Source: Pseudomonas sp. 21 (GTDB taxonomy: Bacteria > Pseudomonadota > Gammaproteobacteria > Pseudomonadales > Pseudomonadaceae). Taken from it: a stretch of DNA of 64,000 bases. Below the pieces are notes generated by a model that saw only the letters and a list, made by a program, of their open reading frames with translations, was not told where the DNA came from and made no database searches. A program made the position numbers and the translations under genes. Position 1 is the stretch's first letter. The number at the start of each line of letters is the position of its first letter. Shown piece by piece: positions 1 to 64,000 of this stretch. The stretch is taken from positions 596,691 to 660,690 of the forward strand of contig NZ_JYOA01000001.1 in assembly GCF_000955805.1 (NCBI RefSeq), read 5' to 3'.

Positions 1-14
1 CCCGCTCCTACAGG
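1..14. repeat. REP-element end (partial)
   Basis: The window opens with CCCGCTCCTACAGG, which is the right end of the REP-type palindromes found at many other positions here. The left part lies outside the window. Confidence 0.5.
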
Positions 15-124
15 GTGAGCTCGGTACCACCAGCGCGTCTCCGTCCAGAGCGTAAGCCACCCGCAGACCCCGCCCTGCCGAAGTGCCTGTCCAACGCGCA
101 GGCCGGGGTCTGCCGGCGAACCCT

Positions 125-1252
125 TCAGAGACTCCGCGCGATCACCAGCCGCTGCACGTCGCTGGTGCCCTCATAGATCTGGCACACGCGCACGTCGCGG
201 TAGATGCGTTCAACCGGGTAGTCCTGCAGATAGCCGTAACCACCGAGCGTCTGGATCGCGGCGGAGCACACGCGCTCGGCCATTTCCGAGGCGAACAGCT
301 TGGCCATGGAAGCTTCTGTCAGGCAGGGCAAGCCGGCTTCGCGCAGGCTGGCGGCGTGATGAACCATCTGTCGCGCCACGGCGATCTCGGTGGCCATGTC
401 GCTCAGGCGGAAAGCCACCGCCTGGTGCTGGATGATCGGCTTGCCGAAGGTCTCGCGCTCGTGGGCGTAGTCACGGGCGTATTCGAACGCGGCGCGGGCC
501 ATGCCCACCGCCTGCGAGGCAATTCCGATGCGCCCGCCCTCCAGGTTCGCCAGGGCGATGGCATAGCCCTGCCCCTCCTCGCCCAGCCGGTAGCTGGCGG
601 GGATGCGCACGTCGTCGAAGGCGATCTGGCACGTATCGGAGGCATGCTGGCCGAGCTTGTCCTCGACTCGCACCACGCGGTAGCCGGGCGTGTCGGTCGG
701 CACGATGAAGGCGCTGATGCCTTTCTTGCCCGCCGCCGCATCGGTCACTGCGAAGACGATCACCACGCCGGCATGGCTGCCGGAGGTAATGAACTGCTTG
801 CTGCCGTTCAGCACGTAATGCTCGCCATCACGGCGCGCGCGAGTCTTGAGGAAGCTGGCGTCGGAGCCGGCCTGCGGCTCGGTCAGCGCAAAGGCGCCGA
901 TCATTTCGCCACGGGCAAGGGGCACCAGGAACTGGCGCTTCTGCTCGTCGTTGCCGAACTTGGCGATGGGCATGCAGCCCACCGAGTTGTGCACGCTCAT
1001 GATGGTCGAGCAGGCGCCGTCGCCGGCGGCGATCTCTTCCAGCGCCATGGCGTAGGCCAGATGGCCGGTCTGCGCGCCACCCCACTCCTCCGCCACCAAC
1101 ATGCCGAGGAAGCCGAGGTCGGCCATTTCCTTGATGGCTTCGGCGGGGAAACGGTGCTCGCGGTCCCAGTCGGCGGCGAAGGGTTTCAGCCGCTCCTGGG
1201 CGAACTGGCGGGCAACGTCGCGGATCTGGATGTCTTCTTCGCTGGGAATCAT
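125..1252 (-). CDS. acyl-CoA dehydrogenase
   Basis: FAD-dependent acyl-CoA dehydrogenase of 375 residues, the usual length for the short/branched-chain family. It introduces the alpha-beta double bond into an acyl-CoA and passes electrons to ETF in the cytoplasm. The signature [13 protein letters not shown] is followed by a C-terminal [11 protein letters not shown] in which Glu361 is the expected catalytic base. I chose the start at MIPSEED because AAGGAG lies seven bases upstream. It is the last gene of a minus-strand set: acyl-CoA synthetase, SDR, thiolase, dehydrogenase, with only 10-18 bp between genes. From memory this order matches PA2555-PA2552 of P. aeruginosa. The set would activate an acid and carry out beta-oxidation steps; the true substrate is not visible. 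No dedicated enoyl-CoA hydratase is present in the block. Confidence 0.93.
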
Positions 1253-1262
1253 TTCTCGCTCC

Positions 1263-2447
1263 TTAGACCAGTCGCTCGACCGCGATGGCCGTGGCTTCGC
1301 CGCCACCGATGCACACCGAGGCCACGCCGCGCTTGAGGTCGTACTGCTTGAGCGCCGACAGCAGGGTCACGATCACCCGCGCGCCAGAGGCGCCGATGGG
1401 GTGACCAAGGGCGCAGGCGCCGCCGTGGACGTTGAGCTTGTCGTGGGGGATATCCAGGTCGCGCATGGCCGCCATGGCGACCACGGCGAAGGCTTCGTTG
1501 ACCTCGAACAGGTCGACGTCGCCCAGCGCCCAGCCGGTGCGCTGCATCAGGCAATTCACCGCGCCCACCGGGGCAGTCGGGAACAGGTTCGGCGCATCGG
1601 CGTAGGACGAATGGCCACGGATCGCCGCCAGGGGCGTCAGGCCGCGCTTTTCAGCTTCGGACAGGCGCATCAGCACCAGCGCGGCGGCGCCGTCGGAGAT
1701 GGAGCTGGCGTTGGCCGCGGTCACGGTGCCGCCGTCACGGAACGCCGGTTTCAGGGTGGGAATCTTGTCCAGCCTGGCCTTCGGCGGCTGCTCGTCCTCG
1801 CTGATGGCGCGCAGTTCCTTGCCGGCCTTCACGGTGAGCGCGACGATCTCGTCCTTGAAGCGGCCTTCACTCATGGCCTTCTGCGCCCGGGTCAGCGAGG
1901 TGATCGCGTAGTCATCCTGCTGCTCGCGGGTGAAACCGTACTTCTCGGCGCAATCCTCGGCGAAGGTGCCCATCAGGCGCCCCTTGTCGTAGGCATCCTC
2001 GAGGCCGTCGAGGAACATGTGGTCCAGGACCTTGCCATGGCCCATGCGGTAGCCGCTGCGGGCGCGCTCCAGCAGGTACGGCGCGTTGGACATGCTCTCC
2101 ATGCCGCCGGCCAATGCCACGCGCGCGCTGCCGGCAAGGATGGCGTCGTGGGCCATCATCGCGGCCTTCATGCCCGAGCCGCACATCTTGTTCACCGTGG
2201 AGCACGGCGTGCCGCGCGCCAGGCCCGCGCCCAGCACTGCCTGGCGCGCCGGTGCCTGGCCCTGCCCGGCGGCGAGCACGCAGCCGAGCACCGCTTCGTC
2301 CACCTCTTCGGCGCCCAGGCGGGCACGTTCGACAGCGGCGCGGATCGCAGCCGCACCGAGAGTAGCGGCGGTGACGTCCTTGAAGTCGCCGAGGAAGCCG
2401 CCCATGGGCGTACGGGTGGCGCTGACGATAACGATGGGATCGTTCAT
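1263..2447 (-). CDS. acetyl-CoA acetyltransferase (thiolase)
   Basis: Thiolase of 394 residues, which cleaves a 3-ketoacyl-CoA or condenses two acetyl-CoA. All three active-site elements are in place: nucleophile Cys89 in [12 protein letters not shown], His349 in [12 protein letters not shown] and Cys379 in [10 protein letters not shown]. The start has a clean GAGGAG Shine-Dalgarno. It lies 13 bp after the SDR and 10 bp before the acyl-CoA dehydrogenase start, so it is part of the same transcript. The length and the GGGEATA ending fit the biosynthetic/AtoB-like clade, including acetoacetyl-CoA and 2-methylacetoacetyl-CoA thiolases, better than the FadA clade. Chain-length preference cannot be read from sequence alone. 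Confidence 0.93.
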
Positions 2448-2460
2448 GAGCTGTCTCCTC

Positions 2461-3231
2461 TTACTTCGCGGCCATGCGGATGGCGCCGTCGAGGCGGATC
2501 ACTTCGCCGTTGAGCATTGTGTTCTCGATGATGTGGCGGGCCAGCGCGGCGTATTCGTCCGGGCGACCGAGGCGCGGCGGGAACGGCACGCTGGCGCCGA
2601 GGGAGTCGCGCACTTCCTGGGGCATGGCGGCCATCATCGGCGTCTCGAAGATGCCGGGGGCGATGGTCATCACGCGGATGCCCGAGCGCGCCAGCTCGCG
2701 GGCGATCGGCAGGGTCATGCCGACCACGGCGCTCTTGGACGCGGAGTACGCGGCCTGGCCGATCTGCCCGTCGAAGGCGGCGACCGAGGCGGTGTTGATG
2801 ATGATGCCGCGCTCGCCGCCGGCGTCCGGCTCATTCCGGGCCATGGCGTCGGCGGCCAGGCGCAGCATGTTGAAGGTGCCGATCAGGTTGATACTGATGG
2901 TGCGGGTGAAGCTCTCCAGTCCGTGCACGCCATTGCGGCCGATGACCTTTTCCGCCGGGGCCACGCCCGCGCAGTTGGCCAGGCCGTGCAGCGCACCGAA
3001 GGCGTCCAGCGCAAGTTGCACGGCGGCCTTGCCGTCAGCCTCGCTGCACACGTCAGTGCGGATGAAGCGCGCGTTCGCCTCGCCCAGTTCGGCGGCCTGG
3101 GCCGCGCCGGCTTCGGCGTTGATGTCGGCCAGCACTACCTTGGCGCCTGCGGACACCAGCAGTTTCGCCGTGGCGGCGCCGAGGCCGGAGCCGCCGCCGG
3201 TGATGAGGAATACCTTGTTCTGGATCTGCAT
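2461..3231 (-). CDS. SDR, 3-hydroxyacyl-CoA dehydrogenase type II-like
   Basis: Short-chain dehydrogenase of 256 residues resembling HSD17B10/type II 3-hydroxyacyl-CoA dehydrogenases. It has an N-terminal Rossmann glycine motif TGGGSGLG (residues 11-18), Ser149, and the YSASK motif with Tyr162 and Lys166. Enzymes of this type oxidise 3-hydroxyacyl-CoA or 2-methyl-3-hydroxybutyryl-CoA with NAD. The start has GGAGAG seven bases upstream. Its place between an acyl-CoA synthetase and a thiolase supports the 3-hydroxyacyl-CoA dehydrogenase step. Assignment to a branched-chain substrate is inference. Confidence 0.88.
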
Positions 3232-3249
3232 GAAGTCTCTCCGCTGTAC

Positions 3250-4914
3250 TTAGTGAGCGGCCGCTTTCTCGGCCGCTTCGCGTTGCTTGGCGATCTCCTG
3301 GTTGCGCAGGAGGAAGCGCTGGATCTTGCCGCTGGGGGTCTTGGGCAGTTCGTCGACGAACTCCACTTCCCGCGGGTAGCTGTGCGCCGACAGTCGCTTG
3401 CGCACGTACTGTTGTAGTTCCTCGGCCAGCTCCGCGCCCGGCCGGTAGGACGAACAGAGCACCACGAATGCCTTCACCAGTTCGGTGCGCTCCGGGTCCG
3501 GCTTGCCGATCACCGCCGCCTCGATCACCGCCGGGTGCTCGATCAGCGCGCTCTCGACGTCGAACGGGCCGACGCGGTAGCCGGAGGTGGTGATCAGGTC
3601 GTCCGCGCGGCCGACGAAGCTGATGCTGCCGTCGGCGTTCAACTCCACGGTGTCGCCGCTGAGGTAGTAGTCGCCGACGAAGGATTTGGTCTGCATGCCC
3701 TGGTAGCCGGCGAACCACATCATCGGCGAACGCTTGCGGTCCATGGCCAGCACACCGGGCTGGCCGGCGGGCAGTTCGTTGCCCTGCTCGTCCAACACCA
3801 CCACGCGATGGCCGGGGATGGAGAAGCCGGCGGCGCCCAGGTGCACCGGGTGCTGCAACTCGTGGTGGTTGGCCAGCACCATGCCCAGTTCGGTCTGCCC
3901 GTAGTGGTCATGGATGGTCACGCCCAGCTCGCTGGCGAACCAGCGGATCACTTCCGGCGTCAGTGGCTCACCGGCACTGCTCACCGCGCGCAGCCGCCCC
4001 CTGAGCGGCCTGGACACTGCCTCGCCAGCGGCGATCAGCAGGCGGTAGGCGGTAGGCGAGCCGGCCAGGTTGGTGATGCCGTACTTGCGCACGATGCGGC
4101 AGGTGCTCTCCACCGTGAACGCGCCTTCGTAGAAGGTGATCGGGTGCCCCATGGCCAGCGGCCCGGTAACGCCGTAGTAAAGGCCGTAGGCCCAGCCCGG
4201 ATCGGCGAGGTTCCAGAACGAATCCTCCTCGTTCAGGCCCACCGCATCGCGCATGTAGCCGACGAAGGCGACGATGGCCTTCAGCGGCACGGCCAGCGGC
4301 TTGGCCAAGCCGGTGGTGCCGGAAGTGAACATCAGCAGGAAGGTGTCTTCGCCGCTGCGCAGGACCGGTTCGAAGTCCGGCGAGTGGCGTTCCAGTTCGG
4401 CCCAGAAGCTGTAGTCGCCATGGCGGATGCCCTGCCCCTTCGGCCCGCCGACGGTCACCTGCGTGGGCGCGTCGGGTACTTCGTCCAGCTTGCTGCGATT
4501 GGCGCCGTCGGTGACGACCACCTTGCTGCCGGCCAGCTTCACGCGATGCTCGATGGCTTTCGGCCCGAAGGCGGTGAACAGCGGCTGGTAGACCGCTCCC
4601 AGGCGCCAGGTGCCGAGTACGGTGATCAGCAGTTCCGGGGTACGCGGCAGCATGCCGGACACCACGTCGCCAGGGCGCACACCAAGGCTGTGCAGGAAGC
4701 TGGCAAAGCGGCCGGAGAGTTCTTTCAGCTGGGTGAAGGTGTAGGAGGCGCTGTCGCCGTCCTTGCCCTCCCAGAACAGCGCGATACGGCCGGGGATGGC
4801 GTGGCGGTCGCAGCATTCGACACAGGCGTTGAGGGCGTCGAGGTTGCCGGCCAGGGTGGCATCGGCGGTGGCGCGGTAATCGAATTCGGCCGTGGCGGCG
4901 GTATGGGAACGCAT
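3250..4914 (-). CDS. AMP-dependent acyl-CoA synthetase
   Basis: ANL-family ligase of 554 residues from MRSHTAATAEFD. It activates a carboxylic acid to acyl-CoA through an acyl-AMP. The P-loop MFTSGTTGLAKP, the SGDTVEL hinge region and the C-terminal catalytic lysine motif KTPSGKIQRF are all present. An upstream in-frame extension exists but looks like leader DNA: the chosen ATG has GGGAG eight bases before it, and the extra residues are low-complexity. It is the first gene of the four-gene acyl-CoA operon. The upstream region holds an inverted repeat (4995-5016). The sequence is closer to the medium/short-chain Acs-like ligases than to FadD. A second, only distantly similar ligase sits at 8.6 kb. 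Confidence 0.9.
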   Translation of the reverse strand: MRSHTAATAEFDYRATADATLAGNLDALNACVECCDRHAIPGRIALFWEGKDGDSASYTFTQLKELSGRFASFLHSLGVRPGDVVSGMLPRTPELLITVLGTWRLGAVYQPLFTAFGPKAIEHRVKLAGSKVVVTDGANRSKLDEVPDAPTQVTVGGPKGQGIRHGDYSFWAELERHSPDFEPVLRSGEDTFLLMFTSGTTGLAKPLAVPLKAIVAFVGYMRDAVGLNEEDSFWNLADPGWAYGLYYGVTGPLAMGHPITFYEGAFTVESTCRIVRKYGITNLAGSPTAYRLLIAAGEAVSRPLRGRLRAVSSAGEPLTPEVIRWFASELGVTIHDHYGQTELGMVLANHHELQHPVHLGAAGFSIPGHRVVVLDEQGNELPAGQPGVLAMDRKRSPMMWFAGYQGMQTKSFVGDYYLSGDTVELNADGSISFVGRADDLITTSGYRVGPFDVESALIEHPAVIEAAVIGKPDPERTELVKAFVVLCSSYRPGAELAEELQQYVRKRLSAHSYPREVEFVDELPKTPSGKIQRFLLRNQEIAKQREAAEKAAAH

Positions 4915-4994
4915 CACTGGTGACTCCCGGTTTGTTCTTGTTGGAGTCCCCTGATGTTCCCGCCGCACCGGCGCGCGGGCAATGTCGAAAGCCG

Positions 4995-5016
4995 CCAATC
5001 TGGATGAGCGGATTGG
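4995..5016. promoter_or_regulatory. inverted repeat, possible operator of the acyl-CoA operon
   Basis: CCAATC and GATTGG form a perfect 6-bp inverted repeat with a 10-bp spacer, 81 bp upstream of the acyl-CoA synthetase start. This spacing fits a dimeric regulator. The AraC-type protein at 7.5-8.6 kb is the nearest candidate, but nothing ties them directly. Confidence 0.3.
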
Positions 5017-5049
5017 ACAGCTTGGGCGGTGCGCTGACGATTGGTTTGC

Positions 5050-5072
5050 GTAGGAGCGGACTACATCCGCGA
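5050..5072. repeat. REP element, 'GCGGACTNNNTCCGC' flavour
   Basis: GTAGGAGCGGACTACATCCGCGAT is split here as GTAGGAGCGGACTAC plus ATCCGCGAT. It is a single short palindrome of the same flavour as the pairs at 13.6 and 50.8 kb. Confidence 0.6.
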
Positions 5073-5090
5073 TCGGCACCGAGTCATGCG

Positions 5091-5160
5091 GTTCGCGAGC
5101 AAGCTCGCTCCTACAGGGTCTGCAGCGTGCGCTTTTTGTAGGAGCGAGCTTGCTCGCGAA
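5091..5160. repeat. inverted REP pair (REPIN), 'GCTTGCTCGCGAAC' flavour
   Basis: GTTCGCGAGCAAGCTCGCTC and its reverse complement flank a roughly 22-bp spacer. The same pair occurs at 27.2, 47.2, 59.0 and 63.6 kb. Confidence 0.85.
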
Positions 5161-5242
5161 CCCGCCGCGGCGCCGAACTCATCGGCTGATCGCGGAGGAC
5201 GTTCACTACGGCGGGAAGTTTCCGAACTCGGATCAACCCTAA

Positions 5243-5289
5243 CCCTCTCCCTCAGGTGCGGGGCGCGCAGCCAGGGCTGGGGTGAGGGG
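5243..5289. repeat. dispersed repeat, copy 1
   Basis: CCCTCTCCCT, then GCGGGGCGCGCAGCCAGGG, then CTGGGGTGAGGGG. It shares the 19-base core and both flanks with 25189-25235. The ends can pair into a long hairpin. Confidence 0.65.
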
Positions 5290-5314
5290 AAAGTCCGAGC
5301 TCCGGAGGTCAGGA

Positions 5315-7462
5315 TCAAACGCGGAACTGATCCATCAACCCCTGCTGATGGTTCGCCAGCTTGTTCAGCGACTGGCTGACCTGCGCCGACTCCTGCGCCT
5401 GGCTCGACAGCGATTCGGTCACGTCACGGATGCCGGCGACGTTGCGGTTGATCTCCTCGGCCACCGCACTCTGTTCCTCGGCGGCGCTGGCGATCTGCAG
5501 ATTCATGTCGGTGATCACGCCCACCGCATCGCCGATGCGCTTCAGCGCAGCCACGGCCTGTTCGACCTGACTCACGCTGTCCTGCGCCTGGCGATGGCTG
5601 TTGCTCATCGCGCCGACCACGTCGCGGGTGCCGTTCTGCAGGCCTTCGATGACCTGGCGGATTTCCTCCACCGAATCCTGGGTGCGCTTGGCGAGGTTGC
5701 GCACCTCGTCGGCAACCACCGCGAAGCCGCGCCCGGCTTCACCGGCGCGGGCCGCTTCGATGGCCGCGTTGAGCGCCAGCAGGTTGGTCTGCTCGGCGAT
5801 GCCGCGGATCACTTCCAGCACCGAACCGATCTGCTCGCTGCTCGCCGCCAAGCCTTCCACCTGGCTCATGGCGCTGCTCATATCGCTGGCCAGTTCGTCG
5901 ATCAGGCGGGTGGTGTTGTCGATGACGCTCAAGCCGTCGCGGGTCGCCCCGTCGGCACCACGGGCGGCATCGGCGGCCATGGCGGCGCTGTTGGCGACGT
6001 CATGGGCGGTGGCGCTCATCTCCTGGGAGGCGGTGGCCACCTGGTCGACTTCGCGGAACTGCTGCTGCATGCCGGCACTGGTCTGGCTGGCGATTTCCGA
6101 GGACTGGTCGGCGGTGGCGCGAGCGTCGTGCACCGAGGATTTCACGTCGCGGATGATCGGCTGCAGCTTGTCGAGGAAGCGGTTGAACCAGCCGGCCAGC
6201 TCGCCCAGTTCGTCCTTGCCGGCGTAGTCCAGGCGCTTGGTCAGGTCGCCCTCGCCGCTGGCGATGTTGCGTAGCATGGCGGCGACGCCGAGGATCGGCC
6301 GGGTCACGCCGCGGGCGGTGAGCCAGACCAGCAGCAGGCCGACGATGGCGGCGATCAGGCCGAAGATCGTCTGCCACAGCGCGCCGCTGGAGTTGCGCTC
6401 ATCCAGCTGCTTCTGCAGCTCCAATGCGGGAGCCAGCAGCACGTCCTGCGGTACGTCGAGCACCACGGCCCAGGGCTTGGTGGCGTCCGGGATCGGCAGC
6501 AGCGGTTCCAGCACGCGCAGTTGGCCATCCTTCTCCAGCACCTGCGGGCGACCGTTGGCCTGCAGCGACAGCAGTTCGGCGGCCTGGCCGGGGATGGCCT
6601 TCTCCAGCGGCTGGCCGAGCAGCGCTTCGTCGCTGCTGTAGCCGGCGAGCAGCCCCGCCGGGCTGACGATGCTGACGCTGCCGGCGCCGTCGTAGAGCTC
6701 GCGGTCGCCATCGGCGGCCAACTGTTGCAGGCGGCTGAGGCTGATATCGATGCCGATCACGGCGATGACCTTGCCCTGGTCCATCAGCGGGAAGGTCACG
6801 GTGGTCATCAGCACCTTGGTGCCCGAGGCGCTGTCGAAATAGGGGTTGAGCACGCAGGCCTTGCGGGTCTGCAGCGGGCACAGCTGCCAGGTGTTGAACG
6901 GGCTGCCGTCGAGCATGGCCGTGGTGTCGGCGATCATGTCCTCGGTCACCGCCAGGCCGGTCATCTCGCCCGAGGCCTTCTGCGCCCAATAGGCGCCGAA
7001 GCGGCCCTTCTCGTTGCTGCCGGCGTCGGGCTGGTCATGGAAGGCGGCGTCCTGGCCGTCCAGCGCATCGGGCTCGAAGACCACGTAGAGGCTGAGCAGG
7101 TTGGGATTGCTCTTCAGGCCATCGCGCACCAGTTGGTTCAGGTCCTTGCGTACCGCCGCGGTGTCCGCACCGTGCTTGGTCGACTGCTCGCGCAGCTGGC
7201 TGACCTGGCGGGAGAACTGGTTGCCGAAGTGGTACACGTCGGTGAAGAAGCGCTGGATGATCTCCGCCTGCTGCTCGCTGCGCGCCTGCATCCGCGACTT
7301 GGCGGCGTCCTTGAGCATGTCCGCGTTGGCCGCCTTGATCAGTTGCGCATCATGGTTCATCCGGAACAGCGAGAGGCCGACCAGCAGGCAGACGATGCAG
7401 AGCAGGCAGAGGCCGGTCAGCAGCGTGATCTTCCACTGGATCGAGAGGCGGGACAGGGGCAT
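5315..7462 (-). CDS. methyl-accepting chemotaxis protein
   Basis: Chemoreceptor of 715 residues. A first membrane segment spans about residues 12-34 ([20 protein letters not shown]), followed by a periplasmic Cache-type sensor of about 320 residues and a second membrane segment near 365-388 ([20 protein letters not shown]). A HAMP domain follows, then a signalling domain with the conserved hairpin tip ([20 protein letters not shown]). It would sense a small periplasmic ligand and control CheA at the cell pole. It has no C-terminal CheR-docking pentapeptide and ends DQFRV. It sits between two acyl-CoA synthetase genes on the same strand, so it may report the substrate of that pathway. The ligand cannot be deduced. 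Confidence 0.93.
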
Positions 7463-7543
7463 GGTTGGCGTCCTTGAGCAACAAGCAATTCTTTGAGGTT
7501 TTATCGGCCTGTAAAGCGGCTACTTGAGCCGGGCCCTTAAATT

Positions 7544-8560
7544 TCAGGGCTCCTGGCGGATCAGCGCGCGGTATTGCCCGGGCGTCGATCCGGTCCATTT
7601 GCGGAAGGCCTTGTAGAAGGCGCTGGTGTCGGCAAAACCCAGTTCCTCGGCGAGATCGGCGAAGTTGCCGTCGCCGCTGTCCAGCCGTGCGATGGCGAGG
7701 TCGCGGCGCAGCTGGTCCTTGAGCGCCTGGTAGGACTGCCCTTCGGCGGCGAGCTTGCGGCGCAGGGTCGAAGGCGCCATGTAGAAGTGGCTGGCGAGTG
7801 CGTCGAGGTCCGGCCAGCGCTCGAACTTCAGGCTGCGCAGGTAGGCCTTGGTGCGTGCGGCGAGGCTCTGCGGGTCGCGGTAACGCACCAGGATGTTGGC
7901 CGGCGCGCCATTGAGGAAACGCCGCAGCTCGCGCTCGTCACGGCGCACGGGGAGATCGAGCGCCTCGGCGTTGAACAACAGGCGCGACTGGCGGCGGGCG
8001 AAGTTGAGGTTCTCGGTGAACATCACCCGGTAGTCGGCGATGAAGTCCGGCTGCGGGCAGCGCAGTTCGATGGCCAGAATCGGAATCCTTCGCCCCACCA
8101 GCCAGCAGGCCAGGCCGTGCAGCATCAGCCACAGGGTGAAGTAGCAGAAGGCGCGCGGCGCGGTGTGTTCAGGCTCGTCGAGGGTGATCGAGGCAACGCC
8201 GTCCTGGCGTACCAGCCGCGGTGTGAAGTCGTCGAACACCAGGCCCATGAAGCGCAGCGCGGCGCTCAGCGCGGCTTCCAGGGTCGGCTCACGAACCGCG
8301 GCGGCGGTCATGAAGTTGAAGCTGCCGGACTTCATGCGCCGGGCGTTCATGCCGAAGAACTCGTCGTCCATCTCCCTGGCCAGGCGCAGCCACAACCGCG
8401 CGTAGGCCTGGCTGGAAACCCGCGCGTAGGGCTTGCCGAACAGCTCCGGGGCGATACCGGCGGCAGCCAACAACGGCCCGTCGTCGCGGCCGGCGCGACG
8501 AAACTCGGCCAGCGCTTCGCTGACCAGGCGGATGGAGATGGTGCCCTTCTCTACGCCCAT
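7544..8560 (-). CDS. AraC-family transcriptional regulator
   Basis: 338 residues. The N-terminal about 210 residues are of the AraC-type 'arabinose-binding-like' sensor family (OruR-like), and the C-terminal end has the double helix-turn-helix (LDALASHFYMAPSTLRRKLA, then ELGFADTSAFYKAFRKWTG). Such proteins activate neighbouring catabolic genes when the ligand binds. It lies between the chemoreceptor and the second acyl-CoA synthetase, all on the minus strand. From memory it corresponds in position to PA2556, next to PA2555 and PA2557. Likely targets are the two synthetase transcripts. Confidence 0.9.
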   Translation of the reverse strand: MGVEKGTISIRLVSEALAEFRRAGRDDGPLLAAAGIAPELFGKPYARVSSQAYARLWLRLAREMDDEFFGMNARRMKSGSFNFMTAAAVREPTLEAALSAALRFMGLVFDDFTPRLVRQDGVASITLDEPEHTAPRAFCYFTLWLMLHGLACWLVGRRIPILAIELRCPQPDFIADYRVMFTENLNFARRQSRLLFNAEALDLPVRRDERELRRFLNGAPANILVRYRDPQSLAARTKAYLRSLKFERWPDLDALASHFYMAPSTLRRKLAAEGQSYQALKDQLRRDLAIARLDSGDGNFADLAEELGFADTSAFYKAFRKWTGSTPGQYRALIRQEP

Positions 8561-8611
8561 GGCGCCCTGATGTCAGGAACGTGCGCCCGGACGCAGGAAG
8601 GTGTCGAACGG

Positions 8612-10291
<1,680 letters not shown>

Positions 10292-10414
10292 GGCTTTCCC
10301 TTGTTGTGCTTGTTCTGGGATCAACGCTGAACGATCGGCTCTGGCAGCAGTGCCAAAGCACCGAGAGCCAACCTACCCCGCCGGCCTGACTGACCGGTCG
10401 CGGGCGACGGAGCA

Positions 10415-10443
10415 TGTTTACGTTAACGTAAAGGTAAACGCAA
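10415..10443 (-). promoter_or_regulatory. possible sigma-70 promoter overlapping the LiuR-like box
   Basis: On the minus strand TTGCGT (10443-10438), a 17-bp spacer and TAAACA (10420-10415) bracket the LiuR-like operator. That is the normal place for a MerR-family site. The hexamers are only moderate matches. Confidence 0.35.
10416..10440. promoter_or_regulatory. LiuR-like operator upstream of acyl-CoA synthetase
   Basis: A 25-bp sequence running from GTTTACGTTAACG to GTAAAGGTAAACG, with outer arms GTTTAC/GTAAAC around the palindrome TTACGTTAACGTAA. It is identical at all 25 positions to 57299-57323 before liuR. It lies 125 bp upstream of the synthetase start. LiuR operators reported in proteobacteria have this TTTACGTnAACGTAAA style (recalled). 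Confidence 0.85.
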
Positions 10444-10500
10444 CCCCGACCATCGGCAGAGCGATATCGGCGGGCGCCTCCGCATCATTCAGGATAGCCA

Positions 10501-10516
10501 CTCACAAAGCGTGCCA
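10501..10516 (-). promoter_or_regulatory. degenerate sigma-54-like promoter
   Basis: On the minus strand TGGCACGCTTTGTGAG has a perfect -24 (TGGCAC) but GTGA in place of TTGC at -12. It lies between the UAS-like site at 10676-10695 and the acyl-CoA synthetase. Weak on its own. Confidence 0.25.
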
Positions 10517-10675
10517 TTCGGCCTGAAAGCCATAGCTGGCGCGGCCTTGAGAAGTGTTTCGGAGGTTGGCCACGCCGCCGCCGCGGTTGCATTTCGCAAC
10601 AGCTCGGGCAGGCGGCCGCGCCGCGACTGCCTGCGCCAGTCGTGGCCTTGCCTGGACGCCGTGGATACGTCTCAG

Positions 10676-10695
10676 GCTGTCGCAAACTGAGACGC
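10676..10695. promoter_or_regulatory. candidate activator site (UAS), copy d
   Basis: GCTGTCGCAAACTGAGACGC matches the GCTGT-N11-AC(A/G) pattern shared with 20.7, 23.0 and 25.3 kb (15 of 20 bases identical to the 25.3-kb copy). It is nested in a perfect 8-bp inverted repeat, CGTCTCAG (10668-10675) and CTGAGACG (10687-10694). Confidence 0.5.
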
Positions 10696-10795
10696 CCCGC
10701 GCCACGTGCGCTAGCGCAGGCCTTGCAGTAGAATTCGACGAAAATGCCTACATGGATGTAGACAAATTCCCACTCAACGCTTGCGAATCACATCC

Positions 10796-11725
10796 ATGAC
10801 TACTCGTCGTTCGATACTGAGCCTGCTGTTTGCCTGCGCCGCTGTTGTCTGTACATCGAACTCCTTCGCTGCCACGCCCAAGGCGGCCTCCCCCAAAGAA
10901 CTCGTGCTCGCCTCCGGCAGCGCGCTGGTGGTCGACCTGGAGAACGGCAAGACCCTCTACTCCAGCAATCCCAACCTGGTGGTGCCCATCGCCTCGGTGA
11001 CCAAGCTGATGACCGCGATGGTCACCCTGGACGCCAAGCTGCCGATGAACGAGCTGATCCCCGTGGACATCTCCGAGACCGCCGAGATGAAAGGCGTGTT
11101 CTCCCGCGTCCACCTGGGCAGCATGATCAGCCGCCAGAACATGCTGCTGCTGGCGCTGATGTCCTCGGAAAACCGCGCCGCCGCCAGCCTCGCCCACAAT
11201 TATCCGGGCGGTTCGAAGGCCTTCGTCGCGGCGATGAACGCCAAGGCGAAATCCCTCGGCATGACCAGCACCCATTACGTCGAACCCACCGGCCTGTCGA
11301 TCCACAACGTCTCCGACGCCAACGACCTGATCCGCCTGGCCAAGGCCGCCTACACCTACCCGCAGATCCGCCAGTTGAGCACCACGGCGACCAGCGACGC
11401 GCGCTTCAGCAAGCCCAGCTACTCGCTGAGCTTCTTCAATACCAACCCGCTGGTGCGCAACGGCAAGTGGGACATCCGCCTGACCAAGACCGGCTTCACC
11501 AACGACGCCGGCCACTGCCTGGTGATGGTCACCATGATGAACGGCCGCCCGGTCGCCCTGGCCCTGCTCGATGCCTTCGGCAAGCGCACCCACGTGGCCG
11601 ACGCCGGCCGCATCCGCCGCTGGGTGGAAACCGGCGTCGCTTCGCCGGTGCCTGCCGTCGCCTTGCAATACAAGGCACAGCGCAGCCAGGCCCGCGCCGC
11701 CAGCATGACCGCCACCGCCGAGTAA
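10796..11725 (+). CDS. pbpG: D-alanyl-D-alanine endopeptidase (PBP7 family)
   Basis: Periplasmic S11-family penicillin-binding protein of 309 residues that cleaves D-Ala-meso-DAP cross-links in peptidoglycan. A signal peptide covers residues 1 to about 25 (cleavage near SFA-AT). The catalytic SVTK has Ser67 and Lys70, followed by the SEN motif in MSSENRAA and the KTG box in [12 protein letters not shown] start at MTTRRS; a TTG five codons upstream is possible but neither has a strong ribosome site. It is a single gene closed by a 12-bp hairpin. It looks like a housekeeping cell-wall gene, unrelated to the flanking catabolic genes. Confidence 0.92.
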
Positions 11726-11731
11726 GCTCCC

Positions 11732-11759
11732 GCGCTGGCGGAGTCCGCTCCGCCAGCGC
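11732..11759 (+). terminator. hairpin after pbpG
   Basis: A perfect 12-bp stem (GCGCTGGCGGAG / CTCCGCCAGCGC) with loop TCCG begins 6 bp after the stop. There is no strong T-run, so it may act as a weak terminator or an mRNA end stabiliser. Confidence 0.55.
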
Positions 11760-11826
11760 CCTCTCCTTCCCCCGTTTTCCCTGTCGCTTCAGCCCTGCTG
11801 GATGGCGCTTCCGTCACTTATATGCT

Positions 11827-11855
11827 GGTCGTCATTCAATGCTAGTATGATGACC
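11827..11855. promoter_or_regulatory. imperfect inverted repeat before thioesterase gene
   Basis: GGTCGTCAT and ATGATGACC (8 of 9 paired) with an 11-bp spacer lie 32 bp upstream of the thioesterase start in an unusually AT-rich patch. A GATGACNG...AAT motif of similar look lies next to the palindrome at 15.46 kb. A TetR-type operator is possible. Confidence 0.35.
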
Positions 11856-11886
11856 GTAATATTTAATCGAAGTGCTGGAGCCCGCG

Positions 11887-12426
11887 ATGACCGAACTGAC
11901 ACTGACCCGTGAACAGAAGATTGCCGCCTGGGAAGCGGCGGCCGCGCAAATGCGCCAGCGCCTGGCCGAGCCGGGCGTGATCGCCCTGCAGGAACTGCGC
12001 GGCAAGACGCCCCAGGAATTCTTCGACGGCATCGGAGCAGGCGAATTGCCCGCCCCGCCGATCAACGCGCTGATCGGCTTCGTCCCGCTGGAATGGAGCC
12101 AGGGCCGCTTCGTCTTCCAGGGCACCCCGGACATGCGCCACTACAACCCGCTGGGCACTGTGCACGGCGGCTACGCGGCCACGCTGCTGGACTCGGCCAT
12201 GGGCTGCGCGGTGCACACCATGCTCGAACCGGGCCTGGGCTACACCACGACCGACCTGCGCATCAGCTACATCCGCGCACTGACCCGCGACACCGGACCG
12301 ATCCGCGCCGAGGGCACCATCGTGCATGTCGGCCGCTCCACCGCCCTGGCCGAAGGCCGTCTCTACGACGTGGACGGCAAGCTCTACGCCACCGGTTCCA
12401 CCACCTGCCTGATCCTCGGGCGCTGA
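11887..12426 (+). CDS. PaaI-type hotdog thioesterase
   Basis: Hotdog-fold protein of 179 residues. The core NPLGTVHGGYAATLLDSAMG is the HGG active-site helix region of PaaI/YigI-type acyl-CoA thioesterases. It would hydrolyse acyl- or aryl-CoA in the cytoplasm. The start MTELTLT has GGAG seven bases upstream. The thiolase gene follows after 21 bp, so the two are cotranscribed. Acyl chain preference is unknown. The promoter region carries an inverted repeat at 11827-11855. Confidence 0.87.
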   Translation: MTELTLTREQKIAAWEAAAAQMRQRLAEPGVIALQELRGKTPQEFFDGIGAGELPAPPINALIGFVPLEWSQGRFVFQGTPDMRHYNPLGTVHGGYAATLLDSAMGCAVHTMLEPGLGYTTTDLRISYIRALTRDTGPIRAEGTIVHVGRSTALAEGRLYDVDGKLYATGSTTCLILGR

Positions 12427-12447
12427 CAGCTGTTCAGGAGACCGACC

Positions 12448-13581
12448 ATGACTTCCGTAGTGATCGCGGGTTATGCCCGCTCGCCGTTCCACTTCGCTAA
12501 AAAGGGCGCGCTGATCGACGTACGCCCGGACGACCTTGCCGCGCAGACCGTCAAGGGTCTGGTCGCACGCAGTGGCCTGGACGCCCGGCTGATCGAGGAC
12601 CTGATCATGGGCTGCGCCTATCCCGAGGCCGAACAGGGCATGAACCTCGCGCGCATCACCGGCTTCCTCGCCGGGCTGCCGGAAACGGTGGCCGGCGCCA
12701 CGGTGAACCGTTTCTGCGGCTCGTCCATGACCTCCATCCACTTCGCCGCCGGGCAGATCCAGCTCGGCGCCGGCGATGCGTTCATCTGCGCTGGCGTGGA
12801 GTCCATGACCCGCGTGCCCATGGGCGGCTTCAACCTCTCGCCCAATCCACGCCTGCTGGCGGAGTTCCCGCAGGCCTACATGCCCATGGGGCAGACAGCG
12901 GAAATCGTCGCCGAGCGCTTCGGCATTTCCCGCGTCGACCAGGAAGCCATGGCGGTGGACTCCCATGCCAAGGCGGCCCGTGCCCGTGAACAAGGGCTGC
13001 TGGCGGCGGAAATCGTGCCCATCGACACGCCAAACGGAGTGGTCAACGAGGATGGCTGCATCCGCCCCGGCACCAACCTGGAGGCGCTGGCGCAGCTCAA
13101 GCCGGCGTTCGGCGGCAGCGTCACCGCCGGTACCGCCTCGCCCCTCACCGATGGCGCAGCGGCCGTGCTGGTGTGCAGCGAAGACTTCGCCCGTGCCCAC
13201 GGGCTGGACATCCTGGCGCGGGTGAAAGCCGTCGCCGTGGTTGGCTGCCCGCCGGAGATCATGGGCATGGGCCCGCTCTACGCCACCCGCAAGCTGCTCG
13301 ACCGCGCAGGCCTGCGCATGGCCGACATCGACCTGGTGGAAATCAACGAAGCCTTCTCCAGCCAGGCTCTGGCCTGCCTGCGCGGGCTGGAACTGGATAT
13401 CGACCGGGTCAACCTGCACGGCGGCGCCCTGGCCATCGGCCACCCGCTGGGCGCCACCGGCGCGCGCATCACCGGCAAGGCGGCGGCGCTGCTGAAGGAA
13501 ACCGGCGGACGTTATGCCATCGCGACCCAGTGCATCGGCGGCGGACAAGGCGTGGCGACGTTGCTGGAAGCTGTTCGCTGA
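12448..13581 (+). CDS. thiolase (acetyl-CoA C-acyltransferase)
   Basis: Thiolase of 377 residues with the nucleophile cysteine in [11 protein letters not shown], the histidine in [11 protein letters not shown] and the second cysteine in [12 protein letters not shown]. The GGGQG ending places it nearer the degradative FadA/PcaF-type clade than the thiolase at 1.3 kb. It cleaves 3-ketoacyl-CoA. CAGGAG precedes the ATG. It is paired with the thioesterase and followed by a REP pair and then a TetR regulator on the same strand that could control the pair. The full pathway is not encoded here. Confidence 0.92.
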
Positions 13582-13626
13582 GCTGAGAACCCGCTCCTGC
13601 AAGGAGAGATTGAGCGGTGCGAAAAC

Positions 13627-13692
13627 ATCGCGGACCGAGTCCGCTCCTACGCATATTCGAGGACCTGTGTGGGAGCGGACTCCGTCCGCGAT
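13627..13692. repeat. inverted REP pair, 'GCGGAC' flavour
   Basis: ATCGCGGACCGAGTCCGCTC and GGGAGCGGACTCCGTCCGCG face each other across a short spacer between the thiolase and TetR genes. Confidence 0.8.
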
Positions 13693-13793
13693 TGCCTTCA
13701 GCGCCTGCCCTATCTGCCCTGAATCACCTCCCCTCGCCCACCCTGCGTTAGAATGTCACCCAGCATTCCATGCACCGCAGGAGACACCCGGTC

Positions 13794-14363
13794 ATGCGTT
13801 ACTCCGAAGACCACAAGGCCCAGACCCGCGAACGCATCATCAACGAAGCGGCGCAGCGCTTCCGCAGCGAAGGCGTCGACGCCACCGGCCTGCAGACGCT
13901 GATGAAGGCGCTGGGCCTGACCCACGGCGGTTTCTACGCGCACTTCAAGTCCAAGGACGAACTGGTGGAGATCGCCCTGCAGCAGGCCGCCGAGCAACTG
14001 CGCCCGGTGGTGGACCAGCAGTTCGCCAAGGACGACCCGCTGCCCGGCTTCATCGAACAGTACCTGTCCACCGGCCACCGCAACGCGCCGGGCAAGGGCT
14101 GCCCGCTGCCGACCATCTCGGCGGAGCTGGGTGCTCGCGGCCATGCCAGTGCCACGACGGATGCCATCGTCCAGGCGCGCATCGACGCCATCGAGCAGGC
14201 GCTGCCCAGCGAGCATGCCGAGGACGAAAGCGTCGCCCTGCTCGCCACGCTGATCGGCGCGCTGGTGCTGTCGCGCAGCGTGGCGGACACGGAGTTGGCC
14301 GACCGCATCCTGGAGAGCACCCGGCGGCACCTCAAGCGGGAGATCGGCGCGGATACGGAGTGA
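13794..14363 (+). CDS. TetR/AcrR-family regulator
   Basis: Repressor-type protein of 189 residues with an N-terminal helix-turn-helix (GVDATGLQTLMKALGLTHGG, then FYAHFKSKDELV). The GGFYAHF form is typical of the NemR/AcrR-like C-terminal-domain-11 group. The start MRYSEDHKA has GGAG upstream. It is downstream of the thioesterase-thiolase pair and convergent with the SDR at 14.5-15.4 kb. The palindrome at 15459-15494 and the repeat at 11827-11855 are candidate binding sites, but this link is only positional. Confidence 0.88.
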   Translation: MRYSEDHKAQTRERIINEAAQRFRSEGVDATGLQTLMKALGLTHGGFYAHFKSKDELVEIALQQAAEQLRPVVDQQFAKDDPLPGFIEQYLSTGHRNAPGKGCPLPTISAELGARGHASATTDAIVQARIDAIEQALPSEHAEDESVALLATLIGALVLSRSVADTELADRILESTRRHLKREIGADTE

Positions 14364-14440
14364 GCCGGCAATTGCCGGAGTATCCGACAGCATGGGTATC
14401 GCTGCGCTCCCCCCATCCTGCGCAAGCGTCGGAAGCTCCC

Positions 14441-14467
14441 TGTAGGAGCGGGCCATGCCCGCGATCA
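14441..14467. repeat. single REP element
   Basis: TGTAGGAGCGGGCCATGCCC then GCGATCA, a single copy of the 'GCGGGCCATGCCCGCG' flavour. Confidence 0.6.
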
Positions 14468-14500
14468 CGCGCAGGGCGCGGTCCTGCAAAAGCCGCGCAT

Positions 14501-14527
14501 AAAAAAGCCCCGGCGCAAGGCCGGGGC
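14501..14527 (-). terminator. rho-independent terminator of SDR gene
   Basis: On the minus strand an 8-bp stem GCCCCGGC/GCCGGGGC with a 5-base loop is followed by six T. It lies 27 bp after the SDR stop and faces the TetR gene. Confidence 0.88.
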
Positions 14528-14553
14528 AAGCTTTTCGCCACTCAGTTACTCGA

Positions 14554-15360
14554 TCAAGCCACCGCCACGCCGTAACGCTGCGCCGGGGCGCTGCGCGAGA
14601 GATTCGGCGCCATCTTCAGGCGCGCGGCGGTGAAGGCTTCGAATTCGCCCGCATCCGGCAGCGCCGGCAGGGTCACCACTTCACCCTGGGCCAGGCCGGC
14701 CAGCGCGGCGTCGACCATGTGGTTCACGTCCATCAGCATTTCCGCCGGCAGTGCGGAGATATCGGTGCCGGCGCGGTCCCAGATTTCGGTGCGGGTGGCG
14801 CCCGGCAGCACGGCCTGGATGCGCAGGCCCAGCGGCGCCAGCTCCTGCTGCATGGACTGGGTCAGGTTGAGCACGAAGGCCTTGGTGGCGCTGTAGCTGC
14901 CGTTGAACAGTTCCGGCGCCAGTGCCAGCACCGAGGCCACGTTGATGATGGTGCCACGACCGCGACCGGCGAAGGCCTTGGCGGCGGCGCCGGCCAGGCG
15001 CGCGGTGGCGATGACGTTCAGTTCGATCATGCTTTCCAGGCGGTCCAGGTCGGTTTCCAGCAGGGTGCCGTTGATCGCCACGCCGGCGTTGTTCAGCAGC
15101 AGGCTGAGACTCGCATCCTCGGCCAGTCGGGCCTCGATGCGCGCGCGGTCTTCGCGGCGGGTCAGGTCGGCCTTCAGCACGTCCACCGAGACGCCGTATT
15201 CCTCGCCGAGGCGCGCAGCCAGGGCTTCCAGGCGCTGCTGGTCGCGGGCTACCAGCAGCAGGTCGTAGCCCTGTGCGGCGAGGCGCTGCGCATAGGTGGC
15301 GCCAATGCCGGAGGAAGCACCGGTGATCAGTGCACGGCCCAGTTGGGATTTGGCATTCAT
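14554..15360 (-). CDS. SDR-family oxidoreductase
   Basis: Classical short-chain dehydrogenase of 268 residues with TGASSGIG near the N-terminus, the NNAG motif (LLLNNAGVA) and the active-site YSATK. It is NAD(P)-dependent; substrate unknown. The ATG at MNAKSQ has GGAGAC upstream. The promoter is striking: a perfect 36-bp palindrome (15459-15494) covers both the -35 and -10 hexamers, which implies tight repression by a dimeric regulator. The gene is closed by a strong terminator. Proteins of this subfamily (DltE/YqjQ-like) are often called SDR family with no known substrate. Confidence 0.88.
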   Translation of the reverse strand: MNAKSQLGRALITGASSGIGATYAQRLAAQGYDLLLVARDQQRLEALAARLGEEYGVSVDVLKADLTRREDRARIEARLAEDASLSLLLNNAGVAINGTLLETDLDRLESMIELNVIATARLAGAAAKAFAGRGRGTIINVASVLALAPELFNGSYSATKAFVLNLTQSMQQELAPLGLRIQAVLPGATRTEIWDRAGTDISALPAEMLMDVNHMVDAALAGLAQGEVVTLPALPDAGEFEAFTAARLKMAPNLSRSAPAQRYGVAVA

Positions 15361-15698
15361 GGTTCTGTCTCCAGGGAGGCGGTTGCCCCGCATGCAAGGT
15401 AGGTAGGGCCGGTTGGCCGTCTGGAATGTCCGGCCCGCTTAAGATTATGGCCGTCATCTGACAGTTAATATTATGCTCATAATATTAACTGTCAAGGTCC
15501 ATTCCCTGAGGGTGACCAGTGGTAACCGGAGTGGCGACAGAGCGCACCGCACGGGCCCTGGAAGCCATTGGGCAGTTTAGGTTGCCCATTCCAGAGCGCT
15601 CGCGAGAGGCTCGCTGCGTCTCCACACAAGAACAATCCCGGAGCGTCACCTGCACCCTGCTGCCTGTCTACGCACCGGAGCGATCCGGAGGAGGACAC
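15361..15698. other. intergenic region, SDR / Cys-rich small protein
   Basis: About 340 bp. The left half holds the SDR leader and the 36-bp palindrome. In the right half I see no gene up to the GGAGGAGG ribosome site at 15687-15694. Confidence 0.6.
15459..15494. promoter_or_regulatory. perfect 36-bp palindrome over SDR promoter
   Basis: Two 17-base arms (TGACAGTTAATATTATG and its exact reverse complement) surround CT. On the minus strand TTGACA at 15495-15490, 16 bp, then TAATAT gives a near-consensus sigma-70 promoter lying inside the palindrome. Binding here would block RNA polymerase. The SDR start is 98 bp downstream. Confidence 0.85.
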
Positions 15699-15836
15699 AT
15701 GCGATTGCGCTGCTTTTTCCTGGGATGTGCTTGGGATGAAGGGAATCTGACCGAAGTCGGCCGCGTGCCGATGCTGTGCCAGCGCTGTGCGCGCTGTGGT
15801 GCGCAGCGGTACCTCAGTCCCGAGCCGGAAATCTGA
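15699..15836 (+). CDS. Cys-rich small protein, 45 residues
   Basis: A short gene with a near-ideal ribosome site (GGAGGAGG, five bases before ATG). The protein starts MRLRCFFLGCAWDEG and ends CQRCARCGAQRYLSPEPEI. Cysteines at 5, 10, 27, 30 and 33 (C-x4-C ... C-x2-C-x2-C) suggest a zinc-ribbon-like or metal-binding fold. From memory Pseudomonas genomes carry a conserved 'PSPA7_2676 family Cys-rich small protein' of this kind; its function is unknown. An in-frame upstream extension exists but has no ribosome site. It shares a bidirectional terminator with qhpB. Confidence 0.75.
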   Translation: MRLRCFFLGCAWDEGNLTEVGRVPMLCQRCARCGAQRYLSPEPEI

Positions 15837-15851
15837 AATCGGCCCAAAGAA

Positions 15852-15883
15852 AATGCCCGGAGCACTTTCGTGCTCCGGGCATT
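15852..15883. terminator. bidirectional terminator
   Basis: A perfect 14-bp stem (AATGCCCGGAGCAC / GTGCTCCGGGCATT) with loop TTTC. It is T-rich on the minus-strand exit (TTTTCTTT), so it ends the qhp operon, and it also closes the Cys-rich small gene. Confidence 0.85.
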
Positions 15884-15916
15884 GGGTGTTGTCCGGCAAC
15901 GCTCAGTTGGCAGGGC

Positions 15917-17050
15917 TCAGTTGGCCACGAACGCCTGGCTGGTGGTGATCGCCATGTCGCCGCCGGGCAGCTTGAGGTCGCCGATGCGCTCCAGGCTGTC
16001 GGCATCGAAGATCGCCACGTCGTTCAGGGTGCCGGTCAGGTACAGCTTGTTGCCGGCCTTGTTGGTCGACAGGCAGTAGTAGGAGTGGTCCAGGTTCGCC
16101 GCCTTGACCAGCTTCTGCTCCTTGATGTCGTACTTGGCCAGGCGGTTCAGCACGCCGTAGATGATGTTGCGGTCCTTGGCCGAGCGGATGCCGCTGAAGT
16201 ACACCTCGGTGACCGGGCCGAAGTCGACGGTCTCGGTCTTGCCGGTGGCCAGGTCGATGTTGAAGAAGCCGTAGAGGAAGTCGGCCGTGGCCAGGTCCTG
16301 CTTGGCGTCCTTGAACTTCGCCGTGGTGTAGAGCAGCGAGAAGTCACGCGGGTAGGTCTGCTGGTTCCACACGTAGAGAACATCTGGCGGCGCGTAGTTG
16401 GGGCGCTTCCAGTTGCGGCTGGGGATGATCACGTCGAACTTGCCGGTCTTCACGTCCACCTTGTAGATGTCCGGGCCCGCCACGTAGAGGGTACCGTCGT
16501 CGCCGCTCTGCATGATGGTCAGCTGGCGCGGCGCCGGGAAGGTGCGCACCGGCTTGGCGTCCATGCCGTCCGCGACGGAATACACCTGAAGGCGCGGCTG
16601 CTGCACCTCGTAGTGCTCGGCGAGGATCAGCGTCGGGTTGGCGATGGCGTAGATCTCCTTGCCGTCATGGCTGACGGTCATGGAGAACATCGCCCGCGCA
16701 TTCTCGCCCGGCCTCTGCGCGATGGTGGCGTGGAACACCGGTTTGCAGTCATCGAGCTGGATGCCGTAGATGTCCGCGTAGTGGTTGCTGAGGATGTAGA
16801 CGGTCTTGCGGTCCGGCGACAGCTGGGTCATGCCCGGGCCGTAGGCGCCGGGGATGGTGCAGGTCTTGAACAGCTTGTCGGTCTGCATGTCGATGACGTG
16901 CAGGTTGTTCGGGTAGTTGGTGCTGATCAGGTATTCGTGGCCACTCTCCAGCGCCTTGCCGGTGTCGGCGCCGGTATCGGCGGCGACGGCTTGCAGCGCG
17001 CAGGCCAGCGAGAGGCCGCCGAGCGCGGCGGCGAATGCTTTTCTGGACAT
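15917..17050 (-). CDS. qhpB: quinohemoprotein amine dehydrogenase beta subunit
   Basis: 377 residues. A signal peptide (MSRKAFAAALGGLSLACALQ, cleaved near AVA-AD) leads into a seven-bladed beta-propeller with YVTN-like strand repeats (YLISTNYPNNLHVIDMQTDK first). In QHNDH the beta subunit holds the small gamma subunit next to the di-haem alpha subunit in the periplasm. I place the start at MSRK, with GAGG ten bases upstream; an ATG ten codons earlier (17080) has a poorer site. It is the last gene of qhpADCB and ends at a strong terminator. The identity is secured by the three genes upstream. Confidence 0.93.
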   Translation of the reverse strand: MSRKAFAAALGGLSLACALQAVAADTGADTGKALESGHEYLISTNYPNNLHVIDMQTDKLFKTCTIPGAYGPGMTQLSPDRKTVYILSNHYADIYGIQLDDCKPVFHATIAQRPGENARAMFSMTVSHDGKEIYAIANPTLILAEHYEVQQPRLQVYSVADGMDAKPVRTFPAPRQLTIMQSGDDGTLYVAGPDIYKVDVKTGKFDVIIPSRNWKRPNYAPPDVLYVWNQQTYPRDFSLLYTTAKFKDAKQDLATADFLYGFFNIDLATGKTETVDFGPVTEVYFSGIRSAKDRNIIYGVLNRLAKYDIKEQKLVKAANLDHSYYCLSTNKAGNKLYLTGTLNDVAIFDADSLERIGDLKLPGGDMAITTSQAFVAN

Positions 17051-17109
17051 GCAGGTTTTCCTCTTGTTCTTCTGGTCCATGCTCTTGGGGCCGATATTCG
17101 TCAGTCCGG

Positions 17110-17433
17110 TCATTTGTCGTCCGGGAATACGGTGCCGAGGTTGCGCCAGTTCTCGGCCGAGGCCTGCGCATCCTTGTTCCAGTCGGGGTAGGTGCTCATC
17201 ATGTCCGGCACCTGGGCCGGCCACCAGCAAGGGTCGGAGCAGCCGTAGAGGTCCGCTTCCATCGGCTGGCAGAGCGAGGACACGCCGCCGAACACGTCGA
17301 CTTCCCAGCCCGGGTCGGTGGTGGCCGCGCAGCCGGCCACGGAGTTCATCGCCACCACGTCCTCGATGCGATCCTCGGCGGCGGCCTGTTCGAGCTTCTG
17401 TGCTTTGGTGTTGATCGCTTTCAGATGTTTCAT
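17110..17433 (-). CDS. qhpC: quinohemoprotein amine dehydrogenase gamma subunit (CTQ peptide)
   Basis: 107 residues: a 28-residue leader and a 79-residue mature catalytic peptide. Counting from residue 29, cysteines fall at 7, 27, 37 and 41, acidic partners at Glu16, Asp33 and Asp49, and the cofactor tryptophan at 43. These are exactly the residues known to form three Cys-acid thioethers and the Cys37-Trp43 cysteine tryptophylquinone in the Pseudomonas putida and Paracoccus enzymes. Core motif: [16 protein letters not shown]. The leader lacks a Sec signal, as expected, because QhpE removes it and QhpF is thought to export the peptide. The ATG follows the qhpD stop by one base, so translation is probably coupled. 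Confidence 0.97.
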
Positions 17434-17434
17434 G

Positions 17435-18865
17435 TCAGTGCGCCTTCCGCGGAGTGATGTGGCGGTCGATGAAGCTGGGGTTGGAGGCCATGATCCGGCT
17501 GTAGACCTCGATGCCGAAGTCGACCCAGTCCCTCATCAGTTCGCAGTAGTGGTAGGTGGGGTGCGCCGGGTCGCCGTAACGCGCGTAGCTCTCGTGGTAG
17601 CAGCCGCCGGAGCAGAGGTTGCGGATGTGGCAGCTGGCGCAGCCGGTGTCGGTGCGGTCCAGGCGCTGCGACAGGAAGTCGTTCAGCTCGGCCTGCTTCA
17701 CCCCTTCATGGACGTTGCCGAAGGTCGGCAGCGAGGAACCGGTGAAGCGGTGGCACAGGTTCAGCTCGCCCTTGTGGTCCACCGCCAGCATCTTCAGGCC
17801 GGCGCCACACGGCAGGGCTTTCTTCTGCCCTTCGTGGATGTCGGTGATCAGCTGGTGCAGGTTGGAGAAGCCGATGTTGCGCCCTTCCAGCGCCTCGTCC
17901 AGGTAGCGGCGGCCGAGGGCCTTCATGCCGGCGAAGACCGCCTTCAGCTCGTCCCCGGTGAGGTTGTAGCTGCTGATATCGCCCGAGGTGACGGGGGCGA
18001 AACCGACTTCGGCGAAGCCCATCTCGTTGAACAGGTGGTTCCAGATGGTCTCGACATCGGTGACGCCAGTGGTGAGCGTCACCCGCGCGCCAACCGGCCG
18101 CGCGGTGTAGCGCGACAGCAGCATGTCGGCCTTGCGCCGCACCACGTCATAGGTGCCCTGCCCGCCCACGGTGATACGGTTGCGGTCGTGCACCGTCTTC
18201 GGCCCGTCGATGCTGATGGACAGCCCGAAGCGATGGGCGTTGAGCCAGTCGACGATTTCCTCGGTGAGCAGCGTGGCGTTGGTGGTCATGACGAAGTCCA
18301 CCGTCTTGCCCAGCTCGCCGAAACGGCGCTCGCAGTAGGCAACCATGTGCTCGATCAGCGGGCGGTTGGACAGCGGCTCGCCGCCGAAGAACACCACGGT
18401 GTAGCGCTGCTCTTCGGGGGACTCCTGGATCAGCATTTCCACCGAGGCCTCGGCGGTTTCCGCGCCCATCTTCTTGCCGGCGGAGGGCTTGTCCAGGTCT
18501 TCCTTGTAGCAGTAGGTGCAGCTCAGGTTGCAACCGGTGTTGACGTTCAGCACCACGGTGTTGAGCGCGGTGCGGTCAACCTTCTTGATGCCGATTTCAG
18601 GGGTCAGCGGCGAGCCATCGCTGACCAGCTCCAGCGCGATCAGCTCGCGCAGGGTCTCGTCGATTTCCTCGGCGCCGAAGCGCCCGGCCAGGCGTTGGGT
18701 CAGCTCGTCCGGCGAGCAGGCATGCCCGCGCAGCGCGTCGATGATCCCGCCGGTCAACTCGTCGCTGGCGAACAGCGAGGAGCTGGGGATATGGAACAAC
18801 AGGCGGTCGGCGTCGACCTGCACTTCGTGCAGGTTGCGTTCGACCAGATTCAAGATGGCGCCCAT
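17435..18865 (-). CDS. qhpD: radical SAM maturase QhpD
   Basis: 476 residues. The radical SAM cluster motif is C112-x3-C116-x2-C119 ([13 protein letters not shown]), and the C-terminal SPASM region has further cysteines ([28 protein letters not shown]). QhpD builds the intra-peptide Cys-to-Asp/Glu thioether bridges in QhpC in the cytoplasm. The start [11 protein letters not shown] has GGGAGG upstream. It lies between qhpA and qhpC, the same A-D-C-B order as in Paracoccus. The N-terminal 100 residues resemble a peptide-recognition domain that would bind the QhpC leader. Confidence 0.95.
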
Positions 18866-18940
18866 GGCGACCTCCCGGAACTTGCTTGCCAATCCCCGTC
18901 CGAAGACGGGGTTCAGGGGTTCAGTTCATCCGATCCCGCA

Positions 18941-20512
18941 TCACGGGATCGGCGGGTTGTTCCAGCGCTGCACGGTGACGATCATGTGCCCTTCGCCCTT
19001 GTGCGACTGGCCGGCGTCGTCCACCGCGGCAATCACCTTCAGGTTGCCGGCGTTGTTGGTCATCATCTTGCGCGCCGGGTTCGGGCCAGCATCACCCGGC
19101 GTGAAGATGCCGCTGTCGGCGTCCATCACCCCGGCATACTTCACGTCCTCGTCTTCCTTGGCGCGGTCGTCGAAGGGCTCCACCGACCACTGCGCGGGGA
19201 ATACGCCGATGCGGAACGGCTTGCCGTCGGCGCCCTTGCCCCAGGCCTCGGCGTCGAAGCTGCCCTGGACCTTGGGCGTCGAGCCGCCGTTGCCGCCGAT
19301 GCGGGAGATGGAGAACTCCGGCACCACCTTGACTTCGGCGATGTCCTTGTACACCGCGAGGCTGCCGCCCTTGGCGGTGCCCACGCTGACATCGCGCTCG
19401 CCGGCAGCGGCCGAATCGCTGGCCTTGACCTTGACGGTCACGCGCTCGGGCGTCTCGGAAACCACCGACACTACCTCCACGCCCTTGCCGAACGATGGCT
19501 TGCCCTTCAGGCCAGTGCCGACCACGCTGACTTCGGTCTCCGCACCTGCCTTGATGTAGGCCGGCTGCACGCCCAGCACATGGCTGGTGCCATCCTTCGC
19601 CGCGACGAAGTCCAGGCCGCGCTCATCGTGCGCCTTGTCGAACATGCGGCCCTGCATCTGGCCGTTGAGGGCAGCGAATACCTGACGCATGGTCACGTCA
19701 CCGACCTTCACCGCGCCGCGCCATTCGTAGCCGTTGTAGAGCACCGCACTGCCTTCGCCGTCGAATGGCGAGCCATCGGCATACTTGCCGGTCACGCTGA
19801 CCTTGAAGGCGTCGTCGCCATCCTTCGCCACCTTCATGCTGCCGGCGACATCACCCTTGCCCGGCATGTGCCCGGCGAAGCTCCACTCGCCGGTCAGCGT
19901 CTCGGCCTTGGGCCGATTCTTCTGCCAGTCGCTCCAGGCCTTGTCTTCCAGCGGGAAGCGCTTGGCGAGCTCGGGGACCATCTCTTTCTTCGCCAGGTCG
20001 AACCAGTCGCGGTCGCGGGCCAGTGCCTGGTATTCCAGCGACGGCCAGCGTCCGAGGTGGAAGTTCACCAGCTTCTCCCACTCCGCCGCCGGGCGGCGTT
20101 GCAGGGCGATGCGCGCGGCCGAGTGGCAACGGGCGCACATCTGCTCGAAGTTGGTATCGAATTTCTCGACCGTGTTCAGCCGGCGCTCGAGGGCGTAACG
20201 CACGCCTTCGGTCTCGCTGGGTGCCAGGCCCTGCTTGTCGGCGAGGAACTTGACCACCGCACGACGCTCCTCGTCGGTGATCTTCAGGCCGTACATCACC
20301 TGCATGCGGCCGATGCTCATCAGCCAGCCTTCGGGGGTCTTGCGCTGGTGGCTGATACGGCTGAGGGAGTTGTTGCCTTCGGGCGTGTGGCACGCCTGGC
20401 ACTTGGCGTTGATGATCGCCTGGCCCTCGGGTGCGGCCTGGGCCGTCTGGTGCAGCGCAAGGGCCAGTGCGGCCAGGGTTCCGGCACCCAGATAGTGCCG
20501 AAGTCGTGTCAT
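18941..20512 (-). CDS. qhpA: quinohemoprotein amine dehydrogenase alpha subunit (di-haem)
   Basis: 523 residues with a Sec signal peptide ending near AQA-APEG, leaving about 497 residues, the size of the known subunit. Two c-type haem sites are present: C38QAC41H42 and C126ARC129H130. The C-terminal half contains immunoglobulin-like and beta-sandwich domains, as in the QHNDH alpha chain. It takes electrons from CTQ after oxidative deamination of a primary amine in the periplasm and passes them to azurin or a cytochrome. It heads qhpADCB. A good sigma-54 promoter (20595-20610) and a UAS-like site (20705-20724) lie upstream. The start at MTRLRHY has only a weak GAGG. Confidence 0.95.
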   Translation of the reverse strand: MTRLRHYLGAGTLAALALALHQTAQAAPEGQAIINAKCQACHTPEGNNSLSRISHQRKTPEGWLMSIGRMQVMYGLKITDEERRAVVKFLADKQGLAPSETEGVRYALERRLNTVEKFDTNFEQMCARCHSAARIALQRRPAAEWEKLVNFHLGRWPSLEYQALARDRDWFDLAKKEMVPELAKRFPLEDKAWSDWQKNRPKAETLTGEWSFAGHMPGKGDVAGSMKVAKDGDDAFKVSVTGKYADGSPFDGEGSAVLYNGYEWRGAVKVGDVTMRQVFAALNGQMQGRMFDKAHDERGLDFVAAKDGTSHVLGVQPAYIKAGAETEVSVVGTGLKGKPSFGKGVEVVSVVSETPERVTVKVKASDSAAAGERDVSVGTAKGGSLAVYKDIAEVKVVPEFSISRIGGNGGSTPKVQGSFDAEAWGKGADGKPFRIGVFPAQWSVEPFDDRAKEDEDVKYAGVMDADSGIFTPGDAGPNPARKMMTNNAGNLKVIAAVDDAGQSHKGEGHMIVTVQRWNNPPIP

Positions 20513-20594
20513 CTTCAAGGTCAGGCCTCCTCGGTATTCTTGTTGGTTATTCGCGCCCACCGATGGGCTAAGAGCGTGCTCTTGAAAGCGGTTT

Positions 20595-20610
20595 TGCAGG
20601 TTGTGTGCCA
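20595..20610 (-). promoter_or_regulatory. sigma-54 (-24/-12) promoter of qhp operon
   Basis: On the minus strand TGGCACACAACCTGCA. It has the invariant GG and GC separated by 10 bp and a perfect -24 hexamer. Predicted transcription start is near 20584, about 70 bp before qhpA. Confidence 0.8.
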
Positions 20611-20704
20611 CTACTGCGAAAACCCCGCCGAATCAGGCTTTCGGCGGAATTCCCAGGCACGCCCGGCAGAGGACACCGGGCTTGCGACGTAACATTTCGC
20701 GATT

Positions 20705-20724
20705 GCTGTCTAACTCTGAGACAG
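20705..20724. promoter_or_regulatory. candidate activator site (UAS), copy a
   Basis: GCTGTCTAACTCTGAGACAG, of TGT-N11-ACA form, centred about 106 bp upstream of the -24 element of the qhp promoter. It overlaps the stop codon (TAG, 20712-20710) of the CcmF-like gene. 16 of 20 bases match copy b. Confidence 0.65.
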
Positions 20725-22893
20725 GGCCCGTGAGACACCCTGCGAAGCAGTATGGTCCGGCTTGCGCAAAGCGCCGCCCGCCGGGAGCAACAAGGCGCCG
20801 AACAGCATGGTCAGCAGGCCGATCCAGACCAGCGAGAGGAACGGGAAGCGGCGCACCACCACGACGCTTTCGATATCGTCACCCGGCTGCTTGAGCAACC
20901 GCGCCGAGGCCGGCACCCAGATCTGCAGATCACCACTCCAGCCGCGGACGATGAACGGATGCAACACGTAGCCGCGATCCGAGGCGAAGCGCGCGTAGTG
21001 GTAGTCGAGGATTTCGCAGAGCTGGCGCACCGGCCCCTGGTAGGCCGGCGGGTTGCCCCGGCTGTCCTGGAACAGCGCGTGGCCGGCCAATGTGCGCTCG
21101 CCGTCGCGCAACTCGACCTTGGCCACCGCGTGGTAACCGGAGAAATCCGGGCGGCTGGCATCCGGCGAGACGCGCATCTGCATGCCGCCGATCACCGCGT
21201 GCCACTGCTCGAAGGACGTGCCCGGCGGGATACTGATCTGCTGGTAGCTGTTCAATGCCGTGGCGGCCAGCCCGCCCACCAGCGCGATCACCGCGCCGCC
21301 ATGCACCAGCGCCAGCCCGCCGCTGTAGCGCAGGTTGCCCACCCGCCGGCTGCGCCACAGGCTCTGCACGCCCCACAGCAGGCAACTGAGCATCAGGAAG
21401 GCACCGCCCAGCAGTGCCGCGTCCAGCCACGGCAGCACCCGCACGATATTCTGCGAAAGCATGCCATCGCCGTTGTAGCCGCCGCTCAGCCAACCGCCGC
21501 GCCAACCGGTCCAGAGCATCACGGCAGCCATCAGCAGCGTCGCCAGCAGCGCCATCCGGGGGCGCCCGCACCGGCGCAGGAAGCTGTAGCCGCCCATCAG
21601 GCCAAGGGCCGCCAGCAGCGGCACGACCCAGTGCGCGAGGCCGTAGCCGTTGACGTCCCACTGGTCGAAGGCGCGGCGCAGGCTGTCCATCTCGGTGGTG
21701 GTGGCCCAGGCGGTCAGGGTCTCGAAGAAGGGCTTCAGCTCGCTCGGCCGCTCCATTCCCAGCCATTCGTAGAGGTGCGCCTGGAGCAGCGCGCCGAGGG
21801 CCAGCAGACCGGTGCCGGCGAACAGGTAGATGGCGACGTCCAGCGTCCAGTCCGACGCCCCACGCCGCCGCCCTGCCCGCTTGCGGGATCGCCACCCGGC
21901 AAGCAGGTGGAAGGCCGCGAGGGCCAGCAGGATCGCCGCCAACGCCAGGTGGCTGAGCCAGGAGGTGGTGCCGATGTAGCGGTGCGAGCTGGCCAGCACC
22001 GTGCTGCGGGTCACCGCCATGGCGCCGCAGGCCATGGCCGCCGCCAGCAGGCTGAGCACCGGCAGCAGCCGTGCGTAGGGGCCGTCCGCGCGCCAGCGGC
22101 GGGCGCCGTGCAGCACCGCGCCGAGCAACGCCCAGATGATGAAGGCCGAGGTCTGCACCGGGTCCCAGTGCCAGAGTTGGCCATAGGTGAAGTCCTCCAT
22201 GGCCCAGGCCATACCCACGCCAATGCCCGCACTGAGGATCAGCCAGGCGCGGCGGCTGTAGCGCGGCATCACCCAGGCATAGGCGTGGCCACCCCGCCCC
22301 AGCGCCTCCAGCGCGGCGCCGGAGGGCGCCAACACCCAGGCGTAGGCGCAGAGGATCAGCGGCGCATGCAGGGACATCCAGAAGGTCTGCAGGTGGGCGT
22401 TCATGCCCTGGCTCGGCTGCGCCGCCAGCCAGCCCGCCGGCGTCGCACCGAACGGCCCCAGCCACGCGGCAGTGGCGACGTACCAGGCGGCGATCAGGGC
22501 CATGCCGCGCCCGGCCCAGCCGGGCAGCGCGGCGCTCTTCAGGGCGATCGCCATGCAGAAGGTTGCCAGCAGCAGTACCGTGCCTTCATCGCCACCCCAG
22601 AGGTTGGAAAACTTCAGGTAGGCCGGCAGCGCCGCACTGCTGTAGAGCCAGGCGTAGCGCAACTGGAAATGATCGGCCACCAGGTGCAGGCCAAGCGCAA
22701 GGCAGGCGCCGCACAGCGCACCGAGGGCAACCGGCCAAGCCAGCCCTCGCCGCTCCTGGCGAAGGGCTCCAAGGGCAATCAGCGCCGCCAGGGCCCAGAG
22801 CAACCCGTTGCCCACGTCGGGCAGTAACCACAACAACAGGCAGGTCAGCGCGGCCGCCAGCGGCCCCGCGATCCACGGCAACGACAGGTGCAT
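20710..22893 (-). CDS. CcmF/CcsA-family cytochrome c assembly protein
   Basis: Polytopic membrane protein of 727 residues with about 14 hydrophobic segments. The haem-handling loop is YGQLWHWDPVQTSAFIIW, a variant of the WWD motif (WGxWWxWDPVE) of CcmF/NrfE, and a large periplasmic domain lies near the C-terminus (EQWHAVIGGMQMRVSPD onward). CcmF-type proteins attach haem to CxxCH. Pseudomonas already has a full Ccm system, so this extra copy next to di-haem qhpA suggests a dedicated lyase or assembly factor for QhpA. The start is uncertain: ATG at 22893 is poorly placed, and a TTG three codons upstream has AAGGAGG at ideal spacing. Confidence 0.85.
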   Translation of the reverse strand: MHLSLPWIAGPLAAALTCLLLWLLPDVGNGLLWALAALIALGALRQERRGLAWPVALGALCGACLALGLHLVADHFQLRYAWLYSSAALPAYLKFSNLWGGDEGTVLLLATFCMAIALKSAALPGWAGRGMALIAAWYVATAAWLGPFGATPAGWLAAQPSQGMNAHLQTFWMSLHAPLILCAYAWVLAPSGAALEALGRGGHAYAWVMPRYSRRAWLILSAGIGVGMAWAMEDFTYGQLWHWDPVQTSAFIIWALLGAVLHGARRWRADGPYARLLPVLSLLAAAMACGAMAVTRSTVLASSHRYIGTTSWLSHLALAAILLALAAFHLLAGWRSRKRAGRRRGASDWTLDVAIYLFAGTGLLALGALLQAHLYEWLGMERPSELKPFFETLTAWATTTEMDSLRRAFDQWDVNGYGLAHWVVPLLAALGLMGGYSFLRRCGRPRMALLATLLMAAVMLWTGWRGGWLSGGYNGDGMLSQNIVRVLPWLDAALLGGAFLMLSCLLWGVQSLWRSRRVGNLRYSGGLALVHGGAVIALVGGLAATALNSYQQISIPPGTSFEQWHAVIGGMQMRVSPDASRPDFSGYHAVAKVELRDGERTLAGHALFQDSRGNPPAYQGPVRQLCEILDYHYARFASDRGYVLHPFIVRGWSGDLQIWVPASARLLKQPGDDIESVVVVRRFPFLSLVWIGLLTMLFGALLLPAGGALRKPDHTASQGVSRALSQS

Positions 22894-22964
22894 CCTCTTC
22901 AAGCCAGGCCTCCTTGTGCAGCGCCGACGCGGCGCTGGGCGAAACCCGCAGCGCTTCACGTTGC

Positions 22965-22980
22965 GTGCCAGCCGGAAAAG
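22965..22980 (-). promoter_or_regulatory. degenerate sigma-54-like promoter of CcmF-like gene
   Basis: On the minus strand TGGCACGCAACGTGAA has a perfect -24, but the -12 reads GTGA rather than TTGC. It lies 62 bp downstream of UAS-like copy b and 72 bp before the CcmF-like start. It resembles 10501-10516. Confidence 0.35.
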
Positions 22981-23041
22981 TCCTTGCGAAACAGCGAGCT
23001 GCGCGTGTTCCGAACGCCCGTCCGCGTGACAGATCGCGACA

Positions 23042-23061
23042 GCTGTAGCAGTCTGAGACAG
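23042..23061. promoter_or_regulatory. candidate activator site (UAS), copy b
   Basis: GCTGTAGCAGTCTGAGACAG, TGT-N11-ACA. It lies between the divergent CcmF-like gene and the MHS transporter. More GACAG half-sites precede it (GTGACAGATCGCGACAG, 23027-23043). Confidence 0.6.
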
Positions 23062-23383
23062 CCCTGACCGTTATAGACGATGGTCTAATTGCACGTCTTT
23101 CCAGCAAGGAAGTGCCCGTCATCGAGGCGCCAGCCAGACGCCTCGCGTCATCCGAGCTGTCCAGAACAGGTGCCAATCCGCGCCAGCCGGGGCTTTGCCG
23201 GCGGTCGCGGGTGGCCAGACGCGTGAGAACGATTATGCTTTCAGATGACCTTGCGGCCAGCCGCAGGGCCGCCTGTATTCACGCATCGCGCAATCCGTAC
23301 GACCTGTCATCAGCCCTGGGCTCGAGTGCGGTAACGGAAATTGAGGGACTCCGGCCCAAAACAACAACAAGACGGAGACGAAC

Positions 23384-25057
23384 ATGGCGCAGACATACAG
23401 CCCGGCCGCGGGCAACGCTCCTCACAGCGGAATCACCAAGGAGGAGCGCAAGGTCATCTTTGCCTCCTCCCTGGGTACGGTGTTCGAGTGGTACGACTTC
23501 TACCTCTACGGCTCCCTGGCGGCGATCATCGCCAAGCACTTCTTCGCCGGGGTCAATGAAACCACCGCCTTCATCTTCGCCCTGCTGGCCTTCGCCGCCG
23601 GCTTCGCGGTGCGGCCCTTCGGCGCCATCGTGTTCGGCCGCCTGGGCGACATGATCGGACGCAAGCACACCTTCCTCATCACCATCATCATCATGGGCAT
23701 CTCCACCGCCGTGGTCGGCCTGCTGCCCGCCTACGCCACCATCGGCGTGGCCGCGCCGATCATCCTGATCACCCTGCGCCTGCTGCAGGGCCTGGCGCTG
23801 GGCGGCGAGTATGGCGGCGCGGCGACCTACGTCGCGGAGCACGCGCCCAAGGGCAAGCGCGGCTTCTTCACCTCGTGGATCCAGACCACCGCGACGCTGG
23901 GCCTGTTCCTCTCGCTGCTGGTGATCATGGCCTGCCGCACCGTGCTCGGCACCGAGGCGTTCGAAGCCTGGGGCTGGCGGATTCCGTTCCTGCTGTCGAT
24001 CCTGCTGCTGATCATCTCGGTGTATATCCGCCTGCAACTCTCCGAGTCGCCGGTGTTCCTGAAGATGAAGGAAGAAGGCAAGGCCTCCAAGGCGCCGCTG
24101 ACCGAGTCCTTCGGCCGCTGGGAGAACCTCAAGGTGGTGATCATGTCGCTGCTCGGCGGCACCGCCGGGCAAGCCGTGGTCTGGTACACCGGGCAGTTCT
24201 ACGCGCTGTTCTTCCTGCTGCAGACGCTGAAGATCGACGCGCAGACCGCCAACCTGCTGATCGCAGGTTCCCTGTTGCTGGGCACGCCGTTCTTCGTGTT
24301 CTTCGGCAGCCTGTCCGACCGCATCGGCCGCAAGAAGATCATCATGGCCGGCTGCATCCTCGCCGCACTGACCTACTTCCCGATCTTCCACGGCCTGACC
24401 CAGTTCGGTAACCCGGACGTGTTCGCCGCCCAGGAGAAGAACCCGGTCACCGTGGTGGCCGACCCTAACGCCTGCTCCTTCCAGTTCGACCCGGTGGGCA
24501 AGGCGAAATTCGTCAGCTCCTGCGACTTGGCCAAGAGCCTGCTGGCCAAGCGCGCCATCCCCTACGAGAACCTCAAGGCCGAGACCGGCGCGCTCGCCCA
24601 GGTGCACGTCGGCGACAAGGTCATCGCCAGCTTCGAAGGAGCCGGCATGCCGGCGGCGGAGTTCAAGGTGCAGTCGGAAGTCTTCACCGCGCAGCTCGCC
24701 GCCTCGCTCAAGGAGGCCGGCTACCCCGAGAAGGCCGACCCGGCGAAGATCAACCACCTGATGATGCTGGTGCTGCTGACCATCCTGGTGATCTACGTGA
24801 CCATGGTCTACGGGCCGATTGCGGCGTGGCTGGTGGAGCTGTTCCCGACGCGCATCCGCTACACCTCCATGTCGCTGCCCTACCACATCGGCAACGGCTG
24901 GTTCGGCGGCTTCCTGCCCACCGTCGCCTTCGCCATGGTGGCCGCCACCGGGGACATCTACTACGGCCTCTGGTACCCCATCGTCATCGCGGTGATGACG
25001 GCCATCCTGGGCATCTTCTTCCTGCCCGAAACCAAGGACCGGGACATCACCGACTGA
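23384..25057 (+). CDS. MHS-family MFS transporter
   Basis: 557-residue inner-membrane symporter of the metabolite:H+ symporter group. The signature GRLGDMIGRKHTF follows the third segment, with a second copy, GSLSDRIGRKKI, in the second half. It has 12 predicted segments. Unusually, a hydrophilic insert of about 110 residues (roughly 345-455) with two cysteines (NACSFQF, SSCDLAK) sits in the C-terminal half, making the protein longer than the usual 430-450. The start has CGGAGACG upstream. It lies between qhp genes and an aldehyde dehydrogenase, so it may import the amine's acid product or a related carboxylate. The real substrate is unknown. Confidence 0.9.
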   Translation: MAQTYSPAAGNAPHSGITKEERKVIFASSLGTVFEWYDFYLYGSLAAIIAKHFFAGVNETTAFIFALLAFAAGFAVRPFGAIVFGRLGDMIGRKHTFLITIIIMGISTAVVGLLPAYATIGVAAPIILITLRLLQGLALGGEYGGAATYVAEHAPKGKRGFFTSWIQTTATLGLFLSLLVIMACRTVLGTEAFEAWGWRIPFLLSILLLIISVYIRLQLSESPVFLKMKEEGKASKAPLTESFGRWENLKVVIMSLLGGTAGQAVVWYTGQFYALFFLLQTLKIDAQTANLLIAGSLLLGTPFFVFFGSLSDRIGRKKIIMAGCILAALTYFPIFHGLTQFGNPDVFAAQEKNPVTVVADPNACSFQFDPVGKAKFVSSCDLAKSLLAKRAIPYENLKAETGALAQVHVGDKVIASFEGAGMPAAEFKVQSEVFTAQLAASLKEAGYPEKADPAKINHLMMLVLLTILVIYVTMVYGPIAAWLVELFPTRIRYTSMSLPYHIGNGWFGGFLPTVAFAMVAATGDIYYGLWYPIVIAVMTAILGIFFLPETKDRDITD

Positions 25058-25079
25058 CGGGCTGTGCCTCACCGAAGAG

Positions 25080-25103
25080 CCCCTCTCCCTGAAGGGAGAG
25101 GGG
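25080..25103. terminator. hairpin after MHS transporter
   Basis: A 10-bp perfect stem CCCCTCTCCC/GGGAGAGGGG with loop TGAA, 23 bp after the stop. There is no T-run. The same stem occurs between liuB and liuC, so it is a dispersed element that may also end or stabilise transcripts. Confidence 0.5.
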
Positions 25104-25188
25104 CCTGGTTCGGCGCGCCCTGGCATTTCATCTTCTGCCGAACACATCGCAACAGGATTGACTCAGCAGCCTTCGCCGCACGGATATG

Positions 25189-25235
25189 CCCTCTCCCTTC
25201 GGAGCGGGGCGCGCAGCCAGGGCTGGGGAGAGGGA
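25189..25235. repeat. dispersed repeat, copy 2
   Basis: CCCTCTCCCTTCGG, then AGCGGGGCGCGCAGCCAGGG, then CTGGGGAGAGGGA. Partner of 5243-5289. Confidence 0.65.
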
Positions 25236-25285
25236 ACTCCCAGCTCCGATCTCCCCTTCCGCCAGCAGGCCAAACCGTCTCAATT

Positions 25286-25305
25286 GCTGTCGCAATGTGC
25301 GACAG
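25286..25305. promoter_or_regulatory. candidate activator site (UAS), copy c
   Basis: GCTGTCGCAATGTGCGACAG, TGT-N11-ACA with a clean inner inverted repeat TGTCGCA/TGCGACA. It is centred about 85 bp upstream of the -24 box of the aldehyde dehydrogenase promoter. Confidence 0.7.
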
Positions 25306-25379
25306 CGGAACTCCGCCCCTTCTCTCGAATAAACAATAATTCTCTTTAAATTCAATGAATTGACGAAAATCACCAGCCT

Positions 25380-25395
25380 TGGCACAGCCGTTGCG
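25380..25395 (+). promoter_or_regulatory. sigma-54 (-24/-12) promoter of aldehyde dehydrogenase
   Basis: TGGCACAGCCGTTGCG matches TGGCAC-N5-TTGC exactly. Predicted start near 25406, 50 bp before the ATG. Confidence 0.85.
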
Positions 25396-25455
25396 ATGCT
25401 CAGCCTCAGCGACTCCCAGACCGGGAGCACGAACAGACAACAAGAGGCCACCGCA

Positions 25456-26949
25456 ATGCTCGCTTCCCTGCCCATCAAGCCCGAATCCCGCGCCTTCCTA
25501 CAGCGCGCCCCGAAGATGCTGATCGGCTCCGACTGGACCTCCGCCAGCGACGGCGCCCTGATGGACCTGCGCAACCCGGCCACCGGCGAAGTGCTCTGCC
25601 AGGTGCCCGCCGGCACCGCCGCCGATGTCGACCGCGCCGTGCGCGCCGCGCGCCAGGCCTTCGATGACTCCGCCTGGAGCCGCACCCGCCCGCGCGAACG
25701 GCAGAACCTGCTGTGGAAGCTCGCCGACCTGATGGAGCGCGACGCCGACCTGCTGGCCGAACTGGAATGCCTGAACAACGGCAAGAGCGCCGCCGTCGCC
25801 CGCGTGATGGACGTGCAACTGGCCATCGACTTCCTGCGCTACATGGCCGGCTACGCCACCAAGATCGAGGGCAGCACGGTCGATGTGTCGATGCCACTGA
25901 TGCCCGATGGCGACTTCCACGGCTACATCCGCCGCGAAGCCGTCGGCGTGGTGGGCGCCATCGTTGCCTGGAACTTCCCCCTGCTGCTGGCCTGCTGGAA
26001 ACTCGGTCCGGCGCTGGCCACCGGCTGCAGCGTGGTGCTCAAGCCCGCCGACGAAACCCCGCTGTCCGCGCTGAAACTCGCCGAGCTTGTCCTGGAAGCG
26101 GGCTACCCGGCGGGCGTGTTCAACGTCGTCACCGGCGCCGGCATCACCGCGGGCGCCGCCCTCTCCCACCATCCGCTGGTGGACAAGCTGACCTTCACCG
26201 GCTCGACCCCGGTCGGCAAGGAAATCGGCAAGGCGGCCATGGACAACATGACCCGCGTGACCCTGGAGCTGGGCGGCAAGTCGCCGACCATCGTCATGGC
26301 CGACGCCGACCTCGCCACCGCCGCCGCCGGCGCCGCCCAGGCGATCTTCTTCAACCAGGGCCAGGTCTGCTGCGCCGGCTCGCGCCTGTATGTACAGCGC
26401 AAGCACTTCGACAACGTGATCGCCGACATCTCCGGCATCGCCAACGGCATGAAGCTGGGCAACGGCCTGGACCCGAGCATCGACATGGGCCCGCTGATCT
26501 CCGCCAAGCAGCAGAAGCGCGTGTTCGACTACATCCAACTGGGCCGCGACAAGGGCGCCACCATCGCCTGCGGCGGCGAGCAGTTCGGCCCCGGCTACTT
26601 CGTCAAACCCACGGTGATCGTCGACGTCGACCAGAAGAATCCGCTGGTGCAGGAAGAAATCTTCGGCCCGGTGCTGGTGGCCATGCCCTTCGACGACATC
26701 GAGGACGCCCTGCGCCTGGCCAACGACAGCCCCTACGGCCTGGGCGCGAGCATCTGGTCCAACGACCTGGCCGCGGTGCACCGCATGGTGCCGCGCATCA
26801 AGTCCGGTTCGGTGTGGGTCAACTGCCACAGCGCGCTGGACCCGGCGCTGCCCTTCGGCGGCTTCAAGATGTCGGGCGTGGGCCGCGAGATGGGCGCCGC
26901 CGCCATCGAGCACTACACCGAGCTGAAGTCGGTGCTGATCCGCCTGTAG
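25456..26949 (+). CDS. aldehyde dehydrogenase (phenylacetaldehyde/aliphatic type)
   Basis: NAD(P)-dependent aldehyde dehydrogenase of 497 residues, close in length and motifs to FeaB/phenylacetaldehyde and betaine-aldehyde-type enzymes. Motifs: WNFPLLLACWKLGPAL, the catalytic glutamate in LELGGKSPT, the catalytic cysteine in NQGQVCCAGSR and EEIFGPVL near the C-terminus. The start MLASLPIK has AAGAGG upstream and lies downstream of a consensus sigma-54 promoter. Promoter type and UAS match those of the qhp operon, so it most likely oxidises the aldehyde made by QHNDH. The aldehyde must first reach the cytoplasm. Confidence 0.93.
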   Translation: MLASLPIKPESRAFLQRAPKMLIGSDWTSASDGALMDLRNPATGEVLCQVPAGTAADVDRAVRAARQAFDDSAWSRTRPRERQNLLWKLADLMERDADLLAELECLNNGKSAAVARVMDVQLAIDFLRYMAGYATKIEGSTVDVSMPLMPDGDFHGYIRREAVGVVGAIVAWNFPLLLACWKLGPALATGCSVVLKPADETPLSALKLAELVLEAGYPAGVFNVVTGAGITAGAALSHHPLVDKLTFTGSTPVGKEIGKAAMDNMTRVTLELGGKSPTIVMADADLATAAAGAAQAIFFNQGQVCCAGSRLYVQRKHFDNVIADISGIANGMKLGNGLDPSIDMGPLISAKQQKRVFDYIQLGRDKGATIACGGEQFGPGYFVKPTVIVDVDQKNPLVQEEIFGPVLVAMPFDDIEDALRLANDSPYGLGASIWSNDLAAVHRMVPRIKSGSVWVNCHSALDPALPFGGFKMSGVGREMGAAAIEHYTELKSVLIRL

Positions 26950-27010
26950 GTGATCCATCACCCGGTGCAGGGATTTGCGCCTCTGCGTGAAGGGAAACGT
27001 CGCAACTGAC

Positions 27011-27060
27011 CTGTAGGAGCGCGCCATGCGCGCGATCGCGGGCGCGGCCCGCTCCTACAA
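27011..27060. repeat. inverted REP pair, 'GCGCGCCATGCGCGC' flavour
   Basis: CTGTAGGAGCGCGCCATGCG faces GGGCGCGGCCCGCTCCTACA. The same flavour occurs at 32.56 kb. Confidence 0.75.
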
Positions 27061-27191
27061 TTGGGCTTCGACATCGAACCTGGGTCCAACCTGTCTACCT
27101 CGCCCGCGCGGTCCCCCTGCGCGGGTCTTGCATCCCCCGGTCGCGGCAGCGCTCGGGGGATTTTTTTCCTCTATCCCAACGCAGCGCTTTA

Positions 27192-27270
27192 TGTAGGAGC
27201 GAGCTTGCTCGCGAACAGATGGACCGACGATTTGGGTGCTGGTCGGTTCGCGAGCAAGCTCGCTCCTACA
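27192..27270. repeat. inverted REP pair (REPIN), 'GCTTGCTCGCGAAC' flavour
   Basis: TGTAGGAGCGAGCTTGCTCG and its reverse complement around a spacer of about 30 bp. Confidence 0.85.
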
Positions 27271-27297
27271 AGAGCAGGCGGCCGGCGTTGGGGAAAC

Positions 27298-27957
27298 TCA
27301 ATCCCGATCCGGCGCCCCCAGCGGGAACAGCGACCGGTGCGGCCGCGCCTCTTCCACCGCGCGGGCGAAGGACGGGCGCGCCAGCAAACGCGAGCGGTAG
27401 GCACGCAGCGTCGGATACCGGTCGCCGATGGGGTGGGTCCAGTCCGCATAGAACAGCGAAGGAGCCGCGGCGCAGTCGGCAAGGCTGAAGCTGTCCCCCG
27501 CTGCCCAGGCACGCCCGGCGAGTTCCTCTTCCAGCCAGGCGTAGGCCAGTTCGAGCTTGCTCACCGCATGGGCCAGGCCTTCCGCGCGCTTGCCCGCTTC
27601 GCCGCTCATGGCACCGAGAACGGCATGCTGCACCGGGGTCATCACATGCCAGTCGAAGAAGCGGTCGAGGAAGCGCACGTCCAACGCCTTCAGCGGGTCG
27701 TCCGGCAGCAGGCGTACCGGGCCGGGGTGCTTCAGGTGCAGGTATTCGATGACGATGCTGGTCTCGGCCACGCTGTGCTCGCCATCGAGCAGCACTGGGA
27801 ACTTCGCCAGCGGCCACAAGCGCAGCCAGTGCGCGCCGTTCTCCGGCTGATCCGGGCCGAGGCCGCGGAACTCGAAGGGCGTGGCGTTCTCGTAGAGGGC
27901 GATCAGCACCTTCTGCGTGTAGGAGGAAAACGGATGGCCGAACAGGATGAGGGACAT
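27298..27957 (-). CDS. glutathione S-transferase
   Basis: Cytoplasmic GST of 219 residues. An N-terminal thioredoxin-like domain (SLILFGHPFSSYTQKVLIAL, then KFPVLLDGEHSVAETSIVIEYL with the cis-proline and the Glu-Thr-Ser glutathione contact) precedes an all-helical C-terminal domain. It would conjugate glutathione to an electrophile or act in isomerisation or reduction. It stands alone, facing the aldehyde dehydrogenase. The ribosome site is weak. Substrate unknown. Confidence 0.9.
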   Translation of the reverse strand: MSLILFGHPFSSYTQKVLIALYENATPFEFRGLGPDQPENGAHWLRLWPLAKFPVLLDGEHSVAETSIVIEYLHLKHPGPVRLLPDDPLKALDVRFLDRFFDWHVMTPVQHAVLGAMSGEAGKRAEGLAHAVSKLELAYAWLEEELAGRAWAAGDSFSLADCAAAPSLFYADWTHPIGDRYPTLRAYRSRLLARPSFARAVEEARPHRSLFPLGAPDRD

Positions 27958-28021
27958 GGCGGTTTACCCAGGGCAGACGAAAGTACTCAGCCTAGCCCCG
28001 AATGCCCGCGCCATGGATTTC

Positions 28022-29188
28022 TCAGCAGGCCTGTGCCTGCCCGACCGGGCGCGGCGGTGCGAAGCGACTGGCAAGCGCCAGCATCACCAGGCAAACCAGC
28101 GCCATGCCGATCCAGGCCGGCGCCAGGCTGGCCATGGACTGCCGGGCGAGCCCGGCCAGCAGCGGGAACAGCGCCGCGATCAGGTAGCCCACACCCTGCA
28201 CGAAGCCCACCAGCGCGCCGGCGTCGGCGGGGCTGCGGGCTCTGTCCATGGCGACGATCAGCGACAGCGGGAACAGCGCGCCGATGCCCAGCCCGAGTCC
28301 GACCATGGCAAGCAGTACCAGCTGCTGCGGCCACATCACCAGCACGATCAGGCCGCCGAGCAGCAACGCAATGGCGAGCACGAGCGCCGGGCGACGGTCC
28401 GGCAGGCGGTCGATGAAGGCCGAGACCAGCAGGCCGGCGACCACTTCGGTCAACGTCAGGCCACCGAGCAAGGCACCCGCCTCAGTCGGCGTCCAGCCCA
28501 GGGAGGTGTAGTACGGCGGGAGCCAGGCGAGTACCAGCACGTAGGCGCCCGTGCCCAGACCGAAGAACAGCGCCAGCCATGCCGCGCGCCGGGCGATACC
28601 GGAGAACGCCGTTGCCGCAGAGCTGATGGGCGCCTCTCCCCGTGCCGCTCGGGCCCAGACCGGCAACGCCAACAGCGCGGGCAGCGCCCAGAATGCCAAC
28701 GCCGGTAGCTCGCCCCAGGCTCTCGCCAGCCACGGTGAAGCCACGCTGGCCAGCACGGCGCCGCCCATGATCGCCGTGGAATAGGCACCCATCGCCCCGC
28801 CGACGCGCGCGCCGAAGCGCTGGCGGATGAACACCGGCAGCAACGCCTGGCAGGCGGCGATGCCCAGACCGGCGAGTACCGCGCCACCGAGCAGCCCGGC
28901 CTGCCCCGGCAGCAGGCGCAGCGCGCAGGCCAGGGCAATCAGCAGCAACCCGAACGCCACGCCGAGGCGCACGCCGAAATAGCGCAGCAATTGGGCGGCG
29001 CCCAGCGCGCCCAGGCCCATCAGCAGCACCGGCAGGCTGGTCAGCAGGCTGGCGAGGCTGTCGGACAGCTTCGCGGACGCCTGCAACGCATCCAGCAGCG
29101 GGCCGATGGAGGCCAGCGCCGGGCGCAGGTTGAGGCCGGCCAGCACGACGGCAAGCAGGCAGGCGGCGAGGGAAATGCTTCGAGACAT
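28022..29188 (-). CDS. MFS transporter, CynX/NimT-like
   Basis: 388-residue inner-membrane protein with about 12 hydrophobic segments (LAACLLAVVLAGLNLRPALA is the first). LNLRPALASIGPLL is typical of the CynX/NimT (cyanate/2-nitroimidazole) MFS group, which are probable exporters. I start at MSRSIS, with GGAAGG nine bases before it. It is divergent from a MarR repressor, and two near-identical operator-like sites lie between them. The pair looks like a ligand-controlled efflux or uptake unit. Confidence 0.88.
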   Translation of the reverse strand: MSRSISLAACLLAVVLAGLNLRPALASIGPLLDALQASAKLSDSLASLLTSLPVLLMGLGALGAAQLLRYFGVRLGVAFGLLLIALACALRLLPGQAGLLGGAVLAGLGIAACQALLPVFIRQRFGARVGGAMGAYSTAIMGGAVLASVASPWLARAWGELPALAFWALPALLALPVWARAARGEAPISSAATAFSGIARRAAWLALFFGLGTGAYVLVLAWLPPYYTSLGWTPTEAGALLGGLTLTEVVAGLLVSAFIDRLPDRRPALVLAIALLLGGLIVLVMWPQQLVLLAMVGLGLGIGALFPLSLIVAMDRARSPADAGALVGFVQGVGYLIAALFPLLAGLARQSMASLAPAWIGMALVCLVMLALASRFAPPRPVGQAQAC

Positions 29189-29246
29189 GGCAAACATCCT
29201 TCCAGTGGGGCGCCAGCACTTGATCGCGAAGACGGCGCAGGCGAAT

Positions 29247-29262
29247 ATCTCTACATCAAGAC
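29247..29262. promoter_or_regulatory. MarR-type operator, site 1
   Basis: ATCTCTACATCAAGAC, one of two direct copies in the divergent promoter region. It matches 29275-29290 at 13 of 16 bases. Confidence 0.6.
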
Positions 29263-29272
29263 AAATCCAATG

Positions 29273-29290
29273 TATCTCGACATCAAGATA
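29273..29290. promoter_or_regulatory. MarR-type operator, site 2
   Basis: TATCTCGACATCAAGATA, a near palindrome (TATCT...AGATA outer arms) 13 bp before the MarR ATG. Binding would repress both divergent genes. Confidence 0.7.
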
Positions 29291-29303
29291 AAAAGGAAGC
29301 CCC

Positions 29304-29801
29304 ATGGACAGAGCCGCGTTCGCCGTCGAGCAATGGCGCCAGCAACTGCCCGAGCTGGATACCGACGGCATGCTCCTGCTCGGCCGCCTCGGCGAGGCCG
29401 CGCAACTGATCGCCCGCGACCACCTCAATCCGCTGTTCGCCGAGTACGGCCTGCAGCCGGGCGAGTTCGACGTGCTCGCCACCCTGCGCCGCAGCGGCCC
29501 GCCCTTCCGCCTCACGCCCACCGTGCTCTACGAGGCGGCGATGATCTCCTCCGGCAGCATGACCAACCGTCTCGACCGCCTGGAGAAACAGGGCCTGGTG
29601 CAGCGCATGCCCAACCCCGAGGATGGCCGCGGCTCGCTGGTCGGGCTGAGCGAAGCGGGCCTTGCGCTGATCGACGAAGCCGTCGGCGCCCATGCCGACA
29701 ACCAGCGCCGGGTGCTCTCCGGCCTGAGTGCAGCCGAGCAGAAGAAGCTCGCCGGCCTGCTGGAAAAACTCCTCGCCAGCCTGCCCGACGCCGACGGTTG
29801 A
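29304..29801 (+). CDS. MarR-family regulator
   Basis: 165 residues. The winged helix spans about residues 50-115 (FDVLATLRRSG, then AAMISSGSMTNRLDRLEKQGLVQR and the wing PNPEDGRGSLVGLSEAG). The family represses neighbouring transport genes and is released by small aromatic or phenolic ligands. AAAAGGAAG lies upstream of ATG. It is divergent from the CynX/NimT-like transporter, with two operator-like sites in between. Confidence 0.9.
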   Translation: MDRAAFAVEQWRQQLPELDTDGMLLLGRLGEAAQLIARDHLNPLFAEYGLQPGEFDVLATLRRSGPPFRLTPTVLYEAAMISSGSMTNRLDRLEKQGLVQRMPNPEDGRGSLVGLSEAGLALIDEAVGAHADNQRRVLSGLSAAEQKKLAGLLEKLLASLPDADG

Positions 29802-29807
29802 ACGAGC

Positions 29808-29830
29808 GCCCTCCGGCTTCGGCGGAGGGC
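29808..29830 (+). terminator. hairpin after marR gene
   Basis: GCCCTCCG / CGGAGGGC, an 8-bp stem with a 7-base loop, 7 bp after the stop. It is followed by TTCGCG rather than a T-run. Confidence 0.5.
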
Positions 29831-30087
29831 TTCGCGCACAGGAACCATCGTCCCAGAGCGGCCCATGGCCACTATTCCGGCCGCCGCCGATGTCGTTTTT
29901 GGTCATGCCCACGGCGATTTCGAGCAACTCGCCACCCACCCACTGCCTTAGCTTGAGCCCCGCGTGAAGCGCATTGCCGCCACGCGGATTCCCCCCGCCT
30001 CGCCTTGAGAACCAGCGGCTGCGGGGAAGCTGCGCCCGGCCATGCGTCATCGCGCCCTACATAACAATTTCAATAAAAGGCCGACAG

Positions 30088-31500
30088 ATGAGTGCTCCCA
30101 GTGCAAAAGGCGCCAATGGCGATCTGGTACAGGGCTTCAAGCCCCGCCACGTAACCATGCTTTCCATCGCGGGAATCATCGGCGCAGGGTTGTTCGTCGG
30201 CTCCGGCCACGCGATTGCCGCCGCCGGCCCTTCCGCCATCGTCGCCTACGCCCTCTCCGGGCTGCTGGTAGTGCTGGTGATGCGCATGCTCGGCGAGATG
30301 GCCGTGGCCAGCCCCGACACCGGCTCCTTCTCGGCCTATGCCGACCAGGCCATCGGCCGCTGGGCCGGGTTCACCATCGGCTGGCTGTACTGGTGGTTCT
30401 GGGTGCTGGTCATCCCCATCGAGGCCATCGCCGCCGGGGTCATCCTCAACAACTGGTTCCCGCAGGTCGAGACCTGGGTATTCGCCCTGTCGATGACCCT
30501 GCTGCTGACCGTCACCAACCTGTTCAGCGTGGCCAAGTACGGCGAGTTCGAATTCTGGTTCGCCATGCTCAAGGTGGTCGCCATCGTCGCCTTCATCGGC
30601 CTCGGCGCGGCGGCGCTGCTGGGCCTGCTGCCGGGGCGCGAGGTCAGCGGCCTGCACAGGCTGATGGGTGAACACGGCGGCTTCATGCCCAACGGCTGGA
30701 CGGCGATCTTCAGTGCACTGATCACCACCCTGTTCAGCTTCATCGGCACCGAGGCGGTGACCATCGCCGCCGCCGAATCCAGCGACCCCAGCCGCAACAT
30801 CGCCAAGGCCACGCGCTCGGTGATCTGGCGCATCAGCGTGTTCTACCTGCTGTCGATCCTGGTGATCATCTCGGTGGTGCCGTGGGACGATCCGCGCCTG
30901 GTGGAGATCGGCTCCTACCAGCGCACCCTGGAACTGCTGCACATCCCCAACGCACAACTGCTGATGGACCTGGTGGTGCTGGTCGCCGTGGCCAGCTGCC
31001 TGAATTCCTCGGTGTACATCGCCTCGCGGATGATCTATTCGCTGAGCCGCCGCCACGACGCCCCGGCCTTCATCCAGCGCACCTCGGCGGCGGGCGTGCC
31101 GCGCGCGGCGGTGATCGCCAGCACACTGATCGGCATGTTCACCACCCTGCTGAACTTCTTTGCGCCGGGCCGGCTGTTCGAGTTCCTGCTGGCCAGCTCC
31201 GGCTCCATCGCCCTGCTCGTCTACCTCGCCATCGCCGTGTCACAGCTGCGCATGCGCGGCATCCTGCGCCGGAGCAACCACGAACTGGTGTTTCGCATGT
31301 GGCTGTTCCCCTGGCTGACCTGGCTGGTGATCGGGATCATCAGCTTCATCCTGGCGGTGATGTTCATCATGCCGACGCACCGCGTGGAGGTGAGCTCGAC
31401 CCTGGCCCTGACGGTGGTCATCATCCTGCTCAGCCAGACCAGCCGACGCACCTCGCCACCTCAACAGGCCGCCATCGGCCGCCGCGCCGTGCGCGGCTGA
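30088..31500 (+). CDS. amino acid permease, GabP-like
   Basis: 470-residue APC-superfamily permease with 12 membrane segments. The N-terminus (GFKPRHVTMLSIAGIIGAGL) and the stretch AIGRWAGFTIGWLYWWFWVL are very close to the GABA permease GabP of E. coli as I remember it. It would import GABA or a related amino acid with protons. AAAAGG precedes the ATG. A GlxA/AraC-type regulator follows after 31 bp and is probably cotranscribed. The window also contains a Sad-type succinate semialdehyde dehydrogenase (49.4 kb), which would act later in GABA use, but the two are not adjacent. Confidence 0.88.
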   Translation: MSAPSAKGANGDLVQGFKPRHVTMLSIAGIIGAGLFVGSGHAIAAAGPSAIVAYALSGLLVVLVMRMLGEMAVASPDTGSFSAYADQAIGRWAGFTIGWLYWWFWVLVIPIEAIAAGVILNNWFPQVETWVFALSMTLLLTVTNLFSVAKYGEFEFWFAMLKVVAIVAFIGLGAAALLGLLPGREVSGLHRLMGEHGGFMPNGWTAIFSALITTLFSFIGTEAVTIAAAESSDPSRNIAKATRSVIWRISVFYLLSILVIISVVPWDDPRLVEIGSYQRTLELLHIPNAQLLMDLVVLVAVASCLNSSVYIASRMIYSLSRRHDAPAFIQRTSAAGVPRAAVIASTLIGMFTTLLNFFAPGRLFEFLLASSGSIALLVYLAIAVSQLRMRGILRRSNHELVFRMWLFPWLTWLVIGIISFILAVMFIMPTHRVEVSSTLALTVVIILLSQTSRRTSPPQQAAIGRRAVRG

Positions 31501-31531
31501 GCCAGCCGCCCACGCGCAGACGAGGTGCCGA

Positions 31532-32566
31532 TTGGTCGAACGCCGCCAGTTCAGTGGAGCCATGCAGGGCCGCAACCTGCGCTACCTGGATGATGACTCC
31601 AGGGAGCCCGGCCGCCTCGCGCGGGTGGGCTTCCTGCTGCTCGAACATTTCTCCCTGCCGGCCTTCACCCAGGCGCTGGATACGCTGGTCACCGCCAACC
31701 TGATCCGCGTGCAATCGTTCGCTACCGAGACTTTCAGCCTCGACGGCGAATCGGTCACCAGCGACCTGGGTCTGGTGATCTGCCCCGGCGAGACGCTGAG
31801 CTCGGCGCAACTCGCCGAGCTCGACCTGCTGGTGGTCTGCGGCGGCCTGCGCACCCCGCTGCGCGCGATCCCCGAGCTGACGCGCCTGCTGCAGATCGCC
31901 GCCGACCGCGGCATCGCCCTCGCCGGCCTGTGGAACGGTGCCTGGTTCCTCGGCCAGGCCGGCCTGCTGGACGGCTACCGCTGCGCGATACACCCGGAGA
32001 ACCGCGCGGCGCTGGCGGAGATCGCCCGCCACAGCGAAGTCACCAGCGAGAGCTACCAGGCCGACCGCGACCGCCTCACCGCCGCCAGCCCCACCGGCGC
32101 CTTCAACCTCGTGCTGGAGTGGATCAACGCGCGGCACGGCCGCGAACTGGTGGACGCCATCGTCGACATCCTCGCCTTCGAGGAATCGCGCTTTCGCCGC
32201 ACCCGCCCGGCGCTGCACGAAAAGCTCAGCGAGCCGCTGCGCGAGGCGATCAACCTGATGAGCGCGAACATCGAGGAACCGCTGAGCCAGGACCAGCTGT
32301 CGAGCTACGTCGGGCGCTCCAAGCGGCAGATCGAACGGCTGTTCCAGGAACAATTGGGCACCACGCCGGTGCGCTATTACCTTGAGCTGCGCATCACCGA
32401 AAGCCGCCGCCTGCTGCAGCATTCCAGCCTGCCGATGTACGAGGTCGGGCTGGCCTGCGGCTTCGTCTCGCCCAGCCACTTCAGCAAGTGCTACACGTCT
32501 TTCTACGGCTATTCGCCGTCCAGGGAAGCGCGCTACGGCTGCGTGAAAGCCCAACGAACCTTGTAG
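31532..32566 (+). CDS. GlxA/AraC-family regulator (DJ-1/PfpI + HTH)
   Basis: 344 residues. The N-terminal half is a DJ-1/PfpI (GATase-1-like) domain (RVGFLLLEHFSLPAFTQALD, LVVCGGLRTP, GLWNGAWFLGQAGLLDG). The C-terminus is an AraC double helix-turn-helix (LSSYVGRSKRQIERLFQEQL, then ACGFVSPSHFSKCYTSFYG). In pseudomonads this architecture includes ArgR, CdhR and GbdR, which control amino acid or quaternary amine use. I take a TTG start at 31532 because GAGG is six bases upstream; an ATG at 31562 has GGAG too close. It probably regulates the permease before it. Confidence 0.88.
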   Translation: MVERRQFSGAMQGRNLRYLDDDSREPGRLARVGFLLLEHFSLPAFTQALDTLVTANLIRVQSFATETFSLDGESVTSDLGLVICPGETLSSAQLAELDLLVVCGGLRTPLRAIPELTRLLQIAADRGIALAGLWNGAWFLGQAGLLDGYRCAIHPENRAALAEIARHSEVTSESYQADRDRLTAASPTGAFNLVLEWINARHGRELVDAIVDILAFEESRFRRTRPALHEKLSEPLREAINLMSANIEEPLSQDQLSSYVGRSKRQIERLFQEQLGTTPVRYYLELRITESRRLLQHSSLPMYEVGLACGFVSPSHFSKCYTSFYGYSPSREARYGCVKAQRTL

Positions 32567-32610
32567 GAGCGCGCCATGCGCGCGATTCGCGGGCATGGCC
32601 CGCTCCTACA
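32562..32610. repeat. inverted REP pair, 'GCGCGCCATGCGCGC' flavour
   Basis: TGTAGGAGCGCGCCATGCGC faces GGGCATGGCCCGCTCCTACA immediately after the regulator stop. Confidence 0.75.
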
Positions 32611-32632
32611 GGGAGACACCTGCGCCAGCCAT

Positions 32633-32662
32633 AAAAAAACCGCGCCCTGAGGCGCGGCTTTT
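32633..32662. terminator. bidirectional terminator
   Basis: CCGCGCC / GGCGCGG stem with loop CTGA, seven A on the left and four T on the right. It serves the regulator on one side and the amidase on the other. Confidence 0.85.
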
Positions 32663-32680
32663 CAACTGCCGTAGTGCCGA

Positions 32681-34375
32681 TCAGCCCAGCGGCGGCGTGC
32701 TCGGCGGCACCAGGCGCTTGGAGCCAGTGGCCTCGAAGGCCGCGGCGAAGCGCAGCAGCGCGGAGTCGTCATAGGCGCGGCCGGCGAAGGTCAGGCCCAC
32801 CGGCATGCCGATGTCGGCCATCACGCCCATCGGCACGGTGACGGTCGGCACGCCCAGGTGACGGATCGCCAGGTTGCCGTTGGCGACCCAGATGCCGTTG
32901 CTCCAGGCGATGTCGGCCGATTCCGGGTTCACGTCGGCGTCCGCCGGGCCGACATCGGCCACGGTGGGGAACAGCACGGCGTCGAGCTTCAGGCCGTCCA
33001 TCCAGTCTTCCAGGTCGAGCTTGCGGGTCTTTTCCAGGCCGCGCAGGCCGTCGGGCAGGCTCTCGATCTGGTCCCAGGTCTTCAGGCCACGCTTGGCCAT
33101 GTTGACGTACTCGTCCATGCCGGCGACCAGGTCGTCCTCGCGGTTCGGCAGGGTGCCCGGGTCATGGGGGAAGATCTTCGGCCCGTCGACGTCGGCCAGC
33201 TTGTTGAGCTTGGGGTCGCCGTTGGCGCGAAGGAAATCGTCGAAGCCCCAGCCGGACAGCTCCCACAGCTCGTCATGCATGAACTGCTCGGTAACGAAGC
33301 CACGGTTGAACACGGTCGGCGCGCCAGGGCGGTCGCCCTCGCAGTTGGAAACCAGCGGGAAGTCCACTTCGACGACTTCGGCGCCGGCGGCTTCCAGGGC
33401 CTTGCGGGCCTGTTCCCAGAGGTCGATGACCGAGGCGCGGGTGTTGATGCGCTGGCCGGTCGGACCGCCGATGCCGGGTTTCTCGCTGGTGCCGGCCAGT
33501 TCGTCCTTGTTGATGAACATGCGCGGTACGCCCAGGCGCTTGCCCTTGAGGGCTTCCGGGCCGGCGGCGAGGTCCAGGTAGGAAGCCGGGCGCACTTCGG
33601 AAACGGCAGGGATCGGCACCCACGGCTGCAGGCGCCAGAGGTCGCCACGCTTGTCGGTGTCTTCGGCGACGACCACGTCGAGCACTTCCAGCAGGTCGGC
33701 CATGGTACGGGCGTAGGGCACCACCACGTCCATGGTCGGGGTCAGCGGCCAGTTGCCACGAACCGAGATCACGCCACGGGACGGGGTGTAGGCGCACAGG
33801 CCGTTGTTCGAGGCCGGGCCACGACCGCTGGACCAGGTTTCTTCCGCCAGGCCGAAGGCCGAGAAGCTCGCGGCGGTCGCGGTGCCGGCGCCGTTGGAGG
33901 AGCCGGAGGCGAAGGGCGCGGTGAGGAACTTGCGGTTGTACGGGCTTTCCGCACGGCCGTAGACGCCGCGCTGCATGCCACCGTTGGCCATGGGCGGCAT
34001 GTTGGTCTTGCCCAGGCAGATGGCGCCGCCGGCGCGCAGGCGCTCGACGGTGAAGGCGTCGCGGTAGGCGACCAGGTCCTTGAAGGCCGGGCTGCCGGAA
34101 GCGGCGGTCAGGCCTTTGACCAGGTAGCTGTCCTTGGCGGTGTAGGGGATGCCATCCAGCGGGCCGAGGGTCTCGCCACGGGCGCGGCGGGCGTCGGAGG
34201 CTTCGGCTTCCTTCAGGGCCTCGGTGTTGCGCACGACCACGGCGTTCAGCTGGGTCGGGCCATCGTAGGCGTCGATGCGCGCGAGGTAGGCCTTGACCAG
34301 TTCGACCGCGGTGGTGCGGCCCGACTCCAGGGCTTCACGCAGCTGCGCAATGGAAACTTCGGTTACCTCGATCAT
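32681..34375 (-). CDS. amidase-signature family hydrolase
   Basis: 564 residues with the Ser-cisSer-Lys core: Lys in IPYTAKDSY and the glycine/serine loop in PFASGSSNGAGTATAASF. It hydrolyses an amide or aryl-amide to the acid and ammonia. No GatB or GatC lies nearby, so it is a free-standing amidase, not the tRNA amidotransferase. The serine-rich loop starts ASGSSNG where many members have GGSSGG, a modest departure. The ATG at MIEVTEVS has only a weak ribosome site. It is a single gene ended by a bidirectional terminator. Substrate unknown. Confidence 0.9.
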   Translation of the reverse strand: MIEVTEVSIAQLREALESGRTTAVELVKAYLARIDAYDGPTQLNAVVVRNTEALKEAEASDARRARGETLGPLDGIPYTAKDSYLVKGLTAASGSPAFKDLVAYRDAFTVERLRAGGAICLGKTNMPPMANGGMQRGVYGRAESPYNRKFLTAPFASGSSNGAGTATAASFSAFGLAEETWSSGRGPASNNGLCAYTPSRGVISVRGNWPLTPTMDVVVPYARTMADLLEVLDVVVAEDTDKRGDLWRLQPWVPIPAVSEVRPASYLDLAAGPEALKGKRLGVPRMFINKDELAGTSEKPGIGGPTGQRINTRASVIDLWEQARKALEAAGAEVVEVDFPLVSNCEGDRPGAPTVFNRGFVTEQFMHDELWELSGWGFDDFLRANGDPKLNKLADVDGPKIFPHDPGTLPNREDDLVAGMDEYVNMAKRGLKTWDQIESLPDGLRGLEKTRKLDLEDWMDGLKLDAVLFPTVADVGPADADVNPESADIAWSNGIWVANGNLAIRHLGVPTVTVPMGVMADIGMPVGLTFAGRAYDDSALLRFAAAFEATGSKRLVPPSTPPLG

Positions 34376-34825
34376 GCTTTCACCGTCGGCTGAAGGGTGG
34401 TGGGAAGGGGCAGGTCTGCGTCGCGACGGACCCAGACGGCGCAAGTCGGAAAATGCGTGTTCATCTCGATTCTCTTGTACTTCTGTTACGCGACGGGAGT
34501 GAGTTTACCGTCGGCCGGCGGCGTCGTTCAGCGCCCGGCGGACAAACCGGATGCGCATCCTGGGCACGGAAAGGCGAATACAGCCGCCAGGGCGCACACA
34601 CTGGCATGACCGATCAGAATACACAACAGTCGTAAATTAAAAAAAACGCCCATCGAGTGGGGGGCTCGACGGGCGATACGTGGGCGCTGGGGGGAGCGCC
34701 CCTGGAGAGTGAATCAGCGAAAGCCCGATGGCAGACACTGACGCAGGCCTTTCGCCGCCTGCCGGCGCTGGGCGGGTCGCTGGGGGGAGCGATCCGCTCG
34801 AAGACGTATCAACCTCTACAGATCA
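34376..34825. other. intergenic region, amidase / lipoprotein
   Basis: About 450 bp on which two minus-strand genes border. It holds the terminator hairpin at 34647-34675 and a GGGGGG-rich stretch (34657-34700, 34770-34795). I see no gene with a ribosome site. Confidence 0.6.
34641..34675 (-). terminator. rho-independent terminator of lipoprotein gene
   Basis: On the minus strand CGCCCGTCGAG / CTCGATGGGCG (10 of 11 paired) is followed by a run of eight T. It is the first terminator downstream of the minus-strand lipoprotein gene, though 150 bp away. Confidence 0.65.
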
Positions 34826-35215
34826 TCAACCGTGCTGCGAGCACTGGTAGGCGGCGTCCAGCAGCTCGCCCTTGTCCTGCCAGGCGCTGCGCTGGTAGGC
34901 GCTGAAGTGGTTGCCGCCGGCGATCGGGGTCACCTGCACGATACCGCTGGCCTGCAGCGGGTCGGCGCTGCCGGTGAGCAGCCGGCGGGTGGTGCCGCTG
35001 TCGCTGACGAAGGTGGCGGTGCCGGGGGTGAGCCGGCCGTCGACACAGCTCAGGTAGGCGCTGCTGTCCTGGGCGGTGGTGCCGCCGAGGCTGTCCCAGC
35101 TCAGCCGGGTTTCGGAGGTCGCCGCGCAGCCGGTGAGGCTGGCCACGGCCAGCAGCAGCGGGCCGAGGGCGATGCGGGCAGCCAGGCGATTGGGTGTGGG
35201 GCGCTGGGTGTTCAT
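34826..35215 (-). CDS. small lipoprotein, unknown function
   Basis: 129 residues. The N-terminus is a lipoprotein signal (ARIALGPLLLAVASLTGCAA) with the lipobox LTGC and Cys29 as the lipidated residue. There is no Asp at position +2, so outer-membrane sorting is expected. The mature part has two more cysteines (LSCVDG and YQCSQHG) that could form a disulfide. AAGGGA precedes the ATG. I do not recognise the family and it has no operon partner. Confidence 0.75.
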   Translation of the reverse strand: MNTQRPTPNRLAARIALGPLLLAVASLTGCAATSETRLSWDSLGGTTAQDSSAYLSCVDGRLTPGTATFVSDSGTTRRLLTGSADPLQASGIVQVTPIAGGNHFSAYQRSAWQDKGELLDAAYQCSQHG

Positions 35216-35417
35216 CGATTCTGTCCCTTGCTCGGTTCAACAAGCTCTTGGGACAGATACTCAGCCGCGCCCGGCCCGCGCACCACTCGATTGCATCGAT
35301 AGTGAAGCTCGACGTCATCGATGGTTGCACGCCGCTGCGCAGGAAGTTCGAACCCTCACCGCCCGGCCGGGTCGCAAATCAGGAAGCCCTTGTCTGTCTA
35401 ACCCCGGAGGACACGCC

Positions 35418-35837
35418 ATGAGCTACGACTGGGACCTGATCGAACGCCTGCTGCTGCGCGCCCAGGAATGCGCCGACCAACCCTACAAGGCCCGCGAATG
35501 CGGCGAGGAAGTGGCCGAACAGCACCGGCTGCAGGGCGAGCCGGTGAACGGCAGCGTGGACCATCTCAAAAGGGTTGCCGGTGACCTGGAGGGTGATCTG
35601 CTCAGGAACGGCTACATCCGCGAACGTCCACGCGAGCATGGCGGCACCGGCAACAACGTCGAGTTGACCGACCGCGGCACCGAGTTGCTCACCCTGATCA
35701 GCCGCAGCTTCCCGGACCACCTGGTGTTCCGCCAGTTGCTCGACGAACAGGGCGAAACCGCATTGCTGCCGGAATCCTTCGACCTGCTGGCCGAACGCGC
35801 CACCCGCGACCGGGTGAACGATCGACCGGAGCGCTGA
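35418..35837 (+). CDS. hypothetical winged-helix-like protein (DUF2513-like)
   Basis: 139 residues, starting MSYDWDLIERLLLRAQECAD with CCGGAGG upstream. The pattern of an N-terminal helix, a 'hhKrvaGdLEgdLLrnGYIreRP' helix-turn segment and 'VELTDRGTELL' resembles small winged-helix proteins such as DUF2513, often linked to phage or regulatory functions. No membrane segment, no signal peptide. It converges on a GNAT gene with only 4 bp between stops. Function unknown. Confidence 0.7.
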   Translation: MSYDWDLIERLLLRAQECADQPYKARECGEEVAEQHRLQGEPVNGSVDHLKRVAGDLEGDLLRNGYIRERPREHGGTGNNVELTDRGTELLTLISRSFPDHLVFRQLLDEQGETALLPESFDLLAERATRDRVNDRPER

Positions 35838-35841
35838 AGGC

Positions 35842-36342
35842 TCAGGCGGCTGGCAGCTCCATCACCATCTCGTGCCACGCCATGCCGCCGTGGTCGGACG
35901 CCGACGGCTTCACGTAGCGGTAGCCGAAGCGCTCGTAGAGCGGCACGTGGCGGTCCTTGCACATCAGGTGGATGGTGCGCTTGCCCAGGCCCGCCATGCG
36001 TTCGACGAAAGTCCGCATCAGCAGCGACGCATAGCCTTTGCCCTGCTGCGCCGGGTCGATCACCACCGACATGATCACCACGTTGGGCGCCGCCGGATCG
36101 TGGCCGATGAGCTCCTTGAAGTCCTCGTCGGACATCACCACCTCGAACGCGCAACCGCTGTTGATGAAGCCGATGATCTCGCCGCCCAGCTCCATGATCA
36201 GGAAGCCTTCGGGATACTGCGCGATGCGCGTGGCGATCTTCTCGCGGGTGGCCGCCTCGTCGCCTTCGTAGGCGGATATTTCGATCTCGAAACAGCGGTC
36301 GGTGTCGGCGGGAGTGGCAGTGCGGAAGGTCGGAGCGGTCAT
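35842..36342 (-). CDS. GNAT acetyltransferase, aralkylamine-type-like
   Basis: 166-residue GNAT-fold protein. The acetyl-CoA loop is VVIDPAQQGKGYASLLM (Q/RxxGxG/A), and the C-terminal MCKDRHVPLYERFGYRYV resembles the CEDALVPFYQRFGF segment of serotonin/arylalkylamine N-acetyltransferases. It may acetylate a primary amine in the cytoplasm. That is of interest because the window also encodes an amine dehydrogenase, but the two are not in one operon. The ATG is 81 bp from the RidA stop on the same strand. Amine specificity is inference. Confidence 0.82.
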   Translation of the reverse strand: MTAPTFRTATPADTDRCFEIEISAYEGDEAATREKIATRIAQYPEGFLIMELGGEIIGFINSGCAFEVVMSDEDFKELIGHDPAAPNVVIMSVVIDPAQQGKGYASLLMRTFVERMAGLGKRTIHLMCKDRHVPLYERFGYRYVKPSASDHGGMAWHEMVMELPAA

Positions 36343-36427
36343 GGGCGAAATCCTGGCAGGGCAAAACAGGACGGCATGGTAAAGAAACCCGGCCCTCCCG
36401 TCTCGCCGCCCTGCCCTGCGGCCGGCT

Positions 36428-36823
36428 TCAGTCCTGTGGCAGGCGCGCGATCACCTTGATCTCGAAATCGAAGCCGTAGAGCCAGGTCACGCCCACCGCC
36501 GTCACCGTCGGATAGGGAGCGGCGCCCCAATAGTCGGCGGCGACCTGCCAGGCGCGCTCGAAATTCGCCTGGGGGTCGACCAGGAAGATCGTCACGTCCA
36601 TCACGTCATCGAAGCTGCAACCGGCGGCGTCGAGGATCGCGTTGAGGTTAGCGAAGGCGCGCCGCACCTGGGCATCCAGGCCGGCCTCGGGCGAACCGTC
36701 CTCGCGGCTGCCCACCTGGCCCGAGACGAACAGCAGGCCGTTGCTGCGGATCGCCGGGGAGTAGCGGTTGCGCTCATAAAGAGCCTGGCGGCCGGAAGGG
36801 AAAACCACGTCACGTGTACTCAT
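36428..36823 (-). CDS. RidA/YjgF-family protein
   Basis: 131 residues, typical Rid length. Starts MSTRDVVFPSGRQALYERN, with the SPAIRSNGLLFVSGQVG core. It has no arginine at the position RidA uses for deaminase activity that I can place with confidence, so it may be one of the RidA subfamilies (Rid2-7) of unclear substrate. CTGGAG precedes the ATG. It is divergent from a LysR gene, with an ATTGTTT/AAACAAT operator-like repeat between them, so it is probably LysR-controlled. Confidence 0.88.
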   Translation of the reverse strand: MSTRDVVFPSGRQALYERNRYSPAIRSNGLLFVSGQVGSREDGSPEAGLDAQVRRAFANLNAILDAAGCSFDDVMDVTIFLVDPQANFERAWQVAADYWGAAPYPTVTAVGVTWLYGFDFEIKVIARLPQD

Positions 36824-36919
36824 CTGCTTGCTCCAGCGAGGGGCGCGATGGCCCCGGTTCAAGGATGGAGGCAGGTTACGGCGCGCGGGGGCAGCGATAA
36901 TCGGGCAACGCTGGTCAGC

Positions 36920-36942
36920 ATTGTTTGTAGAATCCAAACAAT
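36920..36942. promoter_or_regulatory. LysR-type operator between ridA-like and lysR
   Basis: ATTGTTT-N9-AAACAAT, a perfect 7-bp inverted repeat in an AT-rich patch, 45 bp before the LysR ATG and 97 bp before the RidA-like ATG. Confidence 0.65.
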
Positions 36943-36986
36943 CAGCCCTTTTCAGCGCCCTCCTTCCTGAGCCAGCCGGAGCCGCC

Positions 36987-37910
36987 ATGGACCGTTTCGA
37001 TGCGATGCAAGCCTTCGCCCGCGTGGTGGAAACCGGCAGCTTCACCAAGGCCGCCGACACCCTGCACATGAGCCGCACCAGCGTGACCCAGCTGATCCAG
37101 CAACTGGAGGCGCGGCTGCGCGTTCGGCTGCTCAACCGCACCACGCGCAAGCTCAACCTCACCGCCGACGGCGCCGCCTACTACGAGCGCGTGGTGCGCC
37201 TGCTGGCGGACATGGACGACGCCGAGACCAGCCTCTCCAGCGCCGCCGCCCTGCCCCGCGGCCGGCTCAGGGTGGACGTGCCCAGCCCGCTGGCGCGCAT
37301 CCTGCTGATCCCCGCGCTGCCGGGCTTCCACGCGCGCTACCCGGACATCCAGATCGACCTGGGCGTCAGCGACCGCATGGTCGACCTCATCGATGAGAAG
37401 GTGGATTGCGTGGTGCGCGGTGGCGAACTCACCGATCAATCGCTGATGGCCCGGCGCGTCGGCGACCTGCCGCTGGGAGTCTTCGCCGCGCCTTCCTACC
37501 TGCAGCGCGCCGGAGTGCCGGAGCACCCGCGCGACCTGGAGAACAGCCAGCAGCGCATCGTCGGTTACCTCTGGGCGCGCACCGGCAAGCCGTTGTCGTA
37601 CGCGCTGCACAAGGAGGGCGAAACCGTGCAGGTCCAGGGTCGGCCGGTGCTGACCGTGGACGACGGCAACGCCTACCTCGCCGCCGGTATCGCCGGCATG
37701 GGTGTGCTCTGGCTGCCGCGCTACATGGCCGGCGAGGCCGTGGCGCGCGGCGAACTGGTGGAGCTGTTCGCCGGCTGGACGATGGAAACCATGCCGCTGT
37801 TCGTCGCCTTCCCGCCCAACCGCCACGTCAGCGCCAAGCTGCGGGTGTTCATCGACTGGGTCGTCGAGCTGATGGCGCGGCATGCGCCGGTGGCCCGGCC
37901 GCCGCTCTAG
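36987..37910 (+). CDS. LysR-family regulator
   Basis: 307 residues. The winged helix-turn-helix is at residues 1-60 (MDRFDAMQAFARVVETGSFT, SRTSVTQLIQQLEARL), followed by a periplasmic-binding-like effector domain. The opening 'MDRFDAMQAFARVVETGSFTKAA' style is that of the CrgA/AphB subgroup, which includes many repressors of divergent oxidoreductase genes. CCGGAG lies upstream. It is divergent from the RidA-like gene and shares the inverted repeat at 36920-36942. It converges on the methyltransferase gene. Confidence 0.92.
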   Translation: MDRFDAMQAFARVVETGSFTKAADTLHMSRTSVTQLIQQLEARLRVRLLNRTTRKLNLTADGAAYYERVVRLLADMDDAETSLSSAAALPRGRLRVDVPSPLARILLIPALPGFHARYPDIQIDLGVSDRMVDLIDEKVDCVVRGGELTDQSLMARRVGDLPLGVFAAPSYLQRAGVPEHPRDLENSQQRIVGYLWARTGKPLSYALHKEGETVQVQGRPVLTVDDGNAYLAAGIAGMGVLWLPRYMAGEAVARGELVELFAGWTMETMPLFVAFPPNRHVSAKLRVFIDWVVELMARHAPVARPPL

Positions 37911-37921
37911 ACGGCGCAGCC

Positions 37922-38587
37922 TCAGCCCAGGCGCATGGACAACTCCACATCGTCCGCGAAGGGAATCGACAGGTAGCGCCCGCCCGGCAGGCGCACCTCG
38001 GCCAGGTACTCGGGGCAGTAGTCGGCGTTGTCCGCGATGACCAGCGCGCCGGGACGCAGGCGGCTTTCCACCAGGGCGAGGATTTCCGGGTAGAGCGACT
38101 TGGCGCCGTCGAGCAGCACCAGGTCGATGCGTTCAGGCAGGTCGCGGGCCAGCGTCTGCAGCGCATCGCTCTGGCGGATTTCCACCAGGTCGGCCACGCC
38201 ACCGGCAATCAGGTTGGCCTGGGCGCGTGCCACTTTCGAAGGTTCGAACTCGCTGGTGATCAGCCGGCCGCCGCCGTTGTCGCGCAGCGCTGCTGCCAGA
38301 TGCAAGGTGGAAATGCCGAACGAGGTGCCGAACTCGACGATGTGCCTGGCGCCGATGCTGCGCGCCAGCATGTACAGCAGCGCACCGGTTTCCCGCGAGA
38401 CGGGCAGCGGCTGGTCCCTGAGCTGGCCATAGAGTTCGCGGTACTGCGTCTTGCTCTGCATCAGGCGCGTCAGCGCGGCCTGGTCGAGATTGGCGAAGGC
38501 CGGGCTGGACTGGGGAGAGGCCGCATCAGCTTCCTCGAAGAGGCGTTGCAGCAGGGGCGCCACGGGGGCAGAAGTGAGGGTCGTCAT
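37922..38587 (-). CDS. class I SAM-dependent O-methyltransferase-like
   Basis: 221 residues of the Methyltransf_24/O-methyltransferase group. Motif I is IVEFGTSFGISTLHLAAAL, and the acidic loops are SEFEP and LVLLDGAKSLY. It transfers methyl from SAM to a small substrate; substrate unknown. It is divergent from a TetR regulator with a 96-bp shared promoter region that holds an AATGCGA/TCGCATT repeat, so it is likely TetR-repressed. Confidence 0.88.
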   Translation of the reverse strand: MTTLTSAPVAPLLQRLFEEADAASPQSSPAFANLDQAALTRLMQSKTQYRELYGQLRDQPLPVSRETGALLYMLARSIGARHIVEFGTSFGISTLHLAAALRDNGGGRLITSEFEPSKVARAQANLIAGGVADLVEIRQSDALQTLARDLPERIDLVLLDGAKSLYPEILALVESRLRPGALVIADNADYCPEYLAEVRLPGGRYLSIPFADDVELSMRLG

Positions 38588-38634
38588 GGTGGGTTTCCCG
38601 TGTGGAATTTGAGTGCGAAAAAGCGCCCGACTAG

Positions 38635-38670
38635 AATGCGATCTTTTCGTCAGGTTTTACTATTCGCATT
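38635..38670. promoter_or_regulatory. possible TetR operator, methyltransferase/TetR
   Basis: AATGCGA and TCGCATT are perfect 7-bp arms, 22 bp apart, in the divergent region. The wide spacing makes this tentative. Confidence 0.35.
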
Positions 38671-38683
38671 GCCGGAGCCACAC

Positions 38684-39313
38684 ATGAGCGAACGCCGCAG
38701 CCCGCGTATTTCCACGCGCAAGGAGCCGAAACAGGCCCGTTCCAACGACCTGGTGACGGCCATTCTGGATGCCGCTGTTCAGGTTCTGGAGAAGGAAGGC
38801 GCCTCACGTTTCACCACCGCGCGGGTGGCCGAGCGCGCCGGCGTCAGCGTCGGCTCGCTGTACCAGTACTTCCCGAACAAGGCGGCGATCCTGTTCCGCC
38901 TGCAGAGCGACGAGTGGCGGCAAACCACGGAGATGTTGCGCGGCCTGCTGGCGGATGAAACGCAGGCGCCATTGCAGCGCCTGCGCAACCTTGTCCATGC
39001 CTTCATCCGCTCCGAGTGCGAGGAGGCGCGTATGCGTATCGCCCTGAGCGATGCTGCTCCGCTCTACCGCGATGCGCCGGAGGCCCGCGAAGCCAAGGCC
39101 GCCGGCGAGGGCATTTTCCAGGCGTTCATCGCCGAAGCCCTCCCGCTCGCTCCCGAAGCACAACGCACGCTGGCCCGCGAGTTGATCACCACGACGCTCG
39201 GCTCGGTGGGCAAGCAGTTCTCGGAAAGCCCGCGCAGCGCCGAGCAGATCGATGCATTCAGCGACGCGATGGCGGATATGTTCTGCGCCTACCTGAAGAG
39301 CCTCATGCAATAG
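38684..39313 (+). CDS. TetR-family regulator
   Basis: 209 residues with the N-terminal helix-turn-helix FTTARVAERAGVSVGSLYQY followed by FPNKAAIL. The C-terminal domain resembles the 'TetR C_39/YcdC-like' effector domain (SECEEARMRIALSDAAPLYRDAP). It is divergent from the methyltransferase and probably represses it. CCGGAG lies upstream of the ATG. Confidence 0.9.
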   Translation: MSERRSPRISTRKEPKQARSNDLVTAILDAAVQVLEKEGASRFTTARVAERAGVSVGSLYQYFPNKAAILFRLQSDEWRQTTEMLRGLLADETQAPLQRLRNLVHAFIRSECEEARMRIALSDAAPLYRDAPEAREAKAAGEGIFQAFIAEALPLAPEAQRTLARELITTTLGSVGKQFSESPRSAEQIDAFSDAMADMFCAYLKSLMQ

Positions 39314-39317
39314 AGGC

Positions 39318-40010
39318 TTACCCCCGACACTCCACCAGCAGCGCCTCGGCCTTGGCGCCCGGCATCATTTCCTGCAGCCCGTCGATCAGTTGATCGCCCG
39401 CCTCGCGCAGGGCTTCCAGCGGCATCTGCGGCAGGCTTTCGAGGATGAACCACATCTGCTGCGCCTCGGCATCCAGGCGGGTGCGCACGCCCTGCCGCCA
39501 GTTCCAGCGGCGGCAGGTGACGCCGAGGTCGTCACGCCAGACGACTTCGCCGGCGTCGGGCGACTCGTGGGCCGGCGCGCCGTCCTTCATGGTGTCGAAG
39601 CGTTCGTTGCCTGCGGCGATCACCAGGCGCGGGGTTCCGGCGTAGGCGGCGAGGTTCTCGCCACCCACCGGAATCGCGAACTGCACGCTGATGGCGTTGT
39701 ACAGGTCCACCACCGGATCGATGACCGGCAGGCTGCCGTCACGCAGCACACGCTTGCGCAGCGCCTCCGCCGAACAGGGCGTGCGCTGGGGTTTGGCGCC
39801 AAAGCGGCGAAACACTTCGGCCCACGCCGCCAGGTGCGCCTCGGCCCAGGCCGGCTCGCCCGCCAGGAGCGCCGCGCAGGCTCGCTGCCGGGCCTGCTCG
39901 GCCACCGCAGGATGGCGGATCGGCGCGGCCTCGACCGTGATGCTCAGGGCGCGAAAGCCAGGGGCGATGGAAGCGATGGCGGGGTCAATGCGAGGCGTGA
40001 CGGGAGGCAT
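39318..40010 (-). CDS. B3/B4 tRNA-binding-domain protein
   Basis: 230 residues matching the B3/B4 domain of the phenylalanyl-tRNA synthetase beta chain, found free-standing (motif DLYNAISVQFAIPVGGENLA, then VVWRDDLGVTCRRWNWRQGVRT). Such orphan B3/B4 proteins occur in many bacteria and are suspected to edit or hydrolyse mischarged tRNA or bind amino acids; activity unproven. It converges on the TetR gene with 4 bp between the stops. A 30-residue gene lies just upstream on the same strand. Confidence 0.85.
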   Translation of the reverse strand: MPPVTPRIDPAIASIAPGFRALSITVEAAPIRHPAVAEQARQRACAALLAGEPAWAEAHLAAWAEVFRRFGAKPQRTPCSAEALRKRVLRDGSLPVIDPVVDLYNAISVQFAIPVGGENLAAYAGTPRLVIAAGNERFDTMKDGAPAHESPDAGEVVWRDDLGVTCRRWNWRQGVRTRLDAEAQQMWFILESLPQMPLEALREAGDQLIDGLQEMMPGAKAEALLVECRG

Positions 40011-40058
40011 GGTGAAATCCTTGGTGTGCAGCGGAGGCGGATGATCGAATTGCCCGCC

Positions 40059-40151
40059 TCAGCGGCGGACGAAGTTGCGCTTGTTGTAGTCGCCCCAGGC
40101 GACGGACAGGGTTTTCAGCAGGCAAAGCAAAGCGGTCCATCTGGACTTCAT
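40059..40151 (-). CDS. small hydrophobic protein, 30 residues
   Basis: A very short frame with a strong ribosome site (CCGGAGACATTCCC before ATG). The product begins MKSRWTALLCLLKTLSVAWG and ends DYNKRNFVRR: a basic N-terminus, a hydrophobic stretch of about 13 residues, then a charged tail. It could be a small membrane protein or a leader peptide for the B3/B4 gene 49 bp downstream. I cannot name the family. Confidence 0.5.
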   Translation of the reverse strand: MKSRWTALLCLLKTLSVAWGDYNKRNFVRR

Positions 40152-40308
40152 GGGAATGTCTCCGGAATCGGTGGGCACGAAGGCGCCAGGCAGCACGCCC
40201 GGCCTGGGTATTTCTAACGGGAGGACGCCGGCGCTGCCATGAAATCCCCGAATGAAGGATAAGCTGCGCTAATGGATGACACGCTGAATCAAGTTTTCTA
40301 ATGCCGCT

Positions 40309-42921
40309 TTACCAGCTGACGCGTACGCCGATGCTGCCCGTCAGGGACTCCTGGTTTTCGCTGTCGAGATTGCCGCTGTAGGTGGCTGACGCGTAGAGCG
40401 CGACGTCCCGGGAAAGGCGCGCAGCGATGCCGCCACCGATGTCCATCGAACTGCTCTGATGGTCGGTGCGGATGGCATCGGCGTGGTCGTAGACCACCGC
40501 ATCGCGCCCGCCGAAAGTGTGCCAGAGGTTGCTGCGCAGCCAGGGTTCCAGCGGTGTTCCGTTGACCAGGTAGCGCCCCTTCAGGCGCACACCGAGACGG
40601 CCGGTGTAGAACTCCTGATTGTCAAAGGACACATGGGAAATCCCGTCGTCGTCGCTGTCCAGCGAGACCTTCTGTGCAATCAGCTGCGCTTGCGGTTCGA
40701 TTACCCAGCGCGCGCTGAGCGGGAACGGATGACCGGCCTCGGCGGAGACCGCCCAGGCATGCCCATCGAGGTCGATCTTGTAACCGCGATCGGAACGACT
40801 ACGGCCATCCAGGCGTGTGCCCATGGCGACCAGATCGAGATAGCTGCCGGCAGGATGACTCAGGGTCCAGTAGGCGCCGAGGCTGTCGCCATCCAGGTCG
40901 ATGTCGCCACTGTGACGATCCTCGAAGCCGAGGCTGAACCCCTTCACGTCGCCGTCGATGCTGGAGTGGCCGGCGAACAGGCCCGCCCGCTGGGTGTAGC
41001 CGTTGCTCGTCGTCAGGCCGAACAGGTCGTGGCCGATCTGAAAACCGTTGAGGTTGCCGTCGAAGCTGGGCGAGGCGTTCCCCGACCAGCTCTGCCGCAG
41101 GTCCTGCCCCAGGCCTCGCACCCAGCCGGCCGGCAGCGCGCCGGTTTCGCCGAGCAGGCTCTGCTCGCCCTGGCGCTCGTGGAAGGTGCCGATGGCGCTG
41201 AGCACGAGCAGCGAAGCCACCGGCGGCACGGCAGAATACAGCGGCACTTCCGGGCGGTAGATGACGATGGTCTCGCCCGCACTCGGCGTGGGCAGCGAAG
41301 GCGTTCCGGGTGCTGCCACAGGGGCGGTGGCGGCGGGCACGAAGGGAGCCTCGGGGTCCTGCGGTGCGCCGGGCTGTTCTGGCGTACCGGGCTGCTCCGG
41401 AGTGCCAGGCTGTTCCGGCGTGCCGGGCTGCTCTGGCGTGCCAGGCTCCTCCGGAGCCACTGCCTCCGGAGCCGACACGCTGGAGCGCAGGTACCAGCTG
41501 TTTTCCGATCCGGCGGTATAGCCGCCCTTGAACAGGTAGTACTGGTACGGACCGGCCGACAAACCTTGGGCCAGGCTGAACGCGTCGTTGGTGCTGACCG
41601 CGCCCGCTCCCGCCTCGACCACCTGGATGCCGTTGAGCTCGGTCAGCGCGCCAGCGCCATTGAGGTTGCTGATCTCCAGGGAGGTGAGACCTGCAATGCT
41701 GCCCTGGTTCACCACCAGGCGATCGGACGCCGCCTGGTCGCCAGCCAGTACGCTCTGCAGGCGCAGGATGCCGCCATTGCCCTGGTAGTCGCCGTTGACG
41801 GTGAGGCGATCGGAGGCGCTGGCGCCGGAGGTGGTCAGGTCGATCACCCCGGCGTTGACCAGCCTGGCATTGAGCGCGGCATTGCTCGGCACCACTCGCC
41901 CACCGCTGGAGGTCAGCAGGCTGCTGGAATCCAGGGACAGCGTCCCCGTGCCGGACGCGCTGTCCCCCAGGACCAGGGTGTCGTTGAGGTCCAGGCGCGA
42001 GCCCTGGATCAGATCGATGCTCTCCCAGCCCACGTAGCGCCCGCCTCGATTGGTCGAGGTGTTGGCGAAGGTCAGCCGGTCAGTTCCCGCACCACCATCG
42101 AGAGAGGGAGTGCTGCCCAACTGGATCTCGCTGAGGTTGGTGAGCGTGGCGACGTCGTCACCATCGCCCATCAGGATGGCGCTGCGCACCGTGCCACCGC
42201 CCGTCCAGTTCAGAACGTCGTTACCCACGCTCATCAGGATCTGCCCGCGTATCCCGCCGCCGGTGAGGGTCACGCTGTCATTGCCGCCGCTGAGGCTGAC
42301 GTTACCGCCAATGCTGCCGCCGGAGACGATGATGGTGTCCTGGCCGAAGCCGGTGACCAGATTGCCGATGATCGAACCACCGGACAGGTCGAAGAGGTTG
42401 TTGTCCAGCTTCATGTCCACGCGGCCGATGGTGCCCCCACTCATCCATGCCGAATCGCCGTCTTCGAAGGCGCCGATAATGGTGCCGCCGGTCATGCTGA
42501 AGGTGTCGCGCTGGTCGCCCTGGGCGAGGGAACCGATGATGCCGCCACTCATGCGGAAATCATCGATGCCATCGCCCTGGCTGACCGCTCCCTGGATGGA
42601 CCCGGCGCTCATCACCAGGCTGTCGGCGCCTGCGCCCTGGGCCAGGCTGCCACCGATGCTGCCCGACTCCATCAGCACCCGGTCGTTACCAGCGCCGAAG
42701 GTGACGTTGCCGGTGATTGCCCCCGTGCCGGCGGCCGGGAAGGTCAGGCTGTTGTTGCCTGCGGTATCGGTCAGCGATGGAGCACTCCCGGAGCTGCAGA
42801 CATGGCTGTCATTGCCCGGCCCCGGACTGAGCGTGCAATCGGCGCGGGTCGGCGACCCGGGCAGCATCAGGCTCAGCGGAACCAGCGCACCTAAAGCGAA
42901 CTGCAAGCGGGGCCATGCCAT
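40309..42921 (-). CDS. autotransporter (type Va) with beta-helix passenger
   Basis: 870 residues. A signal peptide (residues 1-27, cleaved near TRA-DC) precedes a repetitive passenger (about 50-290) in which strands of the form GSIGGSLAQG, GSIIGNLVTG, GSIGGNVSLSGG recur, as in beta-helices. After a Ser/Asn-rich region comes a proline-rich linker of five EQPGTP-type hexapeptides (DNA 41362-41451) and a C-terminal autotransporter barrel of about 280 residues ending in VRVSW, the final aromatic needed for Bam insertion. It is secreted to the cell surface; role unknown (adhesion or enzyme unclear, no catalytic motif seen). Single gene. Confidence 0.9.
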   Translation of the reverse strand: MAWPRLQFALGALVPLSLMLPGSPTRADCTLSPGPGNDSHVCSSGSAPSLTDTAGNNSLTFPAAGTGAITGNVTFGAGNDRVLMESGSIGGSLAQGAGADSLVMSAGSIQGAVSQGDGIDDFRMSGGIIGSLAQGDQRDTFSMTGGTIIGAFEDGDSAWMSGGTIGRVDMKLDNNLFDLSGGSIIGNLVTGFGQDTIIVSGGSIGGNVSLSGGNDSVTLTGGGIRGQILMSVGNDVLNWTGGGTVRSAILMGDGDDVATLTNLSEIQLGSTPSLDGGAGTDRLTFANTSTNRGGRYVGWESIDLIQGSRLDLNDTLVLGDSASGTGTLSLDSSSLLTSSGGRVVPSNAALNARLVNAGVIDLTTSGASASDRLTVNGDYQGNGGILRLQSVLAGDQAASDRLVVNQGSIAGLTSLEISNLNGAGALTELNGIQVVEAGAGAVSTNDAFSLAQGLSAGPYQYYLFKGGYTAGSENSWYLRSSVSAPEAVAPEEPGTPEQPGTPEQPGTPEQPGTPEQPGAPQDPEAPFVPAATAPVAAPGTPSLPTPSAGETIVIYRPEVPLYSAVPPVASLLVLSAIGTFHERQGEQSLLGETGALPAGWVRGLGQDLRQSWSGNASPSFDGNLNGFQIGHDLFGLTTSNGYTQRAGLFAGHSSIDGDVKGFSLGFEDRHSGDIDLDGDSLGAYWTLSHPAGSYLDLVAMGTRLDGRSRSDRGYKIDLDGHAWAVSAEAGHPFPLSARWVIEPQAQLIAQKVSLDSDDDGISHVSFDNQEFYTGRLGVRLKGRYLVNGTPLEPWLRSNLWHTFGGRDAVVYDHADAIRTDHQSSSMDIGGGIAARLSRDVALYASATYSGNLDSENQESLTGSIGVRVSW
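41362..41451 (-). repeat. 18-bp tandem repeat coding EQPGTP linker
   Basis: Five copies of an 18-bp unit encode EEPGTP, EQPGTP three times and EQPGAP, between passenger and barrel. Copy number is likely to vary between strains by slippage. Confidence 0.9.
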
Positions 42922-43197
42922 CGTTCAAGGGAATCCTGGTAGGGGGCTCCCTGAAAGTCATAGTTGATCACTCGGAGATGGCAACCCTGCCTCCGCCGCC
43001 CCGACGAGCCGCACCGCCGCTTTCCAGGGCCCTGTTTCACCAGCCATGTGGCCGCAACGGAGCGACGCTTTAGGCAAACTCAACGGACAGGCTTTAGAAA
43101 TCGTGCATTGAACCAACCGCCCGCCGGCGCTGAGATGACCGGGCAGACAAACGCTGCCGACATCCACCGACAACAACGAGAAAGAGGTTCGCGCCCC

Positions 43198-44106
43198 ATG
43201 CGCACGCTGATCAAAGCCCTGGCCCTGGCTTCCTCCACCTTCCTCGCCGCTCCCTTTGCCGCCCAGGCGGCGGAAGCGCCGAAGGCCGAGCAACCGGCCT
43301 TCGTCGTCCACAAGCTCACCGACTTCCTCTACGCCATCGGCGAGCCGAACTACTACCAGAAGAACTATTCGTACCTGCTGGTAGGTTCGGACCACGCCCT
43401 GATGTTCGACTCGGGCGCAAACCAGAAGGAAGACATCACCCAGGTCGCCCGCCGGATCACCGACAAGCCGCTCTCGGTACTGCCCTCGCACCTGCACTTC
43501 GACCATCTGGGCGGGCTGCACAACTTCCAGAGCATCTACCTGGTGGATACCCCCTTCACCGCCAGATTCCGTCGCGCCGACGGCCTCTACCAGGTGCCCG
43601 AGCCGGTCTACCTGGGCAACATCGACCACATGACGCTGGCGCCCTTCAAGGTGTCGCGGCTGGTGAAGCCCGATGAAGTGATCGACCTGGGCGGCCTCAA
43701 GCTGCGCCTGCTGAGCATGCCCGGCCACACGCCGGACGAAGTCGCGCTGTTTGATGAGGCGCACAACATCCTGCTCTCCGGCGACCATCTCTATCCATCC
43801 TGGCTGCTGGCGGGGAACCTGAGGGATTACGTCGCCTCGCTGGACGCCACCCTGAAGGTGATCAACCCGCAGACCACCCTCTACGGCGCCCACGCCGACG
43901 AGGACCCGAGCAAGGTGCCGGCCATGACCTACGCCGACGTCGTCGCGGTGCGCGACAAGATGCAGCAGATCCAGGCCGGCCACGCCAAGGGCGAAGCCTT
44001 CAGCGACCCGGAACTGATCAGGAGCTCGGAGCTGTACAAGGTGGAGAAGGACATCAGCATCCTGACCGATATCCAGTTCACGGATGGGCGCGGTTACGGC
44101 TACTGA
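43198..44106 (+). CDS. periplasmic metallo-beta-lactamase-fold hydrolase
   Basis: 302 residues. A Sec signal peptide is cleaved near AAQA-AEAP. The metal motif HLHFDHLGG (HxHxDH), GHTPDE, LSGDHLYP and GAHADED give the full set of zinc ligands. It hydrolyses an unknown substrate in the periplasm. Some MBL-fold proteins with signal peptides act in quinoprotein systems or as lactonases; nothing here decides. The start follows GAGG by 12 bases, wider than usual. It is a single gene between the autotransporter and a LysR gene. Confidence 0.87.
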   Translation: MRTLIKALALASSTFLAAPFAAQAAEAPKAEQPAFVVHKLTDFLYAIGEPNYYQKNYSYLLVGSDHALMFDSGANQKEDITQVARRITDKPLSVLPSHLHFDHLGGLHNFQSIYLVDTPFTARFRRADGLYQVPEPVYLGNIDHMTLAPFKVSRLVKPDEVIDLGGLKLRLLSMPGHTPDEVALFDEAHNILLSGDHLYPSWLLAGNLRDYVASLDATLKVINPQTTLYGAHADEDPSKVPAMTYADVVAVRDKMQQIQAGHAKGEAFSDPELIRSSELYKVEKDISILTDIQFTDGRGYGY

Positions 44107-44128
44107 GGCCTGCGCCCAACTCGCCTTT

Positions 44129-44234
44129 TGTGGGACCGAGGGGGACGCCCAGTCCTTGCTCGCGAAGCGGGGTCAGCCTGATACAAAAGTGCAGGACGGC
44201 AGGCCGCTGTTCGCGAGCGAGCTCGCGCCTACAG
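44129..44234. repeat. degenerate REP pair
   Basis: TTGCTCGCGAAGCG (44157-44170) and GTTCGCGAGCGAGCTCGCGC (44209-44228) are decayed copies of the GCTTGCTCGCGAAC flavour. Confidence 0.5.
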
Positions 44235-44267
44235 GCTCACCGATCCATCGAGCTCGTGGGTTGGGCG

Positions 44268-45152
44268 CTACTCCCCCACCGACAGCAACCACTCGATGAA
44301 TGCCCGGACCTCCGGGCGTTCGCGCTTCGCCTCGGGGCAGATCACGTAGTAGTTGTGCACCGCCGCCACCGAGATCGGCAGCGGGCGCACCAGCCGCCCT
44401 TCGTCGAGGTCGCGCTGTGACACCGTCTCGTCGCTGAGCGCCACGCCGAAGCCATCGCGCGCCGCCTGCAGGACCATGCCGAAATCCTCGAAATGAATGT
44501 CCTCGGCGCCTCCCCGACTGTGGCCAGCCTCGGCCAGCCATTGCTGCCACTGGCTGCCATCGTCCTCGTGGAGCAGCCGGTGCCGCGCCAGATCGGCGGC
44601 CTCGACGATGGCCAGCGGCCCGCGCAGGTACTGCGGGCTGCACACCGGCGTCATGCGGATGCCATGCAGCAGGCGCCACCAGACACCCGGCCACGGCGGC
44701 GTGCCGTAGATCACCGCCACGTCGGCGCGGCGCCAGTCCACCTGCGGCATGCCCGGCGCAGTGATCACGCTGACCCGCACCGAGCGCGACTCCTCCATGA
44801 AGCGCAGCAGCGGCCGGGTCAGCCACTCCACGCCTTCGGCCGGAGGGATCGACAGGCAGATAGCCACCCGCTCCTCGTCCGGGCGCCCTTCTGCCTGCAA
44901 CGCCAGGACCGCCCCGCCGATCTCGTCCATCGCGCTGGCCACGCTCTTCTGCAACGCCCGCCCACTGGCGGTCAGCACCAACTGGCGGCCGCGCTTCTCG
45001 AACAGCTCCACGCCCAGGCCGGCCTGCAGCGCCTTGACCTGCTGGCTGACCGCGCCGGTGGTGACGTGCAGTTCGACGGCAGCCGCCGCCAGGCTGCCCA
45101 GGCGGGCCACGCTTTCGAACACCCTGAAACTGTGCAGTGGCGGGAGGGCCAT
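44268..45152 (-). CDS. LysR-family regulator (GcvA-like)
   Basis: 294 residues. The helix-turn-helix is at residues 1-60 (PPLHSFRVFESVARLGSLAA, TTGAVSQQVKALQAGL), typical of the GcvA/AmpR group. It is divergent from the nucleobase permease at 45.5 kb across 379 bp, so it may control it, but regulation of an unlinked gene is equally possible. Confidence 0.9.
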   Translation of the reverse strand: MALPPLHSFRVFESVARLGSLAAAAVELHVTTGAVSQQVKALQAGLGVELFEKRGRQLVLTASGRALQKSVASAMDEIGGAVLALQAEGRPDEERVAICLSIPPAEGVEWLTRPLLRFMEESRSVRVSVITAPGMPQVDWRRADVAVIYGTPPWPGVWWRLLHGIRMTPVCSPQYLRGPLAIVEAADLARHRLLHEDDGSQWQQWLAEAGHSRGGAEDIHFEDFGMVLQAARDGFGVALSDETVSQRDLDEGRLVRPLPISVAAVHNYYVICPEAKRERPEVRAFIEWLLSVGE

Positions 45153-45239
45153 CTTCTGATGCAGTCCTGCGCAAATCGTGACGGACGGTTATAGCAGGAG
45201 CGGCCCCCACGGGGGAACGCAACGCACCCGAGGCACCCC

Positions 45240-45255
45240 TGGCCCACAAATTGCG
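45240..45255 (+). promoter_or_regulatory. sigma-54-like sequence
   Basis: TGGCCCACAAATTGCG has GG-N10-GC spacing and TTGC at -12, but CCC in place of CAC. No UAS-like site is visible nearby and the permease start is about 280 bp away. Confidence 0.25.
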
Positions 45256-45454
45256 ACGTCCTGTGTCCAGGTGGCCGCAAAGAACCTTTCGGCGCTTTGC
45301 ATGCAGCCAACTGGTGCTTTTGGATTCAAACGTGCACACATTTTGGGCAGAGCCATCCGAGTCAGGATTTCATGCAGAACGCCGATTGCAGAGCTATCCA
45401 GTTAAAAAAAACACCTAACCGCCCGGTCAGATTCCGGACCATCGGCCGCGAAAA

Positions 45455-45462
45455 TGTATACA
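45455..45462. promoter_or_regulatory. TGTATACA palindrome
   Basis: ATGTATACAAA, 70 bp before the permease start, of the GntR-type TTGTATACAA look seen before purine-use genes. Short and unproven. Confidence 0.35.
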
Positions 45463-45531
45463 AACCAGTGGATATTTCCTACGGACTTTGTCTACAGTGG
45501 CCGCACAACAAAAACAAGCGAGTCCTCAGCC

Positions 45532-47079
45532 ATGAATGATCGTTCAGCTGTAGCGTCCGCCGGAGCACGCCCGGAAGACGAGAACCTCGGAATCGGCGCC
45601 AACCTGGCGTACGGCCTGCAACACGTTCTGACCATGTACGGCGGTATCGTCGCCGTGCCCCTCATCCTCGGCCAAGCGGCCGGGCTCAGCCCAAGCGAAA
45701 TCGGCCTGCTGATCGCCGCCTCGCTGTTCGCCGGTGGCCTCGCCACCCTGCTGCAGACCCTCGGCATCCCCTTCTTCGGCTCACAGATGCCGCTGGTGCA
45801 AGGCGTATCCTTCGCCGGCGTCGCCACCATGATCGCCATCCTCGGTGGCGGCTATGAGGGTGGCGGCATGCCCGCCGTGCTCGGTGCGGTGATGGCGGCC
45901 TCGTTCATCGGTTTCCTGATCACGCCGATCTTCTCGCGCATCACCAAGTTCTTCCCGCCGATGGTCACCGGCATCGTCATCACCACCATCGGCCTGACGC
46001 TGATGCCGGTGGCGGCGCGCTGGGCCATGGGCGGCAACCCCAAGGCACCGGACTTCGGCAGCATGGCCAACATCGGCCTTGCCGCGCTCACCCTGGTGAT
46101 CGTCCTGCTGCTGAGCAAGCTGGGCAGCGCCTCCATCTCGCGCCTGTCGATCCTGCTGGCCATGGTGATCGGCACCCTGATCGCCGCCGCCCTGGGCATG
46201 ACCGACTTCTCCCGCGTGGCCGAAGGCCCGATGGTGGCCTTCCCGTCGATCTTCCATTTCGGCCTGCCGACCTTCCACATCGCCGCCATCATCTCGATGC
46301 TGATCGTGATCATGGTGACCCTGGTGGAGACCTCGGCGGACATCCTCGCCGTCGGTGAGATCATCGGCACCAAGGTCGATTCCAAGCGCCTGGGCAACGG
46401 CCTGCGCGCCGACATGGCCTCCAGCATCCTGGCGCCGATCTTCGGCTCCTTCACCCAGAGCGCGTTCGCCCAGAACGTCGGCCTGGTGGCCGTGACCGGC
46501 GTCAAGAGCCGCTACGTGGTAGCCACCGGCGGCCTGATCCTGGTGACCCTCGGCCTGCTGCCGGTGATGGGGCGGGTGATCGCCGCGGTGCCCTCCTCCG
46601 TGCTCGGCGGCGCTGGCGTGGTGCTGTTCGGCACCGTGGCGGCGAGCGGCATCCGCACCCTGTCCAAGGTCGACTACCGCAACAACATGAACCTGATCAT
46701 CGTCGCCACCTCCATCGGCTTCGGCATGATCCCGATCGCCGCGCCCAGCTTCTACGAGCACTTCCCCAGCTGGTTCGCCACCATCTTCCACTCGGGCATC
46801 AGCTCGGCGGCGATCATGGCCATCGGCCTCAACCTGCTGTTCAACCACTTCAAGACCGGCAACTCGGACCAGCAGTCGGTGTTCGTCGCCGCCGAGGAAC
46901 GCACCCTGCGCTACCGCGACATCGCCGCGCTGAACGAGGGTGACTACTTCCAGAACGGCAAACTGTTTGACGCCGAGGGCAACGAGGTACCGGTGATCGT
47001 CGACGATCACGACCATGACGAGCACCACGCGCCAGCGACCAGACCGCTCAAGCGCGAGACGGTGAACAGCAGCGCCTGA
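45532..47079 (+). CDS. nucleobase:cation symporter-2 (xanthine/uric acid/uracil permease)
   Basis: 515-residue NCS2 permease with 14 predicted membrane segments. It starts MNDRSAVASAGARPEDENLG and has the conserved LAYGLQHVLTMYGGIVAVPLI and, later, the SFTQSAFAQNVGLVAVTG loop, with the NQNxG-like motif of purine (rather than uracil) transporters. It imports a purine such as xanthine or urate with protons. The C-terminal His-rich tail (DHDHDEHHAP) is unusual and might bind metal or only be disordered. A strong terminator follows 22 bp after the stop. Confidence 0.9.
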   Translation: MNDRSAVASAGARPEDENLGIGANLAYGLQHVLTMYGGIVAVPLILGQAAGLSPSEIGLLIAASLFAGGLATLLQTLGIPFFGSQMPLVQGVSFAGVATMIAILGGGYEGGGMPAVLGAVMAASFIGFLITPIFSRITKFFPPMVTGIVITTIGLTLMPVAARWAMGGNPKAPDFGSMANIGLAALTLVIVLLLSKLGSASISRLSILLAMVIGTLIAAALGMTDFSRVAEGPMVAFPSIFHFGLPTFHIAAIISMLIVIMVTLVETSADILAVGEIIGTKVDSKRLGNGLRADMASSILAPIFGSFTQSAFAQNVGLVAVTGVKSRYVVATGGLILVTLGLLPVMGRVIAAVPSSVLGGAGVVLFGTVAASGIRTLSKVDYRNNMNLIIVATSIGFGMIPIAAPSFYEHFPSWFATIFHSGISSAAIMAIGLNLLFNHFKTGNSDQQSVFVAAEERTLRYRDIAALNEGDYFQNGKLFDAEGNEVPVIVDDHDHDEHHAPATRPLKRETVNSSA

Positions 47080-47100
47080 CGCTCAGTCAGCCCCCATGAA

Positions 47101-47127
47101 AAAGGCCCCTTCCGGGGCCTTTTTTAT
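47101..47127 (+). terminator. rho-independent terminator of nucleobase permease
   Basis: AAAGGCCCC/GGGGCCTTT with loop TTCC, followed by a T-run. Confidence 0.92.
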
Positions 47128-47147
47128 TTCCGTATCTCCGGCTTGGG

Positions 47148-47225
47148 GCAGGAGCGAGCTTGCTCGCGAACGGCTCTGCCGGCAGCACCGGCGTGAAGCG
47201 GTTCGCGAGCAAGCTCGCTCCTACC
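47148..47225. repeat. inverted REP pair (REPIN), 'GCTTGCTCGCGAAC' flavour
   Basis: GCAGGAGCGAGCTTGCTCGC and its reverse complement face each other between two convergent genes. Confidence 0.85.
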
Positions 47226-47245
47226 AGGGCCAAGCCGCCCGTGGC

Positions 47246-48175
47246 TCAGTGCAGTGCCACCGCCGAGTCCTCTTCGGCCGAAGCCACCACCATCGCCAGC
47301 GGATCGGCCTGCGGCGGCCCTGCTTCCGCTTCGGCCTGCGGCGGTGCGCTCACCTCCAGCATCAGTGTCGCGGAAGGCCCGCCACCCGGCGGCGGGTTGA
47401 CCACCACCACGGCCAGGCTGCCGCCAACGGCCACATCCTCGGGCATCAGCTGGAAAGCCAGGCGCGAGCTGTCGGCCAGCGATGTCTCGCGCTCCCTGCC
47501 ATTCACCTGTACCCGCGCGCCACGGCTGAAGCCCTTGCCGCGCAGGGTGACGTAGAGCGACTGGGCGTCGAGCACCGGCGGCTGCGCTTCGGTGATGACG
47601 GCCAGGGGGTTTTCCAGCGGGTCCTTGCGCCGTGCGTCACCGGCAGGATGGCGCGTGCGGAACAGCGCATCGAGGACAACGGTGAACTTGTCGGTGCCTT
47701 GCTTGGACGCCATCCCCACCAGGGCGGCCATGGCCATCAACCCGTAGAGATTGACGCTGGCCGGGTCGCTGGCGGCGCTCATGGCGAGGAATACCGCGCG
47801 CACGATCAGGTAGAGCATCAGCGCCAGCGCCATGCCGATGCAGGGCTTGAGCAGGTACCACCAGATCCAGCTGGCCATGAAGCGGTCGTTGCCGACGAAG
47901 TCGCCGAAGGACTTCGCGACATGCACGAAACTGCCCAGCGCGCCGGCAACCATCACCATCACCAGCAGCCGCGCATCCGGCCCCGGGCACCAGCCGATCA
48001 GGCATTGCACGCCGGGGTCGCCGACTGCGCCGGCGCGAGGGAACTGCGGGTAGGACTGCGGCCACAGGCCGACCAGGGCGACCGCGAGGACCATGGCGAG
48101 GAGCATCAGCCCCGCCCCCATCAGGGTGATCTGTAGCGTATTGGCGCGTCGTCTCTTGCTGCGTGTCTCCATCAT
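47246..48175 (-). CDS. membrane protein with IPT/TIG-like C-terminal domain, unknown
   Basis: 309 residues: a basic N-terminus (METRSKRRRANTLQ), membrane segments near 17-38, 70-90, 107-130 and 140-155, then a soluble domain of about 100 residues. That domain begins PPVLDAQSLYVTLRGKGFSR and includes ARVQVNGRERETSLADSSRL, the pattern of IPT/TIG immunoglobulin-like folds. The last 30 residues are acidic and low-complexity. I do not recognise the family. Tandem ATGATG at the start with CCGGAG upstream. It is alone between a permease and a LysR gene. No signal for a partner. Confidence 0.7.
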   Translation of the reverse strand: MMETRSKRRRANTLQITLMGAGLMLLAMVLAVALVGLWPQSYPQFPRAGAVGDPGVQCLIGWCPGPDARLLVMVMVAGALGSFVHVAKSFGDFVGNDRFMASWIWWYLLKPCIGMALALMLYLIVRAVFLAMSAASDPASVNLYGLMAMAALVGMASKQGTDKFTVVLDALFRTRHPAGDARRKDPLENPLAVITEAQPPVLDAQSLYVTLRGKGFSRGARVQVNGRERETSLADSSRLAFQLMPEDVAVGGSLAVVVVNPPPGGGPSATLMLEVSAPPQAEAEAGPPQADPLAMVVASAEEDSAVALH

Positions 48176-48363
48176 GCGCTCCGGGCAGAAGGCCAGCGGG
48201 GAAAACGCCCTGCCGCGAAGGGTGTTTCCGCCTTCGCACGACGAACAGAGAAATTCACGTTAGCGCAGCGCCAAGCCGCTGCAAGAGGCCCTGATGAATT
48301 TTTAACCGCTGTCTCGAAGGCCTTACGTAACGCCGGCGAAACAGCCTGCGCAAAGGCCCGCGG

Positions 48364-49242
48364 TCAGGCCACTTCGGCCTCGGGCATGGGCCCGTCCAGT
48401 AGTCCGATAAATGCCCGCAGCGCCGGCGTATCGGTGCCGCGCCGCCAGAACAGCCAGGTCGTCGCGTCGGCATGCTGCGGCGCCAGGCGGTGGATCGCCA
48501 CGTTGCGCCCGCCGGCCAGGCTGTCGAACATCGCCCGCGGGATGATCGCCACGCCGCCGCCCGCCGCGATGCAGGCGAGCATGCCGTGGTAGGACTCCAT
48601 CTCCATGATCTTGCCCGGCACCACGCGGTGCTCGGCGAACCAGCTCTCCAGGCGCTTGCGGTAGGAGCAGGTATCGCGGAAGGCGAACACCGTCTCCCCC
48701 GCCACGTCCCGCGCGTCATGCACCGGCGCATGGTGCCTGGCGCTCATCAGCACCAGCTCCTCGCGGTACACCGGCTTGCCGTCCAGCTGCGGATGGTTGG
48801 CCGGGCCGTCGGCGAAGGCGGCGATGAAACGCCCGGAGAGCACGCCGTCGATCATCTCGCCCGAAGGGCCGGTGGAAAGGTCCAGCTGCACCTTCGGACA
48901 CTGCTGGTGATAACGCGCCAGCATCTCCGGGATGCGCACCGCCGCCGTGCTCTCCATCGAGCCCAGGGAGAAACCGCCATGGGGCTCGGCGCCCACCGCG
49001 ACCTGCCGGGCCTCCTCCACCAGATCGAGGATGCGTTCAGCGTATTCGAGGAAGCTGCGGCCGGTAGGCGACAGACGGAGGCGCAGCTTCTCGCGGATGA
49101 ACAACTCGGTGCCCAGCTCCGCTTCCAGCTGTTTGATCCGCGTGGTCAGGTTCGAAGGCACGCGATGCAGACGGGCCGCGGCGGCGGTGATGCTGCCTTC
49201 GGTGGCGACGGCGCGGACGATTTCCAGCTGGGTGAGGTCCAT
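48364..49242 (-). CDS. LysR-family regulator, PtrR/YneJ-like
   Basis: 292 residues. The helix-turn-helix is at the N-terminus ([39 protein letters not shown]). The [13 protein letters not shown] segment is that of the YneJ/PtrR group. In E. coli YneJ (PtrR) is divergent from sad, and the same arrangement is present here. It probably controls sad in response to a GABA/putrescine-derived signal. CGGAGAG precedes the ATG. It shares the ATTCAT-N5-ATGAAT operator-like site with sad. Confidence 0.9.
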
Positions 49243-49275
49243 GATTCTCTCCGAGAGAAAGAGTCTTTCTTGATT

Positions 49276-49292
49276 ATTCATTTTACATGAAT
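49276..49292. promoter_or_regulatory. LysR-type operator between lysR and sad
   Basis: ATTCAT-TTTAC-ATGAAT, a perfect 6-bp inverted repeat of T-N11-A type, the only AT-rich stretch in the 142-bp divergent region. Confidence 0.65.
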
Positions 49293-49384
49293 GGATGCGC
49301 ATCTTAATTTCTGCGCCATCCCGGAGCCACCACGCCCGGACGAACGACCGGCCTTGCGCCCCCACAGAACAAGCAGGACTCACC

Positions 49385-50770
49385 ATGAACCAGATCGCCG
49401 CCATCCCCGCTGCCATCTCCCGCAGCCCCGCCACCGGCCAGGAACTGGCCCGCTACACCTTCGAAGACGCCGCCCAGCTGGAAACCTCGCTGGCCCGCAC
49501 CGATGCCGCGTTCCGCCAATGGCGCGACACCAGCATCGCCGAACGTGTCGCCGTGCTGCGCAAGATGGCCGAAGTGCTGCGCGCCAACGTCGAGCCGATG
49601 GCCCGCATGGAAGCCCAGGAAATGGGCATGCCGGTCACCCAGGCCCGTGGCGAAATCAACAAGTGCGCCAACCTCTGCGAGTGGTACGCCGACAACGGCC
49701 CGGCCATGCTCGAAGACGAGAAGACCAGCATCGAAGGCGCGTACATCTCCTACCTGCCGCTGGGCCCGGTGCTGGCCGTGATGCCGTGGAACTTCCCCAC
49801 CTGGCAGGTCATGCGCGGCGCGGTGAGCATCATCCTGGGCGGCAACACCTACGTGCTCAAGCACGCGCCGAACGTCATGGGCTGCGCCTACCAGCTGCGC
49901 GACGCCTGGCTGCAGGCCGGCCTGCCGGAAGGCGTGTTCGAAGTGCTGAACGTCGAGCCGCCGCTGGTCTCCAAGGCCATCGCCGATGACCGCATCGCCT
50001 CCATCGCCGTGACCGGCAGTGTCGGCGCAGGTGCCGCCATCGCCTCCCAGGCCGGTGCCGCGCTGAAGAAGTGCGTGCTGGAGCTGGGCGGTTCCGACGC
50101 CTTCATCGTGCTCGCCGACGCCGACCTCGACGCCGCCGTGAAAGCCGCCGTCGCCAGCCGCTTCGGCAACTGCGGCCAGGTGTGCATCGCCGCCAAGCGC
50201 ATGATCCTCGAAGAATCCATCGCCCCGGCCTTCACCGAAAAACTGCTGGCTGCGGTCAAGGCGCTGAAGATCGGCGACCCACTGGCGGACGACACCTTCG
50301 TCGGCCCGATGGCCCGCTTCGACCTGCGCGACGAGCTGGACGGCCAGGTGCAACAGGCCATCGCCGACGGCGCCACCCTGCTGCTGGGCGGCCACAAGCT
50401 CGAAGGCGAAGGCAACTACTACGCGCCGACCGTGCTGGCCAACGTGCAGCCGGGCAACACCGCGTTCGAGAAGGAAATCTTCGGCCCCGTCGCCTCGCTG
50501 ATCGTCGCCCGCGACGCCGAGCACGCCCTGGAACTGGCCAACGACAGCGAGTTCGGCCTCTCCGGCGCAATCTGGACGGCCGACAAGGCCAAGGCCCAGC
50601 ACATGGCCCGTCGCCTGGTCAGCGGTGGCGTGTTCATCAACGGCTTCTCCGCTTCCGACCCGCGCGTACCGATCGGCGGCGTGAAGAAGAGCGGCTTCGG
50701 TCGCGAGCTGTCGCACTTCGGCCTGCGCGAGTTCACCAACCCGCAGACCGTGTGGATCGACCGCAAGTAA
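49385..50770 (+). CDS. sad: succinate semialdehyde dehydrogenase (NAD), Sad-type
   Basis: 461-residue aldehyde dehydrogenase. It is the short Sad/YneI form (E. coli Sad 462 residues), with [52 protein letters not shown] and the catalytic cysteine in [11 protein letters not shown]. It oxidises succinate semialdehyde to succinate in the cytoplasm. It is divergent from the PtrR-like LysR gene. Together with the GabP-like permease at 30 kb it points to GABA or putrescine use, although no GABA transaminase lies in the window. Confidence 0.92.
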
Positions 50771-50780
50771 GCCTTGCTCT

Positions 50781-50852
50781 CGTAGGAGCGGACTCTGTCC
50801 GCGATGGCCGCCAGCGCGATGCGGACCTATCGCGGACAGAGTCCGCTCCTAC
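50781..50852. repeat. inverted REP pair, 'GCGGACTCTGTCCGC' flavour
   Basis: CGTAGGAGCGGACTCTGTCC and its reverse complement, immediately after sad. Confidence 0.85.
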
Positions 50853-50890
50853 GTTCCCGCCACCATCGGTCCCCCCGCGAATCACGGGGA

Positions 50891-51418
50891 TCAAGGCTTG
50901 GCAGCGTCCTTCTTCAACTGCAGCAGTTCCCGGGTGCTGTGCCGCAGGTTCTCGGCCAGGCTGCCCTGCTCATTGAAGCAGTCTTCGACCAGCCAGCCCC
51001 CGGCCGTGCGATGCAGCAACAGGCCAAGATCGCGATCCTCTCCCGTCAGTGCGTCCTTGAGCACCACCCGCGCCTTGATGCGTTCGTCGTCCACCGGGGT
51101 GAACGCCAGCGACTTCACCTTGATGTCGCCCCAGTCCTGGCAATCGCACAACGGGTCGCCACCGAGATAGCCCAGCCCGCCATCGGCGGCGTCCTGGTCA
51201 GCCTTCATCAGGGCGATCAGCGAGGCGTCGTAGACGTCCTCTTCCTTCAGCGTCTTGTTCGGCACGCCCGGGCCGTCCGGCGTATAGCTGGCGTACAGTT
51301 GACGCAGGAAGCGCTCCGCGCTGGCGCTATCGGTCGCCGACGTCGAAGCGGCGAGCGAAGTATCGAAGAGCGTCAGCAGGATCAGCGACAGGGCAAAGGC
51401 GGATCGCAGGAAGGCCAT
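50891..51418 (-). CDS. DUF3828-like secreted protein
   Basis: 175 residues, starting MAFLRSAFALSLILLTLFDT (signal peptide cleaved near SLA-AS), with GGAG seven bases upstream. It contains the DUF3828-type pattern (FLRQLYASYTPDGPGV and later GGWLVEDCF) and cysteines CDC (PLCDCQDW) and EDCFN. Function unknown. It is downstream of qhpG by 63 bp on the same strand and could be cotranscribed, but a role in amine oxidation is not shown. Confidence 0.75.
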   Translation of the reverse strand: MAFLRSAFALSLILLTLFDTSLAASTSATDSASAERFLRQLYASYTPDGPGVPNKTLKEEDVYDASLIALMKADQDAADGGLGYLGGDPLCDCQDWGDIKVKSLAFTPVDDERIKARVVLKDALTGEDRDLGLLLHRTAGGWLVEDCFNEQGSLAENLRHSTRELLQLKKDAAKP

Positions 51419-51481
51419 GGGATTCTCCATCGGGCAGCCGTGCATCATCGCCCGGCGCGGCCTCGAAAATCCGTGAAGTGG

Positions 51482-52798
51482 TTAAAGCCGCGGGCGATAG
51501 CCCTGGGCGAGCAGCCAGCCCTGGAAGACCCGGCGCCGTTCCGGCGGCAGGTCTGCCAGTACCTGGGCCTCGGGTTCTGCGCGCAGCCGGCGCAGCCAGG
51601 GCGCCAGCTCCAGGCCATCGAGGTGCCAGATGCCGAGTGGCTGGTCGGCGCTGACCACCACTTCCGCCTCATCGACGAACTCGCCCTTCAGCACCGGAGC
51701 ACGCTCGATGCGCAGGCTGGCGAAGTCTGCCGGCGGATGGCTCGGCTGCTCGTCCGGCCACGCGCGGCGCGACTGCCAGAACGGCTGGTCGGCCCATTGA
51801 TTTTCGCTGGCATAGAAGTCGCGGCCAACGCGGGCGAAGCGCAGGAACAGCTGCTCGACCCGCTGCTGATGGAAGCGCCTGGCCAGTTCCGCCCGCGCCG
51901 GCGCGCGCAGCAGCGTGTTGATCACCAGTGGCGCCTGCAACGCCGAGGACAGCGACTGGAAGATGCCATTGCCCGACAACGGGTCCACCGCCATCGCCGC
52001 ATCGCCCACGCGAATCCAATTATCGCCGCAAGCCTCCAGGCAGAGGATCGCCGTGCTGCTGCGGGCGTGCAGGTCCAGCTCGCGCTCCTCGGCAGCACCG
52101 AAGAATTGCCGGACCAGCCTCGACGCACGGCGGCGCTCGCGGCAGTAGTCGAGCAGCTGCTCGCGGGGCGGCAGTCGGCTGCTGGCGACGTCCAGGGTGA
52201 GCTGCCAGTAGCAGCGCCCATCCTCCAGCCGCGCCATCCACGCCCAGCCGTCGGGCAGGCTCTCCACTGCGGTCGCCAGAGGACCGGGCTCGCCCAGCCA
52301 GCGATTGAGCAGGCTGAGGGTTTCCGGGCCGCGCCGGGCCTTCTGGCCCTTTTGATTCAATGGCGCCTGGCGCCCGCGGGCTTCGACGAGGAAGGCGCCC
52401 TGCACTTCCCGGCCGTCATCCAGCTTCACGCGCCAGCCGGTGCCGTCTTCCTCCACCGCCAGCGCTTGCGACTCGATCAGCTCGACTCCCGCTTGCGCCA
52501 TGTCCTCGCGCAGCCCGGCATCGAAGCGCGGACGATCGAGGACGCATTCGATGTTCTGCGCGCTCTCCACGCCGTTCCAGTGCACGCGACGCTGCGACGG
52601 AGGCGCGACGCACTCCAGCGCCTGCCGCAAGCCGGCATTGCGCAGGCCTTCGAGTACGCGCTGGGAAACACCTTCGACGGCGGCGAAGCGGCGCCATTCA
52701 CTGATCACTGTGACGGGATGACCAAGACGGCGCAGGCCGAGGGCAACAGCCGCTCCTGCGGGGCCGGCGCCGAGGATCAGGACGGCCTTGTCACTCAC
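51482..52798 (-). CDS. qhpG: FAD-dependent monooxygenase QhpG
   Basis: 438 residues from a GTG start (VSDKAVLILGAGPAG) that overlaps the qhpE stop as GTGA, with GGAAGGTGGGG upstream. The GxGxxG dinucleotide motif GAGPAGAAVA is at the N-terminus, and GDAAMAVDPLSGNGI is the second FAD motif. QhpG hydroxylates the tryptophan of QhpC to make the quinone of CTQ. Its presence with qhpF and qhpE, far from qhpADCB, shows a split cluster. An upstream open extension is non-coding (it lies inside qhpE). Confidence 0.92.
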   Translation of the reverse strand: MSDKAVLILGAGPAGAAVALGLRRLGHPVTVISEWRRFAAVEGVSQRVLEGLRNAGLRQALECVAPPSQRRVHWNGVESAQNIECVLDRPRFDAGLREDMAQAGVELIESQALAVEEDGTGWRVKLDDGREVQGAFLVEARGRQAPLNQKGQKARRGPETLSLLNRWLGEPGPLATAVESLPDGWAWMARLEDGRCYWQLTLDVASSRLPPREQLLDYCRERRRASRLVRQFFGAAEERELDLHARSSTAILCLEACGDNWIRVGDAAMAVDPLSGNGIFQSLSSALQAPLVINTLLRAPARAELARRFHQQRVEQLFLRFARVGRDFYASENQWADQPFWQSRRAWPDEQPSHPPADFASLRIERAPVLKGEFVDEAEVVVSADQPLGIWHLDGLELAPWLRRLRAEPEAQVLADLPPERRRVFQGWLLAQGYRPRL

Positions 52799-53466
52799 GG
52801 CCCCACCTTCCGCTCGATCCCGCGAAACGCCGCCCGCTCCCGCATCAGCTCGATGAGCTGGACATAGGAAAGCTCCGGCCGCGCCACCAGTAACGCAGCC
52901 AGATGGCCACTGAAGGCTGCACACCCCAGGCTCGCGCCAGAGCGCCCGGCAACCTTCACTGCCGCACCGAAATCCGCCTGCGGACTATCCAGCCAGGACC
53001 ACTCTTTTTCACCACAGCGCGCATCGCCCGTCACTCGAATTACGCCGGGATAGCCCGCCGGAAAAACCGGTTCACCCCGCGCCGGGCTGGACGCGCAGAC
53101 GATCACGCCAGCTTCGACCAGTTCCGCCACGGCCTCGCGCAGGATCGGCCGATCCTGGCGCACGCCCAGGCTCAGGTTGATCACCCGCACGCCCTGCTCG
53201 CCGAGCCAGCGCAGCGCAGCGGCGATCTGCAACGGGCTGGTCACGCCGCGCTCATCGAAGACCTGGGCGACAGCCAGGCGGACACTCGGCGCATGGGAAA
53301 GAATGGCTGCGCAGACAGCGCTTCCGTGGCCAAGGGCATCCACCTGGGATTCGCCCTCAGCATGGCCGGTGTCGGTGAGGAAGAACCGCCGCGCAGCACT
53401 GACGCACGCGGACTGGGAGTCGGCAAAACCGCTATCGACCACCCCGACCCGCAGCTCAGGCCTCAT
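52795..53466 (-). CDS. qhpE: subtilisin-like leader protease QhpE
   Basis: 223 residues, a minimal subtilase with Asp11 in VGVVDSGF, His47 in GHGSAV and Ser179 in GASLGC. It lacks a signal peptide and prodomain, so it works in the cytoplasm, where QhpE cuts the 28-residue leader from QhpC after cross-linking. The start MRPELRVG lies 11 bases inside the end of qhpF; qhpG starts on its stop. All three are translationally linked. Confidence 0.93.
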   Translation of the reverse strand: MRPELRVGVVDSGFADSQSACVSAARRFFLTDTGHAEGESQVDALGHGSAVCAAILSHAPSVRLAVAQVFDERGVTSPLQIAAALRWLGEQGVRVINLSLGVRQDRPILREAVAELVEAGVIVCASSPARGEPVFPAGYPGVIRVTGDARCGEKEWSWLDSPQADFGAAVKVAGRSGASLGCAAFSGHLAALLVARPELSYVQLIELMRERAAFRGIERKVGP

Positions 53467-55183
53467 GGTGCTGCACCGGCTGGGCCTCGCGCACACGTAT
53501 CTGCCCATCCTGCAACTCCAGGTGCAGGTCGGCGGCGGCCAGGGTCGAGGTGCGGTGGCTGATCAGCAGTCGCGTGCGCCCGGCGAACAGCTGGTCGATG
53601 GCCGCGATCACCTCGCGCTCGGTACTTTCATCCACCTGCGAGGTGGCTTCGTCCAGGACAAGGATCAGCGGGTCCTGCAACAGCGCGCGGGCGATGGCGA
53701 TGCGTTGTTTCTGCCCGCCGGAAAGCTGCTGGCCACGCTCGCCCAGCGGGCTGTCGAGGCCTTCGGGCAGGCTGGCGATCAGGCTGTCCAGCTGCGCGGC
53801 GCGAGCGGCTTTCTCGATGGCCTCGCGGCTCGATTCTGGCGCGCTGTAGGCCAGGTTGTCGGCCAGGCTGCCGCGGAACAGCACGATGTCCTGGCTGACC
53901 ACCGCCACGCGCCGGCGCAGGGCTTGCAGGTCGAGTTCGCGCACGTCGATGCCGTCGAGCAGGATGCGCCCCTGGTCGGGGTCGTAGAAGCGCTGCAGCA
54001 GGTCGATCAGGGTGCTCTTGCCAACCCCGGACGGGCCGCTCAGCGCGACCTTGAGGCCGGCAGGAATCACCGCCTGCACGTCCTGCAAAACGGCCTGCGC
54101 ACGGCCCGGCCAGGCGTAGTGCAGGTTCTCCAGGCGCAGCTCGCCCACCAACGGCATCGGCCGTGGTGCGGCGGGTGAAACGATGGTCGCTTCCTCGCCG
54201 CGCAGTTCCATCACCCGACTGAGGCTGACGGTCATGCGCTGCAAGGCGACGTACAGGCCGAGCAGGCTCTGCACCGGCCCGATGGCCATGCCGAGGTAGG
54301 TGGAAAAGGCGATCAGCGAACCCAGTTGCCAGGTGCCCTGCACCACCCAGTAACCGCCGACCAGGAAAGCGCAGGCGCGGGACAGCGACATCAGCGTGCC
54401 CGGCACGGCCTGGGTGAAGAACTCGGTGAGTTGCAGGCGCAGCAGCTGGCCCAGATAGCCCTGCCCCAGGCCTTCCAGCCTCCCGGCTTCGCGGTTCTGC
54501 TGGCCGGCGGACTGGATGAATTTCATCGCCGGCAAGGTCTCGACGAAGAACGACGACAGGTCTGCCGAACGCTCGCGCAGCCCGCGCGCCTCACGCTCGA
54601 CCTTGCGCCGCATCCAGCGCAGCCAGAGCACGTCCAGGGGAATCAGCAGCGCCACCAGCAGCGACAGTTGCCAGGACAGCGTCAGCAGGAGTGCCAATGC
54701 GCCGATCAGCCCGATCACGCTGGAGACGGCGGAGAACAGCGAGTCCACGGCGAAGCGCTGGATTTCCGCGACGTCGCCATCCAGCCGGGACATCAGGTCG
54801 CCGATGCGGCGGCGGCCGAAGAAGCTCGGCGACAGGGTCTGCAGATGGCGATACAGCGCATCGCGCAGGGAGAACAGGATACGCCCGGACAGGCGCGTGT
54901 GCAGGAAGCGGTTGAGTCCCGACAGCGCCGTACCCACCAGACCGACGACGATCATCGCCACGGCCACCGTTACCAGCACCGGGAAGTTCTTCGCCAGCAG
55001 GCCGTCGTCGATCAGCGTCTTGGTCAGCCAGGGCTGCGCGAGCACCAGCAGGGAGGCGCAGAACGACAATCCGAGAAGCCCGGCAATCGCCACCTTGTGC
55101 GGCCTGACGAAGCCGTACAGCCAGCGCAGCGAGGCCTTGAGTTGCTGCGGGTCTTCGCTGTCGATCAGGCGGGTGAAGAACAT
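53456..55183 (-). CDS. qhpF: ABC transporter QhpF
   Basis: 575 residues: six-helix membrane domain (residues 30-310) and an ATP-binding domain with Walker A GPSGVGKST, signature QLSGGQKQR, Walker B LILVLDEATS and the switch His in ISHRTS. It is of the peptide/lipid export type and is thought to carry matured QhpC to the periplasm. The ATG overlaps the stop of the preceding regulator by one base (TGATG), and the end overlaps qhpE, so it belongs to one operon: regulator-qhpF-qhpE-qhpG. Confidence 0.94.
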   Translation of the reverse strand: MFFTRLIDSEDPQQLKASLRWLYGFVRPHKVAIAGLLGLSFCASLLVLAQPWLTKTLIDDGLLAKNFPVLVTVAVAMIVVGLVGTALSGLNRFLHTRLSGRILFSLRDALYRHLQTLSPSFFGRRRIGDLMSRLDGDVAEIQRFAVDSLFSAVSSVIGLIGALALLLTLSWQLSLLVALLIPLDVLWLRWMRRKVEREARGLRERSADLSSFFVETLPAMKFIQSAGQQNREAGRLEGLGQGYLGQLLRLQLTEFFTQAVPGTLMSLSRACAFLVGGYWVVQGTWQLGSLIAFSTYLGMAIGPVQSLLGLYVALQRMTVSLSRVMELRGEEATIVSPAAPRPMPLVGELRLENLHYAWPGRAQAVLQDVQAVIPAGLKVALSGPSGVGKSTLIDLLQRFYDPDQGRILLDGIDVRELDLQALRRRVAVVSQDIVLFRGSLADNLAYSAPESSREAIEKAARAAQLDSLIASLPEGLDSPLGERGQQLSGGQKQRIAIARALLQDPLILVLDEATSQVDESTEREVIAAIDQLFAGRTRLLISHRTSTLAAADLHLELQDGQIRVREAQPVQHHEA

Positions 55184-57081
55184 CAACCCACCTTGAGTTG
55201 CTTGAGCTTGCGGTACAGCGTAGCGCGACTGATGCCCAGCGCATCGGCGGCGGCGGAGACGTTGCCCTGGTGGCGCTCCAGCGCCTGGCGGATCAGCTCC
55301 AGTTCGTTCTCGCGGATGCTGCCGCTCTGCGGGCGTTCGCCGGCGGCGAGCTCGTCGAGGGTACTGTCGGGCAGGTGATCGAGGCTCAGTTCCTCCTCGC
55401 CCTCCTCGCGCATGGCCAGCGCGGTGCGCAGGACCATCTCCAGCTGGCGGATGTTGCCCGGCCAGTGATACTCGCGCAGCAGGCCGAGCAGTTCGGCGGA
55501 GAGTTTCACCTTCGGCGCACCGAGACGAGCCAGCACGCCGGTTGCCAGTTCGGCGAGGTCGTCGCGCTCGCGCAGCGCCGGCAGCTTCACGCTGATGCCG
55601 TTGACGCGGTAGTAGAGGTCCTCGCGGAAGTGCTTTTCTTCCACCAGGCGCTTGAGGTCACGGTGGGTGGCGCAGATCAGCGCGACATCGATGTCCTGCT
55701 CTTCACCGGCGCCCAGCGGCGCTACCTTGCGCTCCTGCAGCACGCGCAGCAGGCGCGCCTGCAGCGCCAGCGGCATATCGCCGATTTCGTCGAGGAACAG
55801 CGTGCCGCCGTGGGCCTGTTGCAGCCGGCCGACCATGCCGCCACGTCGCGATCCGGTGAAGGCGCCTTCGCGGTAGCCAAAGAGTTCGGACTCGATCAGA
55901 CCTTCGGGAATCGCCGCGCAGTTCACCGCGACGAAGGGCTTGTCGCTGCGCGCACTGGCCTGGTGCAGGGCACGGGCAACCACTTCCTTGCCGCTGCCGG
56001 TTTCGCCCAGCAGCAGTACCGGCAATTCGTTCACCAGCCCCTGGCGCGCCATGCGCAGGGCGCGGGCGTAACGCGGGTGACTGCCGGCGAGTGCCTCGAG
56101 TTCGGGGCCGGCGGCCGGGCGTGGCGCGCGGGCGCTGACCGGCACCGCGTGGCTGCGCAGCGGCGCCTGCAGGGTCTTGTAGAACAGCTCGCCCTTGGGC
56201 GTCTGCAGGCTGCCGACGCCGCCCTGGTAGAGGCGGCCGAGCAACTGGTCGCCGCGCAGGCCGAGGAAATCTTCGCTGCGCCGGCCCACCAGGCTTTCGC
56301 GGTGGGCACCGAGCAGTTGGCAAGCCTGGCCGCTGACGGCCAGCACCTTGCCGTCCAGCCCCAGCGCGAGCAGGCCCTGCCAGGCGGAATCCAGGTACTG
56401 GCGACGGTAATGGAAGGCGATCACCACCTGCCCCGGATGGCTGACGGCGAACAGCCGCGCCTCGATCTGGAACACCGCGAGGCTGAGCAGCGAGAGACTT
56501 TCACGCGGGCCGGAGAGCGGCCCTTCGCGGGTCATGTCGAGCACGCCGAGCAACGTGCCCTGCGGCCCTTCGATGGGCACCGAGGTGCAGGAGAAGCGGC
56601 TCAGGCGGTCGAGGAAGTGTTCGCCGCAGTCGATCTGCGTGGCGCGCTTTTCCACCAGCGCGGTGCCCAGGGCGTTGGTGCCGCGGGAGGCCTCGCTCCA
56701 GCAGGCGCCCTGGACGATGTCGGCCAGGCCCTTGCTCTGCATGCGCTCGCGGGCGCCTTCGACGGAGAGGATGGTGGCGTCGGCGTTGGCCAGGATGATC
56801 ACGCCGTCATGGCCCTGGCGCTGTTGCAGGTAGTCGAGTTCAGGGATGGCGGCGTCGAGCAGCAGGCGGTTGCCGGCCAGCAGCACGTCGGGTTTGACCC
56901 GCGTGTCGAGGCCGTGCTCGGTGCCGCTGGCACAGTCCAGGCCATGGCCGACGCTGCGCCGCCAGGAGGCGTCGATTTCCTCGCGGAGCACGCCACTGGG
57001 GACTTCGCCTTCCTGTTGCAGGCGTTCACGGGCCAGGTGGGCTTCGCGCAGCAGGTCGCTGCTTATTGTTCTTGTCGTCAT
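55183..57081 (-). CDS. AcoR/NtrC-type sigma-54-dependent activator
   Basis: 632 residues. A GAF-like sensor (about 80-220) and a PAS-like segment precede the AAA+ domain (Walker A GETGSGKE; EGAFTGS, the sigma-54 contact loop; LFLDEIGDM Walker B) and a C-terminal Fis helix-turn-helix (NVSAAADALGISRATLYRKL). It activates sigma-54 promoters. It heads the qhpFEG operon and has a CGGAG ribosome site. Consensus -24/-12 promoters occur before qhpA and the aldehyde dehydrogenase, so these are its likely targets, with GCTGT-N11-ACA sites as UAS. In Paracoccus the qhp regulator is an AraC-type protein (QhpR), so this is a replacement. No obvious ligand. Confidence 0.93.
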   Translation of the reverse strand: MTTRTISSDLLREAHLARERLQQEGEVPSGVLREEIDASWRRSVGHGLDCASGTEHGLDTRVKPDVLLAGNRLLLDAAIPELDYLQQRQGHDGVIILANADATILSVEGARERMQSKGLADIVQGACWSEASRGTNALGTALVEKRATQIDCGEHFLDRLSRFSCTSVPIEGPQGTLLGVLDMTREGPLSGPRESLSLLSLAVFQIEARLFAVSHPGQVVIAFHYRRQYLDSAWQGLLALGLDGKVLAVSGQACQLLGAHRESLVGRRSEDFLGLRGDQLLGRLYQGGVGSLQTPKGELFYKTLQAPLRSHAVPVSARAPRPAAGPELEALAGSHPRYARALRMARQGLVNELPVLLLGETGSGKEVVARALHQASARSDKPFVAVNCAAIPEGLIESELFGYREGAFTGSRRGGMVGRLQQAHGGTLFLDEIGDMPLALQARLLRVLQERKVAPLGAGEEQDIDVALICATHRDLKRLVEEKHFREDLYYRVNGISVKLPALRERDDLAELATGVLARLGAPKVKLSAELLGLLREYHWPGNIRQLEMVLRTALAMREEGEEELSLDHLPDSTLDELAAGERPQSGSIRENELELIRQALERHQGNVSAAADALGISRATLYRKLKQLKVG

Positions 57082-57278
57082 GCATCGCTCCGGTAGGTTC
57101 CGCGCTCTCTTTGAGGGCAGGGAACTCGCAGGCTGGTCAGGGCTGTGTACACCCGCAGGCGGCGTCCGTAAAGGGGAAGTCCCCAGTAGGAAGGTTCATA
57201 TCGATGGCCAGGCAATTCCCGCGCCAGTGAACCTTGCAGGACCTTTCCACAACCTTCCCGGGCCGCCTTCGAGCTGTA
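57082..57278. other. divergent region between activator and liuR
   Basis: About 200 bp with no gene. I see no UAS-like GCTGT-N11-ACA copy or -24/-12 box here; a TGTGTACA patch (57144-57151) is the only other short palindrome. Confidence 0.5.
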
Positions 57279-57307
57279 TTGACAGTGACCCAAGGCAGGT
57301 TTACGTT
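57279..57307 (+). promoter_or_regulatory. sigma-70 promoter of liu operon
   Basis: TTGACA at 57279-57284, 17 bp, then TACGTT at 57302-57307. The LiuR-like box covers the -10. Confidence 0.7.
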
Positions 57308-57323
57308 AACGTAAAGGTAAACG
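57299..57323. promoter_or_regulatory. LiuR operator of liu operon
   Basis: GTTTACGTTAACG ... GTAAAGGTAAACG, 25 bp, identical to 10416-10440. It sits over the -10 of the liu promoter, 20 bp before the liuR start, as usual for autoregulated MerR-family proteins. Confidence 0.9.
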
Positions 57324-57342
57324 ACCGAGCAAGAAGATTCCC

Positions 57343-57747
57343 ATGCCCACGACCTACACCATCTCCGAGCTGGCCCGCGAACTGGACGTCACCACCCGCG
57401 CCATCCGCTTCTACGAGGAGCAGGAAATGCTCAGCCCCGAGCGCCGTGGGCAAGAGCGCGTCTACAGCGCGAAGGACCTGGTGGCGCTGAAACTGATCCT
57501 GCGCGGCAAGCGCATCGGCTTCTCGCTGGCCGAGTGCAAGGAGCTGATCGACCTCTACGATCCCAGCAGCGGCAACACCAGGCAGTTGCAGACCTTCCTC
57601 GACAAGATCACCGCGCGCCGCGCACAGCTGGAACAGCAGCTGCTCGACATCGAGCAGATGAAACTGGAACTGGACACGGCCGAGGAACGCTGCCTGGCGG
57701 CCATGGCCGAGACCGACAAACCCCGCAAGCAGCGCGCGACCAGCTGA
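57343..57747 (+). CDS. liuR: LiuR, MerR-family regulator
   Basis: 134 residues. A MerR helix-turn-helix ([20 protein letters not shown]) and [10 protein letters not shown] are followed by a coiled dimerisation helix. It lacks the metal-binding cysteines of MerR proper. LiuR represses the leucine/isovalerate operon until a branched acyl-CoA is present. The upstream 25-bp palindrome is its expected operator. The next gene follows after 56 bp. No oddities. Confidence 0.93.
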
Positions 57748-57803
57748 TCTCGCTGCCCTGCCCGCTCTCTCATCCGATTACAAATACAAGTACAGGTGAT
57801 TCC

Positions 57804-58967
57804 ATGAGCTACCCCTCCCTCAACTTCGGCCTCGGCGAAACCATCGACATGCTGCGCGAGCAGGTGCAGGGCTTCGTCGCTAGCGAACTCGCCCCGCGCG
57901 CCGCGCAGATCGATTCCGACAACCTGTTCCCCATGGACATGTGGAAGAAGTTCGGCGACATGGGCCTGCTCGGCATCACCGTGGCGGAGGAATACGGCGG
58001 CGCCAACATGGGTTACCTGGCCCACGTCATCGCCATCGAGGAAATCAGCCGTGGCTCGGCGTCGGTCGGCCTGTCCTACGGCGCGCACTCCAACCTGTGC
58101 GTCAACCAGATCAAGCGCAACGGCAATGCCGAGCAGAAGGCCAAGTACCTGCCCAAGCTGATCAGCGGCGAGCACATCGGCGCCCTGGCCATGAGCGAGC
58201 CCAACGCCGGCTCCGACGTGGTGTCGATGAAGCTGCGCGCCGAAAAGCGCGGCGACCGCTTCGTCCTCAACGGCAGCAAGACCTGGATCACCAACGGCCC
58301 GGACGCCAACACCTATGTGATCTACGCCAAGACCGAGCCGGAGAAAGGCGCCCACGGCATCACCGCGTTCATCGTCGAGCGCGACTGGAAAGGCTTCAGC
58401 CGTGGCAGCAAGTTCGACAAGCTGGGCATGCGCGGCTCGAACACCTGCGAGCTGTTCTTCGATGACGTGGAAGTGCCGGAAGAGAATGTGCTGGGCGCGG
58501 TCAACGGCGGCGTGAAGGTGCTGATGAGCGGCCTGGACTACGAGCGCGTGGTCCTCGCCGGCGGCCCGATCGGCATCATGCAGGCCTGCATGGACGTCAT
58601 CGTCCCCTACATCCACGACCGCAAGCAGTTCGGCCAGAGCATCGGCGAGTTCCAGCTGATCCAGGGCAAGGTCGCCGACATGTACACCCAGCTCAACGCC
58701 AGCCGCGCCTACCTCTATGCCGTGGCCCAGGCCTGCGACCGTGGCGAGACCACCCGCAAGGACGCCGCCGGGGTGATCCTCTACACCGCCGAGCGCGCCA
58801 CCCAGATGGCCCTGGACGCCATCCAGATCCTCGGTGGCAACGGCTACATCAACGAGTTCCCCACCGGCCGCCTGCTGCGCGACGCCAAGCTCTACGAGAT
58901 CGGCGCCGGCACCAGCGAAATCCGCCGCATGCTGATCGGCCGCGAGCTGTTCAACGAGACCCGCTGA
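57804..58967 (+). CDS. liuA: LiuA, isovaleryl-CoA dehydrogenase
   Basis: 387 residues, acyl-CoA dehydrogenase family. Key motifs: [16 protein letters not shown] and, near the C-terminus, [17 protein letters not shown]. The catalytic glutamate in isovaleryl-CoA dehydrogenases lies in the middle of the protein (here in the [12 protein letters not shown] loop), and the C-terminal position is Gly in YEIGAGTSE, as expected for this family. It makes 3-methylcrotonyl-CoA. It follows liuR and is separated from liuB by a REP pair. Confidence 0.95.
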
Positions 58968-58985
58968 ACGCCAACGCCTTCGCCC

Positions 58986-59050
58986 TTGTAGGAGCGAGCT
59001 TGCTCGCGAACCGCCTCACGCAGAGCTTCGCGAGCAAGCTCGCTCCTACA
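58986..59050. repeat. inverted REP pair between liuA and liuB
   Basis: TTGTAGGAGCGAGCTTGCTC and its reverse complement lie inside the operon, 13 bp after liuA. It may attenuate or stabilise the message. Confidence 0.85.
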
Positions 59051-59077
59051 AAAAGAATCCCAGCTCGTGGAGACGCC

Positions 59078-60685
59078 ATGACCATCCTCGGCACCCAACT
59101 CAACACCCGTTCCCCGGAATACGCCGCCAACGCCGCGACCATGCTGGAAAGCGTCCAGGACCTGCGCGCCGTCCTCGGCCGCGTCCACGAAGGCGGCGGC
59201 GCTGCCGCCCAGGCCAAGCACACCGCGCGCGGCAAGCTGCTGGTGCGCGAGCGCATCAACCGCCTGCTCGACGCAGGCTCGCCTTTCCTCGAAGTCTCCG
59301 CCCTCGCCGCCCATGAGGTGTACGGCGAAGACGTCGCCGCCGCCGGCGTGGTCGCCGGCATCGGCCGCGTGGAAGGCGTGGAATGCATGATCGTCGGCAA
59401 CGACGCCACGGTGAAAGGCGGCAGCTACTACCCGCTGACCGTGAAGAAACACCTGCGCGCCCAGACCATCGCCCAGCAGAACCGCCTGCCGTGCATCTAC
59501 CTGGTGGATTCGGGCGGCGCCAACCTGCCGCGCCAGGACGAAGTCTTCCCCGACCGCGAACACTTCGGCCGGATTTTCTTCAACCAGGCCAACATGAGCG
59601 CCCAGGGCATCCCACAGATCGCCGTGGTGATGGGCTCCTGCACCGCCGGTGGCGCCTACGTGCCGGCGATGAGCGACGAGACCATCATGGTGCGCAACCA
59701 GGCCACCATCTTCCTCGCCGGCCCGCCGCTGGTGAAGGCCGCCACCGGTGAAGTGGTGAGCGCCGAGGACCTGGGCGGCGCCGATGTGCACTGCAAGACC
59801 TCCGGCGTCGCCGACCACTACGCCGAGGACGACGAGCATGCGCTGGCCATCGCCCGCCGCTGCATCGCCAACCTCAACTGGAGCAAGCAGGGCAAGCTCA
59901 ACACCCGCGCCCCGCGCGCCCCGCTGTACGCCGCCGACGAGCTTTATGGCGTGATCCCGGTGGACAGCAAGCAGCCCTTCGACGTGCGCGAGATCATCGC
60001 CCGCCTGGTCGACGGCAGCGAATTCGACGAGTTCAAGGCGCTGTTCGGCACCACCCTGGTGTGCGGCTTCGCCCACCTGCACGGCTACCCGGTGGCGATC
60101 CTCGCCAACAACGGCATCCTCTTCGCCGAGGCCGCGCAGAAAGGCGCGCACTTCATCGAGCTGGCCTGCCAGCGCGGCATCCCGCTGGTGTTCCTGCAGA
60201 ACATCACCGGCTTCATGGTCGGCCAGAAGTACGAGGCCGGCGGCATCGCCAAGCACGGTGCCAAGCTGGTCACCGCGGTGGCCTGCGCCCAGGTGCCGAA
60301 GTTCACCGTGATCATCGGCGGCAGCTTCGGCGCCGGTAACTACGGCATGTGCGGCCGCGCCTACGACCCGCGCTTCCTGTGGATGTGGCCCAACGCGCGG
60401 ATCGGCGTGATGGGCGGCGAACAGGCTGCCGGCGTGCTGGCCCAGGTCAAGCGCGAGCAGGCCGAACGCGCCGGCAACGCGCTGTCCGCCGAGGACGAGG
60501 CAAAGATCAAGGCACCGATCCTCGAACAGTATGAGCGCCAGGGTCACCCCTACTACTCCAGCGCCCGCCTGTGGGACGACGGCGTCATCGACCCGGCGCA
60601 GACCCGCGACGTGCTCGGCCTGGCCCTCTCCGCCTCGCTCAACGCGCCTGTCGAAGCGACCCGCTTCGGCGTCTTCCGCATGTAA
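59078..60685 (+). CDS. liuB: LiuB, methylcrotonyl-CoA carboxylase beta subunit
   Basis: 535-residue carboxyltransferase (crotonase-fold carboxyltransferase N and C halves). [20 protein letters not shown] is the N-terminal acyl-CoA carboxylase motif; [20 protein letters not shown] and [12 protein letters not shown] are in the C half. Together with LiuD it carboxylates 3-methylcrotonyl-CoA to 3-methylglutaconyl-CoA. The ATG at MTILGTQL has GTGGAGA upstream; earlier frame extensions lie in REP sequence. Confidence 0.95.
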
Positions 60686-60694
60686 TGCTCTTCT

Positions 60695-60717
60695 CCCCTC
60701 TCCCGCTGGGAGAGGGG
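60695..60717. repeat. hairpin between liuB and liuC
   Basis: CCCCTCTCCC/GGGAGAGGGG with loop GCT, the same stem as 25080-25103. No T-run, so readthrough into liuC is expected. Confidence 0.7.
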
Positions 60718-60762
60718 CCGGGGGTGAGGGACGACCCACCTGCCCAACTTGAGAATGGTCAC

Positions 60763-61559
60763 ATGACAGAATTCCAGAACATTGAGCTCGATATCGACCC
60801 GCGCGGCGTCGCCAGCCTGTGGCTGAACCGCCCGGAGAAGAACAACGCCTTCAATGCCCAGACCATCGCCGAGCTGATCCAGGCGCTGGGCGCCGTGGCC
60901 AACGACGAGCGCGTGCGCCTCGTCGTGCTGCGCGGCCGTGGCCGCCACTTCTGCGGCGGCGCGGACCTGGCGTGGATGCAGGAATCCGTGAAACTGGACT
61001 ACCAGGGCAACCTGAACGACGCCCAGCAGCTCGCCGAGTTGCTCTACAACCTGCACCAGCTGAAGAAGCCGACGCTTGCCATCGTGCAGGGCGCGGCCTT
61101 TGGCGGCGGCGTGGGACTGGCCGCCTGCTGCGACATGGTGCTGGCCGCCGAGGATGCGCAGTTCTGCCTGTCCGAAGTGCGCATCGGCCTGATCCCGGCC
61201 ACCATCGGCCCCTTCGTCACCAAGGCCATCGGCCAGCGCGCCGCCACCCGCTACGCCATGACCGCCGAGCGTTTCAGCGGCATCCGTGCCCGCGAGCTGG
61301 GCCTGGTCGACGAGCACTATCCGGCCGCCGAACTGGACGATGAAGCCGAGGCCTGGATCGCCAACCTGATGAACAACAGCCCGGCGGCGCTGGTCGCCTG
61401 CAAGGCGCTGTTCCAGGAAATCGGCGCCGGCGAACTCACCCCCGAACGCCGCCGCTACACCGAAGCCGCCATCGCCCGCATCCGCATCAGCCCGGAGGGG
61501 CAGGAAGGCCTGCACGCCTTCCTGGAAAAACGCAAACCGTCCTGGCAGGAGCAAGTCTG

Positions 61560-61560
<1 letters not shown>
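60763..61560 (+). CDS. liuC: LiuC, methylglutaconyl-CoA hydratase
   Basis: 265-residue enoyl-CoA hydratase/isomerase-fold protein (crotonase family). The oxyanion-hole motif GRHFCGGADLAWM and AFGGGVGLAACCDM are present. It hydrates 3-methylglutaconyl-CoA to HMG-CoA. Its stop overlaps the liuD start (TGATG), giving translational coupling. The upstream hairpin at 60695-60717 lies 46 bp before the ATG. Confidence 0.95.
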
Positions 61561-63521
<1,961 letters not shown>

Positions 63522-63536
63522 CGCCGATGCCTTCCT

Positions 63537-63618
63537 TGTAGGAGCGAGCTTGCTCGCGAACGCATTGCACCCTGATATCCCGGTGTGAAGCAGGTTCGCG
63601 AGCAAGCTCGCTCCTACA
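63537..63618. repeat. inverted REP pair between liuD and liuE
   Basis: TGTAGGAGCGAGCTTGCTCG and its reverse complement. It is the second such pair inside the liu operon. Confidence 0.85.
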
Positions 63619-63658
63619 GGAAGAGCCGCCATTCGCACGAATCCAACGAGGACAATCC

Positions 63659-64000
63659 ATGACCCTGCCCCAATCCGTCCGCCTCGTCGAAGTCGGCCCG
63701 CGCGACGGCCTGCAGAACGAGAAGCAACCCATCGCCGTCGCCGACAAGGTGCGCCTGGTGGACGACCTCACCGCCGCCGGCCTGGGCTACATCGAGGTCG
63801 GCAGCTTCGTCTCGCCCAAGTGGGTGCCGCAGATGGCCGGCTCGGCGGAAGTCTTCGCCGGCATCCGGCAGAAGGCCGGCGTCACCTACGCCGCGCTCGC
63901 GCCGAACCTGAAGGGCTTCGAGGCCGCGCTGGAATCGCAGGTCAAGGAAGTCGCGGTATTCGCCGCCGCCTCCGAAGCCTTCTCGCAGAAGAACATCAAC
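63659..64000 (+). CDS. liuE: LiuE, hydroxymethylglutaryl-CoA lyase (partial)
   Basis: The first 114 residues are in the window; the gene runs off the right edge. It starts MTLPQSVRLVEVGPRDGLQN with ACGAGG upstream. VEVGPRDGLQNE is the metal-binding HMG-CoA lyase signature, and YIEVGSFVSPKWVPQM follows. It cleaves HMG-CoA to acetoacetate and acetyl-CoA, the final step of the pathway. The rest cannot be checked. Confidence 0.93.
   Translation, partial: MTLPQSVRLVEVGPRDGLQNEKQPIAVADKVRLVDDLTAAGLGYIEVGSFVSPKWVPQMAGSAEVFAGIRQKAGVTYAALAPNLKGFEAALESQVKEVAVFAAASEAFSQKNIN

Follow-up and report, generated by a model that had tools for sequence, protein, structure and literature searches.

The window, a stretch of 64,000 nucleotides from Pseudomonas sp. 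21, carries genes for a quinohemoprotein amine dehydrogenase (qhp) and its maturation. The minus strand encodes the alpha subunit QhpA (18941..20512; TIGR03908, 712 bits), the radical SAM maturase QhpD (17435..18892; TIGR03906, 779 bits), a putative gamma subunit QhpC (17110..17433) and the beta subunit QhpB (15917..16960, start approximate; TIGR03907, 492 bits). The qhpC candidate is a 107-amino acid Cys-rich ORF that we presume to be the gamma subunit from its position and the Cys/Trp-rich character of that subunit. Also encoded on the minus strand are a CcmF/NrfE-like protein (20710..22893; PF01578, with NrfE-type matches far under cut-off) and an acyl-CoA ligase of the PRK12583 family (8612..10291; 951 bits, cut-off 832). 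An MHS-type transporter (23384..25057) and a StyD-like aldehyde dehydrogenase (ALDH; 25456..26949; NF045735, 693 bits, under the cut-off of 850) lie on the plus strand. Farther along, a sigma-54 enhancer-binding protein is encoded at 55183..57081 on the minus strand, its gene end overlapping by 4 bases a qhpF-type ABC transporter gene (53456..55186, minus), which has generic ABC exporter matches and is named by position. The protease gene qhpE (52795..53508, minus; NF049966, 296 bits, cut-off 165) and the flavin monooxygenase gene qhpG (51482..52924, minus, start probably internal; NF049967, 578 bits, cut-off 240) complete this group.

An earlier note on this DNA had described four 20-bp sites of the form GCTGT-N11-AC(A/G) at 10676, 20705, 23042 and 25286. 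All four are present at these coordinates, and comparison by hand returned the same pairwise identity of 14–16 of 20 positions. The element proper is better described as a symmetric 19-mer, the palindrome CTGTC(G/T)CA-N3-TG(A/C)GACAG with its N3 center, and the count of four was incomplete: two additional minus-strand copies, at 10584–10602 and 23024–23042, also recur in relatives. The window alone fails to establish the motif, because match counts are at chance level, both for the pattern built from the four sites (31 matches at ≤2 mismatches versus 31.3 expected) and for the half-site pair (27 at ≤2 mismatches versus 34.1 expected). When the sequence CTGTCNCANNNTGNGACAG was used to scan the organism's own genome, three of the window sites ranked top with 0, 1 and 1 mismatches. 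Sequence alone does not single out the site at 10676, since its 2 mismatches tie it with six other places in the genome and the counts at ≤3 mismatches are close to those of the control (150 matches versus 141 for the reversed pattern). Proof of the motif comes from relatives, as it is conservation and not the window scan that decides.

Across 25 congeneric genomes, CTGTCKCANNNTGMGACAG gave 47 forward matches at ≤1 mismatch, 45 of them in the qhp locus and two outside it (G007:C25 and G013:C16); its reversed control gave a single match. Three congeners gave no match: G012 has no qhpA; G017 and G021 do have it, with weaker sites. A lack of conservation in qhp-bearing relatives had been named in the earlier note as grounds for refutation; when this was put to the test on 62 qhpA loci, the sites proved conserved. 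These loci belong to the window's family, and the count covers all but 38 of the main-type qhpA genomes; L063, a second, 66% qhpA copy in G014 without a site, was left out. For all conservation counts given here related genomes are non-independent samples. First-order Markov controls yielded a mean of ≤0.1 loci with both site and promoter. Permuted half-sites at ≤4 mismatches matched a mean of 0.7 and 0.9 loci (maximum 7 and 10), compared to an observed 23 of 24 and 37 of 38. A blind palindrome search of 20 non-redundant regions from outside the genus returned CTGTCTCAGACTGAGACAG, the same palindrome, at 443 bits; its rivals at widths of 18 and 20 scored 320 and 316 bits, and four shuffles scored 211–225 bits.

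The conserved sites precede sigma-54-type -24/-12 elements. At qhpA, the site (20706..20724, minus) occurs in 61 of 62 loci and lies 114 nt upstream of the promoter TGGCACACAACCTGCA (20595..20610, minus); site and -24/-12 element are found together in 60 of the 62. The best site at L058 has 5 mismatches, L100 has sites and no promoter match, and at L099, L115 and L116 the site lies 176–184 nt from the -24 element. For the ALDH gene, both site and promoter are present in all 61 loci; the window's site (25287..25305, plus) is a perfect palindromic match, with the promoter TGGCACAGCCGTTGCG (25380..25395, plus) 93 nt downstream. The CcmF-like gene has a site at 23043..23061 (minus; 21 of 22 loci) and, 91 nt downstream, the sigma-54-like promoter TGGCACGCAACGTGAA (22955..22970, minus), the pair being present in 21 of 22 loci. 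An adjoining second site (23024..23042, minus), 19 bp from the first, is found with ≤4 mismatches in 14 of the 22 loci and has 5 mismatches in the window. The CcmF-like gene of L059 has no site at the threshold, and the homolog in L114 has none. The site at 23042 had been assigned to the CcmF-like gene and the MHS transporter as a pair; it does face the CcmF-like promoter, whereas the MHS gene has no clear sigma-54 promoter and its regulon membership is uncertain. A candidate MHS promoter, TGGGCTCGAGTGCGGTA, is kept in many congeners and was rejected for its poor consensus fit. L050 has no CcmF-like gene, and its sole site with ≤4 mismatches within 520 bp of the MHS gene is that of qhpA.

Upstream of the acyl-CoA ligase gene, the single site of the earlier note stands as the distal member of two. 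The distal site (10677..10695, minus; 3 mismatches to the palindrome) is found with ≤4 mismatches in 10 of 11 ligase loci from within the window's genus, and the proximal site (10584..10602, minus; 4 mismatches) is an identical 19-mer or one base off in all 11. In 11 of 11 loci, 86 nt separate the proximal site, counted from its 5' end, from the T of TGGC within the sigma-54-like promoter TGGCACGCTTTGTGAG (10501..10516, minus), so that among these close relatives both the site and the combination of site and promoter are present in 11 of 11. The -12 element is GA instead of GC, as it is in the CcmF-like promoter; detecting the ligase promoter needs a lax pattern, and a filter that requires either GC at this position or high-scoring matches misses it. 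Ligase loci in other arrangements carry a site with ≤4 mismatches in 1 of 20 cases (L064). Of 20 stretches extracted for the ligase, 10 contained the gene (L121–L130), and it was not found within the other 10. Between ligase promoter and start lies a LiuR-type box (10416..10438), found at all 11 ligase loci, and an identical 23-bp string precedes a MerR gene at 57299.

Site-to-promoter distances of up to 130 nt cluster at 72–73, 83–86, 91–96, 103–104 and 111–116 nt and thus fall at helical-turn steps. With a period of 10.5 bp the phasing reached R 0.57, a value attained by none of 5000 random sets; the set comprises 25 gene-distance pairs of ≤130 nt, among which neighboring pairs are not independent, and excludes the three long qhpA spacings. 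This arrangement, in which the sites precede conserved -24/-12 elements by distances that fall into clusters, supports the earlier proposal that they suit a Fis-type sigma-54 activator.

The candidate encoded at 55183..57081 contains an AAA+ sigma-54 interaction domain (PF00158, 221 bits) and a Fis-type HTH (PF02954, residues 589–629). GAFTG is present in 105 of 105 ortholog records, some of which represent the same genome twice, and LGISRATLYRKLKQ in the HTH is invariant across them; the HTH residue distinguishing the orthologs, A in place of N, is shared by 14% of 36 other activators. In the N-terminus, where an AcoR/DhaR-like sensor would have GAF and PAS domains, Pfam detected PAS_4 alone (whole-protein E 1.7e-6), with no single stretch over the limit. 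A predicted model (pTM 0.49), with its elements read by eye, suggests a GAF-like fold at 72–214 and a PAS-like fold at 219–305, and among the 50 Foldseek matches listed all were sigma-54 activators. The earlier note had linked the sites to this protein as a candidate regulator, and its gene does co-occur with qhpA across the family: among 398 genomes, 100 contain both, 3 qhpA alone, 2 the activator alone and 293 neither. Within the set labeled g11 the activator is present in 18 of 18 qhpA genomes, and in 8 of these both genes lie on one contig, 50 kb–1.2 Mb apart. The sole qhpA of the three qhpA-only genomes is of a distant, 42–43% type, for which 0 of 6 loci examined had the site; in G294 and G380, which carry this type, a different, 37–40% activator adjoins qhpA. 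A broken activator in the activator-only genomes G225 and G230 was ruled out, as the ORF is open over its full length of 636 amino acids and the TAA in G225 is read as the normal end. The stretches around distant activators (L200–L224) contained no qhpA, B, D, E or G at the cut-off used. In two genomes, a sister activator and the ALDH are kept with half-sites in another arrangement, and the place of qhp is taken by a PQQ alcohol dehydrogenase bearing a cytochrome c domain. The activator-qhpFEG operon has no site within the window, so that the maturation genes are at most candidate members of the regulon. Inspection of the region upstream of the activator by eye revealed no obvious NtrC site; in P. 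stutzeri, an ntrC mutant reportedly showed better rather than worse amine use (PMC8443478).

Other regulators might account for the same sites. Paralogs such as the 43% protein at G000 C3:38028 exist in the genomes, and TGT/ACA inverted repeats are common to many Fis-type activators (PMC6615313), so that another such protein could bind while the window's activator is linked by chance. We consider this quite improbable: the 55–57 kb ortholog tracks qhpA, HTH sequences are mostly different, and G012, which has a 45% activator of the paralog kind, lacks both qhpA and a site at ≤1 mismatch. An AraC-type regulator acting at the sites, either the product of 7544–8560 or a QhpR-like protein encoded elsewhere, appears highly improbable, even though the window's AraC gene adjoins the ligase and an n-butylamine-inducible regulator is stated for the Paracoccus qhp operon (PMC7876137). 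The window cluster encodes no QhpR-family protein, its AraC protein scoring 133 bits on the QhpR model against a cut-off of 250. Since sigma-54 promoters require an AAA+ activator, the AraC alternative is weakened further. We also rejected the AraC gene as a partner because its distribution does not track qhpA: matches above 430 bits occur in 59 genomes, 13 of which lack qhpA, and are missing from 57 of 103 qhpA genomes. QhpR matches over the cut-off were found in just 3 of 9 genomes searched, and those in the window's own genome sit on other contigs (C3 and C41). That the palindromes are chance matches, terminators or mobile repeats rather than protein sites would fit the chance-level window counts, but is scarcely credible given that position, symmetry and promoter spacing are fixed across diverged genomes and controls are far lower.

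We conclude, with a probability of roughly 0.87, that the sites are upstream activating sequences for a single sigma-54 enhancer-binding protein, that encoded at 55183..57081. Activator dimers would use their Fis-type HTH to bind the 19-bp palindrome, oligomerize and loop the DNA, and ATP hydrolysis would then open RNA polymerase-sigma-54 at -24/-12 promoters mostly 72–116 nt downstream, measured from the site's 5' end to -24. The units switched on would be qhpA(DCB), the CcmF-like gene and the ALDH gene, joined in the window's genus by the acyl-CoA ligase gene, placing the pathway from amine via aldehyde and acid to acyl-CoA under common control. The putative GAF- and PAS-like domains at the N-terminus probably sense the signal; we infer an amine-derived small molecule as inducer, an aldehyde or acid being more likely than the amine. 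If the ligase is indeed under both the activator and the LiuR-type box, amine use might feed directly into leucine/isovalerate catabolism, linking amine oxidation with acyl-CoA and leucine catabolism. For the quinohemoprotein amine dehydrogenase of the Pseudomonas family, the proposal amounts to a precise, testable model of regulation, distinct from control by an AraC-like QhpR; its 19-bp site and defined spacing are open to base-by-base mutation. The promoters could also serve as an inducible sigma-54 set with which to sense amines. More tentatively, the activator and ALDH, together with the ligase, might constitute a reusable control and downstream module that senses the shared aldehyde or acid and onto which periplasmic quinohemoprotein dehydrogenases of different types, amine or alcohol, are plugged.

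Loci L107 and L108, with a PQQ dehydrogenase gene divergent from an aldehyde dehydrogenase gene, resemble qbdBA-aldA of P. putida HK5, whose enzyme is an alcohol and not an amine dehydrogenase. The pea cluster (PeaABCDEFGHR) of Pseudomonas putida U, reportedly described by Arias in 2008, combines an amine dehydrogenase with a phenylacetaldehyde-type dehydrogenase, and PeaR may be the same activator as that encoded at 55183–57081. NCBIfam model NF049968 names an AraC-like QhpR as the regulator for quinohemoprotein amine dehydrogenase, and we take this QhpR to be the Paracoccus qhp regulator. The Paracoccus operon encodes the same enzyme with the maturases QhpD, E, F and G (PMC7876137); its n-butylamine-inducible regulator is AraC-like by model name, in contrast to the sigma-54 activator at palindromes proposed here. 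The titles and abstract openings listed in the literature search contained no report of sigma-54 control of qhp. Fis-type regulons such as those of FhlA, NifA and the Clostridiales groups (PMC6615313) share with the proposed one an AAA+ protein with GAFTGA and a Fis-type HTH, an inverted TGT/ACA upstream site and a -24/-12 promoter downstream. The proposed regulon differs from them in its own 19-bp motif and its quinohemoprotein amine dehydrogenase targets.

The earlier note, drawn from sequence alone, had proposed four 20-mers, at window positions 10676, 20705, 23042 and 25286, as marks of a regulon, and direct look-up in the window placed each of them there. A window scan at ≤2 mismatches returned matches at chance level, and in the own-genome ranking three of the four came out on top with 10676 level with six other places; the case was therefore built on relatives. 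Read on both strands, the site is a 19-bp palindrome of two half-sites around an N3 centre. Blind Gibbs sampling, seeking palindromes in the 450 bp upstream of qhpA (quinohemoprotein amine dehydrogenase) at 20 non-redundant loci from genera other than the window's, recovered CTGTCTCAGACTGAGACAG, in which GT and the inner CA/TG are conserved at 93–100%. A width of 19 (443 bits) was strongly favored over 18 (320) and 20 (316), and four mononucleotide shuffles of the input gave 211–225 bits versus the real 443.

Of the 398 family genomes, 103 contain qhpA: the main type in 100, and a distant type alone in 3. We fetched 63 main-type loci, window included, and used 62, one per genome; those of 38 genomes lay outside this sample. 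The locus left out (L063), an additional qhpA copy (66% identical) carried by genome G014, has neither the site nor an adjoining aldehyde dehydrogenase (ALDH) of this type. Genome G142 (C1:4769671-4772132) has, after its qhpA gene, a second, incomplete match to the 3' third of qhpA. At ≤4 mismatches, the site occurs at 23/24 congeneric and 37/38 other qhpA loci, while 60 permuted half-site controls averaged 0.7 and 0.9 loci (maxima 7 and 10); the conservation that the earlier note had proposed to seek upstream of qhp genes in relatives is thus found.

A sigma-54 −24/−12 element lies downstream of the site at qhpA (60/62), ALDH (61/61), the CcmF-like gene (21/22) and the acyl-CoA ligase (11/11 loci), and in first-order Markov versions of these regions the two occurred together in a mean of ≤0.1 loci (maximum 1). 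Distances of up to 130 nt from the site 5' end to the −24 element cluster at 72–73, 83–86, 91–96, 103–104 and 111–116 nt, i.e., in steps of about one helical turn, with single values at 60 and 121 nt; at three loci (L099, L115 and L116) the qhpA site is more distant, at 176–184 nt. Adjoining sites paired 19–20 bp apart occur at 14/22 CcmF-like genes and five qhpA promoters. Outside the genus, ALDH is divergent from qhpA in all 37 loci holding both, within 700 bp in 25. Site 23042 had been assigned to both the CcmF-like gene and the MHS transporter: the former assignment stands, with the conserved TGGCACGCAACGTGAA on that side, while the latter is not evident, as MHS offers only a poor promoter candidate and, at locus L050, where the CcmF-like gene is missing, the one site near MHS (≤4 mismatches, within 520 bp) is that of qhpA. 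The CcmF/NrfE-like gene (window 20710-22893), located between qhpA and ALDH in 21 of the 24 genus loci used and in locus L083, may encode a heme lyase dedicated to QhpA.

The proposed activator at 55183-57081 (−) combines a sigma-54 interaction domain with a Fis HTH, and its gene overlaps a qhpF-type gene followed by qhpE and qhpG, in agreement with the earlier note, which placed a Fis-type sigma-54 activator beside qhpFEG. At 99%, its nearest named records come from Pseudomonas nitroreducens and P. nicosulfuronedens. A structure prediction (mean pLDDT 82.6, pTM 0.49) retrieved sigma-54 activators throughout the best 50 Foldseek rows listed, and on our reading the order of its elements suggests GAF- and PAS-like N-terminal sensors. 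Within the HTH, LGISRATLYRKLKQ is invariant across 105 orthologue records, some genomes being counted twice; among 36 other activators the prevailing form is LGISRNTLYRKLN, and 14% of these have A where the two sequences differ. A sigma-54-like TGGCGCGGGAATTGCC (57211-57226 (−)), shared by most but not all congeners, lies ~145 nt upstream of the activator gene, with no palindrome around it.

Activator orthologues (E ≤ 1e-150) occur in 102/398 genomes, 100 of which also contain qhpA (Fisher p 7e-88, phylogeny ignored). Within genome group g11, all 18 qhpA genomes have the activator, and in 8 of these the two genes share a contig at a separation of 50 kb to 1.2 Mb. Genome G012 lacks activator and qhpA alike and has no site at ≤1 mismatch. 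The three genomes with qhpA and no activator (G159, G294 and G380) all carry the distant type (42–43%), for which the site was found in 0/6 loci examined. At the distant-type loci of G294 and G380 (L110 and L111), a different sigma-54 activator (37–40%) adjoins qhpA, so this type may be under separate sigma-54 control. An AraC-type controller fits the distribution less closely: 57/103 qhpA genomes lack an AraC match as strong as 430 bits, and 13 of the 59 genomes exceeding that score lack qhpA. The window's AraC gene (7544-8560), considered as a QhpR-like controller, scores under the QhpR cut-off. On another contig of the same genome (C3:35123-39920), an AraC gene above this cut-off adjoins a 43% paralogue of the activator.

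Identical copies of a 23-bp LiuR-type box precede the ligase (10416-10438) and a MerR gene (57299-57321), which suggests dual control of the ligase. The box is present at 11/11 ligase loci. The MerR gene adjoins the activator, lies within 1.5 kb of it in 42/104 activator records, and precedes liu-like genes; the name LiuR rests on its MerR domains and these neighbors. LiuR is listed among MerR regulators of branched-chain amino acid use (PMC5343134).

Only two of the 398 genomes, G225 and G230, have the activator without qhpA. Both keep a full-length activator as well as the ALDH, and a PQQ alcohol dehydrogenase with a cytochrome c domain takes the place of qhp between ligase and ALDH, divergent from ALDH and with the sister activator alongside (L107 4047-8936, L108 11218-16110); in G225 a PF13557 protein adjoins it. 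Their ALDH genes retain the sigma-54 element, with no N3 palindrome at ≤5 mismatches; two TGTCTCA half-sites and one GAGACA persist in a different arrangement. In the activator tree (29 sequences, betaproteobacterial root) the pair is sister to all others, and an ALDH tree with L100 as its root has it branching above L099/L115; given these placements, the set has the look of an ancient sibling module, not of a recent exchange. Any signal shared by the two modules would, we infer, be the aldehyde or acid. Activator and ALDH, with the ligase, might form a reusable module serving different quinohemoprotein dehydrogenases (amine or alcohol type), a tentative reading to which we assign a probability of about 0.33, lowered from 0.35 because the G230 ligase looks incomplete: its alignment covers only about the first 107 residues in the stretch examined, versus a 567-aa ORF in G225.

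The n-butylamine-inducible qhp regulator is presumably AraC-like, judging from an NCBIfam model name. The titles and abstract openings covered, which did not extend to papers under subscription such as that on the pea cluster, mention neither the site nor sigma-54 control of qhp, so the regulator may already be named PeaR. An n-butylamine-inducible regulator is described as controlling the qhp genes (PMC7876137), and for strains GP72 and Pf-5 such genes are named peaA, peaC, peaD and peaE (PMC3644233). Many Fis-type activators recognize TGT/ACA inverted repeats 10–12 bp apart, according to a further source (PMC6615313), and the present regulon would be a new example of control by such an activator.
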